From assembly GCA_024278215.1 (NCBI GenBank), contig JAJRTR010000204.1:1-64000 (forward strand): 64,000 bases of DNA. The letters run 5' to 3'. Below, piece after piece: positions 1 to 64,000 of the stretch. This stretch comes from a bacterium. GTDB lineage: Bacteria > UBP15 > UBA6099 > JAJRTR01. Under the pieces are notes generated by a model. It was not told the DNA's origin. It worked only from the letters and a program-made list of their open reading frames with translations, and searched no databases. The position numbers and the translations under genes are program-made. The stretch's first letter is position 1; each line of letters starts with the position of its first letter.

Positions 1-1597
1 AAGTATCTATACAATTGCCGGTATTACAGACAAAATCATCAGCGTATATTGTTCCATCAGTACTTCCGACGCAGGCGTTGCCGTCGTTGTCTATACATAA
101 GAATCCATCGTAGTTGAGAATGTCGTAGTTGCCTTCCACGTAGATGTCGCCACTGAAATTCGCCGTGCTGGTGCTGTAGGCCCAGTGGAGGACTTCGGTA
201 TCCACGCCCGCGTCGCGTCTGTATATGGAAATATCGCCCACGGACATGCCGGACGCGGGCGTGCCGTCGCCGTCGTAGATCATGCCGCCGCCGTAAGTCG
301 CGCTCTGCCCGAGAAACAACCTGCCGGTTCCCAGCGAGGAGCCGTAGGCGGTTATGGACGCTTCGTCGGTGTCTATGTCGTAGGCGTGTATGTCGCCCTG
401 GCCTGTGTCGAGGTTTCCGCCGCCGTCGCCGGTTACGTATAATTCTTCGCCCACTGTCACATAGCCCGTGTTGTTGTCATATATCGCGCCGTCGACGTTC
501 AGGTCGCCGGTCACTTCGAGCGTGTCGCTCACGGTGACCCAGCCGGCCGTGTTCTGTATCATCCCGCCCGTGTTGTTGAAGAGAATGTCGGCGCCGCCAC
601 TCATAGTGAGGTTGCCGGTCATCGTGTCGCCCGCCTCGTCGACCCATATATCCGTGACACTCTGGAGATAGCGCCCGTCGGCGTAGCCCAGGTTGAGCGC
701 GTCGTCGTTGCTGTTCGGATTCGCGACGCCTTCTATCCTGTTTGTGCCCATATTCAGTATGCCGCTCATCGTGTCGCCCGCGGTGAGCACATAAATATCC
801 TCGATTTCCGTAGCGTTGAGGCAGTCGGTGCAGCCGTCGTTGACATATCTGGCGTCCGCATAGTCGCGGTCCATAGCATGTGTGCCGGCTGTGGGGTCAG
901 CTACGTTGTCGATGGTGTTTCCGTTCATGTTGAGCGTGCCGCTCATCGTGTCGCCCGCATCGAGCACATACTGCGGGTGGTCGTCGTCGAGCAGTCCGGA
1001 GAGAGAGCCGTGGTCGATACCGCCCGCCGAGGCTGTAATAGTAATCGTATTCGCACCGTCATTCGGTGTTATCGTGATACCACTGCCCGCCACCAGGTCG
1101 ATGTTGCCGCCGTCGTTTGTCACACCGTCCACGCTGCTCACTACATTCACCAGCAGGTCCGCCGCCGTCAGCGTGTTGTCGGTGACCTTGGCCGAGTTGA
1201 CCGTGTTGTCCGCGATACTTATCGCATACATCGCGTAAGCGACGCCCGTAAGCTGCTGCCTCGGCGAGTAGGTCGTGCCGTCCACAGTAACTTCGAGCCA
1301 CAGGTCCAGCGTCCAGTCCGCGTCCGAAAGCGGATCGGCGACAGAGCCAAGCACAACGCTGAACAGACCGTCCGTTACCGACACGGTCACACCCGTCTGG
1401 TCCCATTCGAGGGTCCCGCCGGTTGCGGCATCGTAAATCTTGAAATCCATCGTCTTATTGCCGTCGCTCAGCGGCACGCCGTTACTGTCCGTGAGCCGGC
1501 CCTGATAGTTCAGCTTCGGAGTGACCGCAGCCGCGAATGCAATGTTTGAAGCAAGAACAAACATAACAATCATCAGAATCCCTATTTTGTTTTTCAT
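1..1597 (-). CDS. Secreted repetitive protein with tail-fibre/adhesin-like repeats, C-terminus outside window
   Basis: Open minus frame from ATG at 1597 (MKNKIGILMIVMFVLASNIAFAAAVTPKLNYQGRLTDSNGVPLSDG...) with signal peptide and repeated GDTMSGTLNMNGNTIDNVADPTAG...DYADARY motifs. Not in the ORF track because it runs off the window. Confidence 0.7.
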   Translation of the reverse strand, partial: MKNKIGILMIVMFVLASNIAFAAAVTPKLNYQGRLTDSNGVPLSDGNKTMDFKIYDAATGGTLEWDQTGVTVSVTDGLFSVVLGSVADPLSDADWTLDLWLEVTVDGTTYSPRQQLTGVAYAMYAISIADNTVNSAKVTDNTLTAADLLVNVVSSVDGVTNDGGNIDLVAGSGITITPNDGANTITITASAGGIDHGSLSGLLDDDHPQYVLDAGDTMSGTLNMNGNTIDNVADPTAGTHAMDRDYADARYVNDGCTDCLNATEIEDIYVLTAGDTMSGILNMGTNRIEGVANPNSNDDALNLGYADGRYLQSVTDIWVDEAGDTMTGNLTMSGGADILFNNTGGMIQNTAGWVTVSDTLEVTGDLNVDGAIYDNNTGYVTVGEELYVTGDGGGNLDTGQGDIHAYDIDTDEASITAYGSSLGTGRLFLGQSATYGGGMIYDGDGTPASGMSVGDISIYRRDAGVDTEVLHWAYSTSTANFSGDIYVEGNYDILNYDGFLCIDNDGNACVGSTDGTIYADDFVCNTGNCIDT

Positions 1598-1903
1598 ATT
1601 ATTTGCGCTCCCGCTTTAGTCCTACAATTTAATTTTAGTACTACATGAAAATATTAATCACCTAATTACATTATACCGCAAAATAGAGGCCACTTGAATA
1701 AAACACCGCAAACGTATTTTTTCGGGTTTTTCTGTAGAAAATTATAGCTATAGTGTAGCGTTTTAGTAAAAGGCTAAGAAAAATGACGATGAAATCATGA
1801 TTTATAGTGTTGTATACATTTTATAAACAAAGATGGTTGAAAAAATTTACATGCACATTGCAATTATTTTCATGGAAAAATCATTGAAATAATTTCTTTT
1901 CCA

Positions 1904-1930
1904 GATTTCTTTGTGAGAAATCCGGGTTAT
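1904..1930. repeat. Family D short palindromic repeat (GATTTCtttgtGAGAAATCCGGGTTA)
   Basis: Hairpin-forming sequence related to copies at 15314, 26225, 40008 and 51239. Confidence 0.5.
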
Positions 1931-2550
1931 TTATATTGCAGTTTCTCTCGCAAAGAGAGCGATGCGAATACAATTCCAAAAGCGATGACACCACCTAGAA
2001 AACCGAAAAGAATATGAGTCCCAAGAGCGTTCCATTTACCGAAAATGAGTGCCCATGAAAAAGTTCCCGTCCATGTTTTTACCATCGCATGAACAATAAA
2101 TCTCAGTGCGTTGGCGGCGGCTCCGATTCCTCCCCAGGATACACCGGTCAACCATGTGCTTTCATATTTTCTGTAAATGAGATCCACTATGAACCCGGCG
2201 ATAAAGTATTTCCCTACAAGCCCTATGCCTGCTCCGAATCCTATGGCACTGGAAAAGAACAACCATGTGGTTGATCCGGCCACGAGCCCCATGACAGTTC
2301 CCGCCCCCTTGCCCATGCCATAGTGGCGGTTGAGCAACAACAGCGCCATCCAGTATATTCCGGAACTACCTGGAATCCGTAAACCATGAGACGCCAGAGC
2401 CTGTCTCGTCATGACAAGCCCTATGGAAAAAAGAAAAGTAATTATTATCCCGCGCAACACTGAAGGGGATACCGATTCATCTGTTATATTTCTTACGCTT
2501 GCTGATGATAACTTCATAGCTTCCAACTCCTCTGCCGTTATTTTTTGCAA
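1927..2550 (-). CDS. Integral membrane protein, ECF-transporter S-component-like (start probably 2517)
   Basis: About 200 aa with ~6 hydrophobic segments (SGIYWMALLLLNRHYGMGKGAGTVMGLVAG...). Overlaps the upstream gene end, so likely translationally coupled. Confidence 0.5.
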   Translation of the reverse strand: MQKITAEELEAMKLSSASVRNITDESVSPSVLRGIIITFLFSIGLVMTRQALASHGLRIPGSSGIYWMALLLLNRHYGMGKGAGTVMGLVAGSTTWLFFSSAIGFGAGIGLVGKYFIAGFIVDLIYRKYESTWLTGVSWGGIGAAANALRFIVHAMVKTWTGTFSWALIFGKWNALGTHILFGFLGGVIAFGIVFASLSLREKLQYK

Positions 2551-3199
2551 CTTTTAATATAATCAGCCCGTTTTTCAGCTCGGGCCGGACCCATCCCATC
2601 GTGTTGACTTTCGTTTCCGGGGCAAGCGTCTGCCCGTCGGAACAGACAACCTCATCTATCCCCTGTTCCAACAGGTCCGCTACTGTTACCGTTTCTCCCA
2701 GTTTCCGGGCATCATTCAAGTCAATGAATCGTCCGTCATCGCCGGACGCGCGCAGAGCGCACGATGAGAGTGCCCCGATGATTCCCTGTCCATTACCTCC
2801 GTGCTGAGTGAGGCTGATACCGGCAGTCGCTGCGAGTTCGATTGCTGTTTCCATCTCGAGAACTATATTCTGTGCATCCCTTGCATATCGCAGTACATCG
2901 GCGCCAAGCTGCGCCTCCCCGGCAATACACAGTCCCGGGTCGCTTCCCGAAGCGCTCTCGGATTCCAAAAAATCGACTGCCGTATCTTTGACTTCCGATA
3001 TGTTTTCTTCAGGCACATCAAGCACCATACATGCGCCACTGTTGTGGGAAGTGAACGGGATATCGGGATGTATGAGAAACTGATGGCGTGTCACCCCGAG
3101 GCAGGGGTAAGCCAGACGGCGGGCAAGGCGTCTTGCCATGTTTCCAGTGCCTCGGCTTTCCTCGTTGTCGGTATCGTCTATGCCAATAAAATATTTCAT
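2477..3199 (-). CDS. TiaS-like (tRNA-Ile2 agmatinylcytidine synthase-like) domain protein of unknown function
   Basis: N-terminus MKYFIGIDDTDNEESRGTGNMARRLA resembles the TiaS GIDDTDS motif. Short (about 240 aa), lacking OB-fold/Zn-ribbon regions. GGAG upstream of ATG 3199. Confidence 0.55.
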   Translation of the reverse strand: MKYFIGIDDTDNEESRGTGNMARRLARRLAYPCLGVTRHQFLIHPDIPFTSHNSGACMVLDVPEENISEVKDTAVDFLESESASGSDPGLCIAGEAQLGADVLRYARDAQNIVLEMETAIELAATAGISLTQHGGNGQGIIGALSSCALRASGDDGRFIDLNDARKLGETVTVADLLEQGIDEVVCSDGQTLAPETKVNTMGWVRPELKNGLIILKVAKNNGRGVGSYEVIISKRKKYNR

Positions 3200-3220
3200 T
3201 GGAACACTCCTCATTCACGA

Positions 3221-5197
3221 TCAGTTGAAGTTGTAGCTGAATCCTGTTCTCCAGGTGAATCCGGGAGCCGGGAATCCATCGCTTTTTTCATAGTTTTTGT
3301 CCAGAATGTTTTTCAGTGTAACGAACGCTTCGGAGTTGTTATGGATTTTCTTCTTGATGTTCATGTTGATAACAGTGATGGGTGGAATAGACTGAATGTT
3401 GTTGTTATCGTCGTAATAAACCTGGGTGGATAGATACTGTCCTGAAAGATTCAGTTGCCATTCGTGAGGCAGATCGAAATACATTCTCAAGTTGAGCGTG
3501 TTCTTCGGTCTGTACTGCAATGCGCTGATAGTCGTCGCCGGAGACTCGTCTTCGGCATCCAGGTAAGTATAGCCTATCGAGCATTTTGGGCCGTCGAAAC
3601 ACACACCGGCATAAACTATCTCACTACCGGTTATTTTCGTCGAAACGATGTTCGCATAAGCCGCTTTCCTGCTCGGCTTCTGTATCATGTCGGAAATATC
3701 ATAGCGGAAGATTGAAATATCCAGCGCGGATGATTTTCCAGTAGCGAGATTCCAGTTGAACTGAAGGTTGTCGGATTTCTGAGCGCTGAGAGAAACATTG
3801 CCGGCGTTGGAATCATACAGGTCACGCAGATTGGGGAAGCGCCGTTTTTTTGCGAAAGATACATTTAGTGTTGATCGGGTGCCGGCGATGTAGGAAATAC
3901 CGATCTGCGGGTCGAAGCCGTCAAGCCGCCTGCCTGTCGTCAGGCCGTCCGCAAAGTACGGATTGAAAACGTGAAAAGCCGCTCCGGGTGTTACCGACAG
4001 TCTGTTGCCGGCAGCTATCTCCGCCTCCGCCGCCAGGCTCATAGTCGAGGTTTTCACCAGAGTTGCCGAGGCCGTACTTTTTGCTATAGAGCGCATTTTG
4101 TCGCGTTTTATGTCCAGCCCCCACTTTACAATGTCCCCGCGGGCCGACACATGTGTACCGTGAAGAACAACCCCCAGGGAATCAATATCCCGAATTTCCT
4201 CGTCGAACTGTGAAGATTTTTTACCCGGTGTCACGAGAGTCGTGTAAGTATCATCGACATAATTCATGAGCGAGTAGTACGAATCGGCACGGTAAACTTT
4301 CGTGCGGATAGTGTTGCGTTCATTCAGGTTCCAGTCGGATGTAAAATCGATAAAATGATTATACCAGTCGTCCAGAACCTTGAATGTGGCATTCTTTGCG
4401 CCGACTTCCGGGGGAAGCGCCTTTTCGTTGTAAAAGCCCTGAAAGTTAATGGAGTAATTGGCGGCACCGTAATTATTGGAATATTTCAATGAAACCGCAT
4501 TTTTATCAAACCAGCTTCCGGTGCGCAGGTCGGATGTCTGGTTCAGAGCCGGTTCAAAATCGTCTGAAAGCGAAAAACCGTCACTTTTCCTTCGAGAAAC
4601 CGTGACCGCGAGGCTTTCGTCGTCCCATGCCAGCGCGGCTGCGCCGGAGACACGATACGTCGACTCATCTCCGGCGGCAAGTTCTAATCTGCTGTAACTG
4701 TCGTCGGGGCGCCGGGTGATGATATTGACCGTTCCGCCCATTCCGTTGGGGCCGTAGAGCGGGGAAGCCGTTCCTCTGGTAACCACTATTTTCGACACAT
4801 TGTCCAGCGGCAACTGATCCATGTCGATCTGCCCGTCCCATGGAGAATAGATTGGCATTCCATCTATAAGCACAGACACCTCCCGCTGGCGGAATCCCCT
4901 CATGCGCAGGTAAGCCTCACCCCTGCCTCCCCTGCGGGTGAACATTCCCGGCATCAAATTCAGTGCCTCGTCGACAGTCGTTGCACCTATGGCTTCAAAA
5001 TCAGCTTCGTACAGCGTCACTACATCGTATACCTTGCCGTAATCCGGTGCTGGTGAGGTAACCACAACCTCACCCAGGTCTACCGGCTCCGATTTTTCCG
5101 ATGCACCGGCCACTGTCGCCAACACCAGTATTATTACCGTCGAAACAACTGCTGTTCTGCAAATGCCGATCAAACTGTTCGGAATGAAACTTTGCAT
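3221..5197 (-). CDS. TonB-dependent outer membrane receptor
   Basis: Signal peptide; plug domain (VVVTSPAPDYGKVYDVVTLYEADFEAIGATTVDEALNLMPGMFTRRGGRGEAYLRMRGFRQREVSVLIDGMPIYSPWDGQIDMDQLPLDNVSKIVVTRG); C-terminal aromatic TGFSYNFN. Start chosen at 5197, before the signal peptide; track ORF starts at 5320. Confidence 0.9.
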   Translation of the reverse strand: MQSFIPNSLIGICRTAVVSTVIILVLATVAGASEKSEPVDLGEVVVTSPAPDYGKVYDVVTLYEADFEAIGATTVDEALNLMPGMFTRRGGRGEAYLRMRGFRQREVSVLIDGMPIYSPWDGQIDMDQLPLDNVSKIVVTRGTASPLYGPNGMGGTVNIITRRPDDSYSRLELAAGDESTYRVSGAAALAWDDESLAVTVSRRKSDGFSLSDDFEPALNQTSDLRTGSWFDKNAVSLKYSNNYGAANYSINFQGFYNEKALPPEVGAKNATFKVLDDWYNHFIDFTSDWNLNERNTIRTKVYRADSYYSLMNYVDDTYTTLVTPGKKSSQFDEEIRDIDSLGVVLHGTHVSARGDIVKWGLDIKRDKMRSIAKSTASATLVKTSTMSLAAEAEIAAGNRLSVTPGAAFHVFNPYFADGLTTGRRLDGFDPQIGISYIAGTRSTLNVSFAKKRRFPNLRDLYDSNAGNVSLSAQKSDNLQFNWNLATGKSSALDISIFRYDISDMIQKPSRKAAYANIVSTKITGSEIVYAGVCFDGPKCSIGYTYLDAEDESPATTISALQYRPKNTLNLRMYFDLPHEWQLNLSGQYLSTQVYYDDNNNIQSIPPITVINMNIKKKIHNNSEAFVTLKNILDKNYEKSDGFPAPGFTWRTGFSYNFN

Positions 5198-5292
5198 GAC
5201 AGGACACACTCCACCATAAAATATTTCTCCGTGTTGCCCGCATACGAGGTTGAGGAAACTGGCCCGGAACGTATGTAAAGAGTCCGCCTTTT

Positions 5293-5334
5293 CGTGCCCA
5301 AACAAATGCGGTTTGAGCACGGCACACAGAGTTC
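5293..5334. repeat. Family C palindromic repeat (CGTGCCCAAACAAATGCGGTTTGAGCACGGCAC)
   Basis: Near-identical to 46731-46765; CGTGCCCAAAC pairs with GGTTTGAGCACG. Confidence 0.6.
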
Positions 5335-5342
5335 TTATCTGC

Positions 5343-5366
5343 TTAGCGACAACATGTTGTCGCTAA
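5343..5366. promoter_or_regulatory. Perfect 24-bp palindrome TTAGCGACAACATGTTGTCGCTAA in TonB receptor leader
   Basis: Read directly; perfect two-fold symmetry, possible operator. Confidence 0.5.
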
Positions 5367-5402
5367 AGGCGAACAAAGGGCCTAGTCTGGTTCAGGGGAA
5401 AT

Positions 5403-5438
5403 AAAAAAACGGCTGCCGCCTGATACACGCGCAAGCCG
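5403..5438 (-). terminator. Putative intrinsic terminator between riboswitch candidate and TonB receptor
   Basis: Minus strand CGGCTTGCGCGTGTATCAGGCGGCAGCCGTTTTTTT: imperfect stem followed by T7. Confidence 0.6.
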
Positions 5439-5460
5439 ATATGGTTTTTTGTTTCATTTA

Positions 5461-5562
5461 CTGTCTCCTTTCCAAGCACGGGAGGTCGGCGGATTTCCCC
5501 GCCGGCCCTACAGCCCTGGAACCTTAGTCTTTTTCGACCTTAGGCCATCAGGGTCGGAGATT
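5461..5562 (-). ncRNA. Candidate Moco/Tuco-like riboswitch
   Basis: Minus strand UCUCCGACCCUG...CCUAAGGUCgaaaaaGACUAAGG...CAGGGCUGUAGGGCCGGCGGggaaauCCGCCGACCUCCCGUGCUUGGAAAGGAGA. Nested stems UCUCC/GGAGA, CCCUG/CAGGG, CGGCGG/CCGCCG. CCUCCCGUG...GGAAAGGAG resembles Moco RNA as I recall it. Lies upstream of the terminator and receptor gene. Confidence 0.45.
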
Positions 5563-5601
5563 TTCAGAGTGTAGTGTCATTATCTTCAAATGTCAACATA
5601 A

Positions 5602-5780
5602 GAGCCAATTGCAAAATTATGTTCGAAGCGAGGTCGAACGAAATTATTCTGAAGCAAGGCAGAGGTGTAAAATCCTTGCAGGCGTACTTGCAGAGTACGT
5701 CGAGGACGATTTTGCGCCGACAACGCAGCTATGGACAATAGCAGCCGACCGCAGCCGAATCAGAATTTTACAATTGGCTC
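5602..5780 (+). mobile_element. Family A MITE-like element, copy A1
   Basis: GAGCCAATTGCAAAATTATG...CAGAATTTTACAATTGGCTC terminal inverted repeats, flanked by ATAA on both sides. Confidence 0.8.
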
Positions 5781-5809
5781 ATAAGAAAAAAAGTTTGTCG
5801 CCGGGCGCG

Positions 5810-7186
5810 TCATTTGCCCGAAAAATATTTTATCTGCAACCATTCTTTCAGATTGTCGCGTGCGTCCTCGACACCGATGAGTGAGTACTCCGCCTGCCAG
5901 TTGCTCTTCTCGGCAAACAGCATGATATATTCTTTCCCGATAATGTCTTCGTCTCCGAAAAACGCCGGGAGAGCGCCGGACTTGACATATATGTCCTTGC
6001 TCAGGATCTTGCCCTCATACACTTTATCAATGTGTACGTCGAGAATCCATTTTCTTATTTTGTACTCGCCCGGCTTCGAGTCTTCCACCTTTTTGCTCTT
6101 TATTTCGCCGAGAATTATGTATCCGGCGCGGCGCAGTTTTTTCGACAGCTTCGGACCGAATGGGGATATCTCGATCCGCACGTCAGACGCCAGTTCACGT
6201 GTCGTCTCATACAGCAACTTCTCGCGTGTACGGATGATGCCGAGGAGTTTGGAGCGGAGCCTCGACTCGTCACCTGTGTCGATATGCGCGAAAAGTTTTG
6301 TGTTCAGGTAGGGAAACGGCCTCTCGTACATAACGAGTGTGCGTGGCTGGAAGTCGGGTTTCTCGAAATATATTTTTATTTCTCTTAATTTCGGTCTCAT
6401 CACACGGAATTGTATCCTGCCGACGCCGCCGTTTTCGCCTGTACCGTTTTCGAATGCGTCATTGTTGTATGCCGCGATCGAAGGATACTCGGAAACGATT
6501 CCCATGATATCTTTATGTATAGCTTTTATAACTTTATCCGCGGCGGCACTGATTTTATTCTCATCGAGAATCCGTTTCGCGTTGAATGTCAGCCTGTTGG
6601 ACTCCGACAGCCCGGACCACCAGTTTCTCGGTTGCGGTTCGACAACCCGGTAGTCCGCGCCATACTCGACACGCAGGGCGTGTTCGCCTTCGAGCACAGT
6701 AAGTACTGTCAGCGTCATGATCTTTTCCTTCTCGCCCGGGTCCAGCCTCATCGCGTCCGCTGTCTCGGCGGATTCCGGTGGGTGGCTTTCCTTTTTTACG
6801 ATACCCGTTCCTGTTGTCGCCTTGTCGTCGGTGAATATCTGGAAATAAACGCCTTCTTTCTTATTTGTCGTCCATATCCTCTTGAAGTAACGTGTGTCTT
6901 TGCCGTTGTTTTGCAGGTAGACATCAATCACAGGTGTTTCTCCGGGCTCGTAGACTGCTTTTTTGCTGGTCAGATATATTTTCAAAGTCGGGTCGTACTG
7001 TTTTTCCTGCGGTTTCTTGTTTTTTTGCTTGCCGTACCCCTCCTGTTTTCTCTTCATCACGTTGCCGGGGTCCTCTGCGTGTGAAAGAGTCGAGCACATC
7101 AATGCAAGCGTAGCTGTAAACAATATGACAAAACAAGCAATTCTCATCGCGCTGTTCTTCGAGCCCATAATCTTTTCCTCCACCAT
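5810..7186 (-). CDS. Hypothetical exported protein
   Basis: Long ORF with signal peptide (MRIACFVILFTATLALMCSTLSHA); no family recognised. Confidence 0.75.
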   Translation of the reverse strand: MVEEKIMGSKNSAMRIACFVILFTATLALMCSTLSHAEDPGNVMKRKQEGYGKQKNKKPQEKQYDPTLKIYLTSKKAVYEPGETPVIDVYLQNNGKDTRYFKRIWTTNKKEGVYFQIFTDDKATTGTGIVKKESHPPESAETADAMRLDPGEKEKIMTLTVLTVLEGEHALRVEYGADYRVVEPQPRNWWSGLSESNRLTFNAKRILDENKISAAADKVIKAIHKDIMGIVSEYPSIAAYNNDAFENGTGENGGVGRIQFRVMRPKLREIKIYFEKPDFQPRTLVMYERPFPYLNTKLFAHIDTGDESRLRSKLLGIIRTREKLLYETTRELASDVRIEISPFGPKLSKKLRRAGYIILGEIKSKKVEDSKPGEYKIRKWILDVHIDKVYEGKILSKDIYVKSGALPAFFGDEDIIGKEYIMLFAEKSNWQAEYSLIGVEDARDNLKEWLQIKYFSGK

Positions 7187-7224
7187 CTAATGATACCACA
7201 ACGACAATGATTACACATTTAAAC

Positions 7225-9531
7225 TTAACCGTTTCGAGTGCGCAGGAGCCGTGCGACCGGTCCGAGAAAGGCGGCGAACACTGTCAGACAGGCCGGCAAC
7301 AGCAGTCTGAATGAACCGGCCACGCCGAGCAGCGGGAAAAGGATCGTACCCATAAGCAACGCTCCCGTACAGGCCCCGAACAAATCTGCGGCGTACAGGA
7401 AACCCGCCGCGCCGCTTTCCGTCATTCCTTTCCGCACGTTCCACAACGATACGGCACACGGATAAATAAATCCTGGTGCCGCACCCCCCGCAAAGATGAG
7501 AAATGTGATCGCGGCGGCATCGAATATCGTCGATCCGCTGCTCAGGTATGTATATGCGTAACCTGCGGCGGCGACCACCGCCAGGCCACAGGCCGCCGCG
7601 GGCAGGCTCCATGCCGCGCCGACACCGCGCCCCCGCGCGACACGCGCCCCGGCCGCCCCGCCGACCGCCGCGCCGCCCAGAAATGCCGCCGTCAGCAGTC
7701 CCAGGTATTGATATACAATTCCGAAAACCGTCTGGAAGTGAAAAATCAGCACAAGTTCCACAAGTATTCCCGTGAAGCCGACAATGAAGACTCCGCCGGA
7801 CATCGCGACATGGCTTCCGGGTCCGCCGGAAAAACCAGCCGCGAAAAGAATGGCGGCGGCAAGCAGGAAGTAAATCGTGATGTTTCCCGTTACAATACGC
7901 CTCGCCGAGCCGATAATCCTGTATGCCGGAGACCTGAAATATGTGGAAGTAAAAACGGAATGCAGAAAAACACTAACAGGCCGTTTGTCGGAATCCGGCC
8001 GCACATCGTCCCGGCTTGTAAGCCATTGGAAAGCGGCCCCCATTTTATCGTCCGTCATTGAATATTCCATTATGTCGTCGCTGAACTGCGACAGCGCGAA
8101 CCCGATCCGGCCGGCGTCGAAATAATACGCCGCCGAATCCGCGCTGAAATGTGCGGACTTTATTCCTCTGGCATTGAAACGCGCGGCGGCCTTTTCCGCG
8201 GAGATTTCGAGTTGTCTTCCGGGCGACCACAGAAGGAATGTCTTCGGCCCCGGAATGAGCAGTGGCATGGCGGCATCGAGTTGTTTGTATGTCGCGATTA
8301 TGCTCCCGAGCAGCGCGACTTCGGCGCTCCCCATATAGTTTTCAGTAAAGGGTACACTGGTTGCGGCGAGCCCCGATTCCGACAACCTGGCGCGCAGCAG
8401 CGAGAGGAACTCGACTGTAAAATAACGGTTTTGCTGAAGAGTGCGCGGCGCATCGGCTTCAATGATTATTACATCATATTTACGATCCGTTTTCGCCAGG
8501 AAGCGACGCGGGTCCCGCACGATTATGTCGACGCGCGGGTCGTCGTAAATCCACTTCAGATTATCGGGACACAGCCGCCTTCTCACAGCCTGCATCCGTG
8601 GATCGAGTTCCACCACGTCGATTTTTTCGATGCCGTGCTTGAGCGCTTCGCTGACGGTTGTCGCGCTTGCGCCGATTGTCATTACCCGGCGCGGGGCGGG
8701 ATGCGCCAGCAGGGGTATATGCGCGGAATACTCACCGAATACACTGTCTGGCACAGCGCCCGTGAATTGGCCGTTCGAGAAGATGCTGTACTGCTCGTCA
8801 TCTTTCAGCACTGTTATGTTGCCGTAGCCGGATTCCATGCTGAATTCGATGTTCCTGCCCCAGGCCGTTTCACGCGTGTGTTTTTCGACCCGGGCTATCC
8901 AGAACGGCGAAGAAATAAGCAGTACGGCAGCTACCGCGAGAACAACATTCCGGGTCGCGCCGCTTAAATTGAATGTTCCGGCGATAATGACGGCGAGTCC
9001 CGCAAGTGCGGCACACGAGGTCGGCGACAGCAGTTGCACGAGCAACAGGCTGAAAGTGACGCCCCCGACGACAGAGCCTGCCGTGTCGAGAGAATAAACG
9101 ATGCCCGCGCCGCCCCGCCCGCCTTCATCTTCGGCAGACCTGCATAAAACGGAGAATAGAATGCCTGTGAATACACTCACCGGCCCGAGCGCGATAAGCG
9201 CGGCGAGCAGCGTCGTTCCTACCGGTATCATTTCACCCTGGTGAAAACCCAGAAGCTGCCCCTGGCAACGCGCCCAGAAAATGGAAAAAGGTATCAGGAG
9301 CCCATACACGATAAGGAGCCACGCGATCGCAGAGGGCGGGGGTTTGAAAAACTTCACCGCAAGCCCCCCGGCCGTGCTCCCGACACCCACCCACAGCAGC
9401 CACGCGAAAAACACCAGCGCTATCGACAGTTCGTCGCCGCTGCTCGCGACCATCAACTCGCGAGCGAGCAACAACTGCGCTACCATCGCCCCCGCTCCGA
9501 CTGTAGCTATGGTCAGTGCTCGTTTATTCAA
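7225..9531 (-). CDS. Membrane protein with spermidine-synthase-like domain between two transmembrane halves
   Basis: TM halves around YGNITVLKDDEQYSIFSNGQ...VMTIGASATTVSEALKHGIEKIDVVELDP...FTVEFLSLLRARLSESG. Confidence 0.75.
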   Translation of the reverse strand: MNKRALTIATVGAGAMVAQLLLARELMVASSGDELSIALVFFAWLLWVGVGSTAGGLAVKFFKPPPSAIAWLLIVYGLLIPFSIFWARCQGQLLGFHQGEMIPVGTTLLAALIALGPVSVFTGILFSVLCRSAEDEGGRGGAGIVYSLDTAGSVVGGVTFSLLLVQLLSPTSCAALAGLAVIIAGTFNLSGATRNVVLAVAAVLLISSPFWIARVEKHTRETAWGRNIEFSMESGYGNITVLKDDEQYSIFSNGQFTGAVPDSVFGEYSAHIPLLAHPAPRRVMTIGASATTVSEALKHGIEKIDVVELDPRMQAVRRRLCPDNLKWIYDDPRVDIIVRDPRRFLAKTDRKYDVIIIEADAPRTLQQNRYFTVEFLSLLRARLSESGLAATSVPFTENYMGSAEVALLGSIIATYKQLDAAMPLLIPGPKTFLLWSPGRQLEISAEKAAARFNARGIKSAHFSADSAAYYFDAGRIGFALSQFSDDIMEYSMTDDKMGAAFQWLTSRDDVRPDSDKRPVSVFLHSVFTSTYFRSPAYRIIGSARRIVTGNITIYFLLAAAILFAAGFSGGPGSHVAMSGGVFIVGFTGILVELVLIFHFQTVFGIVYQYLGLLTAAFLGGAAVGGAAGARVARGRGVGAAWSLPAAACGLAVVAAAGYAYTYLSSGSTIFDAAAITFLIFAGGAAPGFIYPCAVSLWNVRKGMTESGAAGFLYAADLFGACTGALLMGTILFPLLGVAGSFRLLLPACLTVFAAFLGPVARLLRTRNG

Positions 9532-9576
9532 TGTGCAATCGGCTCAACTATCTTCGATTTGAAATATTGCTCCGCC

Positions 9577-10731
9577 TCAATCGGACAGCCAGTCGGGCAT
9601 CTCCAGCGGGAAAAGTATCCGCACATGTGTCAGGTCCTTGAGCGCGTCGTCTTTCCTGCCGACAAGACCCGGCATCGGTTGCCAGTCTCCACCATTCAAC
9701 CTGACATCGACGATGAACATATCCAGCAACTGTTCGGTCGTCTTTCCGCTCACCGATTGCTTGTAGTAGACCGGCCTTAGGAAATAGCGGAACAGCGGCG
9801 CTACGCCTTCGGTCGACGGATCGGTCACCGACGGCGGCCCGACAACCATCCACTGTGTCAGCAGTCTTGCATAGATCATTTCCGGGCTCATGCCGTGGTT
9901 GTCGGGTAGTATCTGGAATCCGCCGATACTGCCCACCGGCGATGTCGAGATGCAGATCACGCCCGTATGGTTCGCCCTGATGCGGCCGACGCCCGTGTAG
10001 AGCGATCCGCCGAAGCGGCCCGTGCCGAAAATGGGTTTTAAAACCTGCCCTATGATTTTGCTGTCACCGTCGGGATACGTTACTGTAATGAAGCCGCCGA
10101 ACCTGTTTTCGAATACTATTTCCGCCGGATAGCGCACAGGCCGCTCGACAACTATTGTCAGCCTGTCGCCGTTTTCCGGGTAGTACATCTCCGGCAGCGG
10201 TTTCGGCGCGCCGCCGTCCCTCTCGAGCAGTACCCGGTTGCCGACGAACGGGCTTTCCGCGCCGCCGAAAAATCGCTCGCCCGCAGGGATGTCGGTTATC
10301 ATCGACGCGCTTTTGGCATAATAAGAATGGTAGTTCTCCGGTTGCTCCATGAAGTCGGCGGGCAATATACTGAGCATCACACCGCGGTCCGCGTTCTGTC
10401 GCACTTTGATATGCACCGCGTTCACCGCCGTCGCGGCAACACGCCCGCGCGGCGCCCAGCCGCTCGCCGTATATCCTTTCTTATTAAGCAGCACGATGGG
10501 AACCTGCACCCTGCCGTATTCCGTCCAGTTTTCACCGCTGTCGCGGCTGATCCCGATCTCTCCATCGAAAGTGTTTTCGAATCGAATACGGAAAAGCTCC
10601 TCGAGCGCCGGATCGTTTTCACCGGCGACAACTTCCGTCGGACCGCGCTGGTCCTCGATCACGCCGCGCGCAGTCTGCGCCGCCGCGCACATCAACAATA
10701 CACACATCAAACCCGGTAAAAATATTTTCAT
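9577..10731 (-). CDS. Hypothetical exported protein
   Basis: 384-aa ORF with signal peptide (MKIFLPGLMCVLLMCAAAQTARG). Confidence 0.75.
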   Translation of the reverse strand: MKIFLPGLMCVLLMCAAAQTARGVIEDQRGPTEVVAGENDPALEELFRIRFENTFDGEIGISRDSGENWTEYGRVQVPIVLLNKKGYTASGWAPRGRVAATAVNAVHIKVRQNADRGVMLSILPADFMEQPENYHSYYAKSASMITDIPAGERFFGGAESPFVGNRVLLERDGGAPKPLPEMYYPENGDRLTIVVERPVRYPAEIVFENRFGGFITVTYPDGDSKIIGQVLKPIFGTGRFGGSLYTGVGRIRANHTGVICISTSPVGSIGGFQILPDNHGMSPEMIYARLLTQWMVVGPPSVTDPSTEGVAPLFRYFLRPVYYKQSVSGKTTEQLLDMFIVDVRLNGGDWQPMPGLVGRKDDALKDLTHVRILFPLEMPDWLSD

Positions 10732-11225
10732 TACCTTATTGCTCCCAGTTCGATTATTTCCGCTTTCCTTTTTTCCATGTCAACAATGCCGACTGTGCAT
10801 TTCCCTGTCAGGTATCCGCAGCACTCGCCGGGGTTTATCACGATAGGTTTGCCCTCACGCGCGACGACATCGTGCGTGTGACCGAAAGCCACGAGGTCCA
10901 CCGGAAGCGCCGCCATCACATCGTCGGGCATCGGCTCGTGCAGCAAGGCGATCCTGTAACCGCCCACCTCGAAAAACGCGGGCGGTTTCAGCAGTTCGCC
11001 CACAGGCTCGAACATCTGTTTCAGGAAGAGCCACTCACCATCGTTGTTGCCGAAAACAGCCACGCACTTCTCGAAACAATCATCATTAAAGAGCGGCACG
11101 ACAAACGGAGATATGATATCACCGCAGTGCAGTATACATTTCACCGCGCGCCTCCTGAACACATCTACCGCCGCTTTCGTGCGGTCGAGGTTGTCGTGCG
11201 TGTCCGAAATCATTCCTATCAGCAT
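10731..11225 (-). CDS. YfcE/MJ0936-family metallophosphoesterase
   Basis: MLIGMISDTHDNLDRTKAAVDVF...LHCGDI...GNNDGEW...GHTHD...NPGE. Confidence 0.9.
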   Translation of the reverse strand: MLIGMISDTHDNLDRTKAAVDVFRRRAVKCILHCGDIISPFVVPLFNDDCFEKCVAVFGNNDGEWLFLKQMFEPVGELLKPPAFFEVGGYRIALLHEPMPDDVMAALPVDLVAFGHTHDVVAREGKPIVINPGECCGYLTGKCTVGIVDMEKRKAEIIELGAIR

Positions 11226-11413
11226 GTTTGATCACCTTCCCGGCGGGACTGTCATTTCATGATACTCGAATTCTGTGCCGTATGGAACAAATCACCGCAA
11301 AATGTAGCCTGAAATCTTTAGAGCGTTTCAGCCGCGGCCATCCCTTTGAAACCCTGCATCGGTGTGTTATAATTCGGAATCGTTAGACCTCGACGATCTC
11401 GGAGAAAATAAAA

Positions 11414-12715
11414 ATGAATCTGGCAGTTATTGGAATAGGCTATGTAGGACTCGTCACAGGCGCAGTGTTCGCGGACCTGGGCAACATGGTGATCTGTGTC
11501 GACAACATGGAAGAAAAAGTCAGGATGCTCGAGAACCATGAGATGCCGTTCTATGAACCCGGCCTCGAGGAAATAGTGGCAATCAACCACGAGGACGGGC
11601 GGTTGTCTTTCTCGACCGATCTCGCAGATGCGGTCCGGCGCTCCGAGATAATCTTTATCGCCGTAGGCACTCCGCCCATGGACGACGGTCAGACAGACCT
11701 CTCCTATGTCGAAGCGGTGGCGGCGGAGATCGGGAGAAACATCAACGACTACAAAATAATCGTCAATAAGAGCACAGTGCCCGTCGGTACCGGCGAAATG
11801 GTCAAGGATATCATCAACCGATTCAAACCGTCGAACATAGATGTCGATGTCGTGTCCAACCCGGAGTTTCTTTCCGAGGGAACAGCCATATCCGATGCCA
11901 TGTCGCCCGACAGGATTGTAATCGGCGCGCCCAACAAGCGGGTGGCGATGAAACTGATCGAACTCTACTCGACGATGGAAAAACCGATGGTGATCACATC
12001 GGTGCGGAGCGCGGAAATGATCAAATATGCCAGCAACGCGTTTCTTGCGACAAAAATATCATTTATAAACTCCATCGCAAACCTGTGCGACAGGGTCGGC
12101 GCCGACATAGAAGAAGTCACCCGCGGCGTGGGACTCGACAGCAGAATAGGCAATAAGTTTCTGCGCGCCGGGATAGGATTCGGCGGCTCGTGTTTTCCCA
12201 AAGATACGGAATCTCTGCTATATGTGTCCAGGAAATACGGCGCGGAAATCGAGATTATCGACGCAAGCATCAGGGTGAACCGAAAACAGCCTGATATCCT
12301 TATGAAAAAAGCGGCAGACGCACTCGGCGGACTCGAGGGGAAAACCATCGGCGCACTGGGGCTCTCCTTCAAACCCGGAACGGATGATCTGAGAGAATCG
12401 AACGCTCTGGCGATAGTATCCGCATTGCTGACGGCGGGTGCCACGGTCAGGGTCTACGATCCGATGGCAATGGAAAAGTGTAAACCGATGTGTCCGGACG
12501 CAACATATTGCGAGGAACTCTACAAGGTGGCCGAAGGCGCGGACGCTGTGATGCTGCTTACGGAATGGAATAAGTTCAAACACCTGAACTTCAACAGGCT
12601 GCGGGAACTGATGAGTGGCGACATGTTTTTCGACGGTCGGAACATATACGACCCGCAGGTGGTCAGAAGAGCGGGCCTGAGATATTACGGCATCGGCAGG
12701 GGTGCGGACGGCTGA
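11414..12715 (+). CDS. ugd: UDP-glucose 6-dehydrogenase
   Basis: MNLAVIGIGYVGLVTGAVFADLGN...GGSCFPKDTESLLY...GLSFKPGTDDLRES. Confidence 0.95.
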   Translation: MNLAVIGIGYVGLVTGAVFADLGNMVICVDNMEEKVRMLENHEMPFYEPGLEEIVAINHEDGRLSFSTDLADAVRRSEIIFIAVGTPPMDDGQTDLSYVEAVAAEIGRNINDYKIIVNKSTVPVGTGEMVKDIINRFKPSNIDVDVVSNPEFLSEGTAISDAMSPDRIVIGAPNKRVAMKLIELYSTMEKPMVITSVRSAEMIKYASNAFLATKISFINSIANLCDRVGADIEEVTRGVGLDSRIGNKFLRAGIGFGGSCFPKDTESLLYVSRKYGAEIEIIDASIRVNRKQPDILMKKAADALGGLEGKTIGALGLSFKPGTDDLRESNALAIVSALLTAGATVRVYDPMAMEKCKPMCPDATYCEELYKVAEGADAVMLLTEWNKFKHLNFNRLRELMSGDMFFDGRNIYDPQVVRRAGLRYYGIGRGADG

Positions 12716-12761
12716 TACAGTCGGTGAAGGTTTTGAGAACTACAAAAGAAAAAAGAACGAG

Positions 12762-13787
12762 GTGTCGGTTTTGACAGGAAACGCGGATTATTCAAGAGAG
12801 ATCACACTTGAGCTGGTAAGGGTGACGGAAGCTGCGGCGCTGAGAGCCAGCAGATGGATGGGAAAAGGCGACAAGATAGCGGCGGACCAGGCGGCGGTCG
12901 ACGCCATGAGGGGCATGCTGGACCTCGTCGACATCCGGGGCACAGTCGCAATAGGGGAAGGCGAGAAGGACCAGGCGCCCATGCTGTATATCGGCGAAAA
13001 AGTAGGCGGCGGCGGCGTGCACAGCCCGGAAGTCGATATCGCTGTCGATCCGCTCGACGGTACGAACCTGACCGCCAAAGGCCTCCCCAACGCTATTGCC
13101 GTCATGGCTGTCGGCGACGCCGGAACCCTCAAATCGTTCCCGGGTTTCTATGTCGACAAGATCGCTGTCGGGCCGCGCGCCCGGGGCTGCATCGACATCA
13201 ACGACACTGTTCGCGGCAACTTGAAACGTATCGCGAAAGCATACGACTGCCGGATGCCCGACCTGACGGTTATGCTGTTAGAAAGATCAAGACACGAAAA
13301 ATTAATAAACGATATTCGCAAGACCGGCGCACGTATAAGAATGATAACGGACGGCGACGTCGCGGGTGCCATCGCAACGGCTATCCCGAGTTCCGGCGTC
13401 AATGTGCTGATGGGCATCGGCGGCGCCCCGGAAGCCGTGCTGGCCGCCGCCGCGCTCAAGTGTCTGGGCGGCGAGATACAGGTGAAAGTGTGGCCGCGCG
13501 ACGACGACGAAAAAAACAAACTGATAGACCTCGGCTATAAAAAAGGCGATTTCGACGCGATATATACTACCGACGATCTCTGCCGCGGCGACAGCGTCAT
13601 GTTCTCCGCTACCGGTGTCACCGGCGGCGACTTCCTTCAGGGTGTCCTCTTCGAAGGCAACACCGCCACCACTCACACTGTTGTTATGAGGGCAAAAACC
13701 AAAACTGTGCGCTACATAAAAGCAGTGCATAACCTTTCGACGAAAACTGTGCCCTCACGCAGCGAAAGCAAGGAAGTCCAGATATAA
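12762..13787 (+). CDS. glpX: Class II fructose-1,6-bisphosphatase (start uncertain, 12702-12771)
   Basis: LELVRVTEAAALRASRWMGKGDKIAADQAAVDAMR...GTVAIGEGEKDQAPMLYIGEKVG...DPLDGTNL. Confidence 0.93.
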   Translation: MSVLTGNADYSREITLELVRVTEAAALRASRWMGKGDKIAADQAAVDAMRGMLDLVDIRGTVAIGEGEKDQAPMLYIGEKVGGGGVHSPEVDIAVDPLDGTNLTAKGLPNAIAVMAVGDAGTLKSFPGFYVDKIAVGPRARGCIDINDTVRGNLKRIAKAYDCRMPDLTVMLLERSRHEKLINDIRKTGARIRMITDGDVAGAIATAIPSSGVNVLMGIGGAPEAVLAAAALKCLGGEIQVKVWPRDDDEKNKLIDLGYKKGDFDAIYTTDDLCRGDSVMFSATGVTGGDFLQGVLFEGNTATTHTVVMRAKTKTVRYIKAVHNLSTKTVPSRSESKEVQI

Positions 13788-13839
13788 CCGCTGTCATTCC
13801 ACGGAGTGAAAACTCCGGCGCAGATGTCAACATAATAAT

Positions 13840-13878
13840 GAGCCGATTGCAGCAGAATCAGAATTCTGCAATCGGCTC
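13840..13878. mobile_element. Family A deletion derivative A5 (solo terminal palindrome)
   Basis: GAGCCGATTGCAG-cagaatcagaatt-CTGCAATCGGCTC, perfect 13-bp stem, flanked by TAAT on both sides. Resembles the two ends of the full element joined. Confidence 0.75.
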
Positions 13879-14006
13879 TAATAACGGATGCTTTCGACTT
13901 CATAAATAAAGGGATCGTATACTACTGAATGTCGTGTCAACTTTGTGTAGACGTATGATGTCAATGCAAAGTGTTATGGCTCCAATCTCTGAAAATATGC
14001 TCTGAT

Positions 14007-14193
14007 AGTATCATGTCAACAAAGAAAAGACGTAAGAAGGGCAATCGTAAAAACGAGAAAAGAGACAAGGGCAGGTCACCGTACCCCGCCTCAACTTGTG
14101 CCTGTATAAACCGTTTTCGCGAGAAATATGATCAGGCGCGGGTCGGTGACCGCGCACTATACATCTTGCGCATTTACAAGTGTGACACGACAC
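14007..14193 (+). mobile_element. Family B MITE-like element, copy B1
   Basis: AGTATCATGTCA...TGACACGACACC ends. Interior (GGTCACCGTACCCCGCCTCAACTTGTGCCTG..AA.CCGT.TTCGCGAGAAATATGATCAGGCG) nearly identical to 29521-29709. Confidence 0.75.
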
Positions 14194-14373
14194 CAGTCGC
14201 TTTTTGCATTTCTGCCGTTATCCGCCCCCACAGATTCCACGAAGGAAACAATAACTTGATATTTCAGGATATTATTTTTTAATTGTAAACAGAACGATGG
14301 GAAAGCATGTTAGGGAACCTCTGATAGAGGGTATAAAGTAAGCAGGGCAATATGCTGGTGAGGGTTTTGTGCC

Positions 14374-15288
14374 ATGATGGAGACGCAACAGGACATACTG
14401 GATTTTATCGGAGACAGCTTTGCCGATTCAAAAACAAAGGTCTCGCTGATATTGAGCGGGGGAGCGGACCTTGCGGTTTTTTTCCAACTCGGCGCTATAA
14501 ACATCCTCCAGGATCACATGGGGATGAAACCCGAAGACCTGCACCTGATCGCGGGCGGGTCCGGCGGCGCAATATCCGGACTTCTGACAGCCGGCGGTGT
14601 GAATTCGGACAAAACCAGTCTTGTACCGTCTCTCGAGCAGGTGCTGCAGGAAGAAAAACGCGGCAAGAAACGCTTCGAGAAATTAGGTTTCTACTCACAG
14701 GACGGCGTAGTCAAACATATAGAAAACATGCTCGGAGACAGGTGCAGGCATTTCAAAGACCTGCCGGTCGACCTGCGCATCGCGTCCACCATGGTGTTCC
14801 CGCGTTTGAAGAAAGTTATTTTCAGCCGTGACCACTGCCACTATCACGGGCGGGAGATCACGACTTATGAAGCAATGAAATGTTCCATTACGGTTCCACT
14901 GCTTTATACGCCTGTCGAGATAGCTAACGGCAGGTTCCCGCGAAGCTACCACCTCGACGGCGAAATCTTCAAGCCCATCCCTATCGAGGAAGGCCGCGAC
15001 TCGGATGTCATGATCATCATTTCCGTGTATGGTCCGTACAGGGGGAGCATCCCCTTCAGCAAACTGCCCCAGTTGATAGAGAACAGGTTCAACCATTGGC
15101 GGCAACGTGAAATGGACGATCGAATGAAAAAAATCAGATCGTATAACCCCGATATAACCATTCTTAAGATCGAAAACGCCCCGGACGATTACGAAACTGC
15201 GACATTCGAGAAGTTCTCGATGAAAAATGTCGAAACCCTGAAAGCGGCCGGTCGCCGCGCCGCATGGAAAGTCAAACAGATAGCATAA
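14374..15288 (+). CDS. Patatin-like phospholipase
   Basis: VSLILSGGADLAVFFQLGAINIL...IAGGSGGAISGLL (GxSxG) with YHLDGEIF acidic motif. Confidence 0.75.
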   Translation: MMETQQDILDFIGDSFADSKTKVSLILSGGADLAVFFQLGAINILQDHMGMKPEDLHLIAGGSGGAISGLLTAGGVNSDKTSLVPSLEQVLQEEKRGKKRFEKLGFYSQDGVVKHIENMLGDRCRHFKDLPVDLRIASTMVFPRLKKVIFSRDHCHYHGREITTYEAMKCSITVPLLYTPVEIANGRFPRSYHLDGEIFKPIPIEEGRDSDVMIIISVYGPYRGSIPFSKLPQLIENRFNHWRQREMDDRMKKIRSYNPDITILKIENAPDDYETATFEKFSMKNVETLKAAGRRAAWKVKQIA

Positions 15289-15313
15289 ACCGGTTCCGGC
15301 GCAAAATGTCCTG

Positions 15314-15340
15314 ACCCGGATTGGTGAAATATGCGGGGTA
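15314..15340. repeat. Family D short palindromic repeat (ACCCGGATTGGTGAAATATGCGGGGTA)
   Basis: Similar to 1904, 26225, 40008, 51239. Confidence 0.4.
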
Positions 15341-15499
15341 AAGCTCGAAAAGCTGCCGCGTATACCAAGAAAACACGCACTGCCACTAACCGCTCTCCAC
15401 GAAAACATATTTTTATACGGTAAACCACCAGATGTTGCGTACACTATCGCAATAAGTTAACATTCCTGTACATAATATATTTGCTTTTTATTATGTGCC

Positions 15500-17542
15500 A
15501 TGCAGATGAAAGTCGAGTTGGGTGCAATGAACATTTCCGAAGTAATAAATAATACGGTTGCCGCGTTAACCTTTCTCATGATCATAATTACGTCGGGTTG
15601 CGGCGGTGGTGCTGTCGGCCCCGTCGGAGGCACGGGAACCGGAGCCGGCGGACTCGCGCCTTCGACCGATACATATTCGCTTTCAAGATATTTCAACCTT
15701 GCCGATACTGCTGTATACGACTACGACGACGGTGCGAAAATAGTATTCGGACAGGGCCCGCTGAATCTTTACCCGTTTCTGGGCAACAGCTACGGCGACG
15801 TATTCCGGTTTCAATTCAAGGAAGACGACCCGGACGTTATCGACACTTCATTTTTTGCCTTCTCCAGCGACACCGCTCTTCTCTACTATGGCCGCTATGA
15901 AAAGACTTCGGGGATCGGAAAATGTGTTGTATTCAGTAAGCCGGTCGAGGTGGCGCCCGGCACAGTTACATCCGGCACGACATATACGGATCAGGCGGAT
16001 TTTGTTGTGTATAATCAATGCGGTCCGGACGGTGCCACACAGGATGTCACCGGTTCCATATCGTTTTCTTTCACTGTGGAAGGCGAGGAAACGATCGACA
16101 CGACTGTCGGCAGTTTCAGTGTCGTCAAGTTCTCCCTTGTTGAATCGTGGAGCGGGACAGACAGCAGTTCGCAGAGTGTGTCGGGCACGAGGACTGTCGC
16201 CTTCTGGATGGCGCTCGACACAGGCCCTGTAAGGTACGAGAACTCGGATACCGGACAGGCGTACCACTCCGTGAATACGGCGATTGCAGGCGACACGGTA
16301 TACACATCACTCGGCAGTGTTTGCGGAAACGGGACAAAGGAAATGGGAGAGGAATGTGACGACGGCAATACAACGTCAGGAGACGGATGCTCGTCTGTTT
16401 GCCTTGATGAAAACCTCTGGATCAAAACGTATGGCGGAACATACGACGACGGAGCGACGGCACTCGAACAGACTTCCGATGGCGGGTTCATTGCCGCGGG
16501 ATACTACATACCCGATGGTTCCGCCGCAACCGACCTGTGGCTGCTGAAACTCGATGAGGCAGGCGGGCAGGAGTGGTCGAAGACATTCGGCGGCGCGTCG
16601 GCGGACGACAGGGCGAATTCAGTACGCCAGACGACGGACGGCGGCTATATCGCGGCGGGCTGCACATCTTCGTCGGGTGCGGGCGGTGAAGATTTCTGGT
16701 TGCTGAAAGTCGACAGCGCCGGCGACCTGTCGTGGGCGCAGGCTTACGGCGGCTCGTCCGACGATTGCGCGCAGTCCGTGCGTCAGACGACGGACGGCGG
16801 CTATATCGCCGCCGGTTACACGTCTTCGTCGGGCGCGGGCAGCGGCGACGCATGGTTGCTGAAAGTCGACAGCGCGGGCGGCCTGTCATGGTCGCAGACT
16901 TACGGCGGTTCGTCCGCGGACTATGCCTATTCGGTGCGTCAGACGGCGGACGGCGGCTATGTCGTAGCGGGCAATACTTCTTCGTCGGGCGCGGGCGGCA
17001 GTGATGTGTGGGTGCTTAAACTCGATGCCTCAGGCAACGAGACATGGTCCAAAACCTACGGCGCTTCGGGCGATGACTACGCATACTCGATACAGGAAAT
17101 TACCGGCACCGGATATATTGTCGCAGGCTCGACCGAATCTTACGGCGCGGGCGGCAGCGATGTGTGGGTGCTTCTTCTCAATGAACTCGGCAACCAGGTA
17201 TGGACAGGCACATTCGGAGACACGGGAGACGAAGCAGGATATTCAATTATCGCTGAATCCGGCGGCAACTACATTGTGGCAGGCGAAAAGGAATCATCGA
17301 ACGATAATAATATATGGTTGCTGAGTATTACGGATGCCGGGGTCGACGCGTGGACGCAGACTTACGGTGGTTCTTACGACGATACGGGCCGGGCTGTCGT
17401 TCAGACAACAGATGGCGGATTCGCGGTGGTGGGAGAGACCAGGTCGACAATGGACGGCGGTTCGGACGCCTGGATAATGAGAACCGACTCCTCCGGCGAG
17501 TGCGCCGAACGCCTCGACTCTATGGTCCTGCTCAGGCAATGA
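15500..17542 (+). CDS. Secreted lipoprotein-like protein with DUF4215-type Cys-rich repeat and seven propeller-like repeats
   Basis: ITSGCGGG lipobox-like; [27 protein letters not shown]; seven ~52-aa units of [48 protein letters not shown]. Confidence 0.8.
   Translation: [680 protein letters not shown]
16414..17490 (+). repeat. In-frame tandem repeat, ~156-bp unit, about 7 copies
   Basis: Units 2-4 are near-identical at the DNA level (cagacgacggacggcggctatatcgc...cttcgtcgggcgcgggc). Confidence 0.85.
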
Positions 17543-17619
17543 CTCTTCTCGTAGCTGACGATAGCTTTCCGCGCAACTTTCTTTATCTTCATAACTCCTG
17601 AGTCGCTTGTAAAAGTCTG

Positions 17620-18687
17620 TTATTTCTTGTGCCTCAGCACTATGTGTTCACCCCATGCTGGAACCACATAAGGTCGTTTTATTGTGCGGAGCACATTATA
17701 GACATATTCATAACTGCGGCGGCCGTTGGGCGGGTGCCCGAGTTCGTTCTCGTGGCTCGACATGACAAGGTCGGGGTTCACGTATTTCAGAAGCGATGCC
17801 AGGTCCGTACTCCATATATTGGGGATCAGCAGATCGATGTGCAGAGGTTTTTTGAATCTGCGGAACCACTCGTGCCCGACATTGTAAATATTGTTGTTGT
17901 CGCCCAGATGCATTATCCTGTTCCCGTTGTCCGGCATAATCATATACACGTTGTTGGCAGTTTTTTTCTGGACACTCGGGAAGACATATACTTTTGCACC
18001 CGGATAATTCAGTTTTCCGTTGCGCAGCACGGTCAGTTCGTCGTTCCGCGGGTAGTCGGGCCAGAAGAGTTCGGGAACGACAACCGGCTTGTTGCGGTCG
18101 AGAAACATATCGGCGACACGTTTGTCCGCATGGTCTCCATGCACGTGCGTAATCAGCAGAACATCGAGATTATCGACAAGTTTTCCAAGTGTGCCGTCGT
18201 CGATTTCCACCTGGTCGAAACCCTTGATAAGGTCGATGACGATTTTGATCTTGTTAGTCTGAATAATTTCAGAATGGTTGTAGAGCTTCCAGACGATTGT
18301 GTCCTCACCGGGTTCGAGTGCGAGAAAATCTTTCATAAAGTCGGACATTCTGCTCCTGAAGTAATAGCCGACGCAGGGAAATTGCGGGGCTTCCTTTATG
18401 TATAGCGGCTCGTCGATTGTCTTGAGTATTCTCTCGCGCTCCGCCTGCGACTTTCCGGGTTCAGGAGCCTGCCGGAGCCAGAGATCGAGCGATCTGAAAC
18501 GATCTTCGTATTTTACGGAAAGTTCCTTAACACGAGCACTCGTTTCGCTTTTTAGAACAGCGGCAACGGCATTTGTAAATAGTAAAAATGAAAAAAATAA
18601 TGTGATTAATATTACACCCTGATTCAAACGCCATTGTGTCGTAATCCTGCTATAATTGAATTTGATGAATAATACGGTCTTTTTCAT
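17620..18687 (-). CDS. MBL-fold metallo-hydrolase (start uncertain)
   Basis: LLITHVHGDHADKRVADMF...MHLGDNNNIYNVGHEWF; N-terminal hydrophobic segment. Confidence 0.75.
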   Translation of the reverse strand: MKKTVLFIKFNYSRITTQWRLNQGVILITLFFSFLLFTNAVAAVLKSETSARVKELSVKYEDRFRSLDLWLRQAPEPGKSQAERERILKTIDEPLYIKEAPQFPCVGYYFRSRMSDFMKDFLALEPGEDTIVWKLYNHSEIIQTNKIKIVIDLIKGFDQVEIDDGTLGKLVDNLDVLLITHVHGDHADKRVADMFLDRNKPVVVPELFWPDYPRNDELTVLRNGKLNYPGAKVYVFPSVQKKTANNVYMIMPDNGNRIMHLGDNNNIYNVGHEWFRRFKKPLHIDLLIPNIWSTDLASLLKYVNPDLVMSSHENELGHPPNGRRSYEYVYNVLRTIKRPYVVPAWGEHIVLRHKK

Positions 18688-19582
18688 TTCCTCACTTATT
18701 ATCCTTTTCACAGGTTTTTTCAGGGTATCCGCAATTGAAGCGGCAACACCCGACAGATGCACTATAATCATGGGTGCCCTGACTGATATGATTATCACCG
18801 ATATGGGTAAATTCTACAACAGCCACTTCGAACCGTACAAGAAAGTAATAGAATCAACCGGTTGCGAAACGGAATTAAGATTCTTTGGAACCTGCGACGA
18901 GTTGATTGAAGCGGGTAATGATGGAGATATAGATGTAGCCGCAACACGCAGCGCATGTTATCTGAGAGCGAGACAAATGCTAGGCGTCGAATCGTTTGCC
19001 GCATTCGGATCAAATAAAACTTTGATGCACAGAGCGACTATCCTTGTGAAGAACAACAGTCCTTTCGATAAATTCGAAGACCTGAGGGGAGCCGTTTTCA
19101 GCACGATCAAAAGCAGTTCTTTCGAATACAATATTTATCCAAGATACCTGTTGAAGAAGCGAATCGGTGAGAAGTCCGGGGAGTTTTTCAGTGAGGTTAT
19201 GAAATGCCCGTCTATCTTCTCCGCAATCTATTCCGTGGTTTACAGCGAAGCCGACGCGGTTGTCGTTGATGAGGAATATCTGAACATCAAACTTGTGAGC
19301 GACAATCTACGGCCCATCGAATACTCTTTCGATGTTCCGTATCCTGTTATTTACGTATTCCCCGGCCATGATAAGTCAATTGTAGATGATACATCGAACT
19401 TCCTCAGAAGTATTCTGAAATTGCCGAAAGAGTCAAAATATATTGGTAACTTTTTCAGATTAAACGCCAGTGTGTTATGGGTGACGGATTCGGACTTCGA
19501 CGCATTTCGTGAAGACATGCAAGATAAAGGGCTGCTCGAATTGGTTATGGAAAAATCCGGGGCTGCCGCGTCGGGCGAATAA
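18656..19582 (+). CDS. PhnD-like phosphate/phosphonate ABC transporter substrate-binding protein
   Basis: Signal peptide, then MGALTDMIITDMGKFYNSHFEPYKKVIESTGCETELRFFGTCDELIEAGNDGDIDVAATR... Confidence 0.7.
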   Translation: MNLMNNTVFFISSLIILFTGFFRVSAIEAATPDRCTIIMGALTDMIITDMGKFYNSHFEPYKKVIESTGCETELRFFGTCDELIEAGNDGDIDVAATRSACYLRARQMLGVESFAAFGSNKTLMHRATILVKNNSPFDKFEDLRGAVFSTIKSSSFEYNIYPRYLLKKRIGEKSGEFFSEVMKCPSIFSAIYSVVYSEADAVVVDEEYLNIKLVSDNLRPIEYSFDVPYPVIYVFPGHDKSIVDDTSNFLRSILKLPKESKYIGNFFRLNASVLWVTDSDFDAFREDMQDKGLLELVMEKSGAAASGE

Positions 19583-19661
19583 ATCTCCGCTTGAACCAGT
19601 GAAGTAAGCCTCTACGCTACCGCTCCCCAGCTATTGTCTGAAATGCGATAAACTCACCTTA

Positions 19662-19839
19662 GAGCCAATTGCAAAATTCTGATTTTGCTGCGGTCGGCTG
19701 CTATTGTCCTTAGCTGCGTTGTCGGCAAAAAATCGTCCTCGACGTACTCTACAAGTACGCCTGCGAGGATTTTACACCTCCGCCTTGCTCTGCACAATTT
19801 CGCTCGACCTCGCTATGAACATAATTTTGCAATTGGCTC
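19662..19839 (-). mobile_element. Family A MITE-like element, copy A2 (reverse orientation)
   Basis: GAGCCAATTGCAAAATTCTG...CATAATTTTGCAATTGGCTC, flanked by CTTA on both sides, between convergent gene ends. Confidence 0.85.
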
Positions 19840-19900
19840 CTTATAGTACGATGAACACAGGCTATTACGAGCATTATTGCTTGAGCGACCGGTATTGGGC

Positions 19901-20533
19901 TTACATATATTTCAGTGCGACATTCACCAGCTTGTGTGCGAGCAACTCCGCTGTCACAACGAGGTCTTCAATATGGAACAGCCTGTCGGCAGTGGAATCG
20001 AAAAGCATATTGGCTTCCGCCGGGAGCCCCGGCTCGGCTTCATACACGACGGCCAGCACCGGCATCTTCGGGAAAGGCCAAAACCTGCCGCCCGCGTCGC
20101 CCATATCGACTTTCTCGCCTTTCAGCTCTTCGACGGTTTTAATAAGTAACGCGGACCGGTCGCCGAATCGCCTGATGAGGATGTTGTCGCTGCGCCGCCG
20201 GATTACCTGTTCGTACATCTCGAGCCCGCGAAAAGCCTTAAGCGGCATAATATCACCTGTCGGCTCGACATCCTTCGCCTGCCACAGCAGGTGCAGCGTG
20301 AGGATGCGGAACTGAAGCGGCATATCGCGGCCTGTCAACATGTTTTTTATATCCCACGTATCGCAGTCGACGCTGAATCGCGTCCCGAGCGAATCGAACT
20401 CGAGTGCCGCGCCGTCTCCCGTCCCCGCCACATAATCAAATCCGCACACAAGCGCACGTTCCCGTGCATCAACTCCGGCGAGTTCGCCTTTCGCCTCTTC
20501 GAGTACTTTCATGTAATGTTTTCGTGAATACAT
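19901..20533 (-). CDS. DUF3786-like protein
   Basis: Soluble ~210-aa ORF (RILTLHLLWQAKDVEPTGDIMPLKAFRGLEMYEQVIRRR...); family by recall. Confidence 0.6.
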   Translation of the reverse strand: MYSRKHYMKVLEEAKGELAGVDARERALVCGFDYVAGTGDGAALEFDSLGTRFSVDCDTWDIKNMLTGRDMPLQFRILTLHLLWQAKDVEPTGDIMPLKAFRGLEMYEQVIRRRSDNILIRRFGDRSALLIKTVEELKGEKVDMGDAGGRFWPFPKMPVLAVVYEAEPGLPAEANMLFDSTADRLFHIEDLVVTAELLAHKLVNVALKYM

Positions 20534-20547
20534 GTTTTTGTCCTGTT

Positions 20548-21900
20548 CTATTTATCTGTCGTAATACGCGGCTTTCTCGATGGTATGAACCATACAAACA
20601 AAATAATAATCAACGGAAAGATGAAATTAAAGAAGCCGATGTCGATGCCCCGACTGCCAAGAAACGCGCCGGCGAGGTTGTTCATTCCGGGTCTGTATTG
20701 CGCACCCATGAACTCGCGCAGAAATCGGTCCGCGCCGCCGAAATTGATAATCAGCGAAAAACCGCTCAGAAAACAGAAAGCATTTCTCAGCCACCTGTTG
20801 CTGAAATCAATAAAGGTAAGTGGCAGCATGAGGAAGGGAAGAAGCGGCATGAAAAAACGCGCGCTGTAGGCGTCGAGCCAGCTCTCGCAACTGTTGAAAT
20901 ACAAATATCCGAGCGCCATGAAAAGCACCATGGCCGCCTGGCGACGAAACAGCATAAAACGCCGGAATCCTGCAATCGAGAAGACAACGACAATATTCGT
21001 AAAAAAGAATCCCCAGCCTGAAAACAGCACACGTATCAGGCGGGTGGCGTTCCCCGCGGAAGGCAGCGAAATGCCGTAGAATCCCGTCGAGTGCAGTTGA
21101 TCGTATAGATAAGAATATGAGTAGGAAAGCGGCCACGGCGCGCCGAATGCCCATGTATTGTAAAGCAACAAAAGCGAAACCGCCACCGCGAAACCCAGAA
21201 GTGTCTGAGCGATATACCTGCGGCCCGCTACTGCATAACCCAGAAGACAGACGGCGGTTATCGCTGCGTAATAATCGCTGAGTACGGCCGCGCCCGCGAG
21301 CAGTCCGCCTGCCGCGGCGAGGCCTGCCGCGCCGCGACCCGCCTGCACGCGAGCCAGGCAATAAAACGATGCTAAACCGCAACAGGCGGTTATCGCCGAC
21401 GAGAAAAACACCGTGCCGTAGAACAGCGCCATCGTGCCGAGACCGTATACAAGGGCGATTGTGACCGCCCGGCGCTCGTCGTCCACCAACATCTGCACGA
21501 TTTCATATATAAGAACCGCAGTGAGCGCGGTGCATACTCCCGTGGTGAAGAGTGATACGAAAAACACAATCCAGTTAAGTGGAAGGCCCGCCCTCGAAGC
21601 GATGAAATAGACAGGTACAGCGAGGAAAGAACCAAGCGGCGCTTTGTCTGAAAATATGCGGTCGCCGGAACGTGCGAAGTCCCTGATCTTCCAGCCGGGA
21701 GAAATCACCCGCGGCAGCACATTCGTGATCTCGGGGCCGCCCGTGTCGACAATCGCCGCTGTCAGACTGAACCGCGAAGCGTCATTTGTCGTGAGGTAAT
21801 CGTTGGTGAAAAACGCGTACACAATCAGGCATGAAAAAAATATGCGAAGCGCGTTTCCGGCGGTTGAAGTGTTGTTGTTTTCGCTGTCGTTAAAAGACAT
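20548..21900 (-). CDS. Polytopic membrane protein, glycosyltransferase-like
   Basis: 450 aa, many TM segments (FTNDYLTTNDASRFSLTAAIVDTG...FSDKAPLGSFLAVPVYFIA). Confidence 0.65.
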   Translation of the reverse strand: MSFNDSENNNTSTAGNALRIFFSCLIVYAFFTNDYLTTNDASRFSLTAAIVDTGGPEITNVLPRVISPGWKIRDFARSGDRIFSDKAPLGSFLAVPVYFIASRAGLPLNWIVFFVSLFTTGVCTALTAVLIYEIVQMLVDDERRAVTIALVYGLGTMALFYGTVFFSSAITACCGLASFYCLARVQAGRGAAGLAAAGGLLAGAAVLSDYYAAITAVCLLGYAVAGRRYIAQTLLGFAVAVSLLLLYNTWAFGAPWPLSYSYSYLYDQLHSTGFYGISLPSAGNATRLIRVLFSGWGFFFTNIVVVFSIAGFRRFMLFRRQAAMVLFMALGYLYFNSCESWLDAYSARFFMPLLPFLMLPLTFIDFSNRWLRNAFCFLSGFSLIINFGGADRFLREFMGAQYRPGMNNLAGAFLGSRGIDIGFFNFIFPLIIILFVWFIPSRKPRITTDK

Positions 21901-21905
21901 TCATG

Positions 21906-22958
21906 TCACGCGTTGCTGTCCTTTATAAGCAATTCGAGTTTGCGGAGTGCCGCGCCGCTGTCTATGCTCTCTTCAGCACGCGCCACGCCTTCTTTGAAGC
22001 CACCGACTTTACTTGCGGAAACCAGTGCGGCGGCGGCATTGAGAAGCACGACATTTCGCGCCGCATTCTTCGCGCCATTGAGAACCTTCATCGCTATATC
22101 CGCGTTCCTGGCAGCGTCTCCGCCGCGTATGGCCCTCACATTCACGCTCTTCATGCCGAAGTCTTCAGGCGCGATCCTGAAAGTTTTAAGTCGACCGGAT
22201 TTGAGCTGCGTAATTTTTGTGGGTCCTGTGATAGTGATCTCGTCGAAACAGCCGTCGCCGTGCACAACCATCGCTGCCCTGACGCCGAGGTTCTTCAATA
22301 CCCGCGCCATCACTTCCGTCAACTCCGGTTTGTACACGCCCAGCACTTGCACATTTGCCGATGCGGGGTTGGTAAGCGGGCCGAGAATATTGAAGATCGT
22401 CCGTATGCCGATCTCGCGGCGTGGGCCGATGGCGTGTTTCATCGCACTGTGAAAAAGAGGCGCGAAAAGGAACCCGATGCCGATGCGCTCGATGCAGGCT
22501 TTAACTTTTTTCGGCGGGATGTCGATGTTCACGCCGAGCTGGCGCACGACATCCGCACTGCCGCACTTGCTCGAAACGGACCTGTTGCCGTGTTTCGCGA
22601 CAGTCACGCCCGCGCCCGCCACGACGAAAGCGACAGTGGTCGAGATATTGAACGTGTTGGTGCCGTCGCCGCCGGTACCGCATGTGTCCAGTATTGTTTC
22701 CTCGTCGATGTTGATATCCTCGCGGTCGATGTTCACGACATCATTGCGCTTTATGAGCAGCGCCACCGCCTTCTCGCGCATCGCCTGCGCGCTTCCGGTG
22801 ATCTCGTCTACCGTCTCGCCCTTGAGCCGCAGAGCGGTAATGTAGCAGGCTATCTGCGCGGGTGTCGCGTCGCCGCTCATGATTATTCCCATCGCCGCGC
22901 GCGCTTCCGCGCTGCTGAGATTATTACCCTCGATAACTTTCCTGATATACGGTTTGAT
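21906..22958 (-). CDS. trpD: Anthranilate phosphoribosyltransferase
   Basis: DTCGTGGDGTNTFNISTTVAFVVAGAGVTVAKHGNRSVSSKCGSADVVRQLGVN...LGPLTNPA; start at MIKPYIRKVIEG. Confidence 0.95.
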   Translation of the reverse strand: MKPYIRKVIEGNNLSSAEARAAMGIIMSGDATPAQIACYITALRLKGETVDEITGSAQAMREKAVALLIKRNDVVNIDREDINIDEETILDTCGTGGDGTNTFNISTTVAFVVAGAGVTVAKHGNRSVSSKCGSADVVRQLGVNIDIPPKKVKACIERIGIGFLFAPLFHSAMKHAIGPRREIGIRTIFNILGPLTNPASANVQVLGVYKPELTEVMARVLKNLGVRAAMVVHGDGCFDEITITGPTKITQLKSGRLKTFRIAPEDFGMKSVNVRAIRGGDAARNADIAMKVLNGAKNAARNVVLLNAAAALVSASKVGGFKEGVARAEESIDSGAALRKLELLIKDSNA

Positions 22959-23146
22959 CATCCTGAACCTCGTTTCCCCGATGTTTTTATTTTCACGTGT
23001 AAGGCATAGCGTATAGTATTCTAATAAAAACAAACCCTGCCGCGCAACTTGAACTTTGCGCCGCGCCGATGTAATCTCAATTATGTATCCGAATAGAGTC
23101 GTTATTCATATATGTAAAAGCAAATACACATGAGGGCGAACAAATC

Positions 23147-24817
23147 ATGAAAAGTGATGCGATAAAAAAAGGACACGCGAAGGCACCTCACAGGTCGCTT
23201 ATGAAAGCGCTTGGGCTGACGGATGAAGAGATGCGGCGGCCGCTGATAGGTGTCATCAATTCGAAAAATGAGATAGTGCCGGGACACTTACACCTCGACA
23301 CACTGACCGACGCGGTCAAGGCGGGCATAAGGATGGCGGGCGGCACACCCATCGAGTTCCCGGTGATAGGTGTATGCGACGGAATCGCGATGAACCATAT
23401 CGGGATGAAGTACTCGCTGGCAAGCCGTGAGATTATCGCCGATTCGATAGAGGTAATGGCGACGGCACATGCCTTTGACGCGCTGGTGGGCGTGACGGCC
23501 TGCGATAAGATAACACCGGGCATGCTGCTGGCGTTCGCGAGGCTGGACCTGCCGGCGATAATCGTGGGCGGCGGCCCGATGCTGCCCGGGCGGCTGCGCG
23601 GTCGTAGCCTTGATCTCATTGACGTATTCGAAGGTGTCGGACAGCTTAAGACAGGCAGGATCAGCGCGTGTGAATTGAAAGATATCGAAGACGCGGCGTG
23701 TCCGAGCTGCGGCTCGTGCGCGGGGATGTTCACCGCAAATTCGATGAGCTGCCTCTGCGAGGCGATCGGCATTGCTCTGCCGGGCAACGGCTCGGTCCCC
23801 GCCGTCTATTCCGAGCGTGTGCGCATGGCCAAAGAGTCGGGGATGCGTATCATGGAATTGCTCGAAAGGGACATACGACCTTCGGACATCATCACTAAAA
23901 AGTCGATAGAAAACGCGTTCGCTATGGACATGGCGCTTGGATGTTCGACGAACACGGTGCTGCATGTGCTCGCGCTCGCGACGGAAGCAGGCATCGACGT
24001 CGGACTCGAGGACATCGACAGGATAAGCAAAAAAACGCCCAACCTGTGCAGGCTCAGGCCCGGCGGCGATCACTATCTTGTGGACCTCTACGAGGCTGGC
24101 GGCGTGCCGGCGGTGATGAAAGAACTTGCGAAAAAGAAACTTGTCCATACTGACGTTATCACAGCGACGGGAAAGAAACTCTCGGAAAACTTGAAGAAGG
24201 CGGAGAACATCGACAAAACCGTTATCAGGCCGATAAATAAGCCGTATACGAAAACCGGCGGCCTGACTGTTCTGTGGGGAAACCTCGCGCCCGACGGCGC
24301 GGTCGTCAAAAGCAGCGCCGTCGCGGAAAGTATGCAGTCGCACAGCGGCCCGGCACGTGTTTTCAACTCGGAAGAGAGCGCGTACAAAGCGATACTCGGC
24401 GGAAAGATAAAGGCCGGCGACGTGGTTGTCATTCGCTATGAAGGACCGCGCGGCGGTCCCGGCATGAGGGAAATGCTGTCGCCCACTTCGGCGGTTATCG
24501 GCATGGGACTTGGCGAAACGGTATCGCTTATCACGGACGGTCGCTTCTCGGGCGGCACGCGCGGCGCGGCCATCGGTCACGTATCGCCGGAGGCAATGGC
24601 GGGCGGCCCCATCGCGCTTGTTAAAGAAGGCGATGTCATTTCTTTCGATATGAAGAAACGCCGTATTTCCGTAGCCCTCAGCGACGAAGAGCTTGAGACG
24701 CGACGCGCGAAACTGAAACTTCCGAAACCGAAAATCACTGCCGGTTATCTGGGCCGCTACGCGCAGATGGTCCGGTCCGCCAACCTCGGCGCCGTGCTGA
24801 AAACGATAGACGATTGA
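23147..24817 (+). CDS. ilvD: Dihydroxy-acid dehydratase
   Basis: [50 protein letters not shown]...[16 protein letters not shown]...GCSTNTVLH. Confidence 0.96.
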
Positions 24818-24862
24818 ACCTGGTGCTCGACCGGAAATAACTTCGGGGAACCCGGGGAGGTA

Positions 24863-26209
24863 ATGAAAATGGATCGTGATAGAATGGAATTTTTAAGGGA
24901 ACTGCAATTTGACAGGCGGTCGTTCCTGCGTGCGATGGGCGCAGCGGCGGCAGCGGTGGGCGTGGCAGGGATTTCGCCTGTAAAGACCGCCGCGAAGGTG
25001 ACGGCGGGTAACCACGTGTCGAAACCGACCCTTATTTCACCAAACACTTTCGGCCCTGCAACGGCTATGAAAGGAAGTCCGATCAGCGCGCGGTTGCTGC
25101 TGCCCGAGGGTGCGTCTCTAAGGAAAGCGAAACTGATAAATGAAGCTGCACCTTCCAAAACTGTTAACCTCAAGATCGATATGTCCGCTGTGCAGGGCGG
25201 AGTTGCGGAACCGGTTTTTACTCCTGAAAAAACGAGTGGCGACGGACCGCACACGCTCGAGCTGACATTCGAGACTGACACCGGCAATACGACGATTACA
25301 CGTCCACATGCCGTATGGTATAGGGCCGGCTTCCCTGAAAAGTTCACATTTGGGATACTCGCCGATTACCATGTGGGCGATAACCGGGGCAAGAGAATAG
25401 CTCCGCATATTAATCTTACGAAACTGCGCGGCAGGGTGTTGAAAAGCCTCGCGGCGGCGCAGCCGGAGTTTGTGCTTGTGGCGGGCGACATAGTCTTCCA
25501 GCCGGGAATGTATGCAAAAGACTACAGGACGTTATTCGACGAATTGTCAGGCAATTTGAATGCGCCGGTCTATGTCGTGCCGGGCAACCACGACCTGATG
25601 AAATTGCAAATGGGCAATCTGTGGCGGATCGAGGGCTACGATTTCTGGCGGGATTACATCGGACCGCCGAAACAGGCGTTCTCTTTCGGCAGGCACAGGT
25701 TCATCGGCATCAACAGCCACGACCGTCCCGAAGCCGACCGCGACGTAACGAAGATATTCTCAGAACTCGACAACAAGAAGGTCATCTGGACGTTGGCTTC
25801 CGGCGCTTTGCAGGCGGCACAATACGAATGGATAAAAGCTGAGTTGAAAAAAGCAAACGGAGAGGACATGATAATATCCGTGTTCGGGCACCACACGCCA
25901 CTTGGCGATATGGTCGACAAATCACTTCTGTCCGACACGCCGCTGATACCGCCCGGAGAATTCCTCGAAGAGATGGAAAGCACCGGCGTGAAGAACTACT
26001 TCTATGGCCACAAGCACGCGAATGTTTACGACGAACGCGACGGCCTGGCGCTGACATGCACCGGCACGTCCGGCAGTGACCTGGGCGACAACAGCGGCTG
26101 GGGGTACAGGCTGGTCGATGTCGATGGAGACAGATTCGCTTCACATTATGTCGAGGTCGAACCGCATCCACGGAGCAGGAAAAAGAAAGCTGAAACACTA
26201 CATCGTTAA
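24863..26209 (+). CDS. TAT-exported calcineurin-like metallophosphoesterase
   Basis: DRRSFLRAMGAAAAAVGVAG twin-arginine signal; ILADYHVGD, VAGDIVF, VPGNHDL, GHHTP, GHKHANV. Confidence 0.88.
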   Translation: MKMDRDRMEFLRELQFDRRSFLRAMGAAAAAVGVAGISPVKTAAKVTAGNHVSKPTLISPNTFGPATAMKGSPISARLLLPEGASLRKAKLINEAAPSKTVNLKIDMSAVQGGVAEPVFTPEKTSGDGPHTLELTFETDTGNTTITRPHAVWYRAGFPEKFTFGILADYHVGDNRGKRIAPHINLTKLRGRVLKSLAAAQPEFVLVAGDIVFQPGMYAKDYRTLFDELSGNLNAPVYVVPGNHDLMKLQMGNLWRIEGYDFWRDYIGPPKQAFSFGRHRFIGINSHDRPEADRDVTKIFSELDNKKVIWTLASGALQAAQYEWIKAELKKANGEDMIISVFGHHTPLGDMVDKSLLSDTPLIPPGEFLEEMESTGVKNYFYGHKHANVYDERDGLALTCTGTSGSDLGDNSGWGYRLVDVDGDRFASHYVEVEPHPRSRKKKAETLHR

Positions 26210-26224
26210 CTTCGGGGATTTTTA

Positions 26225-26250
26225 AACCCGCATTTGTGAAATATGCGGTT
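26225..26250. repeat. Family D short palindromic repeat (AACCCGCATTTGTGAAATATGCGGTT)
   Basis: Similar to other family D copies. Confidence 0.4.
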
Positions 26251-26382
26251 AAATGGTGAATGTATCACTCTACGACAAACCCGGTGTGTGGAACCGGCAT
26301 AAGTATCAAAAAACAGGCAGGCTCCGGATAATATATTTATAATGTTAAAAGAGGCACTTAGAAAAACACAGGCAGTGTACGT

Positions 26383-27855
26383 ATGAAAGTCCTTCTGATA
26401 GACCCGATGCGGATCAACCTCGAGACGTATCTTATAATCCCGAATCTGGGTGTCGGGTACCTCGCAACGGCATTGCGACGGGCGGGCCACGAGGTAACGA
26501 TCTGCAACGCCGCGCGTGATTCGCTCACTCCCGAGCAGGTAGCTCAGGATGTCGCCGTCAACCGCTATCACGCTGTCGGCATAACGATTTTCACACCCTA
26601 TTTCACATCGACCGAAAAGTATGCCGGGGCGATCCGGAAGCGGTTCCCCGAAGTGTTGCTGCTCGCGGGTGGCCCGCACGCGATTTTCGAGCCGGAGGAA
26701 GTTTTCGACTTCATCCCGGAGTTCGACTATGCCTGCACCGGCGAGGGCGAAGAAACAGTGCCGATGCTGCTTGCCGAACTCGAAAAAAACGATAATCCAC
26801 CGGTCGAAACGCTCGAGAAAATTCCAAACCTGTGTTTCCGCGAAGGCGACGGATACCGACGCACCGAACGGAAGTTGATAAAAGACATAAGGCCGCTGGA
26901 CCTGCCCGCATGGGACCTGATCGAGCCCCACAAGTTCGCCCTCTATCCCAACGGCATCTTCACGAAACGAAAACATGTCGCGCCGATGGTGACGTCGCGC
27001 GGATGTCCTTTCCCGTGCAGGTTCTGCGGTGCGGGCCGGGCGATGGGCAAAAAGGTCAGGCACCGCGAACCGGAGAGCCTGATCGAGGAGATAGAACTAC
27101 TGCGCGACAAGTACAACATCCACGAAATCCAGTTCATGGACGACAACTTCTCTGTGGACCGCAATTTCGTGCTGCGTGTGTGCGAACTGATGATCGAGAA
27201 GAACCTGGGTGTCGACTGGGGCTGCCCGCCGGGTGTGCGGCTCGACTGCATAGACGACGAAACTGTCGGCATGATGCGGCGCGCGGGGTGCTACTCGACA
27301 TCGGTCGGCATCGAGTCGGGCTGGCAACGTGTGCTGGACCTGATGAAAAAGAAGATCAAACTCGAAAACGTCGAGCCGAATATAGCGATCCTGCGAAAAC
27401 ACGGCATCCGCATCACCGGCCTTTTTATTCTCGGCTTCCCCGGCGAGACTGTCGAGGAAATGCGCGAAACCGTGAAACTCGCGCTCAAGCTGGATATCAA
27501 TCGCGTGAACCTGTTTCCGTTCACACCCTTCCCCGGCAGCGAGATGTACGACAAGCTGAAATCCGAAGGCAAACTCCAGGGCCTCAGCTACGACGAAACG
27601 TATATCCACAACCTCAGTTACTGCGACGAATCCATATCTATTAAGGACCTGATAAAAGTCCAGCGTATGGCGCACTTCAGGTTCTACCTGAGGCCGAGAA
27701 TCATCTGGGGTATCCTCAAGGAGATACATTCAGTTACACAGTTGAAGATTGTGCTTCAGAGAGCGATGAAAATAATCTTTCCGGGGCGTGTCGGACAGCA
27801 TTACCGGGATAATGAAATATCGCGCGCCGCCAACAGTGGACCGAACAATCACTGA
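26383..27855 (+). CDS. B12-binding-domain radical SAM protein
   Basis: VGYLATALRRAGHEVTICNA...SRGCPFPCRFCGAGRAMGKKVRHREPESLIEEIELL. Confidence 0.92.
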   Translation: MKVLLIDPMRINLETYLIIPNLGVGYLATALRRAGHEVTICNAARDSLTPEQVAQDVAVNRYHAVGITIFTPYFTSTEKYAGAIRKRFPEVLLLAGGPHAIFEPEEVFDFIPEFDYACTGEGEETVPMLLAELEKNDNPPVETLEKIPNLCFREGDGYRRTERKLIKDIRPLDLPAWDLIEPHKFALYPNGIFTKRKHVAPMVTSRGCPFPCRFCGAGRAMGKKVRHREPESLIEEIELLRDKYNIHEIQFMDDNFSVDRNFVLRVCELMIEKNLGVDWGCPPGVRLDCIDDETVGMMRRAGCYSTSVGIESGWQRVLDLMKKKIKLENVEPNIAILRKHGIRITGLFILGFPGETVEEMRETVKLALKLDINRVNLFPFTPFPGSEMYDKLKSEGKLQGLSYDETYIHNLSYCDESISIKDLIKVQRMAHFRFYLRPRIIWGILKEIHSVTQLKIVLQRAMKIIFPGRVGQHYRDNEISRAANSGPNNH

Positions 27856-27896
27856 AAAAACGGCGCAGCATACCTGTGGTTTATCTCGACCTGCAA

Positions 27897-29501
27897 TCAA
27901 ATCTCCACTCTGAATAATCCTGTGGTTCCAGCTACATAAAGGGCTTTTTCATGCGTCGAGTACAGGAAATAACGCGGGAACGGCAGGTAAAAAGTATCGA
28001 GCAGTTTCAACGTGTCAAGGTCGAGAACATCCACACGACCGGAAATCTGGCAGCCGACAAACAGCCGCCGCTTCACGGGGTCGACCGCCAGCGCGCGCGC
28101 TCCCAGTCCAGACCTGACAACATTCTCAACCTTCAGAGTTTTCTCGTCAATTACTGCCACTATCGACCTTAACGGTACACTTTGGAACAGGCGCCGAGTG
28201 TCCGGGTCGCGAATTGTCTCCCACACGAGATAGCCTGTAAACCTGTATCTGATCGGCAACCCGCAACACGGCTGCAGCTCTGTAATAAATGGTCCCATCA
28301 GGCAGCCGGAGACAAACATCCGGGCATGATCATTGTCGATGTCGATCCTGACGACGCCCTTGCCCGCGGGGCCGGGCGGCACCGGAGCGGCGGGCACTTC
28401 GAGCGATGTGCGGTCTATAACGAAAAGATCACCTGTGTCGTCGCAACCGGCATATATCAGATTGCGCCGTGTGTCCACAGCCACAGCGTTCAATTGCGTG
28501 CATCTCTCCGGCGGTATGTCCAGCGCGTCGATCACCTCGAACGGCGATTCCGAAATTATCTGCAATTGCTTTTCAGTGACAGAGTGAATGGCGATGTAAA
28601 ATCTGCCGGGTGCCCTGTCGTAAGCAAGCTGTCTGGGGTATCCGGGCATAGCGAGACTCTTAACACGCTTCAGGGTTTTGCGGTCGACGAGGTCTACGGA
28701 CGTGTTGGACTTGTTGAGATAAACTATATGCCTGCCGTCCGACATAAACTCGATGCCCGCGCCACCGCCTATAGCGCTGTTTGCAGATATTTTCAGGTCG
28801 CCGCGTCCATCGTTTATGTTCGGGAACCATGTGAAATACATTATTATGATTGCGCCGCCGTAAAACACGTATGCAAATTTGTTGCGCGCGATATTTCTCC
28901 ATAATGTTTTTTCGCCGAATTTGAAATTTAGAAGCGGGTATATCCTTATGGCGATAAGAAGCGTGACGAATAATACGAGCGTTGTCAGGGAAACAAGTAT
29001 ACCGGTTATGAGCAAAAGAACGACCGCGAATAATAATGTCGGCGATACGTAGGAAACGATGATATTGGCTACAACACCTTTGTTTACGATCGTCATCTTT
29101 TCACTGGCGACTATCGAAATAGAAGCGAAAACAAGCACACATGCGGAGAGCCGCAGGTCGAGACACAGAGCGACTGTGAATCCTGCGAGACAATATAAGA
29201 TGAATAAAATATCCAGCCCCGATATTGCCGTGTGCCACTGTCTGCGCGCCCATAGGCCGATGCTTGAGACGCCGCCGAGCTTCATTAATACTGACAGAAT
29301 AATAACCGCGAAAAGCAGTACAACAAATAGTATCACGCTGCCGAATATGCCGTTAAAAACAAATGCGAATATATAATCGACGAAAGGCCACGGCGCACTA
29401 AGCACCACGAGCGCAATGAAACAGAGCATCAGTACAAGCAATGTGTTTATAATGATTTTCGTTACTGCCGTTTTCATTGCGTGTCCGTTTCTATGTAACA
29501 A
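27897..29501 (-). CDS. Membrane protein with C-terminal YncE-like beta-propeller
   Basis: N-terminal TM segments, then SDGRHIVYLNKSNTSVDLVDRKTLKRVKSLAMPGYPRQLAYD...DPVKRRLFVGCQISGRVDVLDLDTLK. Confidence 0.75.
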   Translation of the reverse strand: MLHRNGHAMKTAVTKIIINTLLVLMLCFIALVVLSAPWPFVDYIFAFVFNGIFGSVILFVVLLFAVIILSVLMKLGGVSSIGLWARRQWHTAISGLDILFILYCLAGFTVALCLDLRLSACVLVFASISIVASEKMTIVNKGVVANIIVSYVSPTLLFAVVLLLITGILVSLTTLVLFVTLLIAIRIYPLLNFKFGEKTLWRNIARNKFAYVFYGGAIIIMYFTWFPNINDGRGDLKISANSAIGGGAGIEFMSDGRHIVYLNKSNTSVDLVDRKTLKRVKSLAMPGYPRQLAYDRAPGRFYIAIHSVTEKQLQIISESPFEVIDALDIPPERCTQLNAVAVDTRRNLIYAGCDDTGDLFVIDRTSLEVPAAPVPPGPAGKGVVRIDIDNDHARMFVSGCLMGPFITELQPCCGLPIRYRFTGYLVWETIRDPDTRRLFQSVPLRSIVAVIDEKTLKVENVVRSGLGARALAVDPVKRRLFVGCQISGRVDVLDLDTLKLLDTFYLPFPRYFLYSTHEKALYVAGTTGLFRVEI

Positions 29502-29520
29502 TCGGTGCCCGGCTCAACAT

Positions 29521-29709
29521 AGTGTCGCGTCAAGAAGAAAAGCCGTAAGGAAGGTCACCGTAAAAACGATAAACAAGGGCGGGGTCACCGTACCCCGCCT
29601 CAACTTGTGCCTGCAAAAACCGTGTTCGCGAGAAATATGATCAGGCGGAGTACGATGCCACCGCTCTTGTCTACATATCTTGCGCATTTAGAAGTGTGAC
29701 ACAACACTA
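29521..29709 (+). mobile_element. Family B MITE-like element, copy B2
   Basis: AGTGTCGCGTCA...TGACACAACACT ends with flanking TA; interior matches B1. Its right boundary forms the TAG stop of the 29707..31125 gene. Confidence 0.8.
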
Positions 29710-31125
29710 GTTCCATTTCGCGCTCAGAAAAGACAACGCGTCTTTTATCAGGCCGCCCGTCCTGAGCGAATGAAAAAACCGTTTTATAATGTATTTCGGC
29801 CTGAGATACACACGCCTGAAGGCGAGTTTATACAGTTCCTCGATCTCGTCCCAGCCGAGATTCGGATGATCGTACAGCGGCACGTCCGTCCGGTGAAAGA
29901 TGTACCTGCTCCAGTCTTTCGTCCTGACGAGCCCCCGTGAATCCAGTTGCTCGAACATTACTGTGCCGGGCAGAGGAACGGCGATATCGAACTTGCTGAT
30001 TGTCATATCGAGTTCGATGGCGAAATCAATCGTGTCCATGATCGTAGCGCGCGTGTCCTCGGGAAGCGCGACAATAAAGAAGCCGAATGTTTCGAGACCG
30101 TGTTTTTTGCATAGCGACACGGCACGCCGAATGTCGTCCTTGTTCAGGCCCTTGGAAACACTGTCGAGCACAGCGTCGTTTCCCGATTCGACGCCTAAAG
30201 CGACCTGGTAGCAGCCGGCGCGCCTGAAAAGGACGCACATTTCATCGTCGACACGGTCGGCGCGTATGCCGTTGAACAGGTTGAAAGGAATCGTCACATT
30301 GCGGTCGATCATCAGGCGGCATATCTCTTTCGCGCGCGCGAGATTTGTCGTGAAGCCGTCGTCCACGATATGAATCTCCCTGAAACCGTGCCGCCGTATC
30401 ATGTACTCTATTTCGTCGACCACGCGCTCCGCCGACTTCGCGCGGAACCGCCGACCGAATATCGTTTTGTCGCAATATATACAACCGAACGGACACCCCC
30501 TGCTCGTTTCTATATAACCGCCCGGTCGGCGGCGTTCTGTAAGGTGCGACATGTGGTATCGCCCGAGATCGAACATTTCCCACGCCGGCATCGGCAGCGA
30601 GTCGAGATCATCTATCAGCGCTCGACGCTCCGCCGACACTTCGCCGTCTGCGCCACGAGATGCAACGCCAGGCACAGCAGCCGGAGCGTCGCTATCGAGC
30701 AGATCGCAAAGTGTGAAGTCCGACTCGCCCAGCGCGACATAATCCACACAGTCTGTCGCGAGTGTTTCCTCCGGGAACCGTGTCGCGTGCACTCCTCCGC
30801 ATATAACAGTTGTCTCGGGAGAAATCGCTTTTACTGCGGCCGCGATGTCCATTGCGCCGCGCCATGTGGGTGTTATAGATGTAATACCCGCCGCATCGGG
30901 CTCAAACTCGAGAATTGTTTTCCTCAGCAACGCGCCGGTGTGTTCTCCAGCGATATCCGCGACATCGAGGTCCAGCACGCGCGGACTGTGGCCGCACGCG
31001 GCGAGTGCTCCGCCAAGGGCGGCAAGCCCGAGCGACGGGAGGACCGGCGCGCCGACTTTAACATTGGTTTCAAGGTATACCCGGCGTGTGCCAGGCGGAT
31101 TTATAAGGAGGATTCTTTTCTTCAT
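29707..31125 (-). CDS. B12-binding-domain radical SAM protein
   Basis: LGLAALGGALAACGHSPRVLDLD...ETSRGCPFGCIYCDKTIFGRRFRAKSAERVVDEIEYM. Confidence 0.92.
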   Translation of the reverse strand: MKKRILLINPPGTRRVYLETNVKVGAPVLPSLGLAALGGALAACGHSPRVLDLDVADIAGEHTGALLRKTILEFEPDAAGITSITPTWRGAMDIAAAVKAISPETTVICGGVHATRFPEETLATDCVDYVALGESDFTLCDLLDSDAPAAVPGVASRGADGEVSAERRALIDDLDSLPMPAWEMFDLGRYHMSHLTERRRPGGYIETSRGCPFGCIYCDKTIFGRRFRAKSAERVVDEIEYMIRRHGFREIHIVDDGFTTNLARAKEICRLMIDRNVTIPFNLFNGIRADRVDDEMCVLFRRAGCYQVALGVESGNDAVLDSVSKGLNKDDIRRAVSLCKKHGLETFGFFIVALPEDTRATIMDTIDFAIELDMTISKFDIAVPLPGTVMFEQLDSRGLVRTKDWSRYIFHRTDVPLYDHPNLGWDEIEELYKLAFRRVYLRPKYIIKRFFHSLRTGGLIKDALSFLSAKWN

Positions 31126-31146
31126 TTTATTTGTTTCGCGAACACA

Positions 31147-33138
31147 TTACTTGCTGTTTGTCTCCGTCGGTCTGTAATCGCCCCCTGCATCGAGCACCCC
31201 GGTGATCCCTCCCTCCGACTTCAACTTATAACTGTTATAGACATTGAAATACGCGGCAGGTTGCTTTATCGCAATAAAGCCTATCGGATCATTATCGGAA
31301 TCGGCAATCGAAGTTCTGCCGCCGCTGCCGAGCACGAGCGGAGCGAACCCGTGGTATTTCAGCACAGCGCGTCCGGCGGCGGAAGCGCTCACTCGATAAC
31401 ATCGAATGCCGGACCGGTCCGCAACGACAAAGCCGTCACCTTCAATAAACGGGTTCATGTTGAAATCCGCGTACTTGTAGACCTCGAATCGTCCGATAAC
31501 ATTTTGTTTAACAAATCGTCTGCCGATGTCGCCGCCGGTATTGCCAGTACCGCCGAATGTATTCTTACAGGCATCGCTCCAGCAAACGATCCAACGAATG
31601 TAATATCTGTCGAGGGCGGCCGCAAGTTCACTTTCCGAATAGCTGCCTATATCTTTCCCGAGAAATACGCCATCGTGGAAATCGGCGTGATGATGCTTGA
31701 GAAAAAGATATGGATAGGGACCGCCGATGAACTCGCGTCCTGTGATGTCGGACAGCAGTGAGGGGAACTGGCTCTCGCTGTATTTGGGTGGCCTGCCGTC
31801 GCGGTCGTTCCAGCCGGAGTCCTCGAGCATGACGCGCCCGTTGGGTGTAGTCGCGTCGCGGAGATATTGCGCGAGTTGCCGTGTGTCGTCGTCCAGCCGC
31901 TTATCCGTCAGGCGGGTGAAGATAAGATAGGGCATCACGGAAACGGCAAGCAATACTGCAATTGCAACGGTCGCGGCGACAGTCTTCCGCGCCGCGCTGA
32001 TCCTGCCTGCCGCCATCTCACTGAGTGCGGCGACACCGGTCATAGCGGGGATTACGAGAAACCAGTCCATATACGCAATGTATCTCGTGGGATAGAACAA
32101 CGCGGTAAACCACCAGAATGAACCGAAGTATACCTCGCCCATGAATACGGCAACAACAAAGAAAAAGAATGAGGCGAGCGCTCGCTTTCCTGTCTGCCAC
32201 ATCCGGTATAAACCGAACATTCCAAACCAGAGAAGGAAGTTGCGAAGTATGGTATTCGGGACGGTAAGCACCAGTGATTCCGGGCCGGAAATCACCTTGT
32301 GCCCCATGATTTTAGAGAGAGTGAAGTAGTCCTTGAAAATGCGCAGTGGGTCATAACAAAGGCCGTGCGGCGCTTCGGCGAGTGCGACCCGGAACTTCAC
32401 GAGATCGAGAAATGGAATCAGCCAGAACGAATTCACCGCGAGTGTCAGCGCGGCTATAAGTATAAGGTGTACAAGGTATCTTATTTTCAACTTGCGCAGT
32501 TGACACAAGATGATTAAAAGGAACGGCACGCCCAGTATGACAAAAGCTGTTTTATGTGCAAGAAAACAAAGTGGAACCAGCACGTAAAGCTGCGGCAGCA
32601 CACGCCTGTCGTCGGCATCGAAGAGGCGGTAGAAAAGAGAAACGGCGTAGAACGACAGGTGAAAAACGATCAGACCTGCGGGCATCCCCAGCAGCATGAA
32701 TGTCACTGGAAGTCCGGTCCACCAATAGGCTGTAAGAACAATCATCGCAAGGTATCTTTTTGCGCCGACGACACCGAAATTCTTCAACCCGAAAAAGAAC
32801 ATGAACGGTGCCATCGCAACTGAGAACACTGTTGTCGCCAGCAGCACGATGTACTCGGGGACCGGTTGCAGCAGCACAGAAAGAAACTGGAGTATAACAT
32901 TGCTGTTCCATGTAAAATTGAGTGGATAGCCCGCCGAATAGCCCGTATCATATCCCCACATGTTATGGAACGCGGAAAAGAACTCGACCGCCCTGTGCTG
33001 CTGGTAGATCATCAGCGCGTAATCATTGTGCAGCAACGGCCCGGAAGCCGTCGCGCCAAGGTACAGGATCACCCCGAGGTGAACGGCCACAAAAAGGATT
33101 GCGAATCCCTTCAATATGTTTCCGAGTGTTTTATTCAT
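31147..33138 (-). CDS. Large polytopic membrane protein (glycosyltransferase/YfhO-like)
   Basis: 663 aa, multiple TM segments, C-terminal soluble part. Confidence 0.65.
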   Translation of the reverse strand: MNKTLGNILKGFAILFVAVHLGVILYLGATASGPLLHNDYALMIYQQHRAVEFFSAFHNMWGYDTGYSAGYPLNFTWNSNVILQFLSVLLQPVPEYIVLLATTVFSVAMAPFMFFFGLKNFGVVGAKRYLAMIVLTAYWWTGLPVTFMLLGMPAGLIVFHLSFYAVSLFYRLFDADDRRVLPQLYVLVPLCFLAHKTAFVILGVPFLLIILCQLRKLKIRYLVHLILIAALTLAVNSFWLIPFLDLVKFRVALAEAPHGLCYDPLRIFKDYFTLSKIMGHKVISGPESLVLTVPNTILRNFLLWFGMFGLYRMWQTGKRALASFFFFVVAVFMGEVYFGSFWWFTALFYPTRYIAYMDWFLVIPAMTGVAALSEMAAGRISAARKTVAATVAIAVLLAVSVMPYLIFTRLTDKRLDDDTRQLAQYLRDATTPNGRVMLEDSGWNDRDGRPPKYSESQFPSLLSDITGREFIGGPYPYLFLKHHHADFHDGVFLGKDIGSYSESELAAALDRYYIRWIVCWSDACKNTFGGTGNTGGDIGRRFVKQNVIGRFEVYKYADFNMNPFIEGDGFVVADRSGIRCYRVSASAAGRAVLKYHGFAPLVLGSGGRTSIADSDNDPIGFIAIKQPAAYFNVYNSYKLKSEGGITGVLDAGGDYRPTETNSK

Positions 33139-34843
33139 TATCTCCGGACAGTTCCTGCGACATGCTTTGTATATATGTCACGCACGAGTCGTCTCCGTCG
33201 CACCCCTTTATCAGCGCGTCGATTATTCCCGCCTCTTTATCCCGGTCGTATCCGCTCAATGCGATTTGCGCAGTTCCGGTTGCGAAGTCATCAGACATAA
33301 TAAGTTTTGCAGCCTTTTCGTAGTCGAAATAACTGTTGACGAACAGATCGAAAAGAAGGGCATCCTTATAACCTGCGTCTTTCAGGCGGTATGCTCTCGC
33401 GTTCACACCGCCCGCGGATGATGCCGCGTCCACCATTCGCGCATGTGCCGCCAGCCATGCCGATATTCTTTCGAGCATCGCCTTTTTACCCGTGTCCTTT
33501 ATTCTTCCCTTCAGCAGTTCCGGTTCACAGTCACGCGGCTCCCTCATGCTGCAATTGTTGAAAACCCACACTCTTTTGCCCATCAGGAACGCTTCTTTCA
33601 GGTTGAACAATTCGTCCTTCACGGCAGCTGCTTCGTTCAACCCCCTGAAATGCGGTCCAAGATCGAGCAGAAGGGCATCGCTCTTCCCGCCGGGGACTCG
33701 CTTTACCGATTTGTTTATACCGGCGTCGTGAAGATAATGTTCAATAAGTGACGTGTCCGCATTCAATGCCGCATCCATGAAAACATAAGAATCCGATTGT
33801 TTGAATTTCGTGGAAGTTTCCGCCGCAAAAACCGATGCAACCGCATCGTTGCTCTCCCGTCGGAGCGATATTGCCGCGACCTGAAAAGTCGTCAGAGCGC
33901 CGAGAACTACCGTCGCGAAAACAAACAGCACCACACCGGCCACAATACGTCCGCCGCCACGGCCCGGCCGGAGCAGCATAACAACTCCTGAAATCAGCGC
34001 GAGTCCTATGAACATCTCAACCGCAACGGCCGTTTGTATCGAGCCGATCGCGGCTTCCGGTTCGGGCAGCAATATGCCCGGCGACAACCCCGCGCCGACG
34101 CCTGTAAAAGCCTTCAGCCATATAAGCAGTCCGGGAATAAAATAGAGAAAAACTTTCAGGAACGCTTTGAGCCCCGCCGCGGATACTTTCCCTCGCCGCC
34201 TGTATTTCAATATGAAAAGAATCGACGCCTGCGACAGATAAAGCGGCAATGCGAAACGGACCGTATAGAGCGCGAGAATTGTAAAGATGAAATACAGTTT
34301 GGAATACTTTTCCGCGCCGAAAGCGAAAACGAATAAAAAAAACAGCATCGAAAAAGCCGCGAGACACAAACCCAGCGGTGCCGGATCGGCGGAAAGTACA
34401 TAAGCCTTCGCCGCCGGTAGAAATATTATTATCAGAAGAGCCGCAGAAACGCCCCGGATAATCCAGGATGATTTCGAATAACTCTTTTCATTTTCAGCGT
34501 CGGCAGTAAACAACCCGACGATTTTCAGACACGCGAAAAACGCGGCGCTCAGAAGAAGCGGCGAAATCAATTGCAATATGTGAAGGTCCGAAGCCTTTCC
34601 GGTGAATACCAGAAAGTGCGCTGGAAGATAATAAAGAGGCATTCTGCCTTCGATTGCAGAGAGCAGGAACGTGATGGAGAAATAATTATTCGCGAAAATA
34701 AATGTCTGTGCTCCGGCTGGTGTAACCGCGTGGCTTTCGGGATAAAGAAGGAAAATCGACACGCAGAATAAAGCGGACATAACTATACAGGACCATAATC
34801 CGCCCCGTTTCCATATAGTTGTTTCAGTGCTTCGCTCGTCCAC
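33131..34843 (-). CDS. Large polytopic membrane protein
   Basis: 570 aa; start overlaps preceding gene, consistent with an operon. Confidence 0.65.
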   Translation of the reverse strand: MDERSTETTIWKRGGLWSCIVMSALFCVSIFLLYPESHAVTPAGAQTFIFANNYFSITFLLSAIEGRMPLYYLPAHFLVFTGKASDLHILQLISPLLLSAAFFACLKIVGLFTADAENEKSYSKSSWIIRGVSAALLIIIFLPAAKAYVLSADPAPLGLCLAAFSMLFFLFVFAFGAEKYSKLYFIFTILALYTVRFALPLYLSQASILFILKYRRRGKVSAAGLKAFLKVFLYFIPGLLIWLKAFTGVGAGLSPGILLPEPEAAIGSIQTAVAVEMFIGLALISGVVMLLRPGRGGGRIVAGVVLFVFATVVLGALTTFQVAAISLRRESNDAVASVFAAETSTKFKQSDSYVFMDAALNADTSLIEHYLHDAGINKSVKRVPGGKSDALLLDLGPHFRGLNEAAAVKDELFNLKEAFLMGKRVWVFNNCSMREPRDCEPELLKGRIKDTGKKAMLERISAWLAAHARMVDAASSAGGVNARAYRLKDAGYKDALLFDLFVNSYFDYEKAAKLIMSDDFATGTAQIALSGYDRDKEAGIIDALIKGCDGDDSCVTYIQSMSQELSGDNE

Positions 34844-34844
34844 T

Positions 34845-36221
34845 TTACTTTTTTCTCAGTGCATATACTCTGCCGTCGAGACTACCGATAACGACAATGC
34901 CGGCGCCGACCGCGGGTGAAGATTCGTCGATGTCCCAGCCGGTGAGAAAACGCCATTGCTCTTCACCGGTCTGTAAATCAATCGAATGGAGGAAACCGTA
35001 GTGGCACCCGACGTAAACAGTGCCGTCCACAATAGCAGGCGACGACTCGAACGGTCCGCCGCCGCCATAGACCCATCTTGTTTTGCCGTCGACGGCGGAC
35101 AGTCCGAAAAGGCGGCCCGACATCGTGCCGATAACAATCGTTTTCCCGGTGCCCGCCGCCGAAGACTGGATGCTGCCGCCAAGGTTTTTCTCCCACAACT
35201 TGTGTCCGAACCCTGCGTCCAGCGCAACGAAAATGCCTTCCTTGCCACCTGCATACACCGCGCCGTCAAGCACCAGCGGCATGCCCTCTATCCCGCCGCC
35301 GACTTCGTAGCTCCACGCGAGTTTGCCGGTTTCGACATCCACAGAATAGAGTGTGCCGCTGTTGCAGCCGAAATATACCCTGCCCGAAGCGAACGCCGGT
35401 GAAGACTCGACCGGTCCGTTCGTGGCGAATGCCCATAGTTGCTTTCCGCTCGACGCACCCACCGCCAGAAATTGTGAGTTGTCGGCCCCTATATAGATAA
35501 CGCCCGACGCCATAACAGGAGAAGACTCCGCCCATCGTATGTTGAGAAACCATTTCTGCTCGCCGTCCTCCGTGCTCAGCGCGTGAAGTCCGTCATGCGA
35601 GGCCACATAAACGACATCACCCGTCACCAGCGGCTTTGTCTCCACATCTCCGCCGACCCCCACACTCCACAGCACTTCGCCGGTTCCGGCGTCGAGTTTG
35701 TAAAGCATGTCCGCGTTGTTGCCGATATATACAGAGCCGGACGCTATCGCAGGCGTGCCGATCACAGGCGCTCCCGTATCGTATATCCATGCGACGTCGC
35801 TTTTCAGCATCTTACCGGTGGTTCGAAACGCCTCGACAAGCGCCTTCTTCCCCATTTTTCCGCGATGGATATAGAAATCCGGTTCGAGCGACACCACCGC
35901 GCCGAGCATCGACACCGCGCCGGACGTGTCACCGCCCAGCAACAGCTCATAAGCCCTGCGGTGCAATGTGCGATCTGCAAGATGCAAGCCGCCCCACAGA
36001 AGCAACACTACAGCGGGCCACACGAGTTTCCTCAATAATCTCAACGTGGTTGCCGTCCTTTCGTCCGTCATGCCGGCGCATATGGTAATATCCTGAACCG
36101 GCAATTCTTGAACTGCTATATGGCCTGTGATAGACTTTAATATATTATTCCAGAAGCAGCGTGGTTTTTCCATGTCCGGCTGTTTGAAATGAAGACCGTA
36201 ATAAAAAATGTGAGGCGGCAA
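34845..36221 (-). CDS. PQQ-like (BamB-like) beta-propeller protein; start possibly internal
   Basis: Repeats such as GTPAIASGSVYIGNNADMLYKLDAGTGEVLWSVGVGGDVETKPLVTGDVVYVASHDGLHALSTEDGEQKW. Confidence 0.85.
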   Translation of the reverse strand: MPPHIFYYGLHFKQPDMEKPRCFWNNILKSITGHIAVQELPVQDITICAGMTDERTATTLRLLRKLVWPAVVLLLWGGLHLADRTLHRRAYELLLGGDTSGAVSMLGAVVSLEPDFYIHRGKMGKKALVEAFRTTGKMLKSDVAWIYDTGAPVIGTPAIASGSVYIGNNADMLYKLDAGTGEVLWSVGVGGDVETKPLVTGDVVYVASHDGLHALSTEDGEQKWFLNIRWAESSPVMASGVIYIGADNSQFLAVGASSGKQLWAFATNGPVESSPAFASGRVYFGCNSGTLYSVDVETGKLAWSYEVGGGIEGMPLVLDGAVYAGGKEGIFVALDAGFGHKLWEKNLGGSIQSSAAGTGKTIVIGTMSGRLFGLSAVDGKTRWVYGGGGPFESSPAIVDGTVYVGCHYGFLHSIDLQTGEEQWRFLTGWDIDESSPAVGAGIVVIGSLDGRVYALRKK

Positions 36222-36286
36222 AGCACCGAAAGAGCAAATCCGCCGGATAAATGTGGCCGACGACTATAAGGGCCGCGAGGTAGAAA

Positions 36287-39013
36287 GTGCCTGAACAGTT
36301 TCCATTTATTTACATAATTCATCTTATTATCAGGATCATTTCCGCGCTGCCCGGCGCGGCGGACACGGCATTCGACCACATCGGCACATATTTTTTCCTT
36401 GCGTTTTTTGTACCGTCCTTTGTCATCATTGTAACCCTTGTCATATATTTTATAGTCTATTTTCTCATTGTCGTATTCGTCGCGTGGCTTATGAGCGCTA
36501 CCTCGGCACTCGCGGGAATACCGGTGTATCTGAAAATCCCGGCCGGTGTTATCATTGCCGCGATCACGTTTATTGCAGTCCGATGGTTGAAGCGGCGCAG
36601 ACCGTCGGGCGATGTTGCAGTCCTGCACAAGCTCGACGCCTCGAACAGCGAAAAGTTCGGCGAAAAAGCAGCCTCGCTCGGCAGACTGGCGGCATCCGGT
36701 TTACAGGTGCCGTTCGGCTACGCGCTTTCCGGAGCTTTTTTCGCGCGCTATATGAAAAAGAACGATGTAGAAGCACCGCCCGGCAACCTTTCGGGCGATG
36801 AACTTGAAGAGGCGCTCGTCAGGAACGCGCGCAGGATCATGAACGGCAAGTTCGGAGTCGTCGACAGTGTAAGATTGCGGCTGGTGTACACGGCGCTCAC
36901 TATTCGCTGGGGACTGGACGCGGCGTTCATTGTCAGATCGTCGTTCAGCGGTGAAGATGTCGCCGGCAAACTTTCACCGGGCCAGTATAAATCCTATGGC
37001 TCGCGCAATTCTTTCCGCTCTTTCCAGCAGGCTGTCCGCGACTGCTGGCGCTCATTCTACAACATAACAGCACATGAATATCGAACACGGATGAAGATAG
37101 CGCACGAACCTTTCCTGCCGGTGGTCGCGCAGGGCCAGTTGAAGTCCGAATTGCTCGGCACAGCGGCGGCAGCGGACCCAGCCCGCGGGTTCAGAGAAAA
37201 AGTCGTCGTGGATTTCGCCGCACCGCCTGAAGAAGATTCCTACCTGGTGACGGAGCAGGGTGACGCGGAAACGATTGTCGCGGATATGGCGCTGTCGTAT
37301 CCCGAACCGCCTGCCGACGAGCGCCTTCCCTTCCTGCCGCGACTCGCCGCCGATATGCGCACTCTGTCGAACGCAATGGAAACAACGCCGGTCGTCGAAT
37401 GGGCGTGGGCGAAGGGCCGTCTGTACTATCTTCAGGCCCGGCCACTCGCGGGACTGCCGGTTGTGAAAACTTATATCGCCGCGGGCATGGTAGACGTCAC
37501 TCCCGAACCGCTCACTCCGATGACAATCTCGCTTATTGAAAAGGTACGCACACTGGACTCCTTTATCACTGGACCTGTCGGAGAATACATGAAGATTTCC
37601 GGTCATAAAGACATCCTGCAGGTGATAAACAGCCGCATTTACGCGGATTTCGACGCGCTCGAAGAACTCGCCGGAGAAATGACTATCGATCCGCGCGATT
37701 TCAAAAAACTGTTCGACTTCTGTACCCGCAAAGCGGATAAGATCAATAAATATCTTGAAACACTGGACGGGATTCTCGGGGAGTTCGACAAATTCGATAT
37801 AAAAGCAGCCGGAATTGCGCAACTGCATAACTGGATAATTGAACTCAACGAGGAGATACAGGGACGGGGAGCGGGTTTCCAGGCATCCGCCGCGCACCTC
37901 ACGCAACTTTTCTCAACTTTTTTCGAACAAACTGTGAAACGCGCCGGGGTCCCTGCGAGCCGGATACACTCGCTGCCGGTATATGAAGAAGGATGTGTCG
38001 CCGCGAAACGAATGTCCGCCCTGCACGAGCTCGAGGCGGCGGTGGCGGAGGAAGCGGGTCTGTACGACATCGACAGGATACCCGTCGAGGGAGGCCGGGC
38101 GGCGGCGCTGCTCGCGGACTATGTCCGCGAATTCGGCTATCTCGGGCCCGGCGATGAGATAGACATCGCTGTGCCGAGGATCGAAGAGGAACAAACGGAA
38201 TTCATACACAGACTCGCCGCAGGCGGCGGCACGGGACCGGCGGGCGACGCACCGACAGAATCGGGCGGCGGAAAAGTCAATGCTTTTGCCATCTGGAAAC
38301 TCCTGCGAACATCCGGCGGCCAGAATTTCATCCCATGGGACGTGCCGGTTGTCGGCTTCCTGCACAAGTGGTTCAGGACATACGCGACGATCCGAGAAGA
38401 AACGAGATACAGGCTGCTGCGGGGTTGGAGCCTGCTCAGGCTCATGTTGCTCGAACTCGCCTCGCGCGAACCGCTCGCATCCGTTCTGCCCGAACCGGGT
38501 GACATCTTTTTCCTGACCGAAAGCGAACTCGCCGACGCGATAAACGGAGATGTCGACGCTGAAACTCTTAACAGGCGCAAACAGAAATTTTCGTCGGACA
38601 AAGAAAAATATCGAAGTCCTGTCATTCATGTCGGCGAATCGGGTGAAATAATAATCGAAGAAGAGATCGACACAAAAGACATAAAAGGGCGTGTGTTCCG
38701 GGGCAGAGCCGCGAGTTCGGGAACAGCTACGGGGACAGCCAGGTGGATAAGCCATCCCGATGACGCGCAGAAAGTCAAGGAAGGCGACATCGCGGTAGTC
38801 GACGTGTGCAGCCCTTGGATGTCGGTGCTGCTTGCCAGGGCTTCGGGAGTCGCGGCTTGCAGTGGAGGCGTGGTGTCGCACCTGGCGCTGGCCGCACGCG
38901 AATACGGCAGGCCGATGGTGGTGTCGGTGTTCGAACTCGCCGACATCAGCGTCGACGGCGTCACGATGGAAATAAATGCCGAAACGGGCACTGTGAAGAT
39001 TCTGGAAGGATAG
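36287..39013 (+). CDS. Membrane-anchored PEP synthase / rifampin-phosphotransferase-like protein
   Basis: N-terminal ~100 aa TM segments, then ATP-grasp LDASNSEKFGEKAASLGRLAASGLQVPFGYAL...FIVRSSFSGEDVAGKLSPGQYKSYG...AVRDCWRSFYNITAHEYR, and swivel/His domain GVAACSGGVVSHLALAAREYGRPMVV. Confidence 0.8.
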   Translation: MPEQFPFIYIIHLIIRIISALPGAADTAFDHIGTYFFLAFFVPSFVIIVTLVIYFIVYFLIVVFVAWLMSATSALAGIPVYLKIPAGVIIAAITFIAVRWLKRRRPSGDVAVLHKLDASNSEKFGEKAASLGRLAASGLQVPFGYALSGAFFARYMKKNDVEAPPGNLSGDELEEALVRNARRIMNGKFGVVDSVRLRLVYTALTIRWGLDAAFIVRSSFSGEDVAGKLSPGQYKSYGSRNSFRSFQQAVRDCWRSFYNITAHEYRTRMKIAHEPFLPVVAQGQLKSELLGTAAAADPARGFREKVVVDFAAPPEEDSYLVTEQGDAETIVADMALSYPEPPADERLPFLPRLAADMRTLSNAMETTPVVEWAWAKGRLYYLQARPLAGLPVVKTYIAAGMVDVTPEPLTPMTISLIEKVRTLDSFITGPVGEYMKISGHKDILQVINSRIYADFDALEELAGEMTIDPRDFKKLFDFCTRKADKINKYLETLDGILGEFDKFDIKAAGIAQLHNWIIELNEEIQGRGAGFQASAAHLTQLFSTFFEQTVKRAGVPASRIHSLPVYEEGCVAAKRMSALHELEAAVAEEAGLYDIDRIPVEGGRAAALLADYVREFGYLGPGDEIDIAVPRIEEEQTEFIHRLAAGGGTGPAGDAPTESGGGKVNAFAIWKLLRTSGGQNFIPWDVPVVGFLHKWFRTYATIREETRYRLLRGWSLLRLMLLELASREPLASVLPEPGDIFFLTESELADAINGDVDAETLNRRKQKFSSDKEKYRSPVIHVGESGEIIIEEEIDTKDIKGRVFRGRAASSGTATGTARWISHPDDAQKVKEGDIAVVDVCSPWMSVLLARASGVAACSGGVVSHLALAAREYGRPMVVSVFELADISVDGVTMEINAETGTVKILEG

Positions 39014-39015
39014 TT

Positions 39016-39978
39016 TTGACTCAACTCATACTGCACATTATGAGATTCTGTTTCGAGGCCGTTGTGATCTTCGGCTTCAATTATGTCATGATCGCCGGGA
39101 TCAGAGACATACTATATTTTCTGCTGCCCATCGGCCCTCCGGGTAAAAAGAAATATCCTTCGATATCGTGGGCGGAGTTCCTCAAGCCAACCGTCATCTA
39201 TCGAATAGTTTTCTGGGGCCTGTTTGTGCTTGCGATGCTGCTCCTGTTCAGATTCTTCGTTCATTTCGTAATATTCGTACTCGTTTCATATTTCCTCTTT
39301 ACCGCCGCGGAGCGCAGGCGGCTTGCACCCGGCCCGCTCGTTCTGCTCACTTCGCTCCTGATAATGGCGATCACATTATTCCTGATCAACAGCCAGCCGG
39401 TGCTTCTGATGATCGAAAACCATCTTTCCGTCGACCTGTGGGTATACAATGCGGGCAACTCGCTGATCGACTCGATGATCTCAGCCGGTCTCAAGCTGGG
39501 AATCGACACATCGGGCATCGAACGTCTGGCCGCTGTTGTGCCTGTGGTACAGAAGCACCTCGTCGGTATACTTTATATCTCGATATATCTCCTGTCTCTC
39601 GTTGTCACGGGAAGCCTCGTGAAGGTCATTCTTCCGTGGTCGAAATTCAAGCTGCCGGAATTCCACGAGATACCACCGGTGAAAATGTTTCCGCTCGTTA
39701 CCGCCGCCTGCCTGATTACTGCTCATTATATGAAAGCCCCGGAACTGGTCTTTGTCGCACTCGCCATATATTATTTCTGGGGAATCAACTTCCTGTTCCA
39801 CCTCATCGGCGGCGCGCACTGGCTGCTGTTCCTGATAGCAGTCGCCGCAGGCAGCCTGAACGCAGTCGTCATCCCGGTTTTTATCATCATCGGCATACTC
39901 GACAACCTCTTCGACTTCCGCAGGATTCTCCGCATGATCGGTGTCGGCAAAGCCGTCAACACGACATTTACCGATTGA
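39016..39978 (+). CDS. Polytopic membrane protein (start TTG 39016 or ATG 39040)
   Basis: Hydrophobic ORF immediately after 39013; upstream part of the track ORF (38806-) overlaps the preceding CDS. Confidence 0.65.
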   Translation: MTQLILHIMRFCFEAVVIFGFNYVMIAGIRDILYFLLPIGPPGKKKYPSISWAEFLKPTVIYRIVFWGLFVLAMLLLFRFFVHFVIFVLVSYFLFTAAERRRLAPGPLVLLTSLLIMAITLFLINSQPVLLMIENHLSVDLWVYNAGNSLIDSMISAGLKLGIDTSGIERLAAVVPVVQKHLVGILYISIYLLSLVVTGSLVKVILPWSKFKLPEFHEIPPVKMFPLVTAACLITAHYMKAPELVFVALAIYYFWGINFLFHLIGGAHWLLFLIAVAAGSLNAVVIPVFIIIGILDNLFDFRRILRMIGVGKAVNTTFTD

Positions 39979-40007
39979 CACATCACCAGCGTAAAACGGC
40001 ATATGTT

Positions 40008-40036
40008 CCGGATTGTTTTGTGAGAAATCCGGGATA
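40008..40036. repeat. Family D short palindromic repeat (CCGGATTGTTTTGTGAGAAATCCGGG)
   Basis: Hairpin-forming; similar to 1904 and 51239. Confidence 0.5.
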
Positions 40037-40110
40037 ATATACGGACATATACACTTATTTCCGATTGCAATAACAACAATGACCGAATGGGAGATGAGGT
40101 TGCTTGTTTG

Positions 40111-40872
40111 TTATTCCTTAAAGTAAATAACAACTTTACGATTGTTACCGTTGCCTTCACTGGAAGTTCTTATGTTTTTGAAATTAGACAGGGCGAGATG
40201 GACAATCCGGCGGTCCTGTGGTGTCATGGGAGCGAGCGACTCGCTCTTTTTTGATTTCACGACTTTGCGGGCGACGTTGCGCGAGAGTTGCTTGATGCTT
40301 TTTTCGCGGCGGCTGCGGTAGTCGCCGACATTGATAATGATTTTCTTTTTATTGCCGAGCTTTTTACCCATGATGACATTTGTGATGTACTGGATGCTGT
40401 CGAGAGTCTGGCCGAATTTGCCGATTACAACGCCCGAGTCTTTGCCGCTGATGTCGACATAGATATCGCGCTCGCCTTCATTGACTTCGATATCGCATTT
40501 GACTTTAAGGTGTAGAAAAAGTTGCCGGAGGAATCCCTCGATCTGGTCTTCAGGCGGATCGTCCATGTTGAAATGATGGCTGGTAGGGAGCGGCAATTCA
40601 TCGTCTTGCGATGTTTCCTTCCTGTAATTGCCGGTTTCTTCAGTCTTATCATCTTCTATCTGAGCAGGTGAAGGTTCCTTGTCTGATTCCGGCGGTTCTT
40701 TGAGAGTGACCCGCAGTTTGCAATTCCGCGAGCCGAGCAGTCCGCCGAGAAATCCCTCACGGCCTTCGTCGATCACTTCGACTTCGACTTCATCTTCCTT
40801 CGCTTCAAGTTTATCGAGCGCTGCTGCCAGCGCATCTTCTTTTGTCTTGCCTTCCTGAATAACTTCGTTCAT
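40111..40872 (-). CDS. jag: Jag/KhpB RNA-binding protein (Jag_N, KH, R3H)
   Basis: VIQEGKTKEDALAAALDKLEAKEDEVEVEVIDEGREGFLGGLLGSRNCKLRV...GKDSGVVIGKFGQTLDSIQYITNVI...PMTPQDRRIVHLALSNF. Confidence 0.92.
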   Translation of the reverse strand: MNEVIQEGKTKEDALAAALDKLEAKEDEVEVEVIDEGREGFLGGLLGSRNCKLRVTLKEPPESDKEPSPAQIEDDKTEETGNYRKETSQDDELPLPTSHHFNMDDPPEDQIEGFLRQLFLHLKVKCDIEVNEGERDIYVDISGKDSGVVIGKFGQTLDSIQYITNVIMGKKLGNKKKIIINVGDYRSRREKSIKQLSRNVARKVVKSKKSESLAPMTPQDRRIVHLALSNFKNIRTSSEGNGNNRKVVIYFKE

Positions 40873-41098
40873 AATCAGCCACCTGGTTCATGTCGTATTT
40901 CACCGCATTCCCGCTGTTTATTCCCCAAAAGAAAATCAGCAACCTATAATTATGGCCGCGCCGCCAGCGATTGCCGTTTTACAACAGGAATGTCCTGAGT
41001 ATATCATTTTAACTTCTATATACAAGCCGAAATGCGGCGATATGTCTCTGTGAAATCCGGTGCGGCGCCTGTCCGGGTTCTGCCGGCGCGGTGCCTGT

Positions 41099-42016
41099 CT
41101 ATCTCTTTCTCTTTTTTCTTCTCTTACCTTTTTTCTTAGAACCGGTATTCGTTTTCTTATTGCCTTTTACTTTATTATCCGATTGTGTATCCTGTTTGTT
41201 TCCGTTTTTTGTTTCTTTGCCAGATTTCGGGCTGGCCGATTTCCCGTTTTTTGCCGCTGCCGCTTTTTTCAGGATTTTGCTCTTGAATTTATCATTGTCC
41301 GGCAATTTCGTGGCAGCCTGCTGCGCGAACTGGAGCACGTTCGACACACCCCAGTAGAGCAGCACTCCCGCAGGCATAACAAATGAAATGTAGACAATGA
41401 AAATGTTCATGAACCACATTGTGCTTTTCTGCTGCGGGTCGACAGTCATCATTTTCTGCTGGATCACTGTGGTCACCGTCATGAGAGCGACAACAACGAG
41501 CACCGGCGTGTACAGGTAAGCGTTCTGGAAAAAACTGATGCCGAACTTGCTCAGGTCGATCATGCCGGGCATGATAAGCGCGAGGTCCTTGAGAAAAACC
41601 GGCGAAAGTTTTGTGAATGCCGCGGACGACAGGTTCATTCCGTAGAAGTCCGTGTTGACGAGTATGAAGCCGTTTAGTTCGGGCAACTGGAGCACGCGGT
41701 AGAGGGCGATGAACACAGGCAACTGGAGCACCATGGGCAGGCAACTGCTGAGCGGGTTCACGCCAAGCTCTTTGTAGAGCGCCATCATCTCTTTGCTCTG
41801 CCGCTCTTTGTCGTCCTTATATTTTTCCTGGAGCGCTTTGATCAGAGGCTGCGCGGCCTGCATCGCTTTCATACTCTTGAGACCGGAGAATGTCAGCGGC
41901 AACAGAACTATCCGCATTACCGCCGTAAGGATGATGATGTCCCATCCGTAGTTTCCTGTGTACTGATGAAGGTATTGTATTACGTCGAGTATGAGCTTGA
42001 AGAACCAATCGAACAT
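41099..42016 (-). CDS. yidC: YidC/Oxa1-family membrane insertase, short form with basic C-terminal tail
   Basis: IIILTAVMRIVLLPLTFSGLKSMKAMQAAQPLIKALQEKYKDD...NPLSSCLPMVLQLPVFIALYRVL; between jag and yidD/rnpA. Confidence 0.94.
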   Translation of the reverse strand: MFDWFFKLILDVIQYLHQYTGNYGWDIIILTAVMRIVLLPLTFSGLKSMKAMQAAQPLIKALQEKYKDDKERQSKEMMALYKELGVNPLSSCLPMVLQLPVFIALYRVLQLPELNGFILVNTDFYGMNLSSAAFTKLSPVFLKDLALIMPGMIDLSKFGISFFQNAYLYTPVLVVVALMTVTTVIQQKMMTVDPQQKSTMWFMNIFIVYISFVMPAGVLLYWGVSNVLQFAQQAATKLPDNDKFKSKILKKAAAAKNGKSASPKSGKETKNGNKQDTQSDNKVKGNKKTNTGSKKKGKRRKKRKR

Positions 42017-42134
42017 TATTCAATTATCTCTTTTCATATTCAGTGATTATTCCATCGTCTGTAATCGTTGACGGCACTATGCAGGGCCAATCATAAATAT
42101 AAAGTCCGGTATACTCCGCGTTCGCGCCGCGAAT

Positions 42135-42386
42135 TCACTGCGGTTGAGTAATTTCATCATTCTTATCATGCCGGGGCGGCACCGGGTCGACACCACCCTT
42201 CGAGAACGGATTGCAACGCAAGACCCGCCATACGGCGAGTGCTGTGCCGCGGATAAAACCGTGGGTGTGGAGCGCCTGCACTGCATAGGTCGAGCACGTG
42301 GGATGATATTTACACGTTGCAGGGAAAAGCGGCGATATCAGAGCCTGGTAACACTTAATGATGAAAATCGCTGCTTTAGCGAACAT
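42135..42386 (-). CDS. yidD: Membrane protein insertion efficiency factor YidD
   Basis: IFIIKCYQALISPLFPATCKYHPTCSTYAVQALHTHGFIRGTALAVWRVLRCNPFSKGGVDPVP. Confidence 0.95.
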   Translation of the reverse strand: MFAKAAIFIIKCYQALISPLFPATCKYHPTCSTYAVQALHTHGFIRGTALAVWRVLRCNPFSKGGVDPVPPRHDKNDEITQPQ

Positions 42387-42392
42387 ATAGAT

Positions 42393-42767
42393 TCATACTC
42401 CGGGCATCCTGTCCAGCATTTCCCGGAGTTCCTTTTTCGCTCCTTCAAGATATTTCTCTGTGACGGGCTTCCTGCACAGAACGATAATGTCTTTGCCGAT
42501 CATCGCAGGATGCGCAGCCTGCCTGAGGTTCTCGCGAAGAACTCTTCGCGCCCTGTTCCTGAGAACGGCGTTGCCGAGCCGCTTCGGGACAAACACGGCA
42601 CATCTGGCGCGGTTGTCCGACCGTCGCATGTAGAGAATGTTGATGTTCCTGCCTCTTATGCGTTTACCCCGCCGGAAAATCGAGTCTATGTCGTTCCTGC
42701 CGTGAAGCCGCTCGATGTGTCCCGCCTCATACGCTGAGGCGTTTGCGTCCTTTTCTTCTGCGGGCAT
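42393..42767 (-). CDS. rnpA: Ribonuclease P protein component
   Basis: [27 protein letters not shown]...[26 protein letters not shown]; start likely downstream of 42767. Confidence 0.93.
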
Positions 42768-42861
42768 TGATCACTCTGCGTCCGGCTTTGGTTTTCATCC
42801 GCGCCCGGAATCCGTGTTTTCTTTTCCTTCGCCTGTTGTGAGGTCTGTACGTCGGCTGCAT
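42727..42861 (-). CDS. rpmH: 50S ribosomal protein L34 (44 aa, absent from ORF track)
   Basis: Minus translation [44 protein letters not shown]. Confidence 0.96.
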
Positions 42862-43181
42862 CTTATCCTGCTCCTTCTTTAATATTTTCTGTTTATCTGC
42901 ATAATGTTTTCATGTTACTAATGAAAGGATTCTGTGCATGCTTCGAACTTATTTTACAGAATCACAATACCGCATAAACCGCACCGCAAACACGCCGTCA
43001 CGCGGCATTACGGAATCAGGGTAGAAATATACCACAAGCCCGGCTCATTTTCAAACCCCGGCCGTATATAACTGAAATGCTACTGAACGGGAACTTGTTT
43101 TTTCGATGTATAATGTCCATATATTACCCCAATATTATGATTTGTTACCGAATCTGCGGATTCTGCGATGAGAACCACGAA

Positions 43182-43212
43182 AAAAGCCCCCTGCTGTGAG
43201 GGGGCTTTTTGT
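43182..43212. terminator. Intrinsic terminator, probably bidirectional
   Basis: AAAAAAGCCCCCTGCTGTGAGGGGGCTTTTT. Confidence 0.9.
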
Positions 43213-43233
43213 TGTTATTGCTGAACAGCCGGT

Positions 43234-44457
43234 TCAGTATACGATCATGAATTCTACGAATGTCAGGTCGTTGTCTGTAAAGCTGCTGAAGTCTGTGCCG
43301 GCGATTGCCGGTTCGTCTTCCATATTGAATTCCTGCTCGAACTGGAGCCATGCCCTGGGGGCGAGTTTGTGCTTGTAGGAGATGATTACCTGCTGTTTGT
43401 CCCATACATCCGTGAGTGCGGCCACGCCGCTTGCGGCGGTTGCGCCGGAGGCGTCGAGGCTGTAGTTCAGGTCATAGTTGAGCTGGCCATATTCGACATA
43501 GAGTGAGTTCGCCGCATCGAAGTTGTAGCCGATGAGAGTCTGGAAGCCGTCGAAGTCGAGGCTGGCGATCTGGCCGTCTGTGTATTCACCCTGGAACATC
43601 CATGTGCCGTTGTTGTACTGGAAGTCGACACCGAGCATATCATGCGTGCGGGTCGAGTCGGTTTTGCCTGAAAGTGTCGCGAGAGCGGCAGCGTCTGTGG
43701 CAATCACCTTGCTGGTGTAGTAACTGGCACCGATCTTGAGTGAAGGAATAACTTTACCGGCGAGTCGAATGGAGACCGCACGGTTATTGTTGTTTTCATA
43801 TCCGGAGTCTTTGTTGGCGAGCAGACCATAGGAGTCTGTTGTGGCCTTCTGTTTTGAACCTGTGTAAGAAGCGACACCGACTGTGCGGGCAGATGAAGAT
43901 GTGCCGGTTGTAGAGCCGATGAGATAACCGTTAAGGATACCGATATTGAGGTCGATCTTGCCGTTGTCCAGTTTGTTGAGAGACTGGAGACCTGTTACGC
44001 GAGCCTGGTTGATGGCGGCGTTGTAGAGGCTGTAGTTCGACGTTTTGCGGTTTTTGCCGTGGGGAGTAATGCCGTAGCACCAGCTGCGGTTCTTACCGAG
44101 TATCAGCTTGCTGCCTTCGCCGATTCCCACGTCATCGAGAATCATCATGCCGGATTCCATGTAGGTGTAGCCAACAGAGGGCCAGAACCATATATGTGCT
44201 TCGCCATGGACCTTGCTCGAAGCGTCCCAGCGGGGCTGGAAGGCGACTTCTGTGGATTCCCATGTGCTGCCGTCCGCCTCGGATGACGAGAGCCGGCCCC
44301 TGAAGTACCCGTGGAAAGTAAGACCCGCGGGCAGTGGGGACTTGTTCATGTCCGCAACCTGCTGCTTGAGTGCTGCGAATTCCGCTTCGTCTACCGAAGC
44401 TGTCGCTGTGTACGCGATACCTGCAATCGCCAGACAGCAACCCAATACAAACATCAT
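43234..44457 (-). CDS. Outer membrane porin-like beta-barrel protein
   Basis: Signal peptide, coiled segment ALKQQVADMNKSPLPAG, FHGYFRGRLSS..., alternating barrel strands, terminal LTFVEFMIVY. Confidence 0.75.
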   Translation of the reverse strand: MMFVLGCCLAIAGIAYTATASVDEAEFAALKQQVADMNKSPLPAGLTFHGYFRGRLSSSEADGSTWESTEVAFQPRWDASSKVHGEAHIWFWPSVGYTYMESGMMILDDVGIGEGSKLILGKNRSWCYGITPHGKNRKTSNYSLYNAAINQARVTGLQSLNKLDNGKIDLNIGILNGYLIGSTTGTSSSARTVGVASYTGSKQKATTDSYGLLANKDSGYENNNNRAVSIRLAGKVIPSLKIGASYYTSKVIATDAAALATLSGKTDSTRTHDMLGVDFQYNNGTWMFQGEYTDGQIASLDFDGFQTLIGYNFDAANSLYVEYGQLNYDLNYSLDASGATAASGVAALTDVWDKQQVIISYKHKLAPRAWLQFEQEFNMEDEPAIAGTDFSSFTDNDLTFVEFMIVY

Positions 44458-44659
44458 AACCTTTTTAATTTGAAACCTCCCTGGACCTTTAACTTCTTTT
44501 TCTATTTTTATAATAATCCGGGCAGTCTTTTCGACATACCCCGGTAATGAAAAGAAATTTGTGTTAAAACACAGTACTACGGATACTTCAAGTTACTATA
44601 GTAGCATATATACCAATCGAGTTGTCAACCTTCTTTGCTAAAATATAATCCAAACGAAC

Positions 44660-45976
44660 CTATACTTTTTGCCTGTTATCTACAACTCTTTGAGATTTTC
44701 CTTCGCTGCGTTCGATAGTTTTCGGCTCGACGAGCTTGATTTTCGCCGACAGGCCGAGTGCGCTCGCCATCTCGTGTTCGATGCGGTTTTTGAGTGCGTG
44801 CATGGCTTTCATCTCGTCTTTGAAGATTTCGTCCGAAACCTAGACCCACACTTCGAGCCGGTCTTTCGCGCCTTCGCGAGTCACATAGATCATGTAGTGT
44901 GGCTTTGTGCCTTCGATGTTCAGGAGCACGTGTTCTATCTGTTGCGGATATACATTTACGCCGCGTATGATGAGCATGTCGTCCGAGCGGCGGGCAATGC
45001 GTTCGATCCGGGCAAGTGTGCGACCGCAGCCGCATTTTTCATAGTGGAGCCGTGTGATGTCTCGCGTTCTATACCTTATTAATGGTAATCCTTCTTTGGT
45101 AAGCGTAGTAATGACGAGTTCGCCTTCTTCGCCCGGCGGAAGCTGCGCACCGGTTTCCGGGTCGATGATCTCGGGCAGGAAGTGGTCTTCGGCGATGTGG
45201 TGACCGCACCGCTCGGGGCATTCACCTGCGACGCCCGGTCCGATCACCTCGCTGAGTCCGTAGTTGTCGGTGGCTTTGATGTACAACTTCGATTCGATCT
45301 CTTCGCGCATCTTTTCCGTCCAGGGCTCGGAGCCGAACAGCCCCAGGCGAAGATCGGTTGTTTTGGGGTCGACACCCTGTTCTTCCATCGCCTCGACGAT
45401 TGTCATGGCGTAGCTCGGAGTGCAGACAAGGGCAGTAGACTTGTAGTCGCGCATAATGAGTATCTGCCTGCGCGTGTTGCCCACGGAAGTGGGGATGACG
45501 GAAGCGCCGATGAGTTCCGCGCCCTGGTGGAGTCCGAACGCGCCTGTGAAGAGTCCGTAGCCGAAAGCGATCTGTATGACGTCGTCGCGGCCGACGCCGA
45601 CCATGGTCATCATGCGCGCGCACAGTTCGCTCCAGTGCAGCAGGTCGTTACGCGTGTAGCCGACAACCGTGGGGTGGCCGGTGGTGCCGGACGACGAGTG
45701 TATCCTGACAATCTCGCGCAGCGGAACCGCGAACATATCATAGGGATAAGAGTCCCTGAGATTGTCTTTTACGGTGAAAGGCAGTTTTCGCAGGTCATCG
45801 AGTGAGTTCACATCTTCGGGGAGCAGGCCCATTTCGTCGAACTTCTTTTTATAGAACGCCACGTTCCTGTAGCATCTGTGGACGATAGTCTGGAGACGTT
45901 CGAGTTGCAGTTGTTCAAGTTCCTCCCTGTCCATCAACTCATATTCGGGTTTCCATACGCTGGTCATTATTCCCAT
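44660..45976 (-). pseudogene. paaK: Phenylacetate-CoA ligase interrupted by a single in-frame TAG (44840-44842)
   Basis: Intact to DRLEVWV, then TAG, then in frame VSDEIFKDEMKAMHALKNRIEHEMASALGLSAKIKLVEPKTIERSEGKSQRVVDNRQKV* as expected for the C-terminal domain. Confidence 0.85.
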
Positions 45977-46698
45977 ACCTCCTTGTACCCCTTGCCGAGG
46001 TACGCTCGTTTGACTTCGCTGTTCTCCTTCAGGTCTTCGACAGGGCCCTGGACGACGATCCGGCCGGTTTCCAGAACGTAGGCGCGCGAGGCGAGATTGA
46101 AAGCCTGCCTGACGTTTTGTTCGACGACAAGCAGAGTGAGTCCCTCCGCGCGGAGCCTGCGCAGAACGCTGTAAATCTCTTCTACAATGGTGGGCGCCAG
46201 GCCCATCGAGGGTTCGTCGAGCAGCAGGAGTTTCGGCTTGGACATCAGGGCGCGGCCGATAGCCACCATCTGCTGTTCACCGCCGCTGAGAGTGCCCGCA
46301 TACTGTTTTTTCCGCTCGGCGAGCCGCGGCAGCATTTCATATATTTTTTCAAGGTCGTCGTCGATCTCGGACTTATCGGCTGAAAACCGGTGGTATGCGC
46401 CCAGCATGAGATTATCGAGCACAGTGAGAGCGGCGAAAAGTTTGCGGCCTTCGGGCACCAGCGCGATGCCTTTGCGGACGATCCTGTTCGCGCTCGTCCC
46501 GGCGATGTTTTTGTCCATGAACAGGAGTTTGCCCCTGCGCGGCGGCAGCAGACCGGTGATGGACTTCATGAGTGTGGTCTTTCCCGCGCCGTTCGCTCCT
46601 ATGAGGGCTACCGCTTCGCCTTCGCGCACATGCAGGGACACCCCGCTGAGGACGCGCAGATTGTCGTAATATGTCGATATGCTTTGTATCTTCAGCAT
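45967..46698 (-). CDS. livF: Branched-chain amino acid ABC transporter ATP-binding protein
   Basis: [21 protein letters not shown]...[39 protein letters not shown]. Confidence 0.92.
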
Positions 46699-46730
46699 TT
46701 ACAGAACCCTTTGTTATCGAAGTCGGCATT

Positions 46731-46797
46731 CGTGCCCAAACAAATGAGGTTTGAGCACGGCACGCAATCTATAGTTCGAGCACGGCATACAGAGTTT
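46731..46797. repeat. Family C palindromic repeat, second copy
   Basis: CGTGCCCAAACAAATGAGGTTTGAGCACGGCACGCA...TTCGAGCACGGCATACAGAGTTTC; matches 5293-5334. Confidence 0.6.
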
Positions 46798-46826
46798 CAT
46801 CGTTCCTGCCGTCCCTTTCATCAACC

Positions 46827-46939
46827 AGTGTCGTGTCAGGCGGCAAGTGTCGACAGAGGCATGGTTACCGCATCCCGTCTTCTTTCTTTTTCGCACTATC
46901 CATCCTTCATACACGTCATTATACCTTTGACGCGGCACT
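46827..46939. mobile_element. Family B MITE-like element, short divergent copy B3
   Basis: AGTGTCGTGTCAGG...TTTGACGCGGCACT ends; interior GGTTACCGCATCCCGTC resembles GGTCACCGTACCCCGCC. Confidence 0.55.
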
Positions 46940-46970
46940 AAGGCGAAAACATTTTCTCATTCACAGCGCG

Positions 46971-48569
46971 TTAAGGACCGGCTATCCTCTTCACTCCGAA
47001 CGAAACGATGTGGCGGCGGAAGTGTTTTTCAAGTGCCGCATAATGTTCTTCCTCGAATTCATCCAGCACATCCATAATCCTGTCGTAAAAAACAAAATTG
47101 CCCGCGTCGTCTTTATGTGTCAGAACAGAGCCGTAAGTAATGTGAATGAGTTGTCTCGCGTTGTTTTCGTCCATAAGCGGTTCGAGTTCGTTGTCCGAAA
47201 GTGTGCCGACAACAGGAATCTTTGCAAGGTCGGTCGTTACGTGATATGTCGCCCTGTCATGTTCGAAACGGGAAAGTGCAAACTTGTGTATCTCCCTGTA
47301 AAGGGCGGGAGCATGCCGCGCAACTATCCGTATCGCTTCAATATAGCTCGTGCCTGCGGTTTTTTCGTGGAACAGCCCGCGTGTCAATTCTCCGATCACA
47401 GGGAAAACACTGAACTTGTCGCTGCCTGAATGGATACTGAGTTTGTATGGTCCCATGCACCGGGCGATCAGCGCGTGAAGCAGCAGTGAGTCGCGCAGCA
47501 TATCAATGTCGCCGATGTAATCTATGCCTTTCTGGAACTCGCCGATATAGCGCGGTGCAAGGCTCTGTGCGCTGATCGCATTCGCTTTAAGTTCGGCTGC
47601 GACAAAAAGGTGTTCTTCGGGCGTAGTCGGCTGGGAAGTCTCATCGACCGACATCTCGAAATCGAAATTCCCGGCACTGCCGAGCAGTTCCACAAGCAGC
47701 GCGTGAAGCTTAATTGTGTGTTTTACGGCGGGATAGTACTTAACTGCAATTCTCGCCAGTTTTATTTCATCGAAGATGAATGTCGCCGTGAATCCTGTGT
47801 CCGGGTCAGTAAGGGAAATGTCATTTTCCGTGTACCTTTTGACCATAGCAGCCTTTTCGGCATCATCATTGAACAGAGCATCGAATGCCTGCACCAGTCG
47901 GCTGCCGCTCATGTCGTCTGCGTCATGATTGAGTTGTGCGGAAGGATCGATCGTGTAGAAGGTGAAACCCGCTCCGGCGGTGCGGCGCACATCGTCTTCA
48001 GTTTTCAGGTGGTCGGCATCTGCGCCGAACGGTTCCCTGTATCCCTCCTGAAAAACACTCCAGCAGGCATCGTCCATCACCTGTTGCGGTGTGCGGCTCG
48101 TGCGTTCCATTTCCCTTATGGATTGTTGTGGAAATATCGGGCGTATGTCGTAACCCGCGGCGGCCCTGATGTGGCCGGGAGTTGCTATGCCGAGCCGGTC
48201 ACCCATGCCGATAGATGCTTCGAGCCCGAGTATGGAGGGCGCTGTAAAAGGAAGCGTTTTGCGGAGTGCGCCGGCGTTTTGCGCAGACGCGGCACATTCC
48301 TTTATGAACACGTCCCTGCCGCCTGCGGTTATCTTCATCACGCTTCCCGCGAACTCTTTCCCCGGGTCGTCATCGCCGGGCTTGATTATCATGAGTTTGC
48401 GCGCGCGCGGCGCTTTTCGCAGGCAGAACACTTCTCCTTTGTATGTGCATGCGGATGTGGCGTACATAGCTGAATCCGCAACTGCGATTTTCTCTTTAAT
48501 CGTATCAGAAAGTGGGCCTGTTTGATCGAAACAGTTATTGCTGATAAGAATTTCAACTATATTGTTCAT
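46971..48569 (-). CDS. Tagaturonate epimerase (UxaE)-like protein
   Basis: 532-aa ORF (SILGLEASIGMGDRLGIATPGHIRAA...FTFYTIDPSAQLNHDADDM); family by recall. Confidence 0.55.
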   Translation of the reverse strand: MNNIVEILISNNCFDQTGPLSDTIKEKIAVADSAMYATSACTYKGEVFCLRKAPRARKLMIIKPGDDDPGKEFAGSVMKITAGGRDVFIKECAASAQNAGALRKTLPFTAPSILGLEASIGMGDRLGIATPGHIRAAAGYDIRPIFPQQSIREMERTSRTPQQVMDDACWSVFQEGYREPFGADADHLKTEDDVRRTAGAGFTFYTIDPSAQLNHDADDMSGSRLVQAFDALFNDDAEKAAMVKRYTENDISLTDPDTGFTATFIFDEIKLARIAVKYYPAVKHTIKLHALLVELLGSAGNFDFEMSVDETSQPTTPEEHLFVAAELKANAISAQSLAPRYIGEFQKGIDYIGDIDMLRDSLLLHALIARCMGPYKLSIHSGSDKFSVFPVIGELTRGLFHEKTAGTSYIEAIRIVARHAPALYREIHKFALSRFEHDRATYHVTTDLAKIPVVGTLSDNELEPLMDENNARQLIHITYGSVLTHKDDAGNFVFYDRIMDVLDEFEEEHYAALEKHFRRHIVSFGVKRIAGP

Positions 48570-48601
48570 GTTTCATCTCCACGATTCTGCAATCGCTCTG
48601 C

Positions 48602-48753
48602 GTGTATCAGATAGATATTTTATTACCTCCGGCAGCGAAATGTGAAGAAATTGGAGCAGAATGTGCATTTGTGTCGAAACACCTTTCCATTCTGAAGGGC
48701 GCGGGAATTGTTGCAGACGATAAACACGGCACGCAGGTTTATTATACACTAAG
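48602..48753 (+). pseudogene. ArsR-family HTH regulator remnant ending at repeat A3
   Basis: ECAFVSKHLSILKGAGIVADDKHGTQVYYTL matches the ArsR helix-turn-helix/wing pattern; both ends missing, frame runs into the repeat. Confidence 0.65.
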
Positions 48754-48931
48754 GAGCCAATTGCAAAATTATGTTCGTAGCGAGGTCGAGCGAAATTGTT
48801 CAGTGCAAGGCGGAGGTGTAAAATCCTCGCAGGCGTACTTGTAGAGTACGTAGAGGATGATTTTGCACCGACAACGTAGCTGAGGACAATAGCAGCCGAC
48901 CGCAGCCGAATCAGAATTTTGCAATTGGCTC
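48754..48931 (+). mobile_element. Family A MITE-like element, copy A3
   Basis: GAGCCAATTGCAAAATTATG...CAGAATTTTGCAATTGGCTC; flanks TAAG/TAAA. Confidence 0.85.
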
Positions 48932-49551
48932 TAAATAAAGATGCCTTTTGTAGTGCCTTTGCCTTCGCGGACGATGAGCACATCATCGCCTTCGCTGAAG
49001 TCGATGACGGTGGATGGTTCGCGAGGGATGATGCCGCCGTCGAGAATGTAGTCGACAGCATGGCCAAGCTTGTCGCTGATGTCGTCGGGATCGTCGTAAT
49101 AGGAGCGGTCGGAGGCCATGGCGGTGGTGCTGATGATGGGGTTGCCGAGTTCTTCGATGAGCGCCTGGCAGATATTGTTGTCGGGCACCCTGATGCCGAC
49201 GGTTTTTCGCTTTGTCATGACGAGTTTGGGCACTTCCTTTGTGGCGTTGAGGATGAAGGTGTAGGGGCCGGGGAGCAATTCTTTCATCACACGGTAAGCT
49301 GCGTTTGAGACTTGTGCGTAGCGGCTGATGTCTTTGAGGTCGGCGCAAATAAAAGAAAGCGCTCTTTTCTTTTTGTGTGGTTTCAGTCGGTATATCCTGT
49401 CGATGCCCTTCTTATTGAAGAGATCGGCGCCCATGCCGTAAGTTGTGTCGGTGGGATAGATGATAACCCCGGATTTTCGCAGCGAATCGACGGCACGGCC
49501 TATCTGGCGTTTCTGTGGATACGTAGGATTTACTTTCAGAAGAACTGACAC
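48931..49551 (-). CDS. tsaC: L-threonylcarbamoyladenylate synthase family protein
   Basis: GVIIYPTDTTYGMGADLFNKKGIDRIYRLKPHKKKRALSFIC...GPYTFIL...TVGIRVPDN. Confidence 0.93.
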   Translation of the reverse strand: MSVLLKVNPTYPQKRQIGRAVDSLRKSGVIIYPTDTTYGMGADLFNKKGIDRIYRLKPHKKKRALSFICADLKDISRYAQVSNAAYRVMKELLPGPYTFILNATKEVPKLVMTKRKTVGIRVPDNNICQALIEELGNPIISTTAMASDRSYYDDPDDISDKLGHAVDYILDGGIIPREPSTVIDFSEGDDVLIVREGKGTTKGIFI

Positions 49552-49600
49552 GTAAAAAAACTCCCTTGAAGGTTTAGTGCATCAAAGACAAACTGTTTGT

Positions 49601-49945
49601 TCAGGATTCGCTGGTATCGCTTTTTGCGGCGGTGGCGGCGGCCTGTTCAATGAGTTCGGCGACTCTGTTTTTCAGCAGGTCGCGTTCCTCCTCGGCGGAG
49701 CGCAGTTGTTTTTGCAGTACTTTTGCGTTTTTCCATGATTTCACCTGTCGTCCCAGATCGAACAGCCCCATCAGGACAACACCTGCCGTAAAACTTATAA
49801 GTATCAGGATTGCGACTGATGTACGCCATGTCTGAAATCCAGGGAAATTCACTGGGACATTCGTATTGTTGGCAAGCGCGAAAATCGCTACTACCAGAAG
49901 GAGCGCGAGTGATAAAACAACATATAATTTCTGCATATACAACAC
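49601..49945 (-). CDS. LapA-like (DUF1049) membrane protein
   Basis: VVLSLALLLVVAIFALANNTNVPVNFPGFQTWRTSVAILILISFTAGVVLMGLFDL. Confidence 0.75.
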   Translation of the reverse strand: MLYMQKLYVVLSLALLLVVAIFALANNTNVPVNFPGFQTWRTSVAILILISFTAGVVLMGLFDLGRQVKSWKNAKVLQKQLRSAEEERDLLKNRVAELIEQAAATAAKSDTSES

Positions 49946-50019
49946 CTCCCGCTAAAACCTGGCGCCGAATGTAAAAACAACAAATGTCTTTATCCCACAC
50001 CGGCAAAATATGCGGTCGG

Positions 50020-50985
50020 CTACTCATCCTCCGGACCGAGATAGAGGTAGCGCTCGAGCAGCCTGTCGTAACCTGTCCATCGCGAGTTTTGAACGTGGGT
50101 TGAAGAGTTCTCGATTATCTGTATGAAGCGTTTTGTCTGCGCGTCGAGATTTTCCAGGAAATGCAGAGCGCAGGCTTCGGCTGTTTTCGGTCTTTTGGGC
50201 GAGCCGGTAGCGCCTTCGCCGTGGTGGCTGACGACCATGTGGAGCAGTTCGTTAGCAAGTTCTTCAGGGAAATCGCTGATCGAGTTTATTTTTTCGAGTA
50301 CCATCTGCTGGCCCAGAACGATGTGGCCGAGCAGGCGCCCTTTGTCTGTGTAGTCGACTTTCCGGTCGAAACTCATCTCCACTGTCTTGCCGATGTCGTG
50401 AATGATAACGCCGGTGACAAGCATATCCCGGTCGAGTTGCGGATAGAGTTCGCAGAGAGTGAGCGCTATTTTCATGCAGTTTCGTGTGTGCTCGAGCAGG
50501 CCGCCGAGATAGGAGTGATGGACGGACTTGGCGGCGGGGCTTCGTTTGAATCCTTCGGCGAATTCTTCATCGAGAAAAAAACCTTCCAGAATCTTCCTGA
50601 GAAATGGATTCTGAATAGTCGGAATGGTGTCGAGGATGTCCTTGAAAAGCGCTTCGATATCGAGGTCGCTGACGGGGATGAAGTCCGACGGGTCATATTC
50701 GTTTTCGGTCTTGGTCCTGAGTTTTTCCACATTGATCTGGAGTTGCCCGTTGAAGACAACGACTCTGCCGTCGACATGTACTATGTCTCCGTCGGCCGCT
50801 TCCCGCCTGTACCGCTCGCCTTTGTCCCAGCACACACCTTTTATTTGTCCGGTTTTGTCCAGGAAAGTGAATATCGCATACATTCCCGGCTTGCTCTTGA
50901 ACTTGAAAAGATTGCCCTCCTCGATCTGAAGAAAACTCGACACATAGTCTCCCTCATGGAGGTCTTTGATCATTTGTTTTGCCAA
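50020..50985 (-). CDS. YhaM-like 3'-5' exoribonuclease (OB-fold plus HD domain)
   Basis: SVHHSYLGGLLEHTRNCMKIALTLCELYPQLDRDMLVTGVIIHDIGKTVEMSFD...GHIVLGQ...HMVVSHHGE. Confidence 0.9.
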   Translation of the reverse strand: MAKQMIKDLHEGDYVSSFLQIEEGNLFKFKSKPGMYAIFTFLDKTGQIKGVCWDKGERYRREAADGDIVHVDGRVVVFNGQLQINVEKLRTKTENEYDPSDFIPVSDLDIEALFKDILDTIPTIQNPFLRKILEGFFLDEEFAEGFKRSPAAKSVHHSYLGGLLEHTRNCMKIALTLCELYPQLDRDMLVTGVIIHDIGKTVEMSFDRKVDYTDKGRLLGHIVLGQQMVLEKINSISDFPEELANELLHMVVSHHGEGATGSPKRPKTAEACALHFLENLDAQTKRFIQIIENSSTHVQNSRWTGYDRLLERYLYLGPEDE

Positions 50986-51078
50986 TTGAAAATATCCTTT
51001 CCGGGATCCAGCAAAGTTTGCGGCATTTCGACCGCGTTATTTTTATCTTCACAGGGATTATATATCAAAACTCGTAAT

Positions 51079-51125
51079 GATCCAATTGTAAAATTATGAT
51101 TCGGCTGCGGTCGGCTGCAATTGTG
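51079..51125 (-). mobile_element. Family A truncated copy A6 (one end only)
   Basis: GATCCAATTGTAAAATTATGATTCGGCTGCGGTCGGCTGCAATTGTG resembles the start of A2; preceded by TAAT. Confidence 0.65.
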
Positions 51126-51238
51126 TGGGTGAAACGATATTCATCGTTCCGGGGCTCTGACCCGGAACGTATGGTCTGAACGCTCTGCATCACCATAGAA
51201 AACAACTTGCTTTCCAGGACAAAAAACGAAAAGTTTTC

Positions 51239-51264
51239 TAACCCGGATTTCTCACAAAGAAATC
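51239..51264. repeat. Family D short palindromic repeat, reverse orientation
   Basis: TAACCCGGATTTCTCACAAAGAAATC is the reverse complement of 1904 copy. Confidence 0.5.
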
Positions 51265-51300
51265 ATGGATTCCGGGGTTATGCGCCAGAATCGGGAAATG

Positions 51301-51329
51301 AAAAAAGCCCCACGGATTGAGGAGCTTTT
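51301..51329 (-). terminator. Putative terminator downstream of tRNA-Ile
   Basis: Minus strand AAAAGCTCCTCAATCCGTGGGGCTTTTTT. Confidence 0.6.
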
Positions 51330-51332
51330 GAG

Positions 51333-51406
51333 TGGGTGATCGCAGATTCGAACTGCGGACCTCATCCTTATCAGGGATGCGCTCTAACCGACTGAGCTAA
51401 TCACCC
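51333..51406 (-). tRNA. tRNA-Ile(GAT)
   Basis: Minus strand GGGTGATTAGCTCAGTCGGTTAGAGCGCATCCCTGATAAGGATGAGGTCCGCAGTTCGAATCTGCGATCACCCA; cloverleaf with GAT anticodon. Confidence 0.97.
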
Positions 51407-51658
51407 GCAACGGAGAAAGTGTAACAACAGCGGGTTTGTGTGTCAAGATTTACTCCCATGTTTTATGGTCGAGCGCATGTTGATACTGGTGTTGATTATT
51501 GTGTTTTGCGGCAGGGGGGGGTTATATAATCACGCGATTATTTCATAAATGTGTTGACTGTAACATGAAAAAAAGAAAAACAATTTTGACAATATATAAC
51601 AAATAAATAAAATACGTATTGCAGTAGTATTTACCTTATATGACCGGAGACTGGAAAA

Positions 51659-53176
51659 CTGCTGAAAAAAATACTGATAGTTATAGTTCTTGCGCCGCTG
51701 ATTATTGCCGGCGCGGCTTTGCGTGCAACGGCTCAGGCAGGCGGTGACAACGTGATACGGATAAACCTGGTTGTGAGCGATCAGAGGATACTCATTTATT
51801 CGGGTTCTGACCGGGGATTGCATACCGGACAGAAGTTGAAGGTGTTCAGGGGGCAACGCCAGATCGGGCTTATCGAGTTGACCGAGGTGCATTCGAGCTA
51901 TTCCGTGGCCCGGGTGGTGTCGAAGACTGAGGACTTGCAGGACATGGATGTGCTTGGCGCGCCCGCACCGGAGGCGACGGAGAAGGTTGCTGCCTCGAAG
52001 AGCGCGGCGACCGGCAAGACTGCGGTGGAGAAAAAAACTGCGGTGGCGAAAAAGGCTTCTTCGCGGAAGACTGATGCAAAAGCTGAGACTACGAAAAAAG
52101 AAACGAAAGAGAGTGCGGAAAAGAAAACAACTGAAAAGAAGAGCGGCAGGGCTTCGTCCCGGAGGTCGTCGCGCGGCAGCAGTAAGGCGGCTTCGGATGA
52201 CGACAAGAAATCGGACGCCGGGAAGAGTTCGAGTCGAAGTTCGAGAAGACGTAGCGCGAGCAAAAGCGGCAGCTCTGAGGATGCGTCAAGCGGCGACTCC
52301 GAAAAGAAAAGCACATCAAGCCGCAGCAGGGGCAGATCGAAGAGTTCTTCTTCCGCCGCCGATAAAAGTAGCGATAAGGATAAGGCAGGTGCAACCAAAA
52401 CTGAAAAGGCCGCAAAAGAGAAGTTGAAAGTGGTGAGTCCGCTGCTGTATAAGTTTCCGACCAGCATGGGCGGTACGGGACTCTGGACTGTACCGACAGC
52501 CGACATACTGGATAAGGGGCACTATGCCGCTTCTTATTACAGGGGTTGGTACAGTGCCGCCCGCAGCGGATATGTTTACGGCCCGGACACCTCGTCTTAC
52601 ATAGAGTCCATAGATTACGATGAAGATGTTTTTTCGATGACTTACGGGCTTGGCAACAGGCTTGAGGTGTATTTCGCGCTGACTAATGTGTCGATCACGA
52701 GCGTGAAGAAAACGACGAACATGACGCCCGCGTTCGATCGTTCGTCGAATTCAGACCTGGACGGAAATGCGATAGGTATCAAGTATAATCCCGGCAAGAA
52801 TTATGTTCTGAAAGAGACAACACATAAGAAGTGGGATTTCGCGCTGGGCGGAACGAGAGTGCAGATGGACAATGTGGACGGCAGTGAATTCTATGGAGTA
52901 GTTTCGCTGCCGCTCAAGAAGTTCAACATGCACGCCGGTTTATTCTACTACAATCTCGAAGGCATGAGCGGTAAGAACTTCGGGACGATGATGGGAGTTG
53001 AATTTCCGCTTCGTTCGGACCTTTCGCTGATCGGCGAAGGGAAGCTTTTCCAGTCCAACTACACATGGAACGCCGCGCTTCGTTATATCTACCAGGAGAG
53101 GGGCGCGTTGCTCCTGGGTATTTCTGATACAGACGACACGCAGGTGAAACAGGTTGGTCTGTCATATTCATATTAG
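51659..53176 (+). CDS. Exported outer-membrane barrel-like protein with long Ser/Lys/Arg low-complexity linker; apparent CTG start
   Basis: In-frame LLKKILIVIVLAPLIIAGAALRATAQA upstream of track start 51719 (TTG); low-complexity region ~51990-52430; barrel-like C-terminus (LGISDTDDTQVKQVGLSYSY). Confidence 0.7.
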   Translation: MLKKILIVIVLAPLIIAGAALRATAQAGGDNVIRINLVVSDQRILIYSGSDRGLHTGQKLKVFRGQRQIGLIELTEVHSSYSVARVVSKTEDLQDMDVLGAPAPEATEKVAASKSAATGKTAVEKKTAVAKKASSRKTDAKAETTKKETKESAEKKTTEKKSGRASSRRSSRGSSKAASDDDKKSDAGKSSSRSSRRRSASKSGSSEDASSGDSEKKSTSSRSRGRSKSSSSAADKSSDKDKAGATKTEKAAKEKLKVVSPLLYKFPTSMGGTGLWTVPTADILDKGHYAASYYRGWYSAARSGYVYGPDTSSYIESIDYDEDVFSMTYGLGNRLEVYFALTNVSITSVKKTTNMTPAFDRSSNSDLDGNAIGIKYNPGKNYVLKETTHKKWDFALGGTRVQMDNVDGSEFYGVVSLPLKKFNMHAGLFYYNLEGMSGKNFGTMMGVEFPLRSDLSLIGEGKLFQSNYTWNAALRYIYQERGALLLGISDTDDTQVKQVGLSYSY

Positions 53177-53177
53177 T

Positions 53178-53355
53178 GAGCCAATTGCAAAATTATGTTC
53201 TTAGCGAGGTCGAGCGAAATTGTTCGGAGCAAGGCGGAGATGTAAAATCCTCGCAGGCGAACTTGTAGAGTACGTCGAGGACGATTTTGTGCCGACAACG
53301 CAGCTATGGACAATAGCAGCCGACCGCAGCCGAATCAGAATTTTGCAATTGGCTC
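53178..53355 (+). mobile_element. Family A MITE-like element, copy A4
   Basis: GAGCCAATTGCAAAATTATG...CAGAATTTTGCAATTGGCTC; flanks TAGT/TAGA, starting 1 bp after the TAG stop of the upstream CDS. Confidence 0.85.
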
Positions 53356-53379
53356 TAGAGAAGATACTGGTGAACATTT

Positions 53380-53787
53380 ATGCCTGATAGAAAGATAAGA
53401 GTAATAATAGCGAAACCGGGTCTCGATGGTCACGACCGGGGCGCGAAAGTAGTGGCGCGTGCGTTGCGTGACGGCGGGATGGAAGTGATCTACCTGGGTC
53501 TACAGCAGACACCCGCGGATATAGTTAATGCGGCGATTCAGGAAGATGCGGATGTCATCGGGCTAAGCTCGCTCGCCGGTGCGCACATGACACATTTCAA
53601 ACGTGTCCTTCAGTTGCTTAAAGACAACGATGCTGAAGATATTCTTACGGTCGGCGGCGGGATAATACCTGAAGAAGACAAGAAGGCGCTGCTCGACATG
53701 GGTGTCGCCGCGCTTTTCGATCCCGGCGCTCACACCGACGAGATTATCAGGACAATCGAGCAGCTTGTCAAACAGCCTGTAGTTTAG
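53380..53787 (+). CDS. Stand-alone B12-binding domain / methylmalonyl-CoA mutase small subunit
   Basis: RVIIAKPGLDGHDRGAKVVARALRDGGMEVIYLGLQQTPADIVNAAIQEDADVIGLSSLAGAH (DxHxxG motif). Confidence 0.95.
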   Translation: MPDRKIRVIIAKPGLDGHDRGAKVVARALRDGGMEVIYLGLQQTPADIVNAAIQEDADVIGLSSLAGAHMTHFKRVLQLLKDNDAEDILTVGGGIIPEEDKKALLDMGVAALFDPGAHTDEIIRTIEQLVKQPVV

Positions 53788-53929
53788 GTTCGTCCGGAAA
53801 TATTCCGGACAAACATTGTGCAGAAAATCCTCTTTACTATAGATCGGTCCTGTTTGTTCACACTGTATACCTGCCTGAAGGAGAAAATCCAATAAGCATG
53901 ATTCAAGTTATTTGGAAGCGGGGAAAAAT

Positions 53930-54988
53930 ATGGGGAAAAAAGAAATACGAAAAAAGATAGATGCAATAGATTCGCGGATACTCGAGCTGCTCAACGAGCG
54001 TGCCGGTCTGGCACTTCAGACCAGTAAGTTCAAGAAGCATTTTTACGATCCGGTGCGCGAGCGGCAGATTTTCGAGCGTCTGTGGGAGATGAACAAGGGG
54101 CCGCTCGAAGATGACCACATTGCAAACATATACAGGGAAGTGTTGTCTGCCTGCCGCGGACTCCAGAGGCCACTCAAGGTTGCATTTCTGGGGCCGAAAG
54201 CGACGTTTTCACACGCCGCCGCAAAAAGTCGTTTCGGCGCGTCCATCGAGGAACATCCCTGTGCGGACATCGGACTGGTTTTTGATGAAGTCGAGAAGGA
54301 CCGCGCCATCTACGGCGTCGTGCCGTTCGAGAACTCGAGCGAGGGCATTATCAACTACACGCTCGACCGCTTTGCCGTCACGCCGGTGAGTATATGCGGC
54401 GAGATTTACAGCGAGATCGTTATGAACCTGATCTCGAAGCAGGAAGACATATCGAAGATAAAGAAAATATACACGCATCCCAAGGCAATCGAGCAGTGTT
54501 CCGAGTGGCTGCGTCGGAACGCTTCGGACAAAGAGGTTATCCAAGTGGCGAGCACCGGGCTTGCCGCCCAGAGGGCAGCGCGCAGCAGGTCAGCCGCCGC
54601 CATTGCCGGAAAACTCGCGGCGGAAATATACAGCTTGAAAATCATCGAATCGCACATCGAGGACAGCCGCGACAATGTCACACGTTTCATGATCATCGGC
54701 AAGCAGAAAATGCCGAAAACGGGCAATGATAAAACATCCGTGCTTTTCTCCGTCCGCCACGAACCGGGCACCCTCTACCGGGCGCTCAATTCGTTCGAGA
54801 AGTACAACATCAATCTGACAATGATGCAGGCGCGTCCTTCGCGGAAAGGGCAGTGGGAGTATATCTTCTTTGTCGATCTGATGGGGCACAAGTCGGACGA
54901 AGAGGTCAAGAGCGCGCTGGCCGAAATGAAAAAGGAAACCATCATCCTTAAAACCTGCGGTTCCTATCCCGCTTCCGATCAACAGTGA
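53930..54988 (+). CDS. pheA: Bifunctional chorismate mutase/prephenate dehydratase
   Basis: MGKKEIRKKIDAIDSRILELLNERAGLALQTSKFKK...FLGPKATFSHAAAKSRFG...VVPFENSSEGIINYTLDRF...SRDNVTRFMIIG. Confidence 0.94.
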   Translation: MGKKEIRKKIDAIDSRILELLNERAGLALQTSKFKKHFYDPVRERQIFERLWEMNKGPLEDDHIANIYREVLSACRGLQRPLKVAFLGPKATFSHAAAKSRFGASIEEHPCADIGLVFDEVEKDRAIYGVVPFENSSEGIINYTLDRFAVTPVSICGEIYSEIVMNLISKQEDISKIKKIYTHPKAIEQCSEWLRRNASDKEVIQVASTGLAAQRAARSRSAAAIAGKLAAEIYSLKIIESHIEDSRDNVTRFMIIGKQKMPKTGNDKTSVLFSVRHEPGTLYRALNSFEKYNINLTMMQARPSRKGQWEYIFFVDLMGHKSDEEVKSALAEMKKETIILKTCGSYPASDQQ

Positions 54989-54994
54989 CGGGTT

Positions 54995-56704
54995 TTATTC
55001 AGTTGATTTCAACTTATAAATCTTTATCTCCGGGCCGGGGCGGGCCGGGGTTTCGGGTATGAGCTTGATGAGCGCGGCTTCGGCGTCGAGGTCGTCGTAG
55101 AAGCGGACTGCGGCGGGGTAGTATTCGCGTGCGGCGCAGTAGCGGTCATATATCGCACTGGATGCAACAAGGTATTCATATCCTTCTTTCCTGTACATTT
55201 CCATTTTGTAGGCCGACAGTGAGTATGTGTTGAAGACATAGTATTTCTTCTCGATTTTTTTCAGGGCCATCAAGTGAAATTTCTTTTGTGACGATGCTTC
55301 CGCTTCAGGCGTTTTGCGGTTTTTGTATGCGTAGAAGGGTACAGCTTCCTCGACATAGTATTTTTCGTAGCGCGCGGCGCGGCCTGTGTCGGTAAGCGAT
55401 GCCGCGGTGGGGTGCAGTTGCGGGCCACCCATCTCGATGGCGATGCGCGCGCCGGGCGGTATATTTTTTTCTATCCATTCGCGAGCGATCGTTCTTGTGT
55501 TGGTCTTTCTGATAAAGGCGTCGTATTTTATAGTTGCTGTTGCGGGAACAATTGTCAGGATGATTGCGACGGCGGCGACAACGGCGGCGCGGCGCGGCGC
55601 GGGTATTCTTAAGCGCTCCGGAAATTCCGCTACGATCCTGCCCGAGAGTATGCAAAGCGCCGGGATGATAATAACCATGTAGCGCTCGAATACCTGCGCG
55701 GACATGAATCCGTGGATGATGTAAAAGACGGCAATGTATGTGAGCAGCATCCAGTCCGCGCCGCGACGCTTTGCGGCGGCGAACGCTATAGCGCATAATG
55801 ACACGAGCAGCAGAGGGAGTCCGAGGCCGTCGCGAAGGTAGACCGCCGGGATTTGCCACCACATTTTCGACAGTACTTCCATACCGAGCCAGCCGTGTTC
55901 GAGCAGGCTGCGTTGTATGTTTATGTCCTGTGCGAAGGTTCTGAAATCGAGTATGGTGTACGGCGCACACAGGAAGAAGGCGGCGGCGGAGGCGAGGCTC
56001 ATGAGAATAAGATTTACATTTATATGTTTAAGAGGATTCGCCGCGTGCCTGTCGGTGAACATGTGTGACGAGTGCGAAACGATAAGCGCGGGGACGACAA
56101 CGAAGGCTGTGTATTTTGTGGCTATCGCTGCGCCTGCGGCGAGTCCGGCGAGGACGTAGTTTCTTTTTGTCGACGTGGCACCCGGTCCCGGCGCGAGAAA
56201 CATTGCCAGCATTATCCAGAAAGTAACGGGCACGTCGGTTGTAGCGAAGTGGGAATGAACGCAGTGGAGATGCGCGAACGCGAGAAGCATAGCGGCGGCG
56301 AGACCGGCGCGTTTCCCGTAATACTTTTTTCCAATCGCGTACGCAAGCCAGACAGTTGCGACGCCCATGCAGGCCGAGAGAGTGCGGGCGATGAGGTAGA
56401 GAGGTGTGGGGTCGATGAAGTACATTGTGCCGAAGGCTGCCGCGCTGTGAAAGATGCCTGTGAAGCTGCCGACTACGAAATATGCGCCGAACAGAATGAA
56501 GACGAGATACATCTGGAGTGCGGGGTAGAAAAAGAAGTGCGGGTTGAGATCGCCTTTGCCGAAACGGACTGCACGGGCAACGATGTGGACTTCGTCGATA
56601 TTGAGTTGATCGGGGAGACCGGATCCGTTGCCGTAGAGCCTGACGGCCAGGGCGGCGACAAGTATCGTTGCGAGTATCAACCTGTCTTTAGTGCTGGTGG
56701 TCAT
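54995..56704 (-). CDS. GT39-like membrane glycosyltransferase
   Basis: AALAVRLYGNGSGLPDQLNIDEVHIVARAVRFGKGDLNPHFFFYPALQMYLVF plus many TM segments. Confidence 0.8.
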   Translation of the reverse strand: MTTSTKDRLILATILVAALAVRLYGNGSGLPDQLNIDEVHIVARAVRFGKGDLNPHFFFYPALQMYLVFILFGAYFVVGSFTGIFHSAAAFGTMYFIDPTPLYLIARTLSACMGVATVWLAYAIGKKYYGKRAGLAAAMLLAFAHLHCVHSHFATTDVPVTFWIMLAMFLAPGPGATSTKRNYVLAGLAAGAAIATKYTAFVVVPALIVSHSSHMFTDRHAANPLKHINVNLILMSLASAAAFFLCAPYTILDFRTFAQDINIQRSLLEHGWLGMEVLSKMWWQIPAVYLRDGLGLPLLLVSLCAIAFAAAKRRGADWMLLTYIAVFYIIHGFMSAQVFERYMVIIIPALCILSGRIVAEFPERLRIPAPRRAAVVAAVAIILTIVPATATIKYDAFIRKTNTRTIAREWIEKNIPPGARIAIEMGGPQLHPTAASLTDTGRAARYEKYYVEEAVPFYAYKNRKTPEAEASSQKKFHLMALKKIEKKYYVFNTYSLSAYKMEMYRKEGYEYLVASSAIYDRYCAAREYYPAAVRFYDDLDAEAALIKLIPETPARPGPEIKIYKLKSTE

Positions 56705-56781
56705 CAGGAAATCCGCCGCAGTTCGGTGCGATGTATTTGTTGTGAAACCGTCAGGTAACGATAGTGAATAAGGTGATATGT

Positions 56782-57399
56782 TTACCAGTGCCAGCCCAGT
56801 GAGCGGTTACGTTTCCTGAAAGTAATGTATATTGCTCCGGCGGCTGCGGCTTTCAATATTGCTCCGGGGATGAAGGGGACGAGGCCCATCATGACAACTT
56901 CGCGAATGCCTGTGCCGGTGACGAGTTTGAGGTGTAGACAGCCGAAGAAAAAGATTACGGCAAGTCCCGCGACAAGTGCTGAAGTTATTCTGAGAATGTT
57001 TTCCTTCTGAGAATCGTTGTTTCCGATTATGTAACCTATGACGGGCTGTGCGGCGAGAAAGCCGACGATGTATCCGCCTGTGGGGCCGGTGAGATGCGCT
57101 ATGCCCACGCCCATGAGCGTGAACATGGGCATGCCCGCAATACCAAGCACGATATATGCCGCCTGTGACACTGTTCCGTAGCGAGGACCAAGCAGCAGCG
57201 CGCCGAGCAGGACGAAAAACACTTGCATTGTGAAGGGCACAGGTGTGAAGGGGAGAGGAATCCTGATAAACGCGCCTATGGCTGTGAGAAATGTGAATGC
57301 CGCTATTCCAAGCATCACACTTATCTGTTTACTTATCAGAATATCCCTGTTGGGAACTGAAGTTGCAATTTGTGGTCCTTGTATTCTCATGTCTTTCAC
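56782..57399 (-). CDS. bioY: Biotin transporter BioY
   Basis: IPLPFTPVPFTMQVFFVLLGALLLGPRYGTVSQAAYIVLGIAGMPMFT...GPTGGYIVGFLAAQPVIGYI. Confidence 0.94.
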   Translation of the reverse strand: MKDMRIQGPQIATSVPNRDILISKQISVMLGIAAFTFLTAIGAFIRIPLPFTPVPFTMQVFFVLLGALLLGPRYGTVSQAAYIVLGIAGMPMFTLMGVGIAHLTGPTGGYIVGFLAAQPVIGYIIGNNDSQKENILRITSALVAGLAVIFFFGCLHLKLVTGTGIREVVMMGLVPFIPGAILKAAAAGAIYITFRKRNRSLGWHW

Positions 57400-58190
57400 C
57401 TTATCAGAGTGGTTTCTTCAAACTCGACTGATTCTGTCGATCCGTTGTCATTGTGAACGATGAGCCGCCCGCGGTTGTCGATGTCGACAGGAACAACCTT
57501 TCGCTTGTTGCCGTCCGGCGATTGCAGAATTACATTGCGCCCGAACAGCACAGCCCTTTTTCTCCATTCCGCAATGATGTTATCTAATGAACCGGATTTG
57601 AATTCAGCGATTCTATTATCTATCATAATCGTGATTATTTCAAGCATTTTTTCAATCGGCCAGTTATTGCCGGACAGTGATTTTACAGAAGTGGAATGCT
57701 CCTGTATTTCCGCAGGCAACTGCTCCGGCGAGTTGTTCACGTTGATCCCGATGCCGATTGCCACGAACGGAATACTATTTTCGACAGATGTCGCCTCGCA
57801 CAATATTCCGGCGATTTTTTTCATATCGACGAGCACGTCGTTCGGCCAGCTGAGACCAATGGAATCGGGCGGCAGTCCGAGTTCCACGAAAACCTTTTCG
57901 AGCGCGTCCGCCGCAGCAACACCTGCTGCAATGGACAGAGCGGGAAGACGCGCGATGTCTTTTGCGCCGGGTCGCACAAGCACACTCATCCACAGGCCGC
58001 CGCATGGCGAGTGCCACACGCGGCCCCGGCGGCCACGCCCCGCACGTTGCTCGGCGGCGACGGCTATGGTTCCGTCCGGCGCACCGGCAAGCCCCAGCCT
58101 TCGGATCTCGTCGTTTGTGGATTCCACCACGCCGAACCGGTGGATTCTTTTTGTTTCAGGCATATCCGGTATTCCGAATAATGGTTTCAA
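57396..58190 (-). CDS. birA: Biotin--[acetyl-CoA-carboxylase] ligase
   Basis: GVVESTNDEIRRLGLAGAPDGTIAVAAEQRAGRGRRGRVWHSPCGGLWMSVLVRP...LSWPNDVLVDMKKIAGILCE. Confidence 0.93.
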   Translation of the reverse strand: MKPLFGIPDMPETKRIHRFGVVESTNDEIRRLGLAGAPDGTIAVAAEQRAGRGRRGRVWHSPCGGLWMSVLVRPGAKDIARLPALSIAAGVAAADALEKVFVELGLPPDSIGLSWPNDVLVDMKKIAGILCEATSVENSIPFVAIGIGINVNNSPEQLPAEIQEHSTSVKSLSGNNWPIEKMLEIITIMIDNRIAEFKSGSLDNIIAEWRKRAVLFGRNVILQSPDGNKRKVVPVDIDNRGRLIVHNDNGSTESVEFEETTLIR

Positions 58191-58201
58191 TTACTTGGTG
58201 C

Positions 58202-61165
58202 CTACAGTGCGATATTGCCGTGTTTGCGGCGCGGTCGGTGCTCGCGTTTCGACTGGAGCATGTCCAGCGCGGTGATGATACGCTGGCGTGTGTCGTTCGG
58301 AGCGATAACATCGTCGATGTAGCCGAATTCCGCCGTGATGTAGGGATTGGCGAATTTTTCACGGTACTCGCGTGCGAGTTCGGCGCGTTTGGCTTCGGGG
58401 TCGGCAGCCTCGCTGATCTGTTTTCGCGCAATTATGTTGATCGCGCCGTCGGGGCCCATCACGGCAAGTTCGGCGGTGGGCCATGCGAGGTTGATGTCGC
58501 CGCCCGAGTGTTTCGAGCACATGACGTCGTATGCGCCGCCGTAAGCTTTTCGTGTGATGATCGTGATCTTCGGCACAGTCGCTTCGCAGAAGGCATAGAG
58601 GAGTTTCGATCCGTGGCTGATGATGCCGCCATGTTCCTGGTCTGTGCCGGGCAGGAAGCCGGGCACATCAACGAATGTGACGAGCGGGATATTGAAAGAG
58701 TCGCAGAACCGAACGAAGCGGGCTGATTTGCGCGACGCGCTGATGTTGAGGCAGCCTGCGAGGTAGTTGGGCTGGTTGGCGACGATACCCACGGGGAAGC
58801 CGTTATAGCGGGCGAAGCCGACGACGATGTTCTGCGCGTAGTACTGGGCGACTTCGAGGAATTCGCCGGCGTCGACGGTTTTAGCGATGACATTTTTTAT
58901 ATCGTAAGGGTGGTTCGGATCGTCGGGGAGGATGTCGACGAGGTTTTCGCCGGGTTCGAGAATCGCGTCGCGCGGCTCGGCAAGCGGGGGGTCTTCCATG
59001 TTGTTGGAGGGCATGTATTCGAGCATATAGCGAACGAGGTCGAGACAGTCTTTCTCGGTTGGTGTGACGAACTGAACGACGCCGCTTGTGGAGTTGTGGG
59101 CCATGGCGCCGCCGAGTTCCTCGAAGGAAACTTCCTCGCCTGTCGCGGCCTTGATGACCTGCGGGCCGGTGATGAACATGTGGCTGGTTTTGTCTACCAT
59201 GGCGATGAAGTCGGTCATAGCGGGCGAATAGACCGCGCCGCCGGCGCACGGGCCGAGGATCGCGGATATCTGAGGCACGACGCCTGAGCTGAGCACGTTG
59301 CGGAAGAAGATGTCGCCGTAGCCGGCGAGGCTCGCGACGCCTTCCTGAATGCGAGCGCCGCCGCAGTCGTTAAGCCCGATCACAGGCGCTCCGGCCTTCA
59401 TCGCAAGGTCCATGAGCTTGCATACTTTCTGCGCGTAGCGTTCACCGAGCGCACCGCCGAAGACAGTGAAATCCTGCGAGAAGACGAACACCAGGCGACC
59501 GTTTATGTTGCCGTATCCGCAGGCGACGCCGTCTCCGATCGGCCTTTTCTTGTCGAGCCCGAAATCGCGGCACCTGTGGCGCACAAACCTGTCGATCTCG
59601 ACGAAAGTGCCCTCGTCGAGCAGGTAATCGATTCTTTCGTAGGCGGTCATCTTGCCGCGTTCGTGCTGTTTGTCGATGGCCTTGAGACCGCCGCCGAGTT
59701 TCGCTTCTTCGGACATCGTTTCATAAAGCTTCATTTTTCGCTGGTTGTCCGTGAGAGATTCGTCTTCCTCCTTCTCGGGGAGAGTGATCTCCGGCGCGGG
59801 CCGTTCCGGTTCTTTCTGTTTTTCGAGACGCTTCTTGAAGAAGTCGACGGCGACCTGCGGGAACAGCACATAAGTGAGGACGTCTTCTTCCGACTGTTTC
59901 CACTCTTTGACGGCTTTGCGGGCGGCGGGCAACTCGGGTTTGATGGTCGCGCCGGGCCTGTCGGTGATGGGTTCGATGTCGCCGATTGCTTTTTTGAGCA
60001 GTTTTTTATTTATCTTGCCGGGCGCGCGGCCGTAGAGTCCCTTAAGATAAAGTTTCACTTCCTCGGTGATGATTTTATAGCGCTCGCCGGTCATTACGTT
60101 TATCGTAGCCTGTACGCCGACGATCTGGCTCGAGGGCGTAACGAGTGGCGGGTAGCCGAGGTCTTTGCGCACGCGCGGCACTTCGTCGAGCACTTCGTCT
60201 ATCTTGTCCAGCATATCCTGTTCCTTGAGCTGGTTGACCAGGTTGGAGAACATGCCGCCGGGGATCATGTGCACGAGGATGCCGGTGGAAACGCGCTCGG
60301 ACAGTGGGTTCAGCAGGTCCGCGTAATTCTCACGGACATGTTTGAAGCGGTCGGAAATCTCGACAAGTTTCGCGAGATCGAGGCCGGTGTCGTGTTCCGT
60401 GCCACGGAGCGCGGCGACAGTGGTTTCGGTGGGAGGTTGCGACGTGCCGCCGGAAAGGGGCGAAAGCGCCGTGTCGAGAATATCCACGCCCGCGTCGCAC
60501 GCGGCCATATACGCCATCGGCGCCATGCCGCTTGTGCAGTGGCTGTGCAGATGCACGATGGTGTTGAGCTTTTTCTTTAGCGCTTTTGTCAGTTCATATA
60601 CAGCCTGTGGCGTGATGACACCCGCCATATCTTTTATACATATCGAGTCCGCGCCCAGCTCGTGGAGTTCGGTGGCCGTCTCGACAAACTTCTTTATCGT
60701 ATGCACGGGGCTGACCGTGTATGAGATGGTGCCCTCGCAGTGTGCGCCGACTTTCTTCACTTCGCGCATCGCCACTTCCATGTTGCGCACGTCGTTAAGG
60801 GCGTCAAACACACGGAACACATCCACGCCGTTCTTGTGCGCGAGCTGCACGAATTTTTTCACAACATCGTCCGCGTAGTGTTTGTAGCCGACGACATTCT
60901 GCCCGCGCAGCAGCATCTGCATCGGTGTGTTGGGGCATGCCTTCTTGAATCGGCGTATACGTTCCCAGGGGTCTTCGCCGAGGAACCTGATGCAGGAGTC
61001 GAATGTCGCGCCGCCCCAGGTCTCGAGCGAGAAGAACCCGATTTTATCCATGTCCGAGGCGATGGGCATCATGTCGTCGATCTTCATACGCGTTGCAATC
61101 AGCGACTGGTGCGCGTCGCGGAATATCGTGTCTGTAAGCTGAACTTTTTTGTTTTTCCTTGCCAT
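58202..61165 (-). CDS. Fused 5S-like pyruvate carboxyltransferase and 12S-like methylmalonyl-CoA carboxyltransferase (transcarboxylase-like fusion)
   Basis: N-term: [62 protein letters not shown]...[10 protein letters not shown]-term: [31 protein letters not shown]...[16 protein letters not shown]...[16 protein letters not shown]. Confidence 0.92.
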
Positions 61166-61226
61166 TTATGTAATCCTCTTTTCTGCTATTATCACAGCAT
61201 CATTGTATCCGCGCATATATTTCGAT

Positions 61227-61646
61227 CTACTCGCAGATTTCTACAAGTATGCCGCCCGTCGCTTTTGGGTGGATGAAAGCGATTTTCTTATTGTGGGCAC
61301 CGATGCGCGGCTTCTCGTCGATCATCCTCACGCCTGAAGCCATAAGATTTTCGATGACCGATTCGATATTCTCGACAGCGATGGCAATGTGGTGGAGGCC
61401 GTCGCCTTTCTTGTCGAGGAATTTCGAGATGGGGCTGTCGTCGGTCGTCGGCTCGATCAGTTCGATTTTCGCGTCGCCCGTGTCGAGTATCGCGGCCTTC
61501 ACCTTCTGCTCAGCGATCTCCTCGATGCCCTCGAATTCGAGTCCGATTAGGTCTTTATACAATCTGAGCTGCGCGTCGATGCTTTTGACGGCTATGCCTA
61601 TGTGGTCGAGACCGTTTATTTTGTTTGCCATGATTATTTCCCCCAT
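61227..61646 (-). CDS. mce: Methylmalonyl-CoA epimerase
   Basis: INGLDHIGIAVKSIDAQLRLYKDLIGLEFEGIEEIAEQKVKAAILDTGDAKIELIEPTTDDSPISKFLDKKGDGLHHIAIAVE. Confidence 0.95.
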   Translation of the reverse strand: MGEIIMANKINGLDHIGIAVKSIDAQLRLYKDLIGLEFEGIEEIAEQKVKAAILDTGDAKIELIEPTTDDSPISKFLDKKGDGLHHIAIAVENIESVIENLMASGVRMIDEKPRIGAHNKKIAFIHPKATGGILVEICE

Positions 61647-61817
61647 TTGATTTTATGTGTAGCTCGTCGAAAAAAAACGGTAGTGGAAGCCGGTGCCGGC
61701 GGTTTCCGGTGTTCCCGGGGGCCGGTCGGGTAACACACAGACTGAACGCTCCCGCGTTCACAACCTTTTCTTTTCGCTACAAACGATTGGTGATTGCCGG
61801 TCCGGTGTCGATTCAAG

Positions 61818-62513
61818 TTACAGATCATTCAATTTAAGTTTCAGTCTTGCGATAGCGTTTGTAATGTCGATGTCCTTGGGACACGCCTCGTTGCAGTTGA
61901 AAATTGTGTGGCACTTCCACGGCCCCTTGCTCGTGTTTATCAGGGCGAGCCGTTCCTTCTGTGCCTGGTCGCGCGTGTCGAATATGAACCTGTAGGCTTT
62001 GAGCAGAGCGGACGGGCCGATATAATCGTCGTCTGCCCAGAACGAGGGGCACGAAGACGTGCATGAAGCACACAGGATGCAGGATGCGGCTTCGTCGATA
62101 AGCTCCTGGTCTTCCGGCCACTGTATCCGCTCGGTGTCCGGTGGCGGCGAATTGTTCACGAAATATGGCATGATCGAGTAGAATCTTTCATAGAAGCGGT
62201 CCAGGTTAACGATGAGGTCTTTCTCGAGCGGGAACGAGCGAAGCGGTTCGACGATGATGTTTTTTCCGACATTCTTTACAAGGGTCTGGCAGGCCAGTCG
62301 GTTCTGTCCGTTTATCGTCATGGCACAGGAACCGCAGATCGCGTGGCCGCAGGAGCGGCGGAAAGCGAGTGTGCCGTCCTGGTGCCATTTTATCTCGTGC
62401 AGGCAGTCGAGCACCGGTGTTTCCGGCTCGGCCTCGACCGTGAAATCCTCGAAGTGAGGCCGCCTGTCCTTTGCAGGGTTGAACCTCTTTATCCTGAAGC
62501 GGATCTTCTGCAT
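61818..62513 (-). CDS. sdhB: Succinate dehydrogenase/fumarate reductase iron-sulfur subunit
   Basis: RRSCGHAICGSCAMTINGQNRLACQTL...CILCASCTSSCPSFW...CNEACPKDIDITNAI. Confidence 0.94.
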   Translation of the reverse strand: MQKIRFRIKRFNPAKDRRPHFEDFTVEAEPETPVLDCLHEIKWHQDGTLAFRRSCGHAICGSCAMTINGQNRLACQTLVKNVGKNIIVEPLRSFPLEKDLIVNLDRFYERFYSIMPYFVNNSPPPDTERIQWPEDQELIDEAASCILCASCTSSCPSFWADDDYIGPSALLKAYRFIFDTRDQAQKERLALINTSKGPWKCHTIFNCNEACPKDIDITNAIARLKLKLNDL

Positions 62514-64000
62514 CAGTACTTCCTTTCCTTCGGCTGGTAGCGTGTTATCACCACATCGCGCCAGGCTGTATGTGGTTCTTTGTCTGTTTTAAACAGGAGT
62601 GTATGCTTGAGGAAATTCGCATCGTCGCGTTCGGTGAAATCCACACGCGAGTGAGCGCCTCGACTCTCCTTGCGCTGCATGGCCGAGTAAGCGACCGCGG
62701 CAGCGAAATCGAGCATATTTTTCAGTTCCAGCGCTTCCTGGAGTTCGGTGTTGAACTGTTGCGTTTTGTCGTCAAGCGCGATTTTGTCGTAGTCGGCGGC
62801 GAGTTCGCGGACCTCATCATAAGCCTTCTGCATCCGTTTTTCTTCGCGGTACGCGCCGCAGTTTTCCATCATTGTGCCCTGCATCTTTTCGCGAAGTTCG
62901 GAAATCCTTATGCCGTCCGTTTTCGACAGCAGTTTCTTTATCAGTGCTTCGGTTTTCTTTTCGGGTCCGGCGGGCAGTGCCGGGCGTTGCGCTTCAGCAA
63001 GGTACTCACGCATATCTTTTCCTGTGCGGCGACCGAACACAACAGTGTCCACCAGTGAATTACAGCCGAGCCGGTTCGCGCCATGGACCGATTCGCAGGC
63101 GGCTTCTCCGGCGGCGTAGAGGCCCGGAACCGGCGTGTTGTTTTCGTCGGCGATCACACGTCCCATAGTGTCGGTGGGAACGCCGCCCATCATGTAGTGG
63201 CCTGTGGGCATCACAGGTATCGGGTCCTTCGTGCAGTCGACGCCGACGTAAGTCATGCAGAACTTATAAATTTCAGGCAATTTTTTAAGGATGGCTTCGC
63301 GCCCGATGTGGTGTATCCGGAGATAGACATATTCTTTGCCGTTTATGCCGCGGCCCGCGGCGATTTCGTCATAGATAGCGCGTGAAATAATGTCGCGCGG
63401 GGCGAGGTCTTTCATGTCCGGCGCGTACCTTTCCATGAAGGGCTCGCCTTCGGAATTTATAAGTATGCCGCCCTCGCCGCGCACGCCCTCGGTGATGAGT
63501 ATGCCGAGCGGATAGAGTCCGGTGGGGTGGAACTGCGCGAACTCCATATCCTGGAGCGGTATGCCCGCGTTGAATGCCATCGCGTAGCCGTCGCCAGTGC
63601 CTACATGCGCGTTCGACGTGATCCTGTAGATGCGGCCGCCGCCGCCCGTGGCAATCATTATCGCTGTGCAGTGGAATATGTGCAGTTCGCCCGTTTTCAT
63701 GTCTGCCGCCACCGCGCCGCAGACCGTGCCGCCGTTCAACAGTAGTTCGGTGACGAAGAATTCGCTGTAGTAGTTGACTTTCGCGCGTACGCTCTGCTCG
63801 AACAGCGAGTGCAGGATAACATGGCCGGTGCGGTCGGCGGCGTAGCACGCGCGTGGGTGCGAGTGGCCGCCGAACGGTCGCTGCGCGATCCGGCCTTCGG
63901 GCGTTCGGCTGAACGGAACGCCTATATGTTCGAGTTCATACACGGTCGGTATCGCGTTGTTGCAGAGAATCTCGATCTGGTTCTGGTCGCCGAGATAGTC
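62513..64000 (-). CDS. sdhA: Succinate dehydrogenase/fumarate reductase flavoprotein subunit (N-terminus outside window)
   Basis: HSHPRACYAADRTGHVILHSLFEQ...MEFAQFHPTGLYPLGILITEGVRGEGGILIN...GLYAAGEAACESVHGANRLGCNSLVD; frame stays open to 64000. Confidence 0.94.
   Translation of the reverse strand, partial: DYLGDQNQIEILCNNAIPTVYELEHIGVPFSRTPEGRIAQRPFGGHSHPRACYAADRTGHVILHSLFEQSVRAKVNYYSEFFVTELLLNGGTVCGAVAADMKTGELHIFHCTAIMIATGGGGRIYRITSNAHVGTGDGYAMAFNAGIPLQDMEFAQFHPTGLYPLGILITEGVRGEGGILINSEGEPFMERYAPDMKDLAPRDIISRAIYDEIAAGRGINGKEYVYLRIHHIGREAILKKLPEIYKFCMTYVGVDCTKDPIPVMPTGHYMMGGVPTDTMGRVIADENNTPVPGLYAAGEAACESVHGANRLGCNSLVDTVVFGRRTGKDMREYLAEAQRPALPAGPEKKTEALIKKLLSKTDGIRISELREKMQGTMMENCGAYREEKRMQKAYDEVRELAADYDKIALDDKTQQFNTELQEALELKNMLDFAAAVAYSAMQRKESRGAHSRVDFTERDDANFLKHTLLFKTDKEPHTAWRDVVITRYQPKERKY

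Follow-up and report, generated by a model that had tools for sequence, protein, structure and literature searches.

An abundant orphan MITE family whose ends match those of ISUnCu17-type insertion sequences in other genomes

Introduction

Both IS1182-derived MITEs and high-copy bacterial MITEs are already known. The IS1182-related MITEs of Methanosarcina acetivorans, which are related to ISMac2, comprise an element of 160 bp in 14 copies and one of 169 bp in 7 copies (PMC3852290). For the 160-bp element the table of that study gives the values 26 and 4, which we take to be the lengths in bp of its inverted repeat and its duplication, respectively (PMC3852290). Among bacterial MITEs, Chunjie (Geobacter uraniireducens), ERIC and the Correia element measure about 100-250 bp and are present in tens to hundreds of copies, with ERIC reaching 711 copies in Photorhabdus luminescens (PMC10969869).

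Here we describe an unusually abundant further example, found in a 64-kb stretch of bacterial DNA (hereafter the window) and across the genome of its host. Three points are new: how far this orphan family has expanded, the attribution of its ends to the ISUnCu17 type, and the finding that MITEs from several phyla share one identical 17-bp end.

Results and Discussion

Copies in the Window and Across the Host Genome

The initial annotation had reported four near-full copies in the window, flanked by 4-bp duplications and unaccompanied by a transposase. On re-reading, the coordinates, ends and orientation of all four agreed exactly, and the flanks were as claimed, with two perfect duplications and two with one mismatch (Table 1). 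At copy 4, the left flank contains the stop codon of a predicted ORF. Two truncated right-end pieces are additional to these copies, and the 17-bp end, allowing up to 3 mismatches, matched 10 times in the window against 0.2 expected. No transposase was present among 40 of the 43 predicted genes (all except three long ORFs), and a profile search of the window's contig returned no match to PF01609, PF13701 or NF033551.

Table 1. Copies of the element, their flanks and other features in the 64-kb window.
Feature	Position	Strand	Details
Full copy 1	5602-5780	+	179 bp; left end GAGCCAATTGCAAAATT, right end GAGCCAATTGTAAAATT with 1 mismatch
Copy 1 duplications	5598-5601 and 5781-5784		ATAA / ATAA; perfect
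Full copy 2	19662-19839	-	178 bp; both ends exact
Copy 2 duplications	19658-19661 and 19840-19843		CTTA / CTTA; perfect
Full copy 3	48754-48931	+	178 bp; both ends exact
Copy 3 flanks	48750-48753 and 48932-48935		TAAG / TAAA; 3/4 matching
Full copy 4	53178-53355	+	178 bp; both ends exact
Copy 4 flanks	53174-53177 and 53356-53359		TAGT / TAGA; 3/4 matching
ORF ending in copy 4 left flank	51719-53176		TAG stop codon
Truncated right-end piece	13841-13878	+	Consensus positions 141-178; 89% identity
Truncated right-end piece	51079-51124	-	Consensus positions 133-178; 89% identity
Mo/W-cofactor (Moco) riboswitch RF01055	5449-5571	-	72 bits (cut-off 36)
TonB-dependent receptor gene	3221-5320	-	
Palindromic repeat CCCGGATTTCTCACAAAGAAATCCGG	51243	+	
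Palindromic repeat CCCGGATTTCTCACAAAGAAATCCGG	1925	-	
Dispersed repeat GGTCACCGTACCCCGCC...	14074-14207		
Dispersed repeat GGTCACCGTACCCCGCC...	29583-29721		
156-bp unit, three tandem copies	16591-17058		Within ORF 15500-17542

The host assembly comprises 4.55 Mb in 207 contigs and is about 95% complete. A search of the whole genome, one of the checks proposed in the initial annotation, found the 17-bp end (up to 2 mismatches allowed) 332 times in forward and 330 times in reverse orientation, as compared to 0 for a reversed-pattern control. By these end-match counts, the family numbers about 300 dispersed elements. Individual copies were compared in a sample of 1.83 Mb of host stretches, partly picked around known matches, so that density in the sample is biased upwards. 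It contained 114 full copies, in near-equal orientations (58/56) and no two of them identical, together with 61 partial copies counted away from stretch ends. Alignment of the flanks, another proposed check, showed them to be non-homologous between copies.

The element is 178-179 bp long, carries no transposase gene, and has perfect 17-bp inverted ends in its consensus. Internally deleted forms range from 46 to 169 bp, and those down to 46 bp are likewise flanked by duplications. A 178-bp group, which includes all four window copies, accounts for 74 of the 114 sampled copies and differs from its own consensus by a median of 3.8%; a 179-bp group makes up the other 40, at 7.0% from its own. The 178-bp group is the younger and the 179-bp group the older, which suggests at least two waves of spread. 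Many contig ends of the host assembly coincide with copies, and the family helps to account for many of its breaks. The 17-bp end was absent from six genomes of the same order, and phage and plasmid collections held no DNA similar to the 178-bp unit.

Among the other features of the window, a Moco riboswitch sits just upstream of the gene for a TonB-dependent receptor, suggesting cofactor control of an outer-membrane importer; copy 1 adjoins promoter-like sequence of this unit. The window also carries a palindromic repeat family (29 copies in the 1.83 Mb), a second dispersed repeat, and an ORF with an internal tandem repeat.

Target Duplications and Empty Sites

Perfect 4-bp duplications flanked 64 of the 110 full copies with both flanks, far above the number in shuffles (mean 1.97, maximum 7, n = 1000), so the duplications noted in the window hold in a larger set of copies. 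Duplications of 3, 5 or 6 bp gave no comparable signal in the same 110 copies. Across the 64 copies with perfect duplications, the duplicated target was 78% A+T, and the base following the duplication was G or A in 61.

Empty sites were sought by joining both flanks of a copy and searching the product against the same genome. The copy at L110:5166-5343 splits another repeat, intact versions of which, in L053 and L076, carry a single TTAC. Likewise, the insertion at L145:9199, where the duplication is 5 bp, has an uninterrupted paralogous site in L139, and that at L126:15469 has uninterrupted paralogous sites in L075 and L087. Taken together, the 4-bp duplications and the empty sites require transposition. 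The element is short and gene-less, with inverted ends, 4-bp duplications, high copy number and paralogous empty sites, and its membership among MITEs is supported by the copy number, the duplications, the empty sites and the hairpin described below. The initial annotation had proposed non-autonomous transposition, and the dispersed copies, duplications, non-homologous flanks and paralogous empty sites all agree with that proposal.

Other repeats occur at or near some of these sites. The repeat interrupted at L110:5166 is partly related to the GGTCACCGTACCCCGCC repeat of the window. Another MITE-like host family, with ends like CCCGCATATTTCACCAATGCGGG, is found for example around L126:15469 and L075:12423 (44 exact seeds in the 1.83 Mb), and a repeat related to it contains a copy of the 178-bp MITE.

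Candidate Autonomous Partner

The initial annotation had suggested looking for an autonomous element with the same ends. Such a class of elements was found, with up to 16 of 17 bases matching at both ends, but only in other genomes. A DDE transposase search of genomes holding MITE-like pairs of the 17-bp end yielded a first intact element in Lentisphaerota (L253:1278-2674), 1.4 kb long, with a 371-aa transposase and ends GAGCCAATTTCAAAAGT / GAGGTAATTTCAAAAGT. At 19 loci with homologous transposases, a few of them near-identical, we sought the best inverted repeat around each gene without using the motif, and in 16 this was the GAG..TTKCAAAA end. These 16 elements, each with a DDE transposase and all outside the host, have ends GAGNNNNTTKCAAAA. 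The closest, L305 (ends GAGCTAATTGCAAAATT / GAGCCAATTGCAAAATG), shares 16 of the 17 bases of GAGCCAATTGCAAAATT at both ends, while the ends of L280 (GAGGCAATTGCAAAAGT / GAGCCAATTGCAAAACT) match the MITE end at 15 and 16 of 17 bases. Perfect 4-bp duplications flank L298 (TATT), L299 (CATA), L304 (ATCC), L292 (ATGA), L294 (TCCT) and L291 (TGGT); the majority of the 16 ISs with clear ends have none. The intact IS at L280:879-2388 (Lentisphaeria) has TCATAAT on one side and ATTATGA on the other, which form an inverted repeat in place of a direct duplication.

The transposases contain DUF772 and DDE_Tnp_1 domains, and their plasmid relatives are annotated in RefSeq as IS1182 family, ISUnCu17. The best NCBIfam model is NF033551 (IS1182), yet with 98 and 79 bits against a cut-off of 270; the family name as applied here thus rests on RefSeq annotation and similarity, with a score below the NCBIfam cut-off. 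On the match of the ends, the putative autonomous partner is identified by kind, as an IS1182-annotated ISUnCu17-type element.

Given these results, we consider it very probable that the family consists of short non-coding derivatives which have retained just the ends that an IS1182-type (ISUnCu17-like) DDE transposase recognises, and we infer from the sequences that an ISUnCu17-like transposase moved the host copies. Supplied in trans, it would bind the 17-bp ends GAGCCAATTGCAAAATT and insert the 178-bp unit at AT-rich positions, preferably in a Y-N4-R context; repair of the staggered cut would then leave the 4-bp duplication.

In the host assembly (~95% complete), a protein search for an ISUnCu17-type transposase came back empty, and NF033551 matched short C-terminal scraps only, unconnected to these ends. 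The IS1182-model scraps in L295 and L296 were rejected as partner, being without these ends; one merely has a MITE inserted alongside. We infer that the source IS was lost from the host or is unassembled, and a multi-copy IS may have been collapsed or missed in so fragmented an assembly (207 contigs, about 95% complete).

Alternatively, the MITEs might owe their spread to a transposase from a different family (IS5, IS1380, IS4 or other) with coincidentally similar ends. The host, where no ISUnCu17-type transposase was found, does hold an IS4-like element (L094), an IS1634-like element (L093), a truncated DDE transposase (L092) and an IS1380-type remnant (L112), and members of IS5 can also give 4-bp duplications. 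We nevertheless regard this alternative as unlikely. The IS4-like element is rejected as partner because its ends (CCAATACCGTTCAGTTAAGC) bear no relation to those of the MITE, a matching end pair was not found around the other two DDE_Tnp_1 genes, and up to 16 of 17 bases agree between IS1182-type and MITE ends on either side. The IS1380-type remnant adjoins a copy, and lies outside what is an ordinary MITE. End pairs spaced 1.4 kb and 2.3 kb apart (L062, L104) were likewise dismissed as autonomous elements, with ordinary genes lying between truncated pieces. A separate repeat with CAATACYGTTYACTTAATGC, found at L127:3331, L051:3048-3181 and L086:6211-6367, resembles the ends of the IS4-like element and is possibly an IS4-derived MITE.

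Hairpin Structure

As had been proposed for the whole element, the 178-bp consensus folds end to end into a single imperfect hairpin (-80.8 kcal/mol and z -8.6 as RNA; z -6.8 as DNA). The copies could accordingly be read as a selected functional hairpin, a REP- or ERIC-like RNA or protein-binding element serving regulation or mRNA processing and not spread by transposition. The strength of the fold would suit such a role, as would the count of full copies within predicted genes (0 of 114; simple ORF caller, 1.83 Mb) and the compensatory pairs (25 versus 10 in shuffles). However, a MITE built of inverted ends would fold regardless, the intergenic placement of all full copies is weak evidence because insertion itself would split a gene, and the subfamilies could account for the slight surplus of compensatory pairs. 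Both orientations are, moreover, equally common in the sample, and transposition is needed to account for the 4-bp duplications and the empty sites. Rare or private variants show no pair-preserving preference on either strand (18 versus 10, 28 versus 32, 70 versus 50); selection on RNA structure is therefore not supported, and we make no claim of it. We judge the functional reading to be very improbable.

Segmental duplication or misassembly might be suspected from the many contig ends at copies, where the family breaks the assembly. The target duplications and the empty sites refute this reading, and it deserves practically no credence: from one copy to the next the flanks are unrelated, all 114 full copies are distinct, and most carry a duplication of their own.

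The Same End in Other Phyla

One genome per species was searched for the 17-bp end; in such a collection we estimate about 30 chance matches, and the statements here concern the matches listed. These comprised scattered singles and close inverted pairs, several of the pairs with 4-bp duplications. Inverted-pair elements among the matches listed measured 163 bp in Simkaniaceae, 167 bp in Sphaerochaetaceae, 128 bp in Bryobacterales, 113 and 211 bp in Victivallis and Victivallaceae, and 145 and 102 bp in Lentisphaera, and the identical 17-bp end was present, again among the matches listed, in MITEs of Chlamydiota, Spirochaetota, Lentisphaerota and Acidobacteriota. When eight of these genomes were searched whole, they gave 20 to 341 end matches (up to 3 mismatches) versus 0 to 6 for the control. 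Beyond the ends, the interiors of the other-phylum elements had nothing detectable in common with the host family. In viral contigs the exact end occurred only as single unpaired matches, and the ISUnCu17-type transposase was not found in any viral contig.

In Bryobacterales (L192, L202, L215), MITEs with the same end are inserted within a palindrome, CCGGGGACGGAGTACTC ... GAGTACTCCGTCCCCGG, as if stem-loops were targeted, a placement reminiscent of the palindromes that some IS1182 members are reported to target (PMC5678879).

A tentative and somewhat doubtful extension would treat GAGCCAATTGCAAAATT as a token common to phyla, with unrelated MITEs of the four phyla and of the host lineage retaining or converging on one identical end since ISUnCu17-type transposases repeatedly enter horizontally, amplify carriers and vanish; MITEs would then outlive every partner IS.

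Comparison With Known Elements

The family clearly links orphan MITEs of very high abundance to one transposase subgroup, and leaves the existing understanding of how MITEs work unchanged. The Methanosarcina MITEs are similarly short and assigned to IS1182, a likeness drawn from the features listed for them. They occur in 14 and 7 copies, as compared to about 300 in the host, and their partner IS is named, whereas that of the host family is absent from the assembly. Chunjie, ERIC and the Correia element resemble the family in their described size and abundance, but are other elements. IS1272 (IS1182 family; PMC5678879) belongs to the same broad transposase family as the proposed partner; it replaces stem-loop targets without duplications, whereas the host family leaves direct 4-bp duplications. 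ISUnCu17 and its relatives (Aeromonas, Comamonas, Acinetobacter plasmids, Lentisphaerota) differ from the MITE in being about 1.33-1.62 kb long with a transposase, and in the plasmid members 3-6 of the 17 end bases are not those of the MITE; like the MITE, these elements have ends GAGNNNNTTKCAAAA and several show 4-bp duplications.
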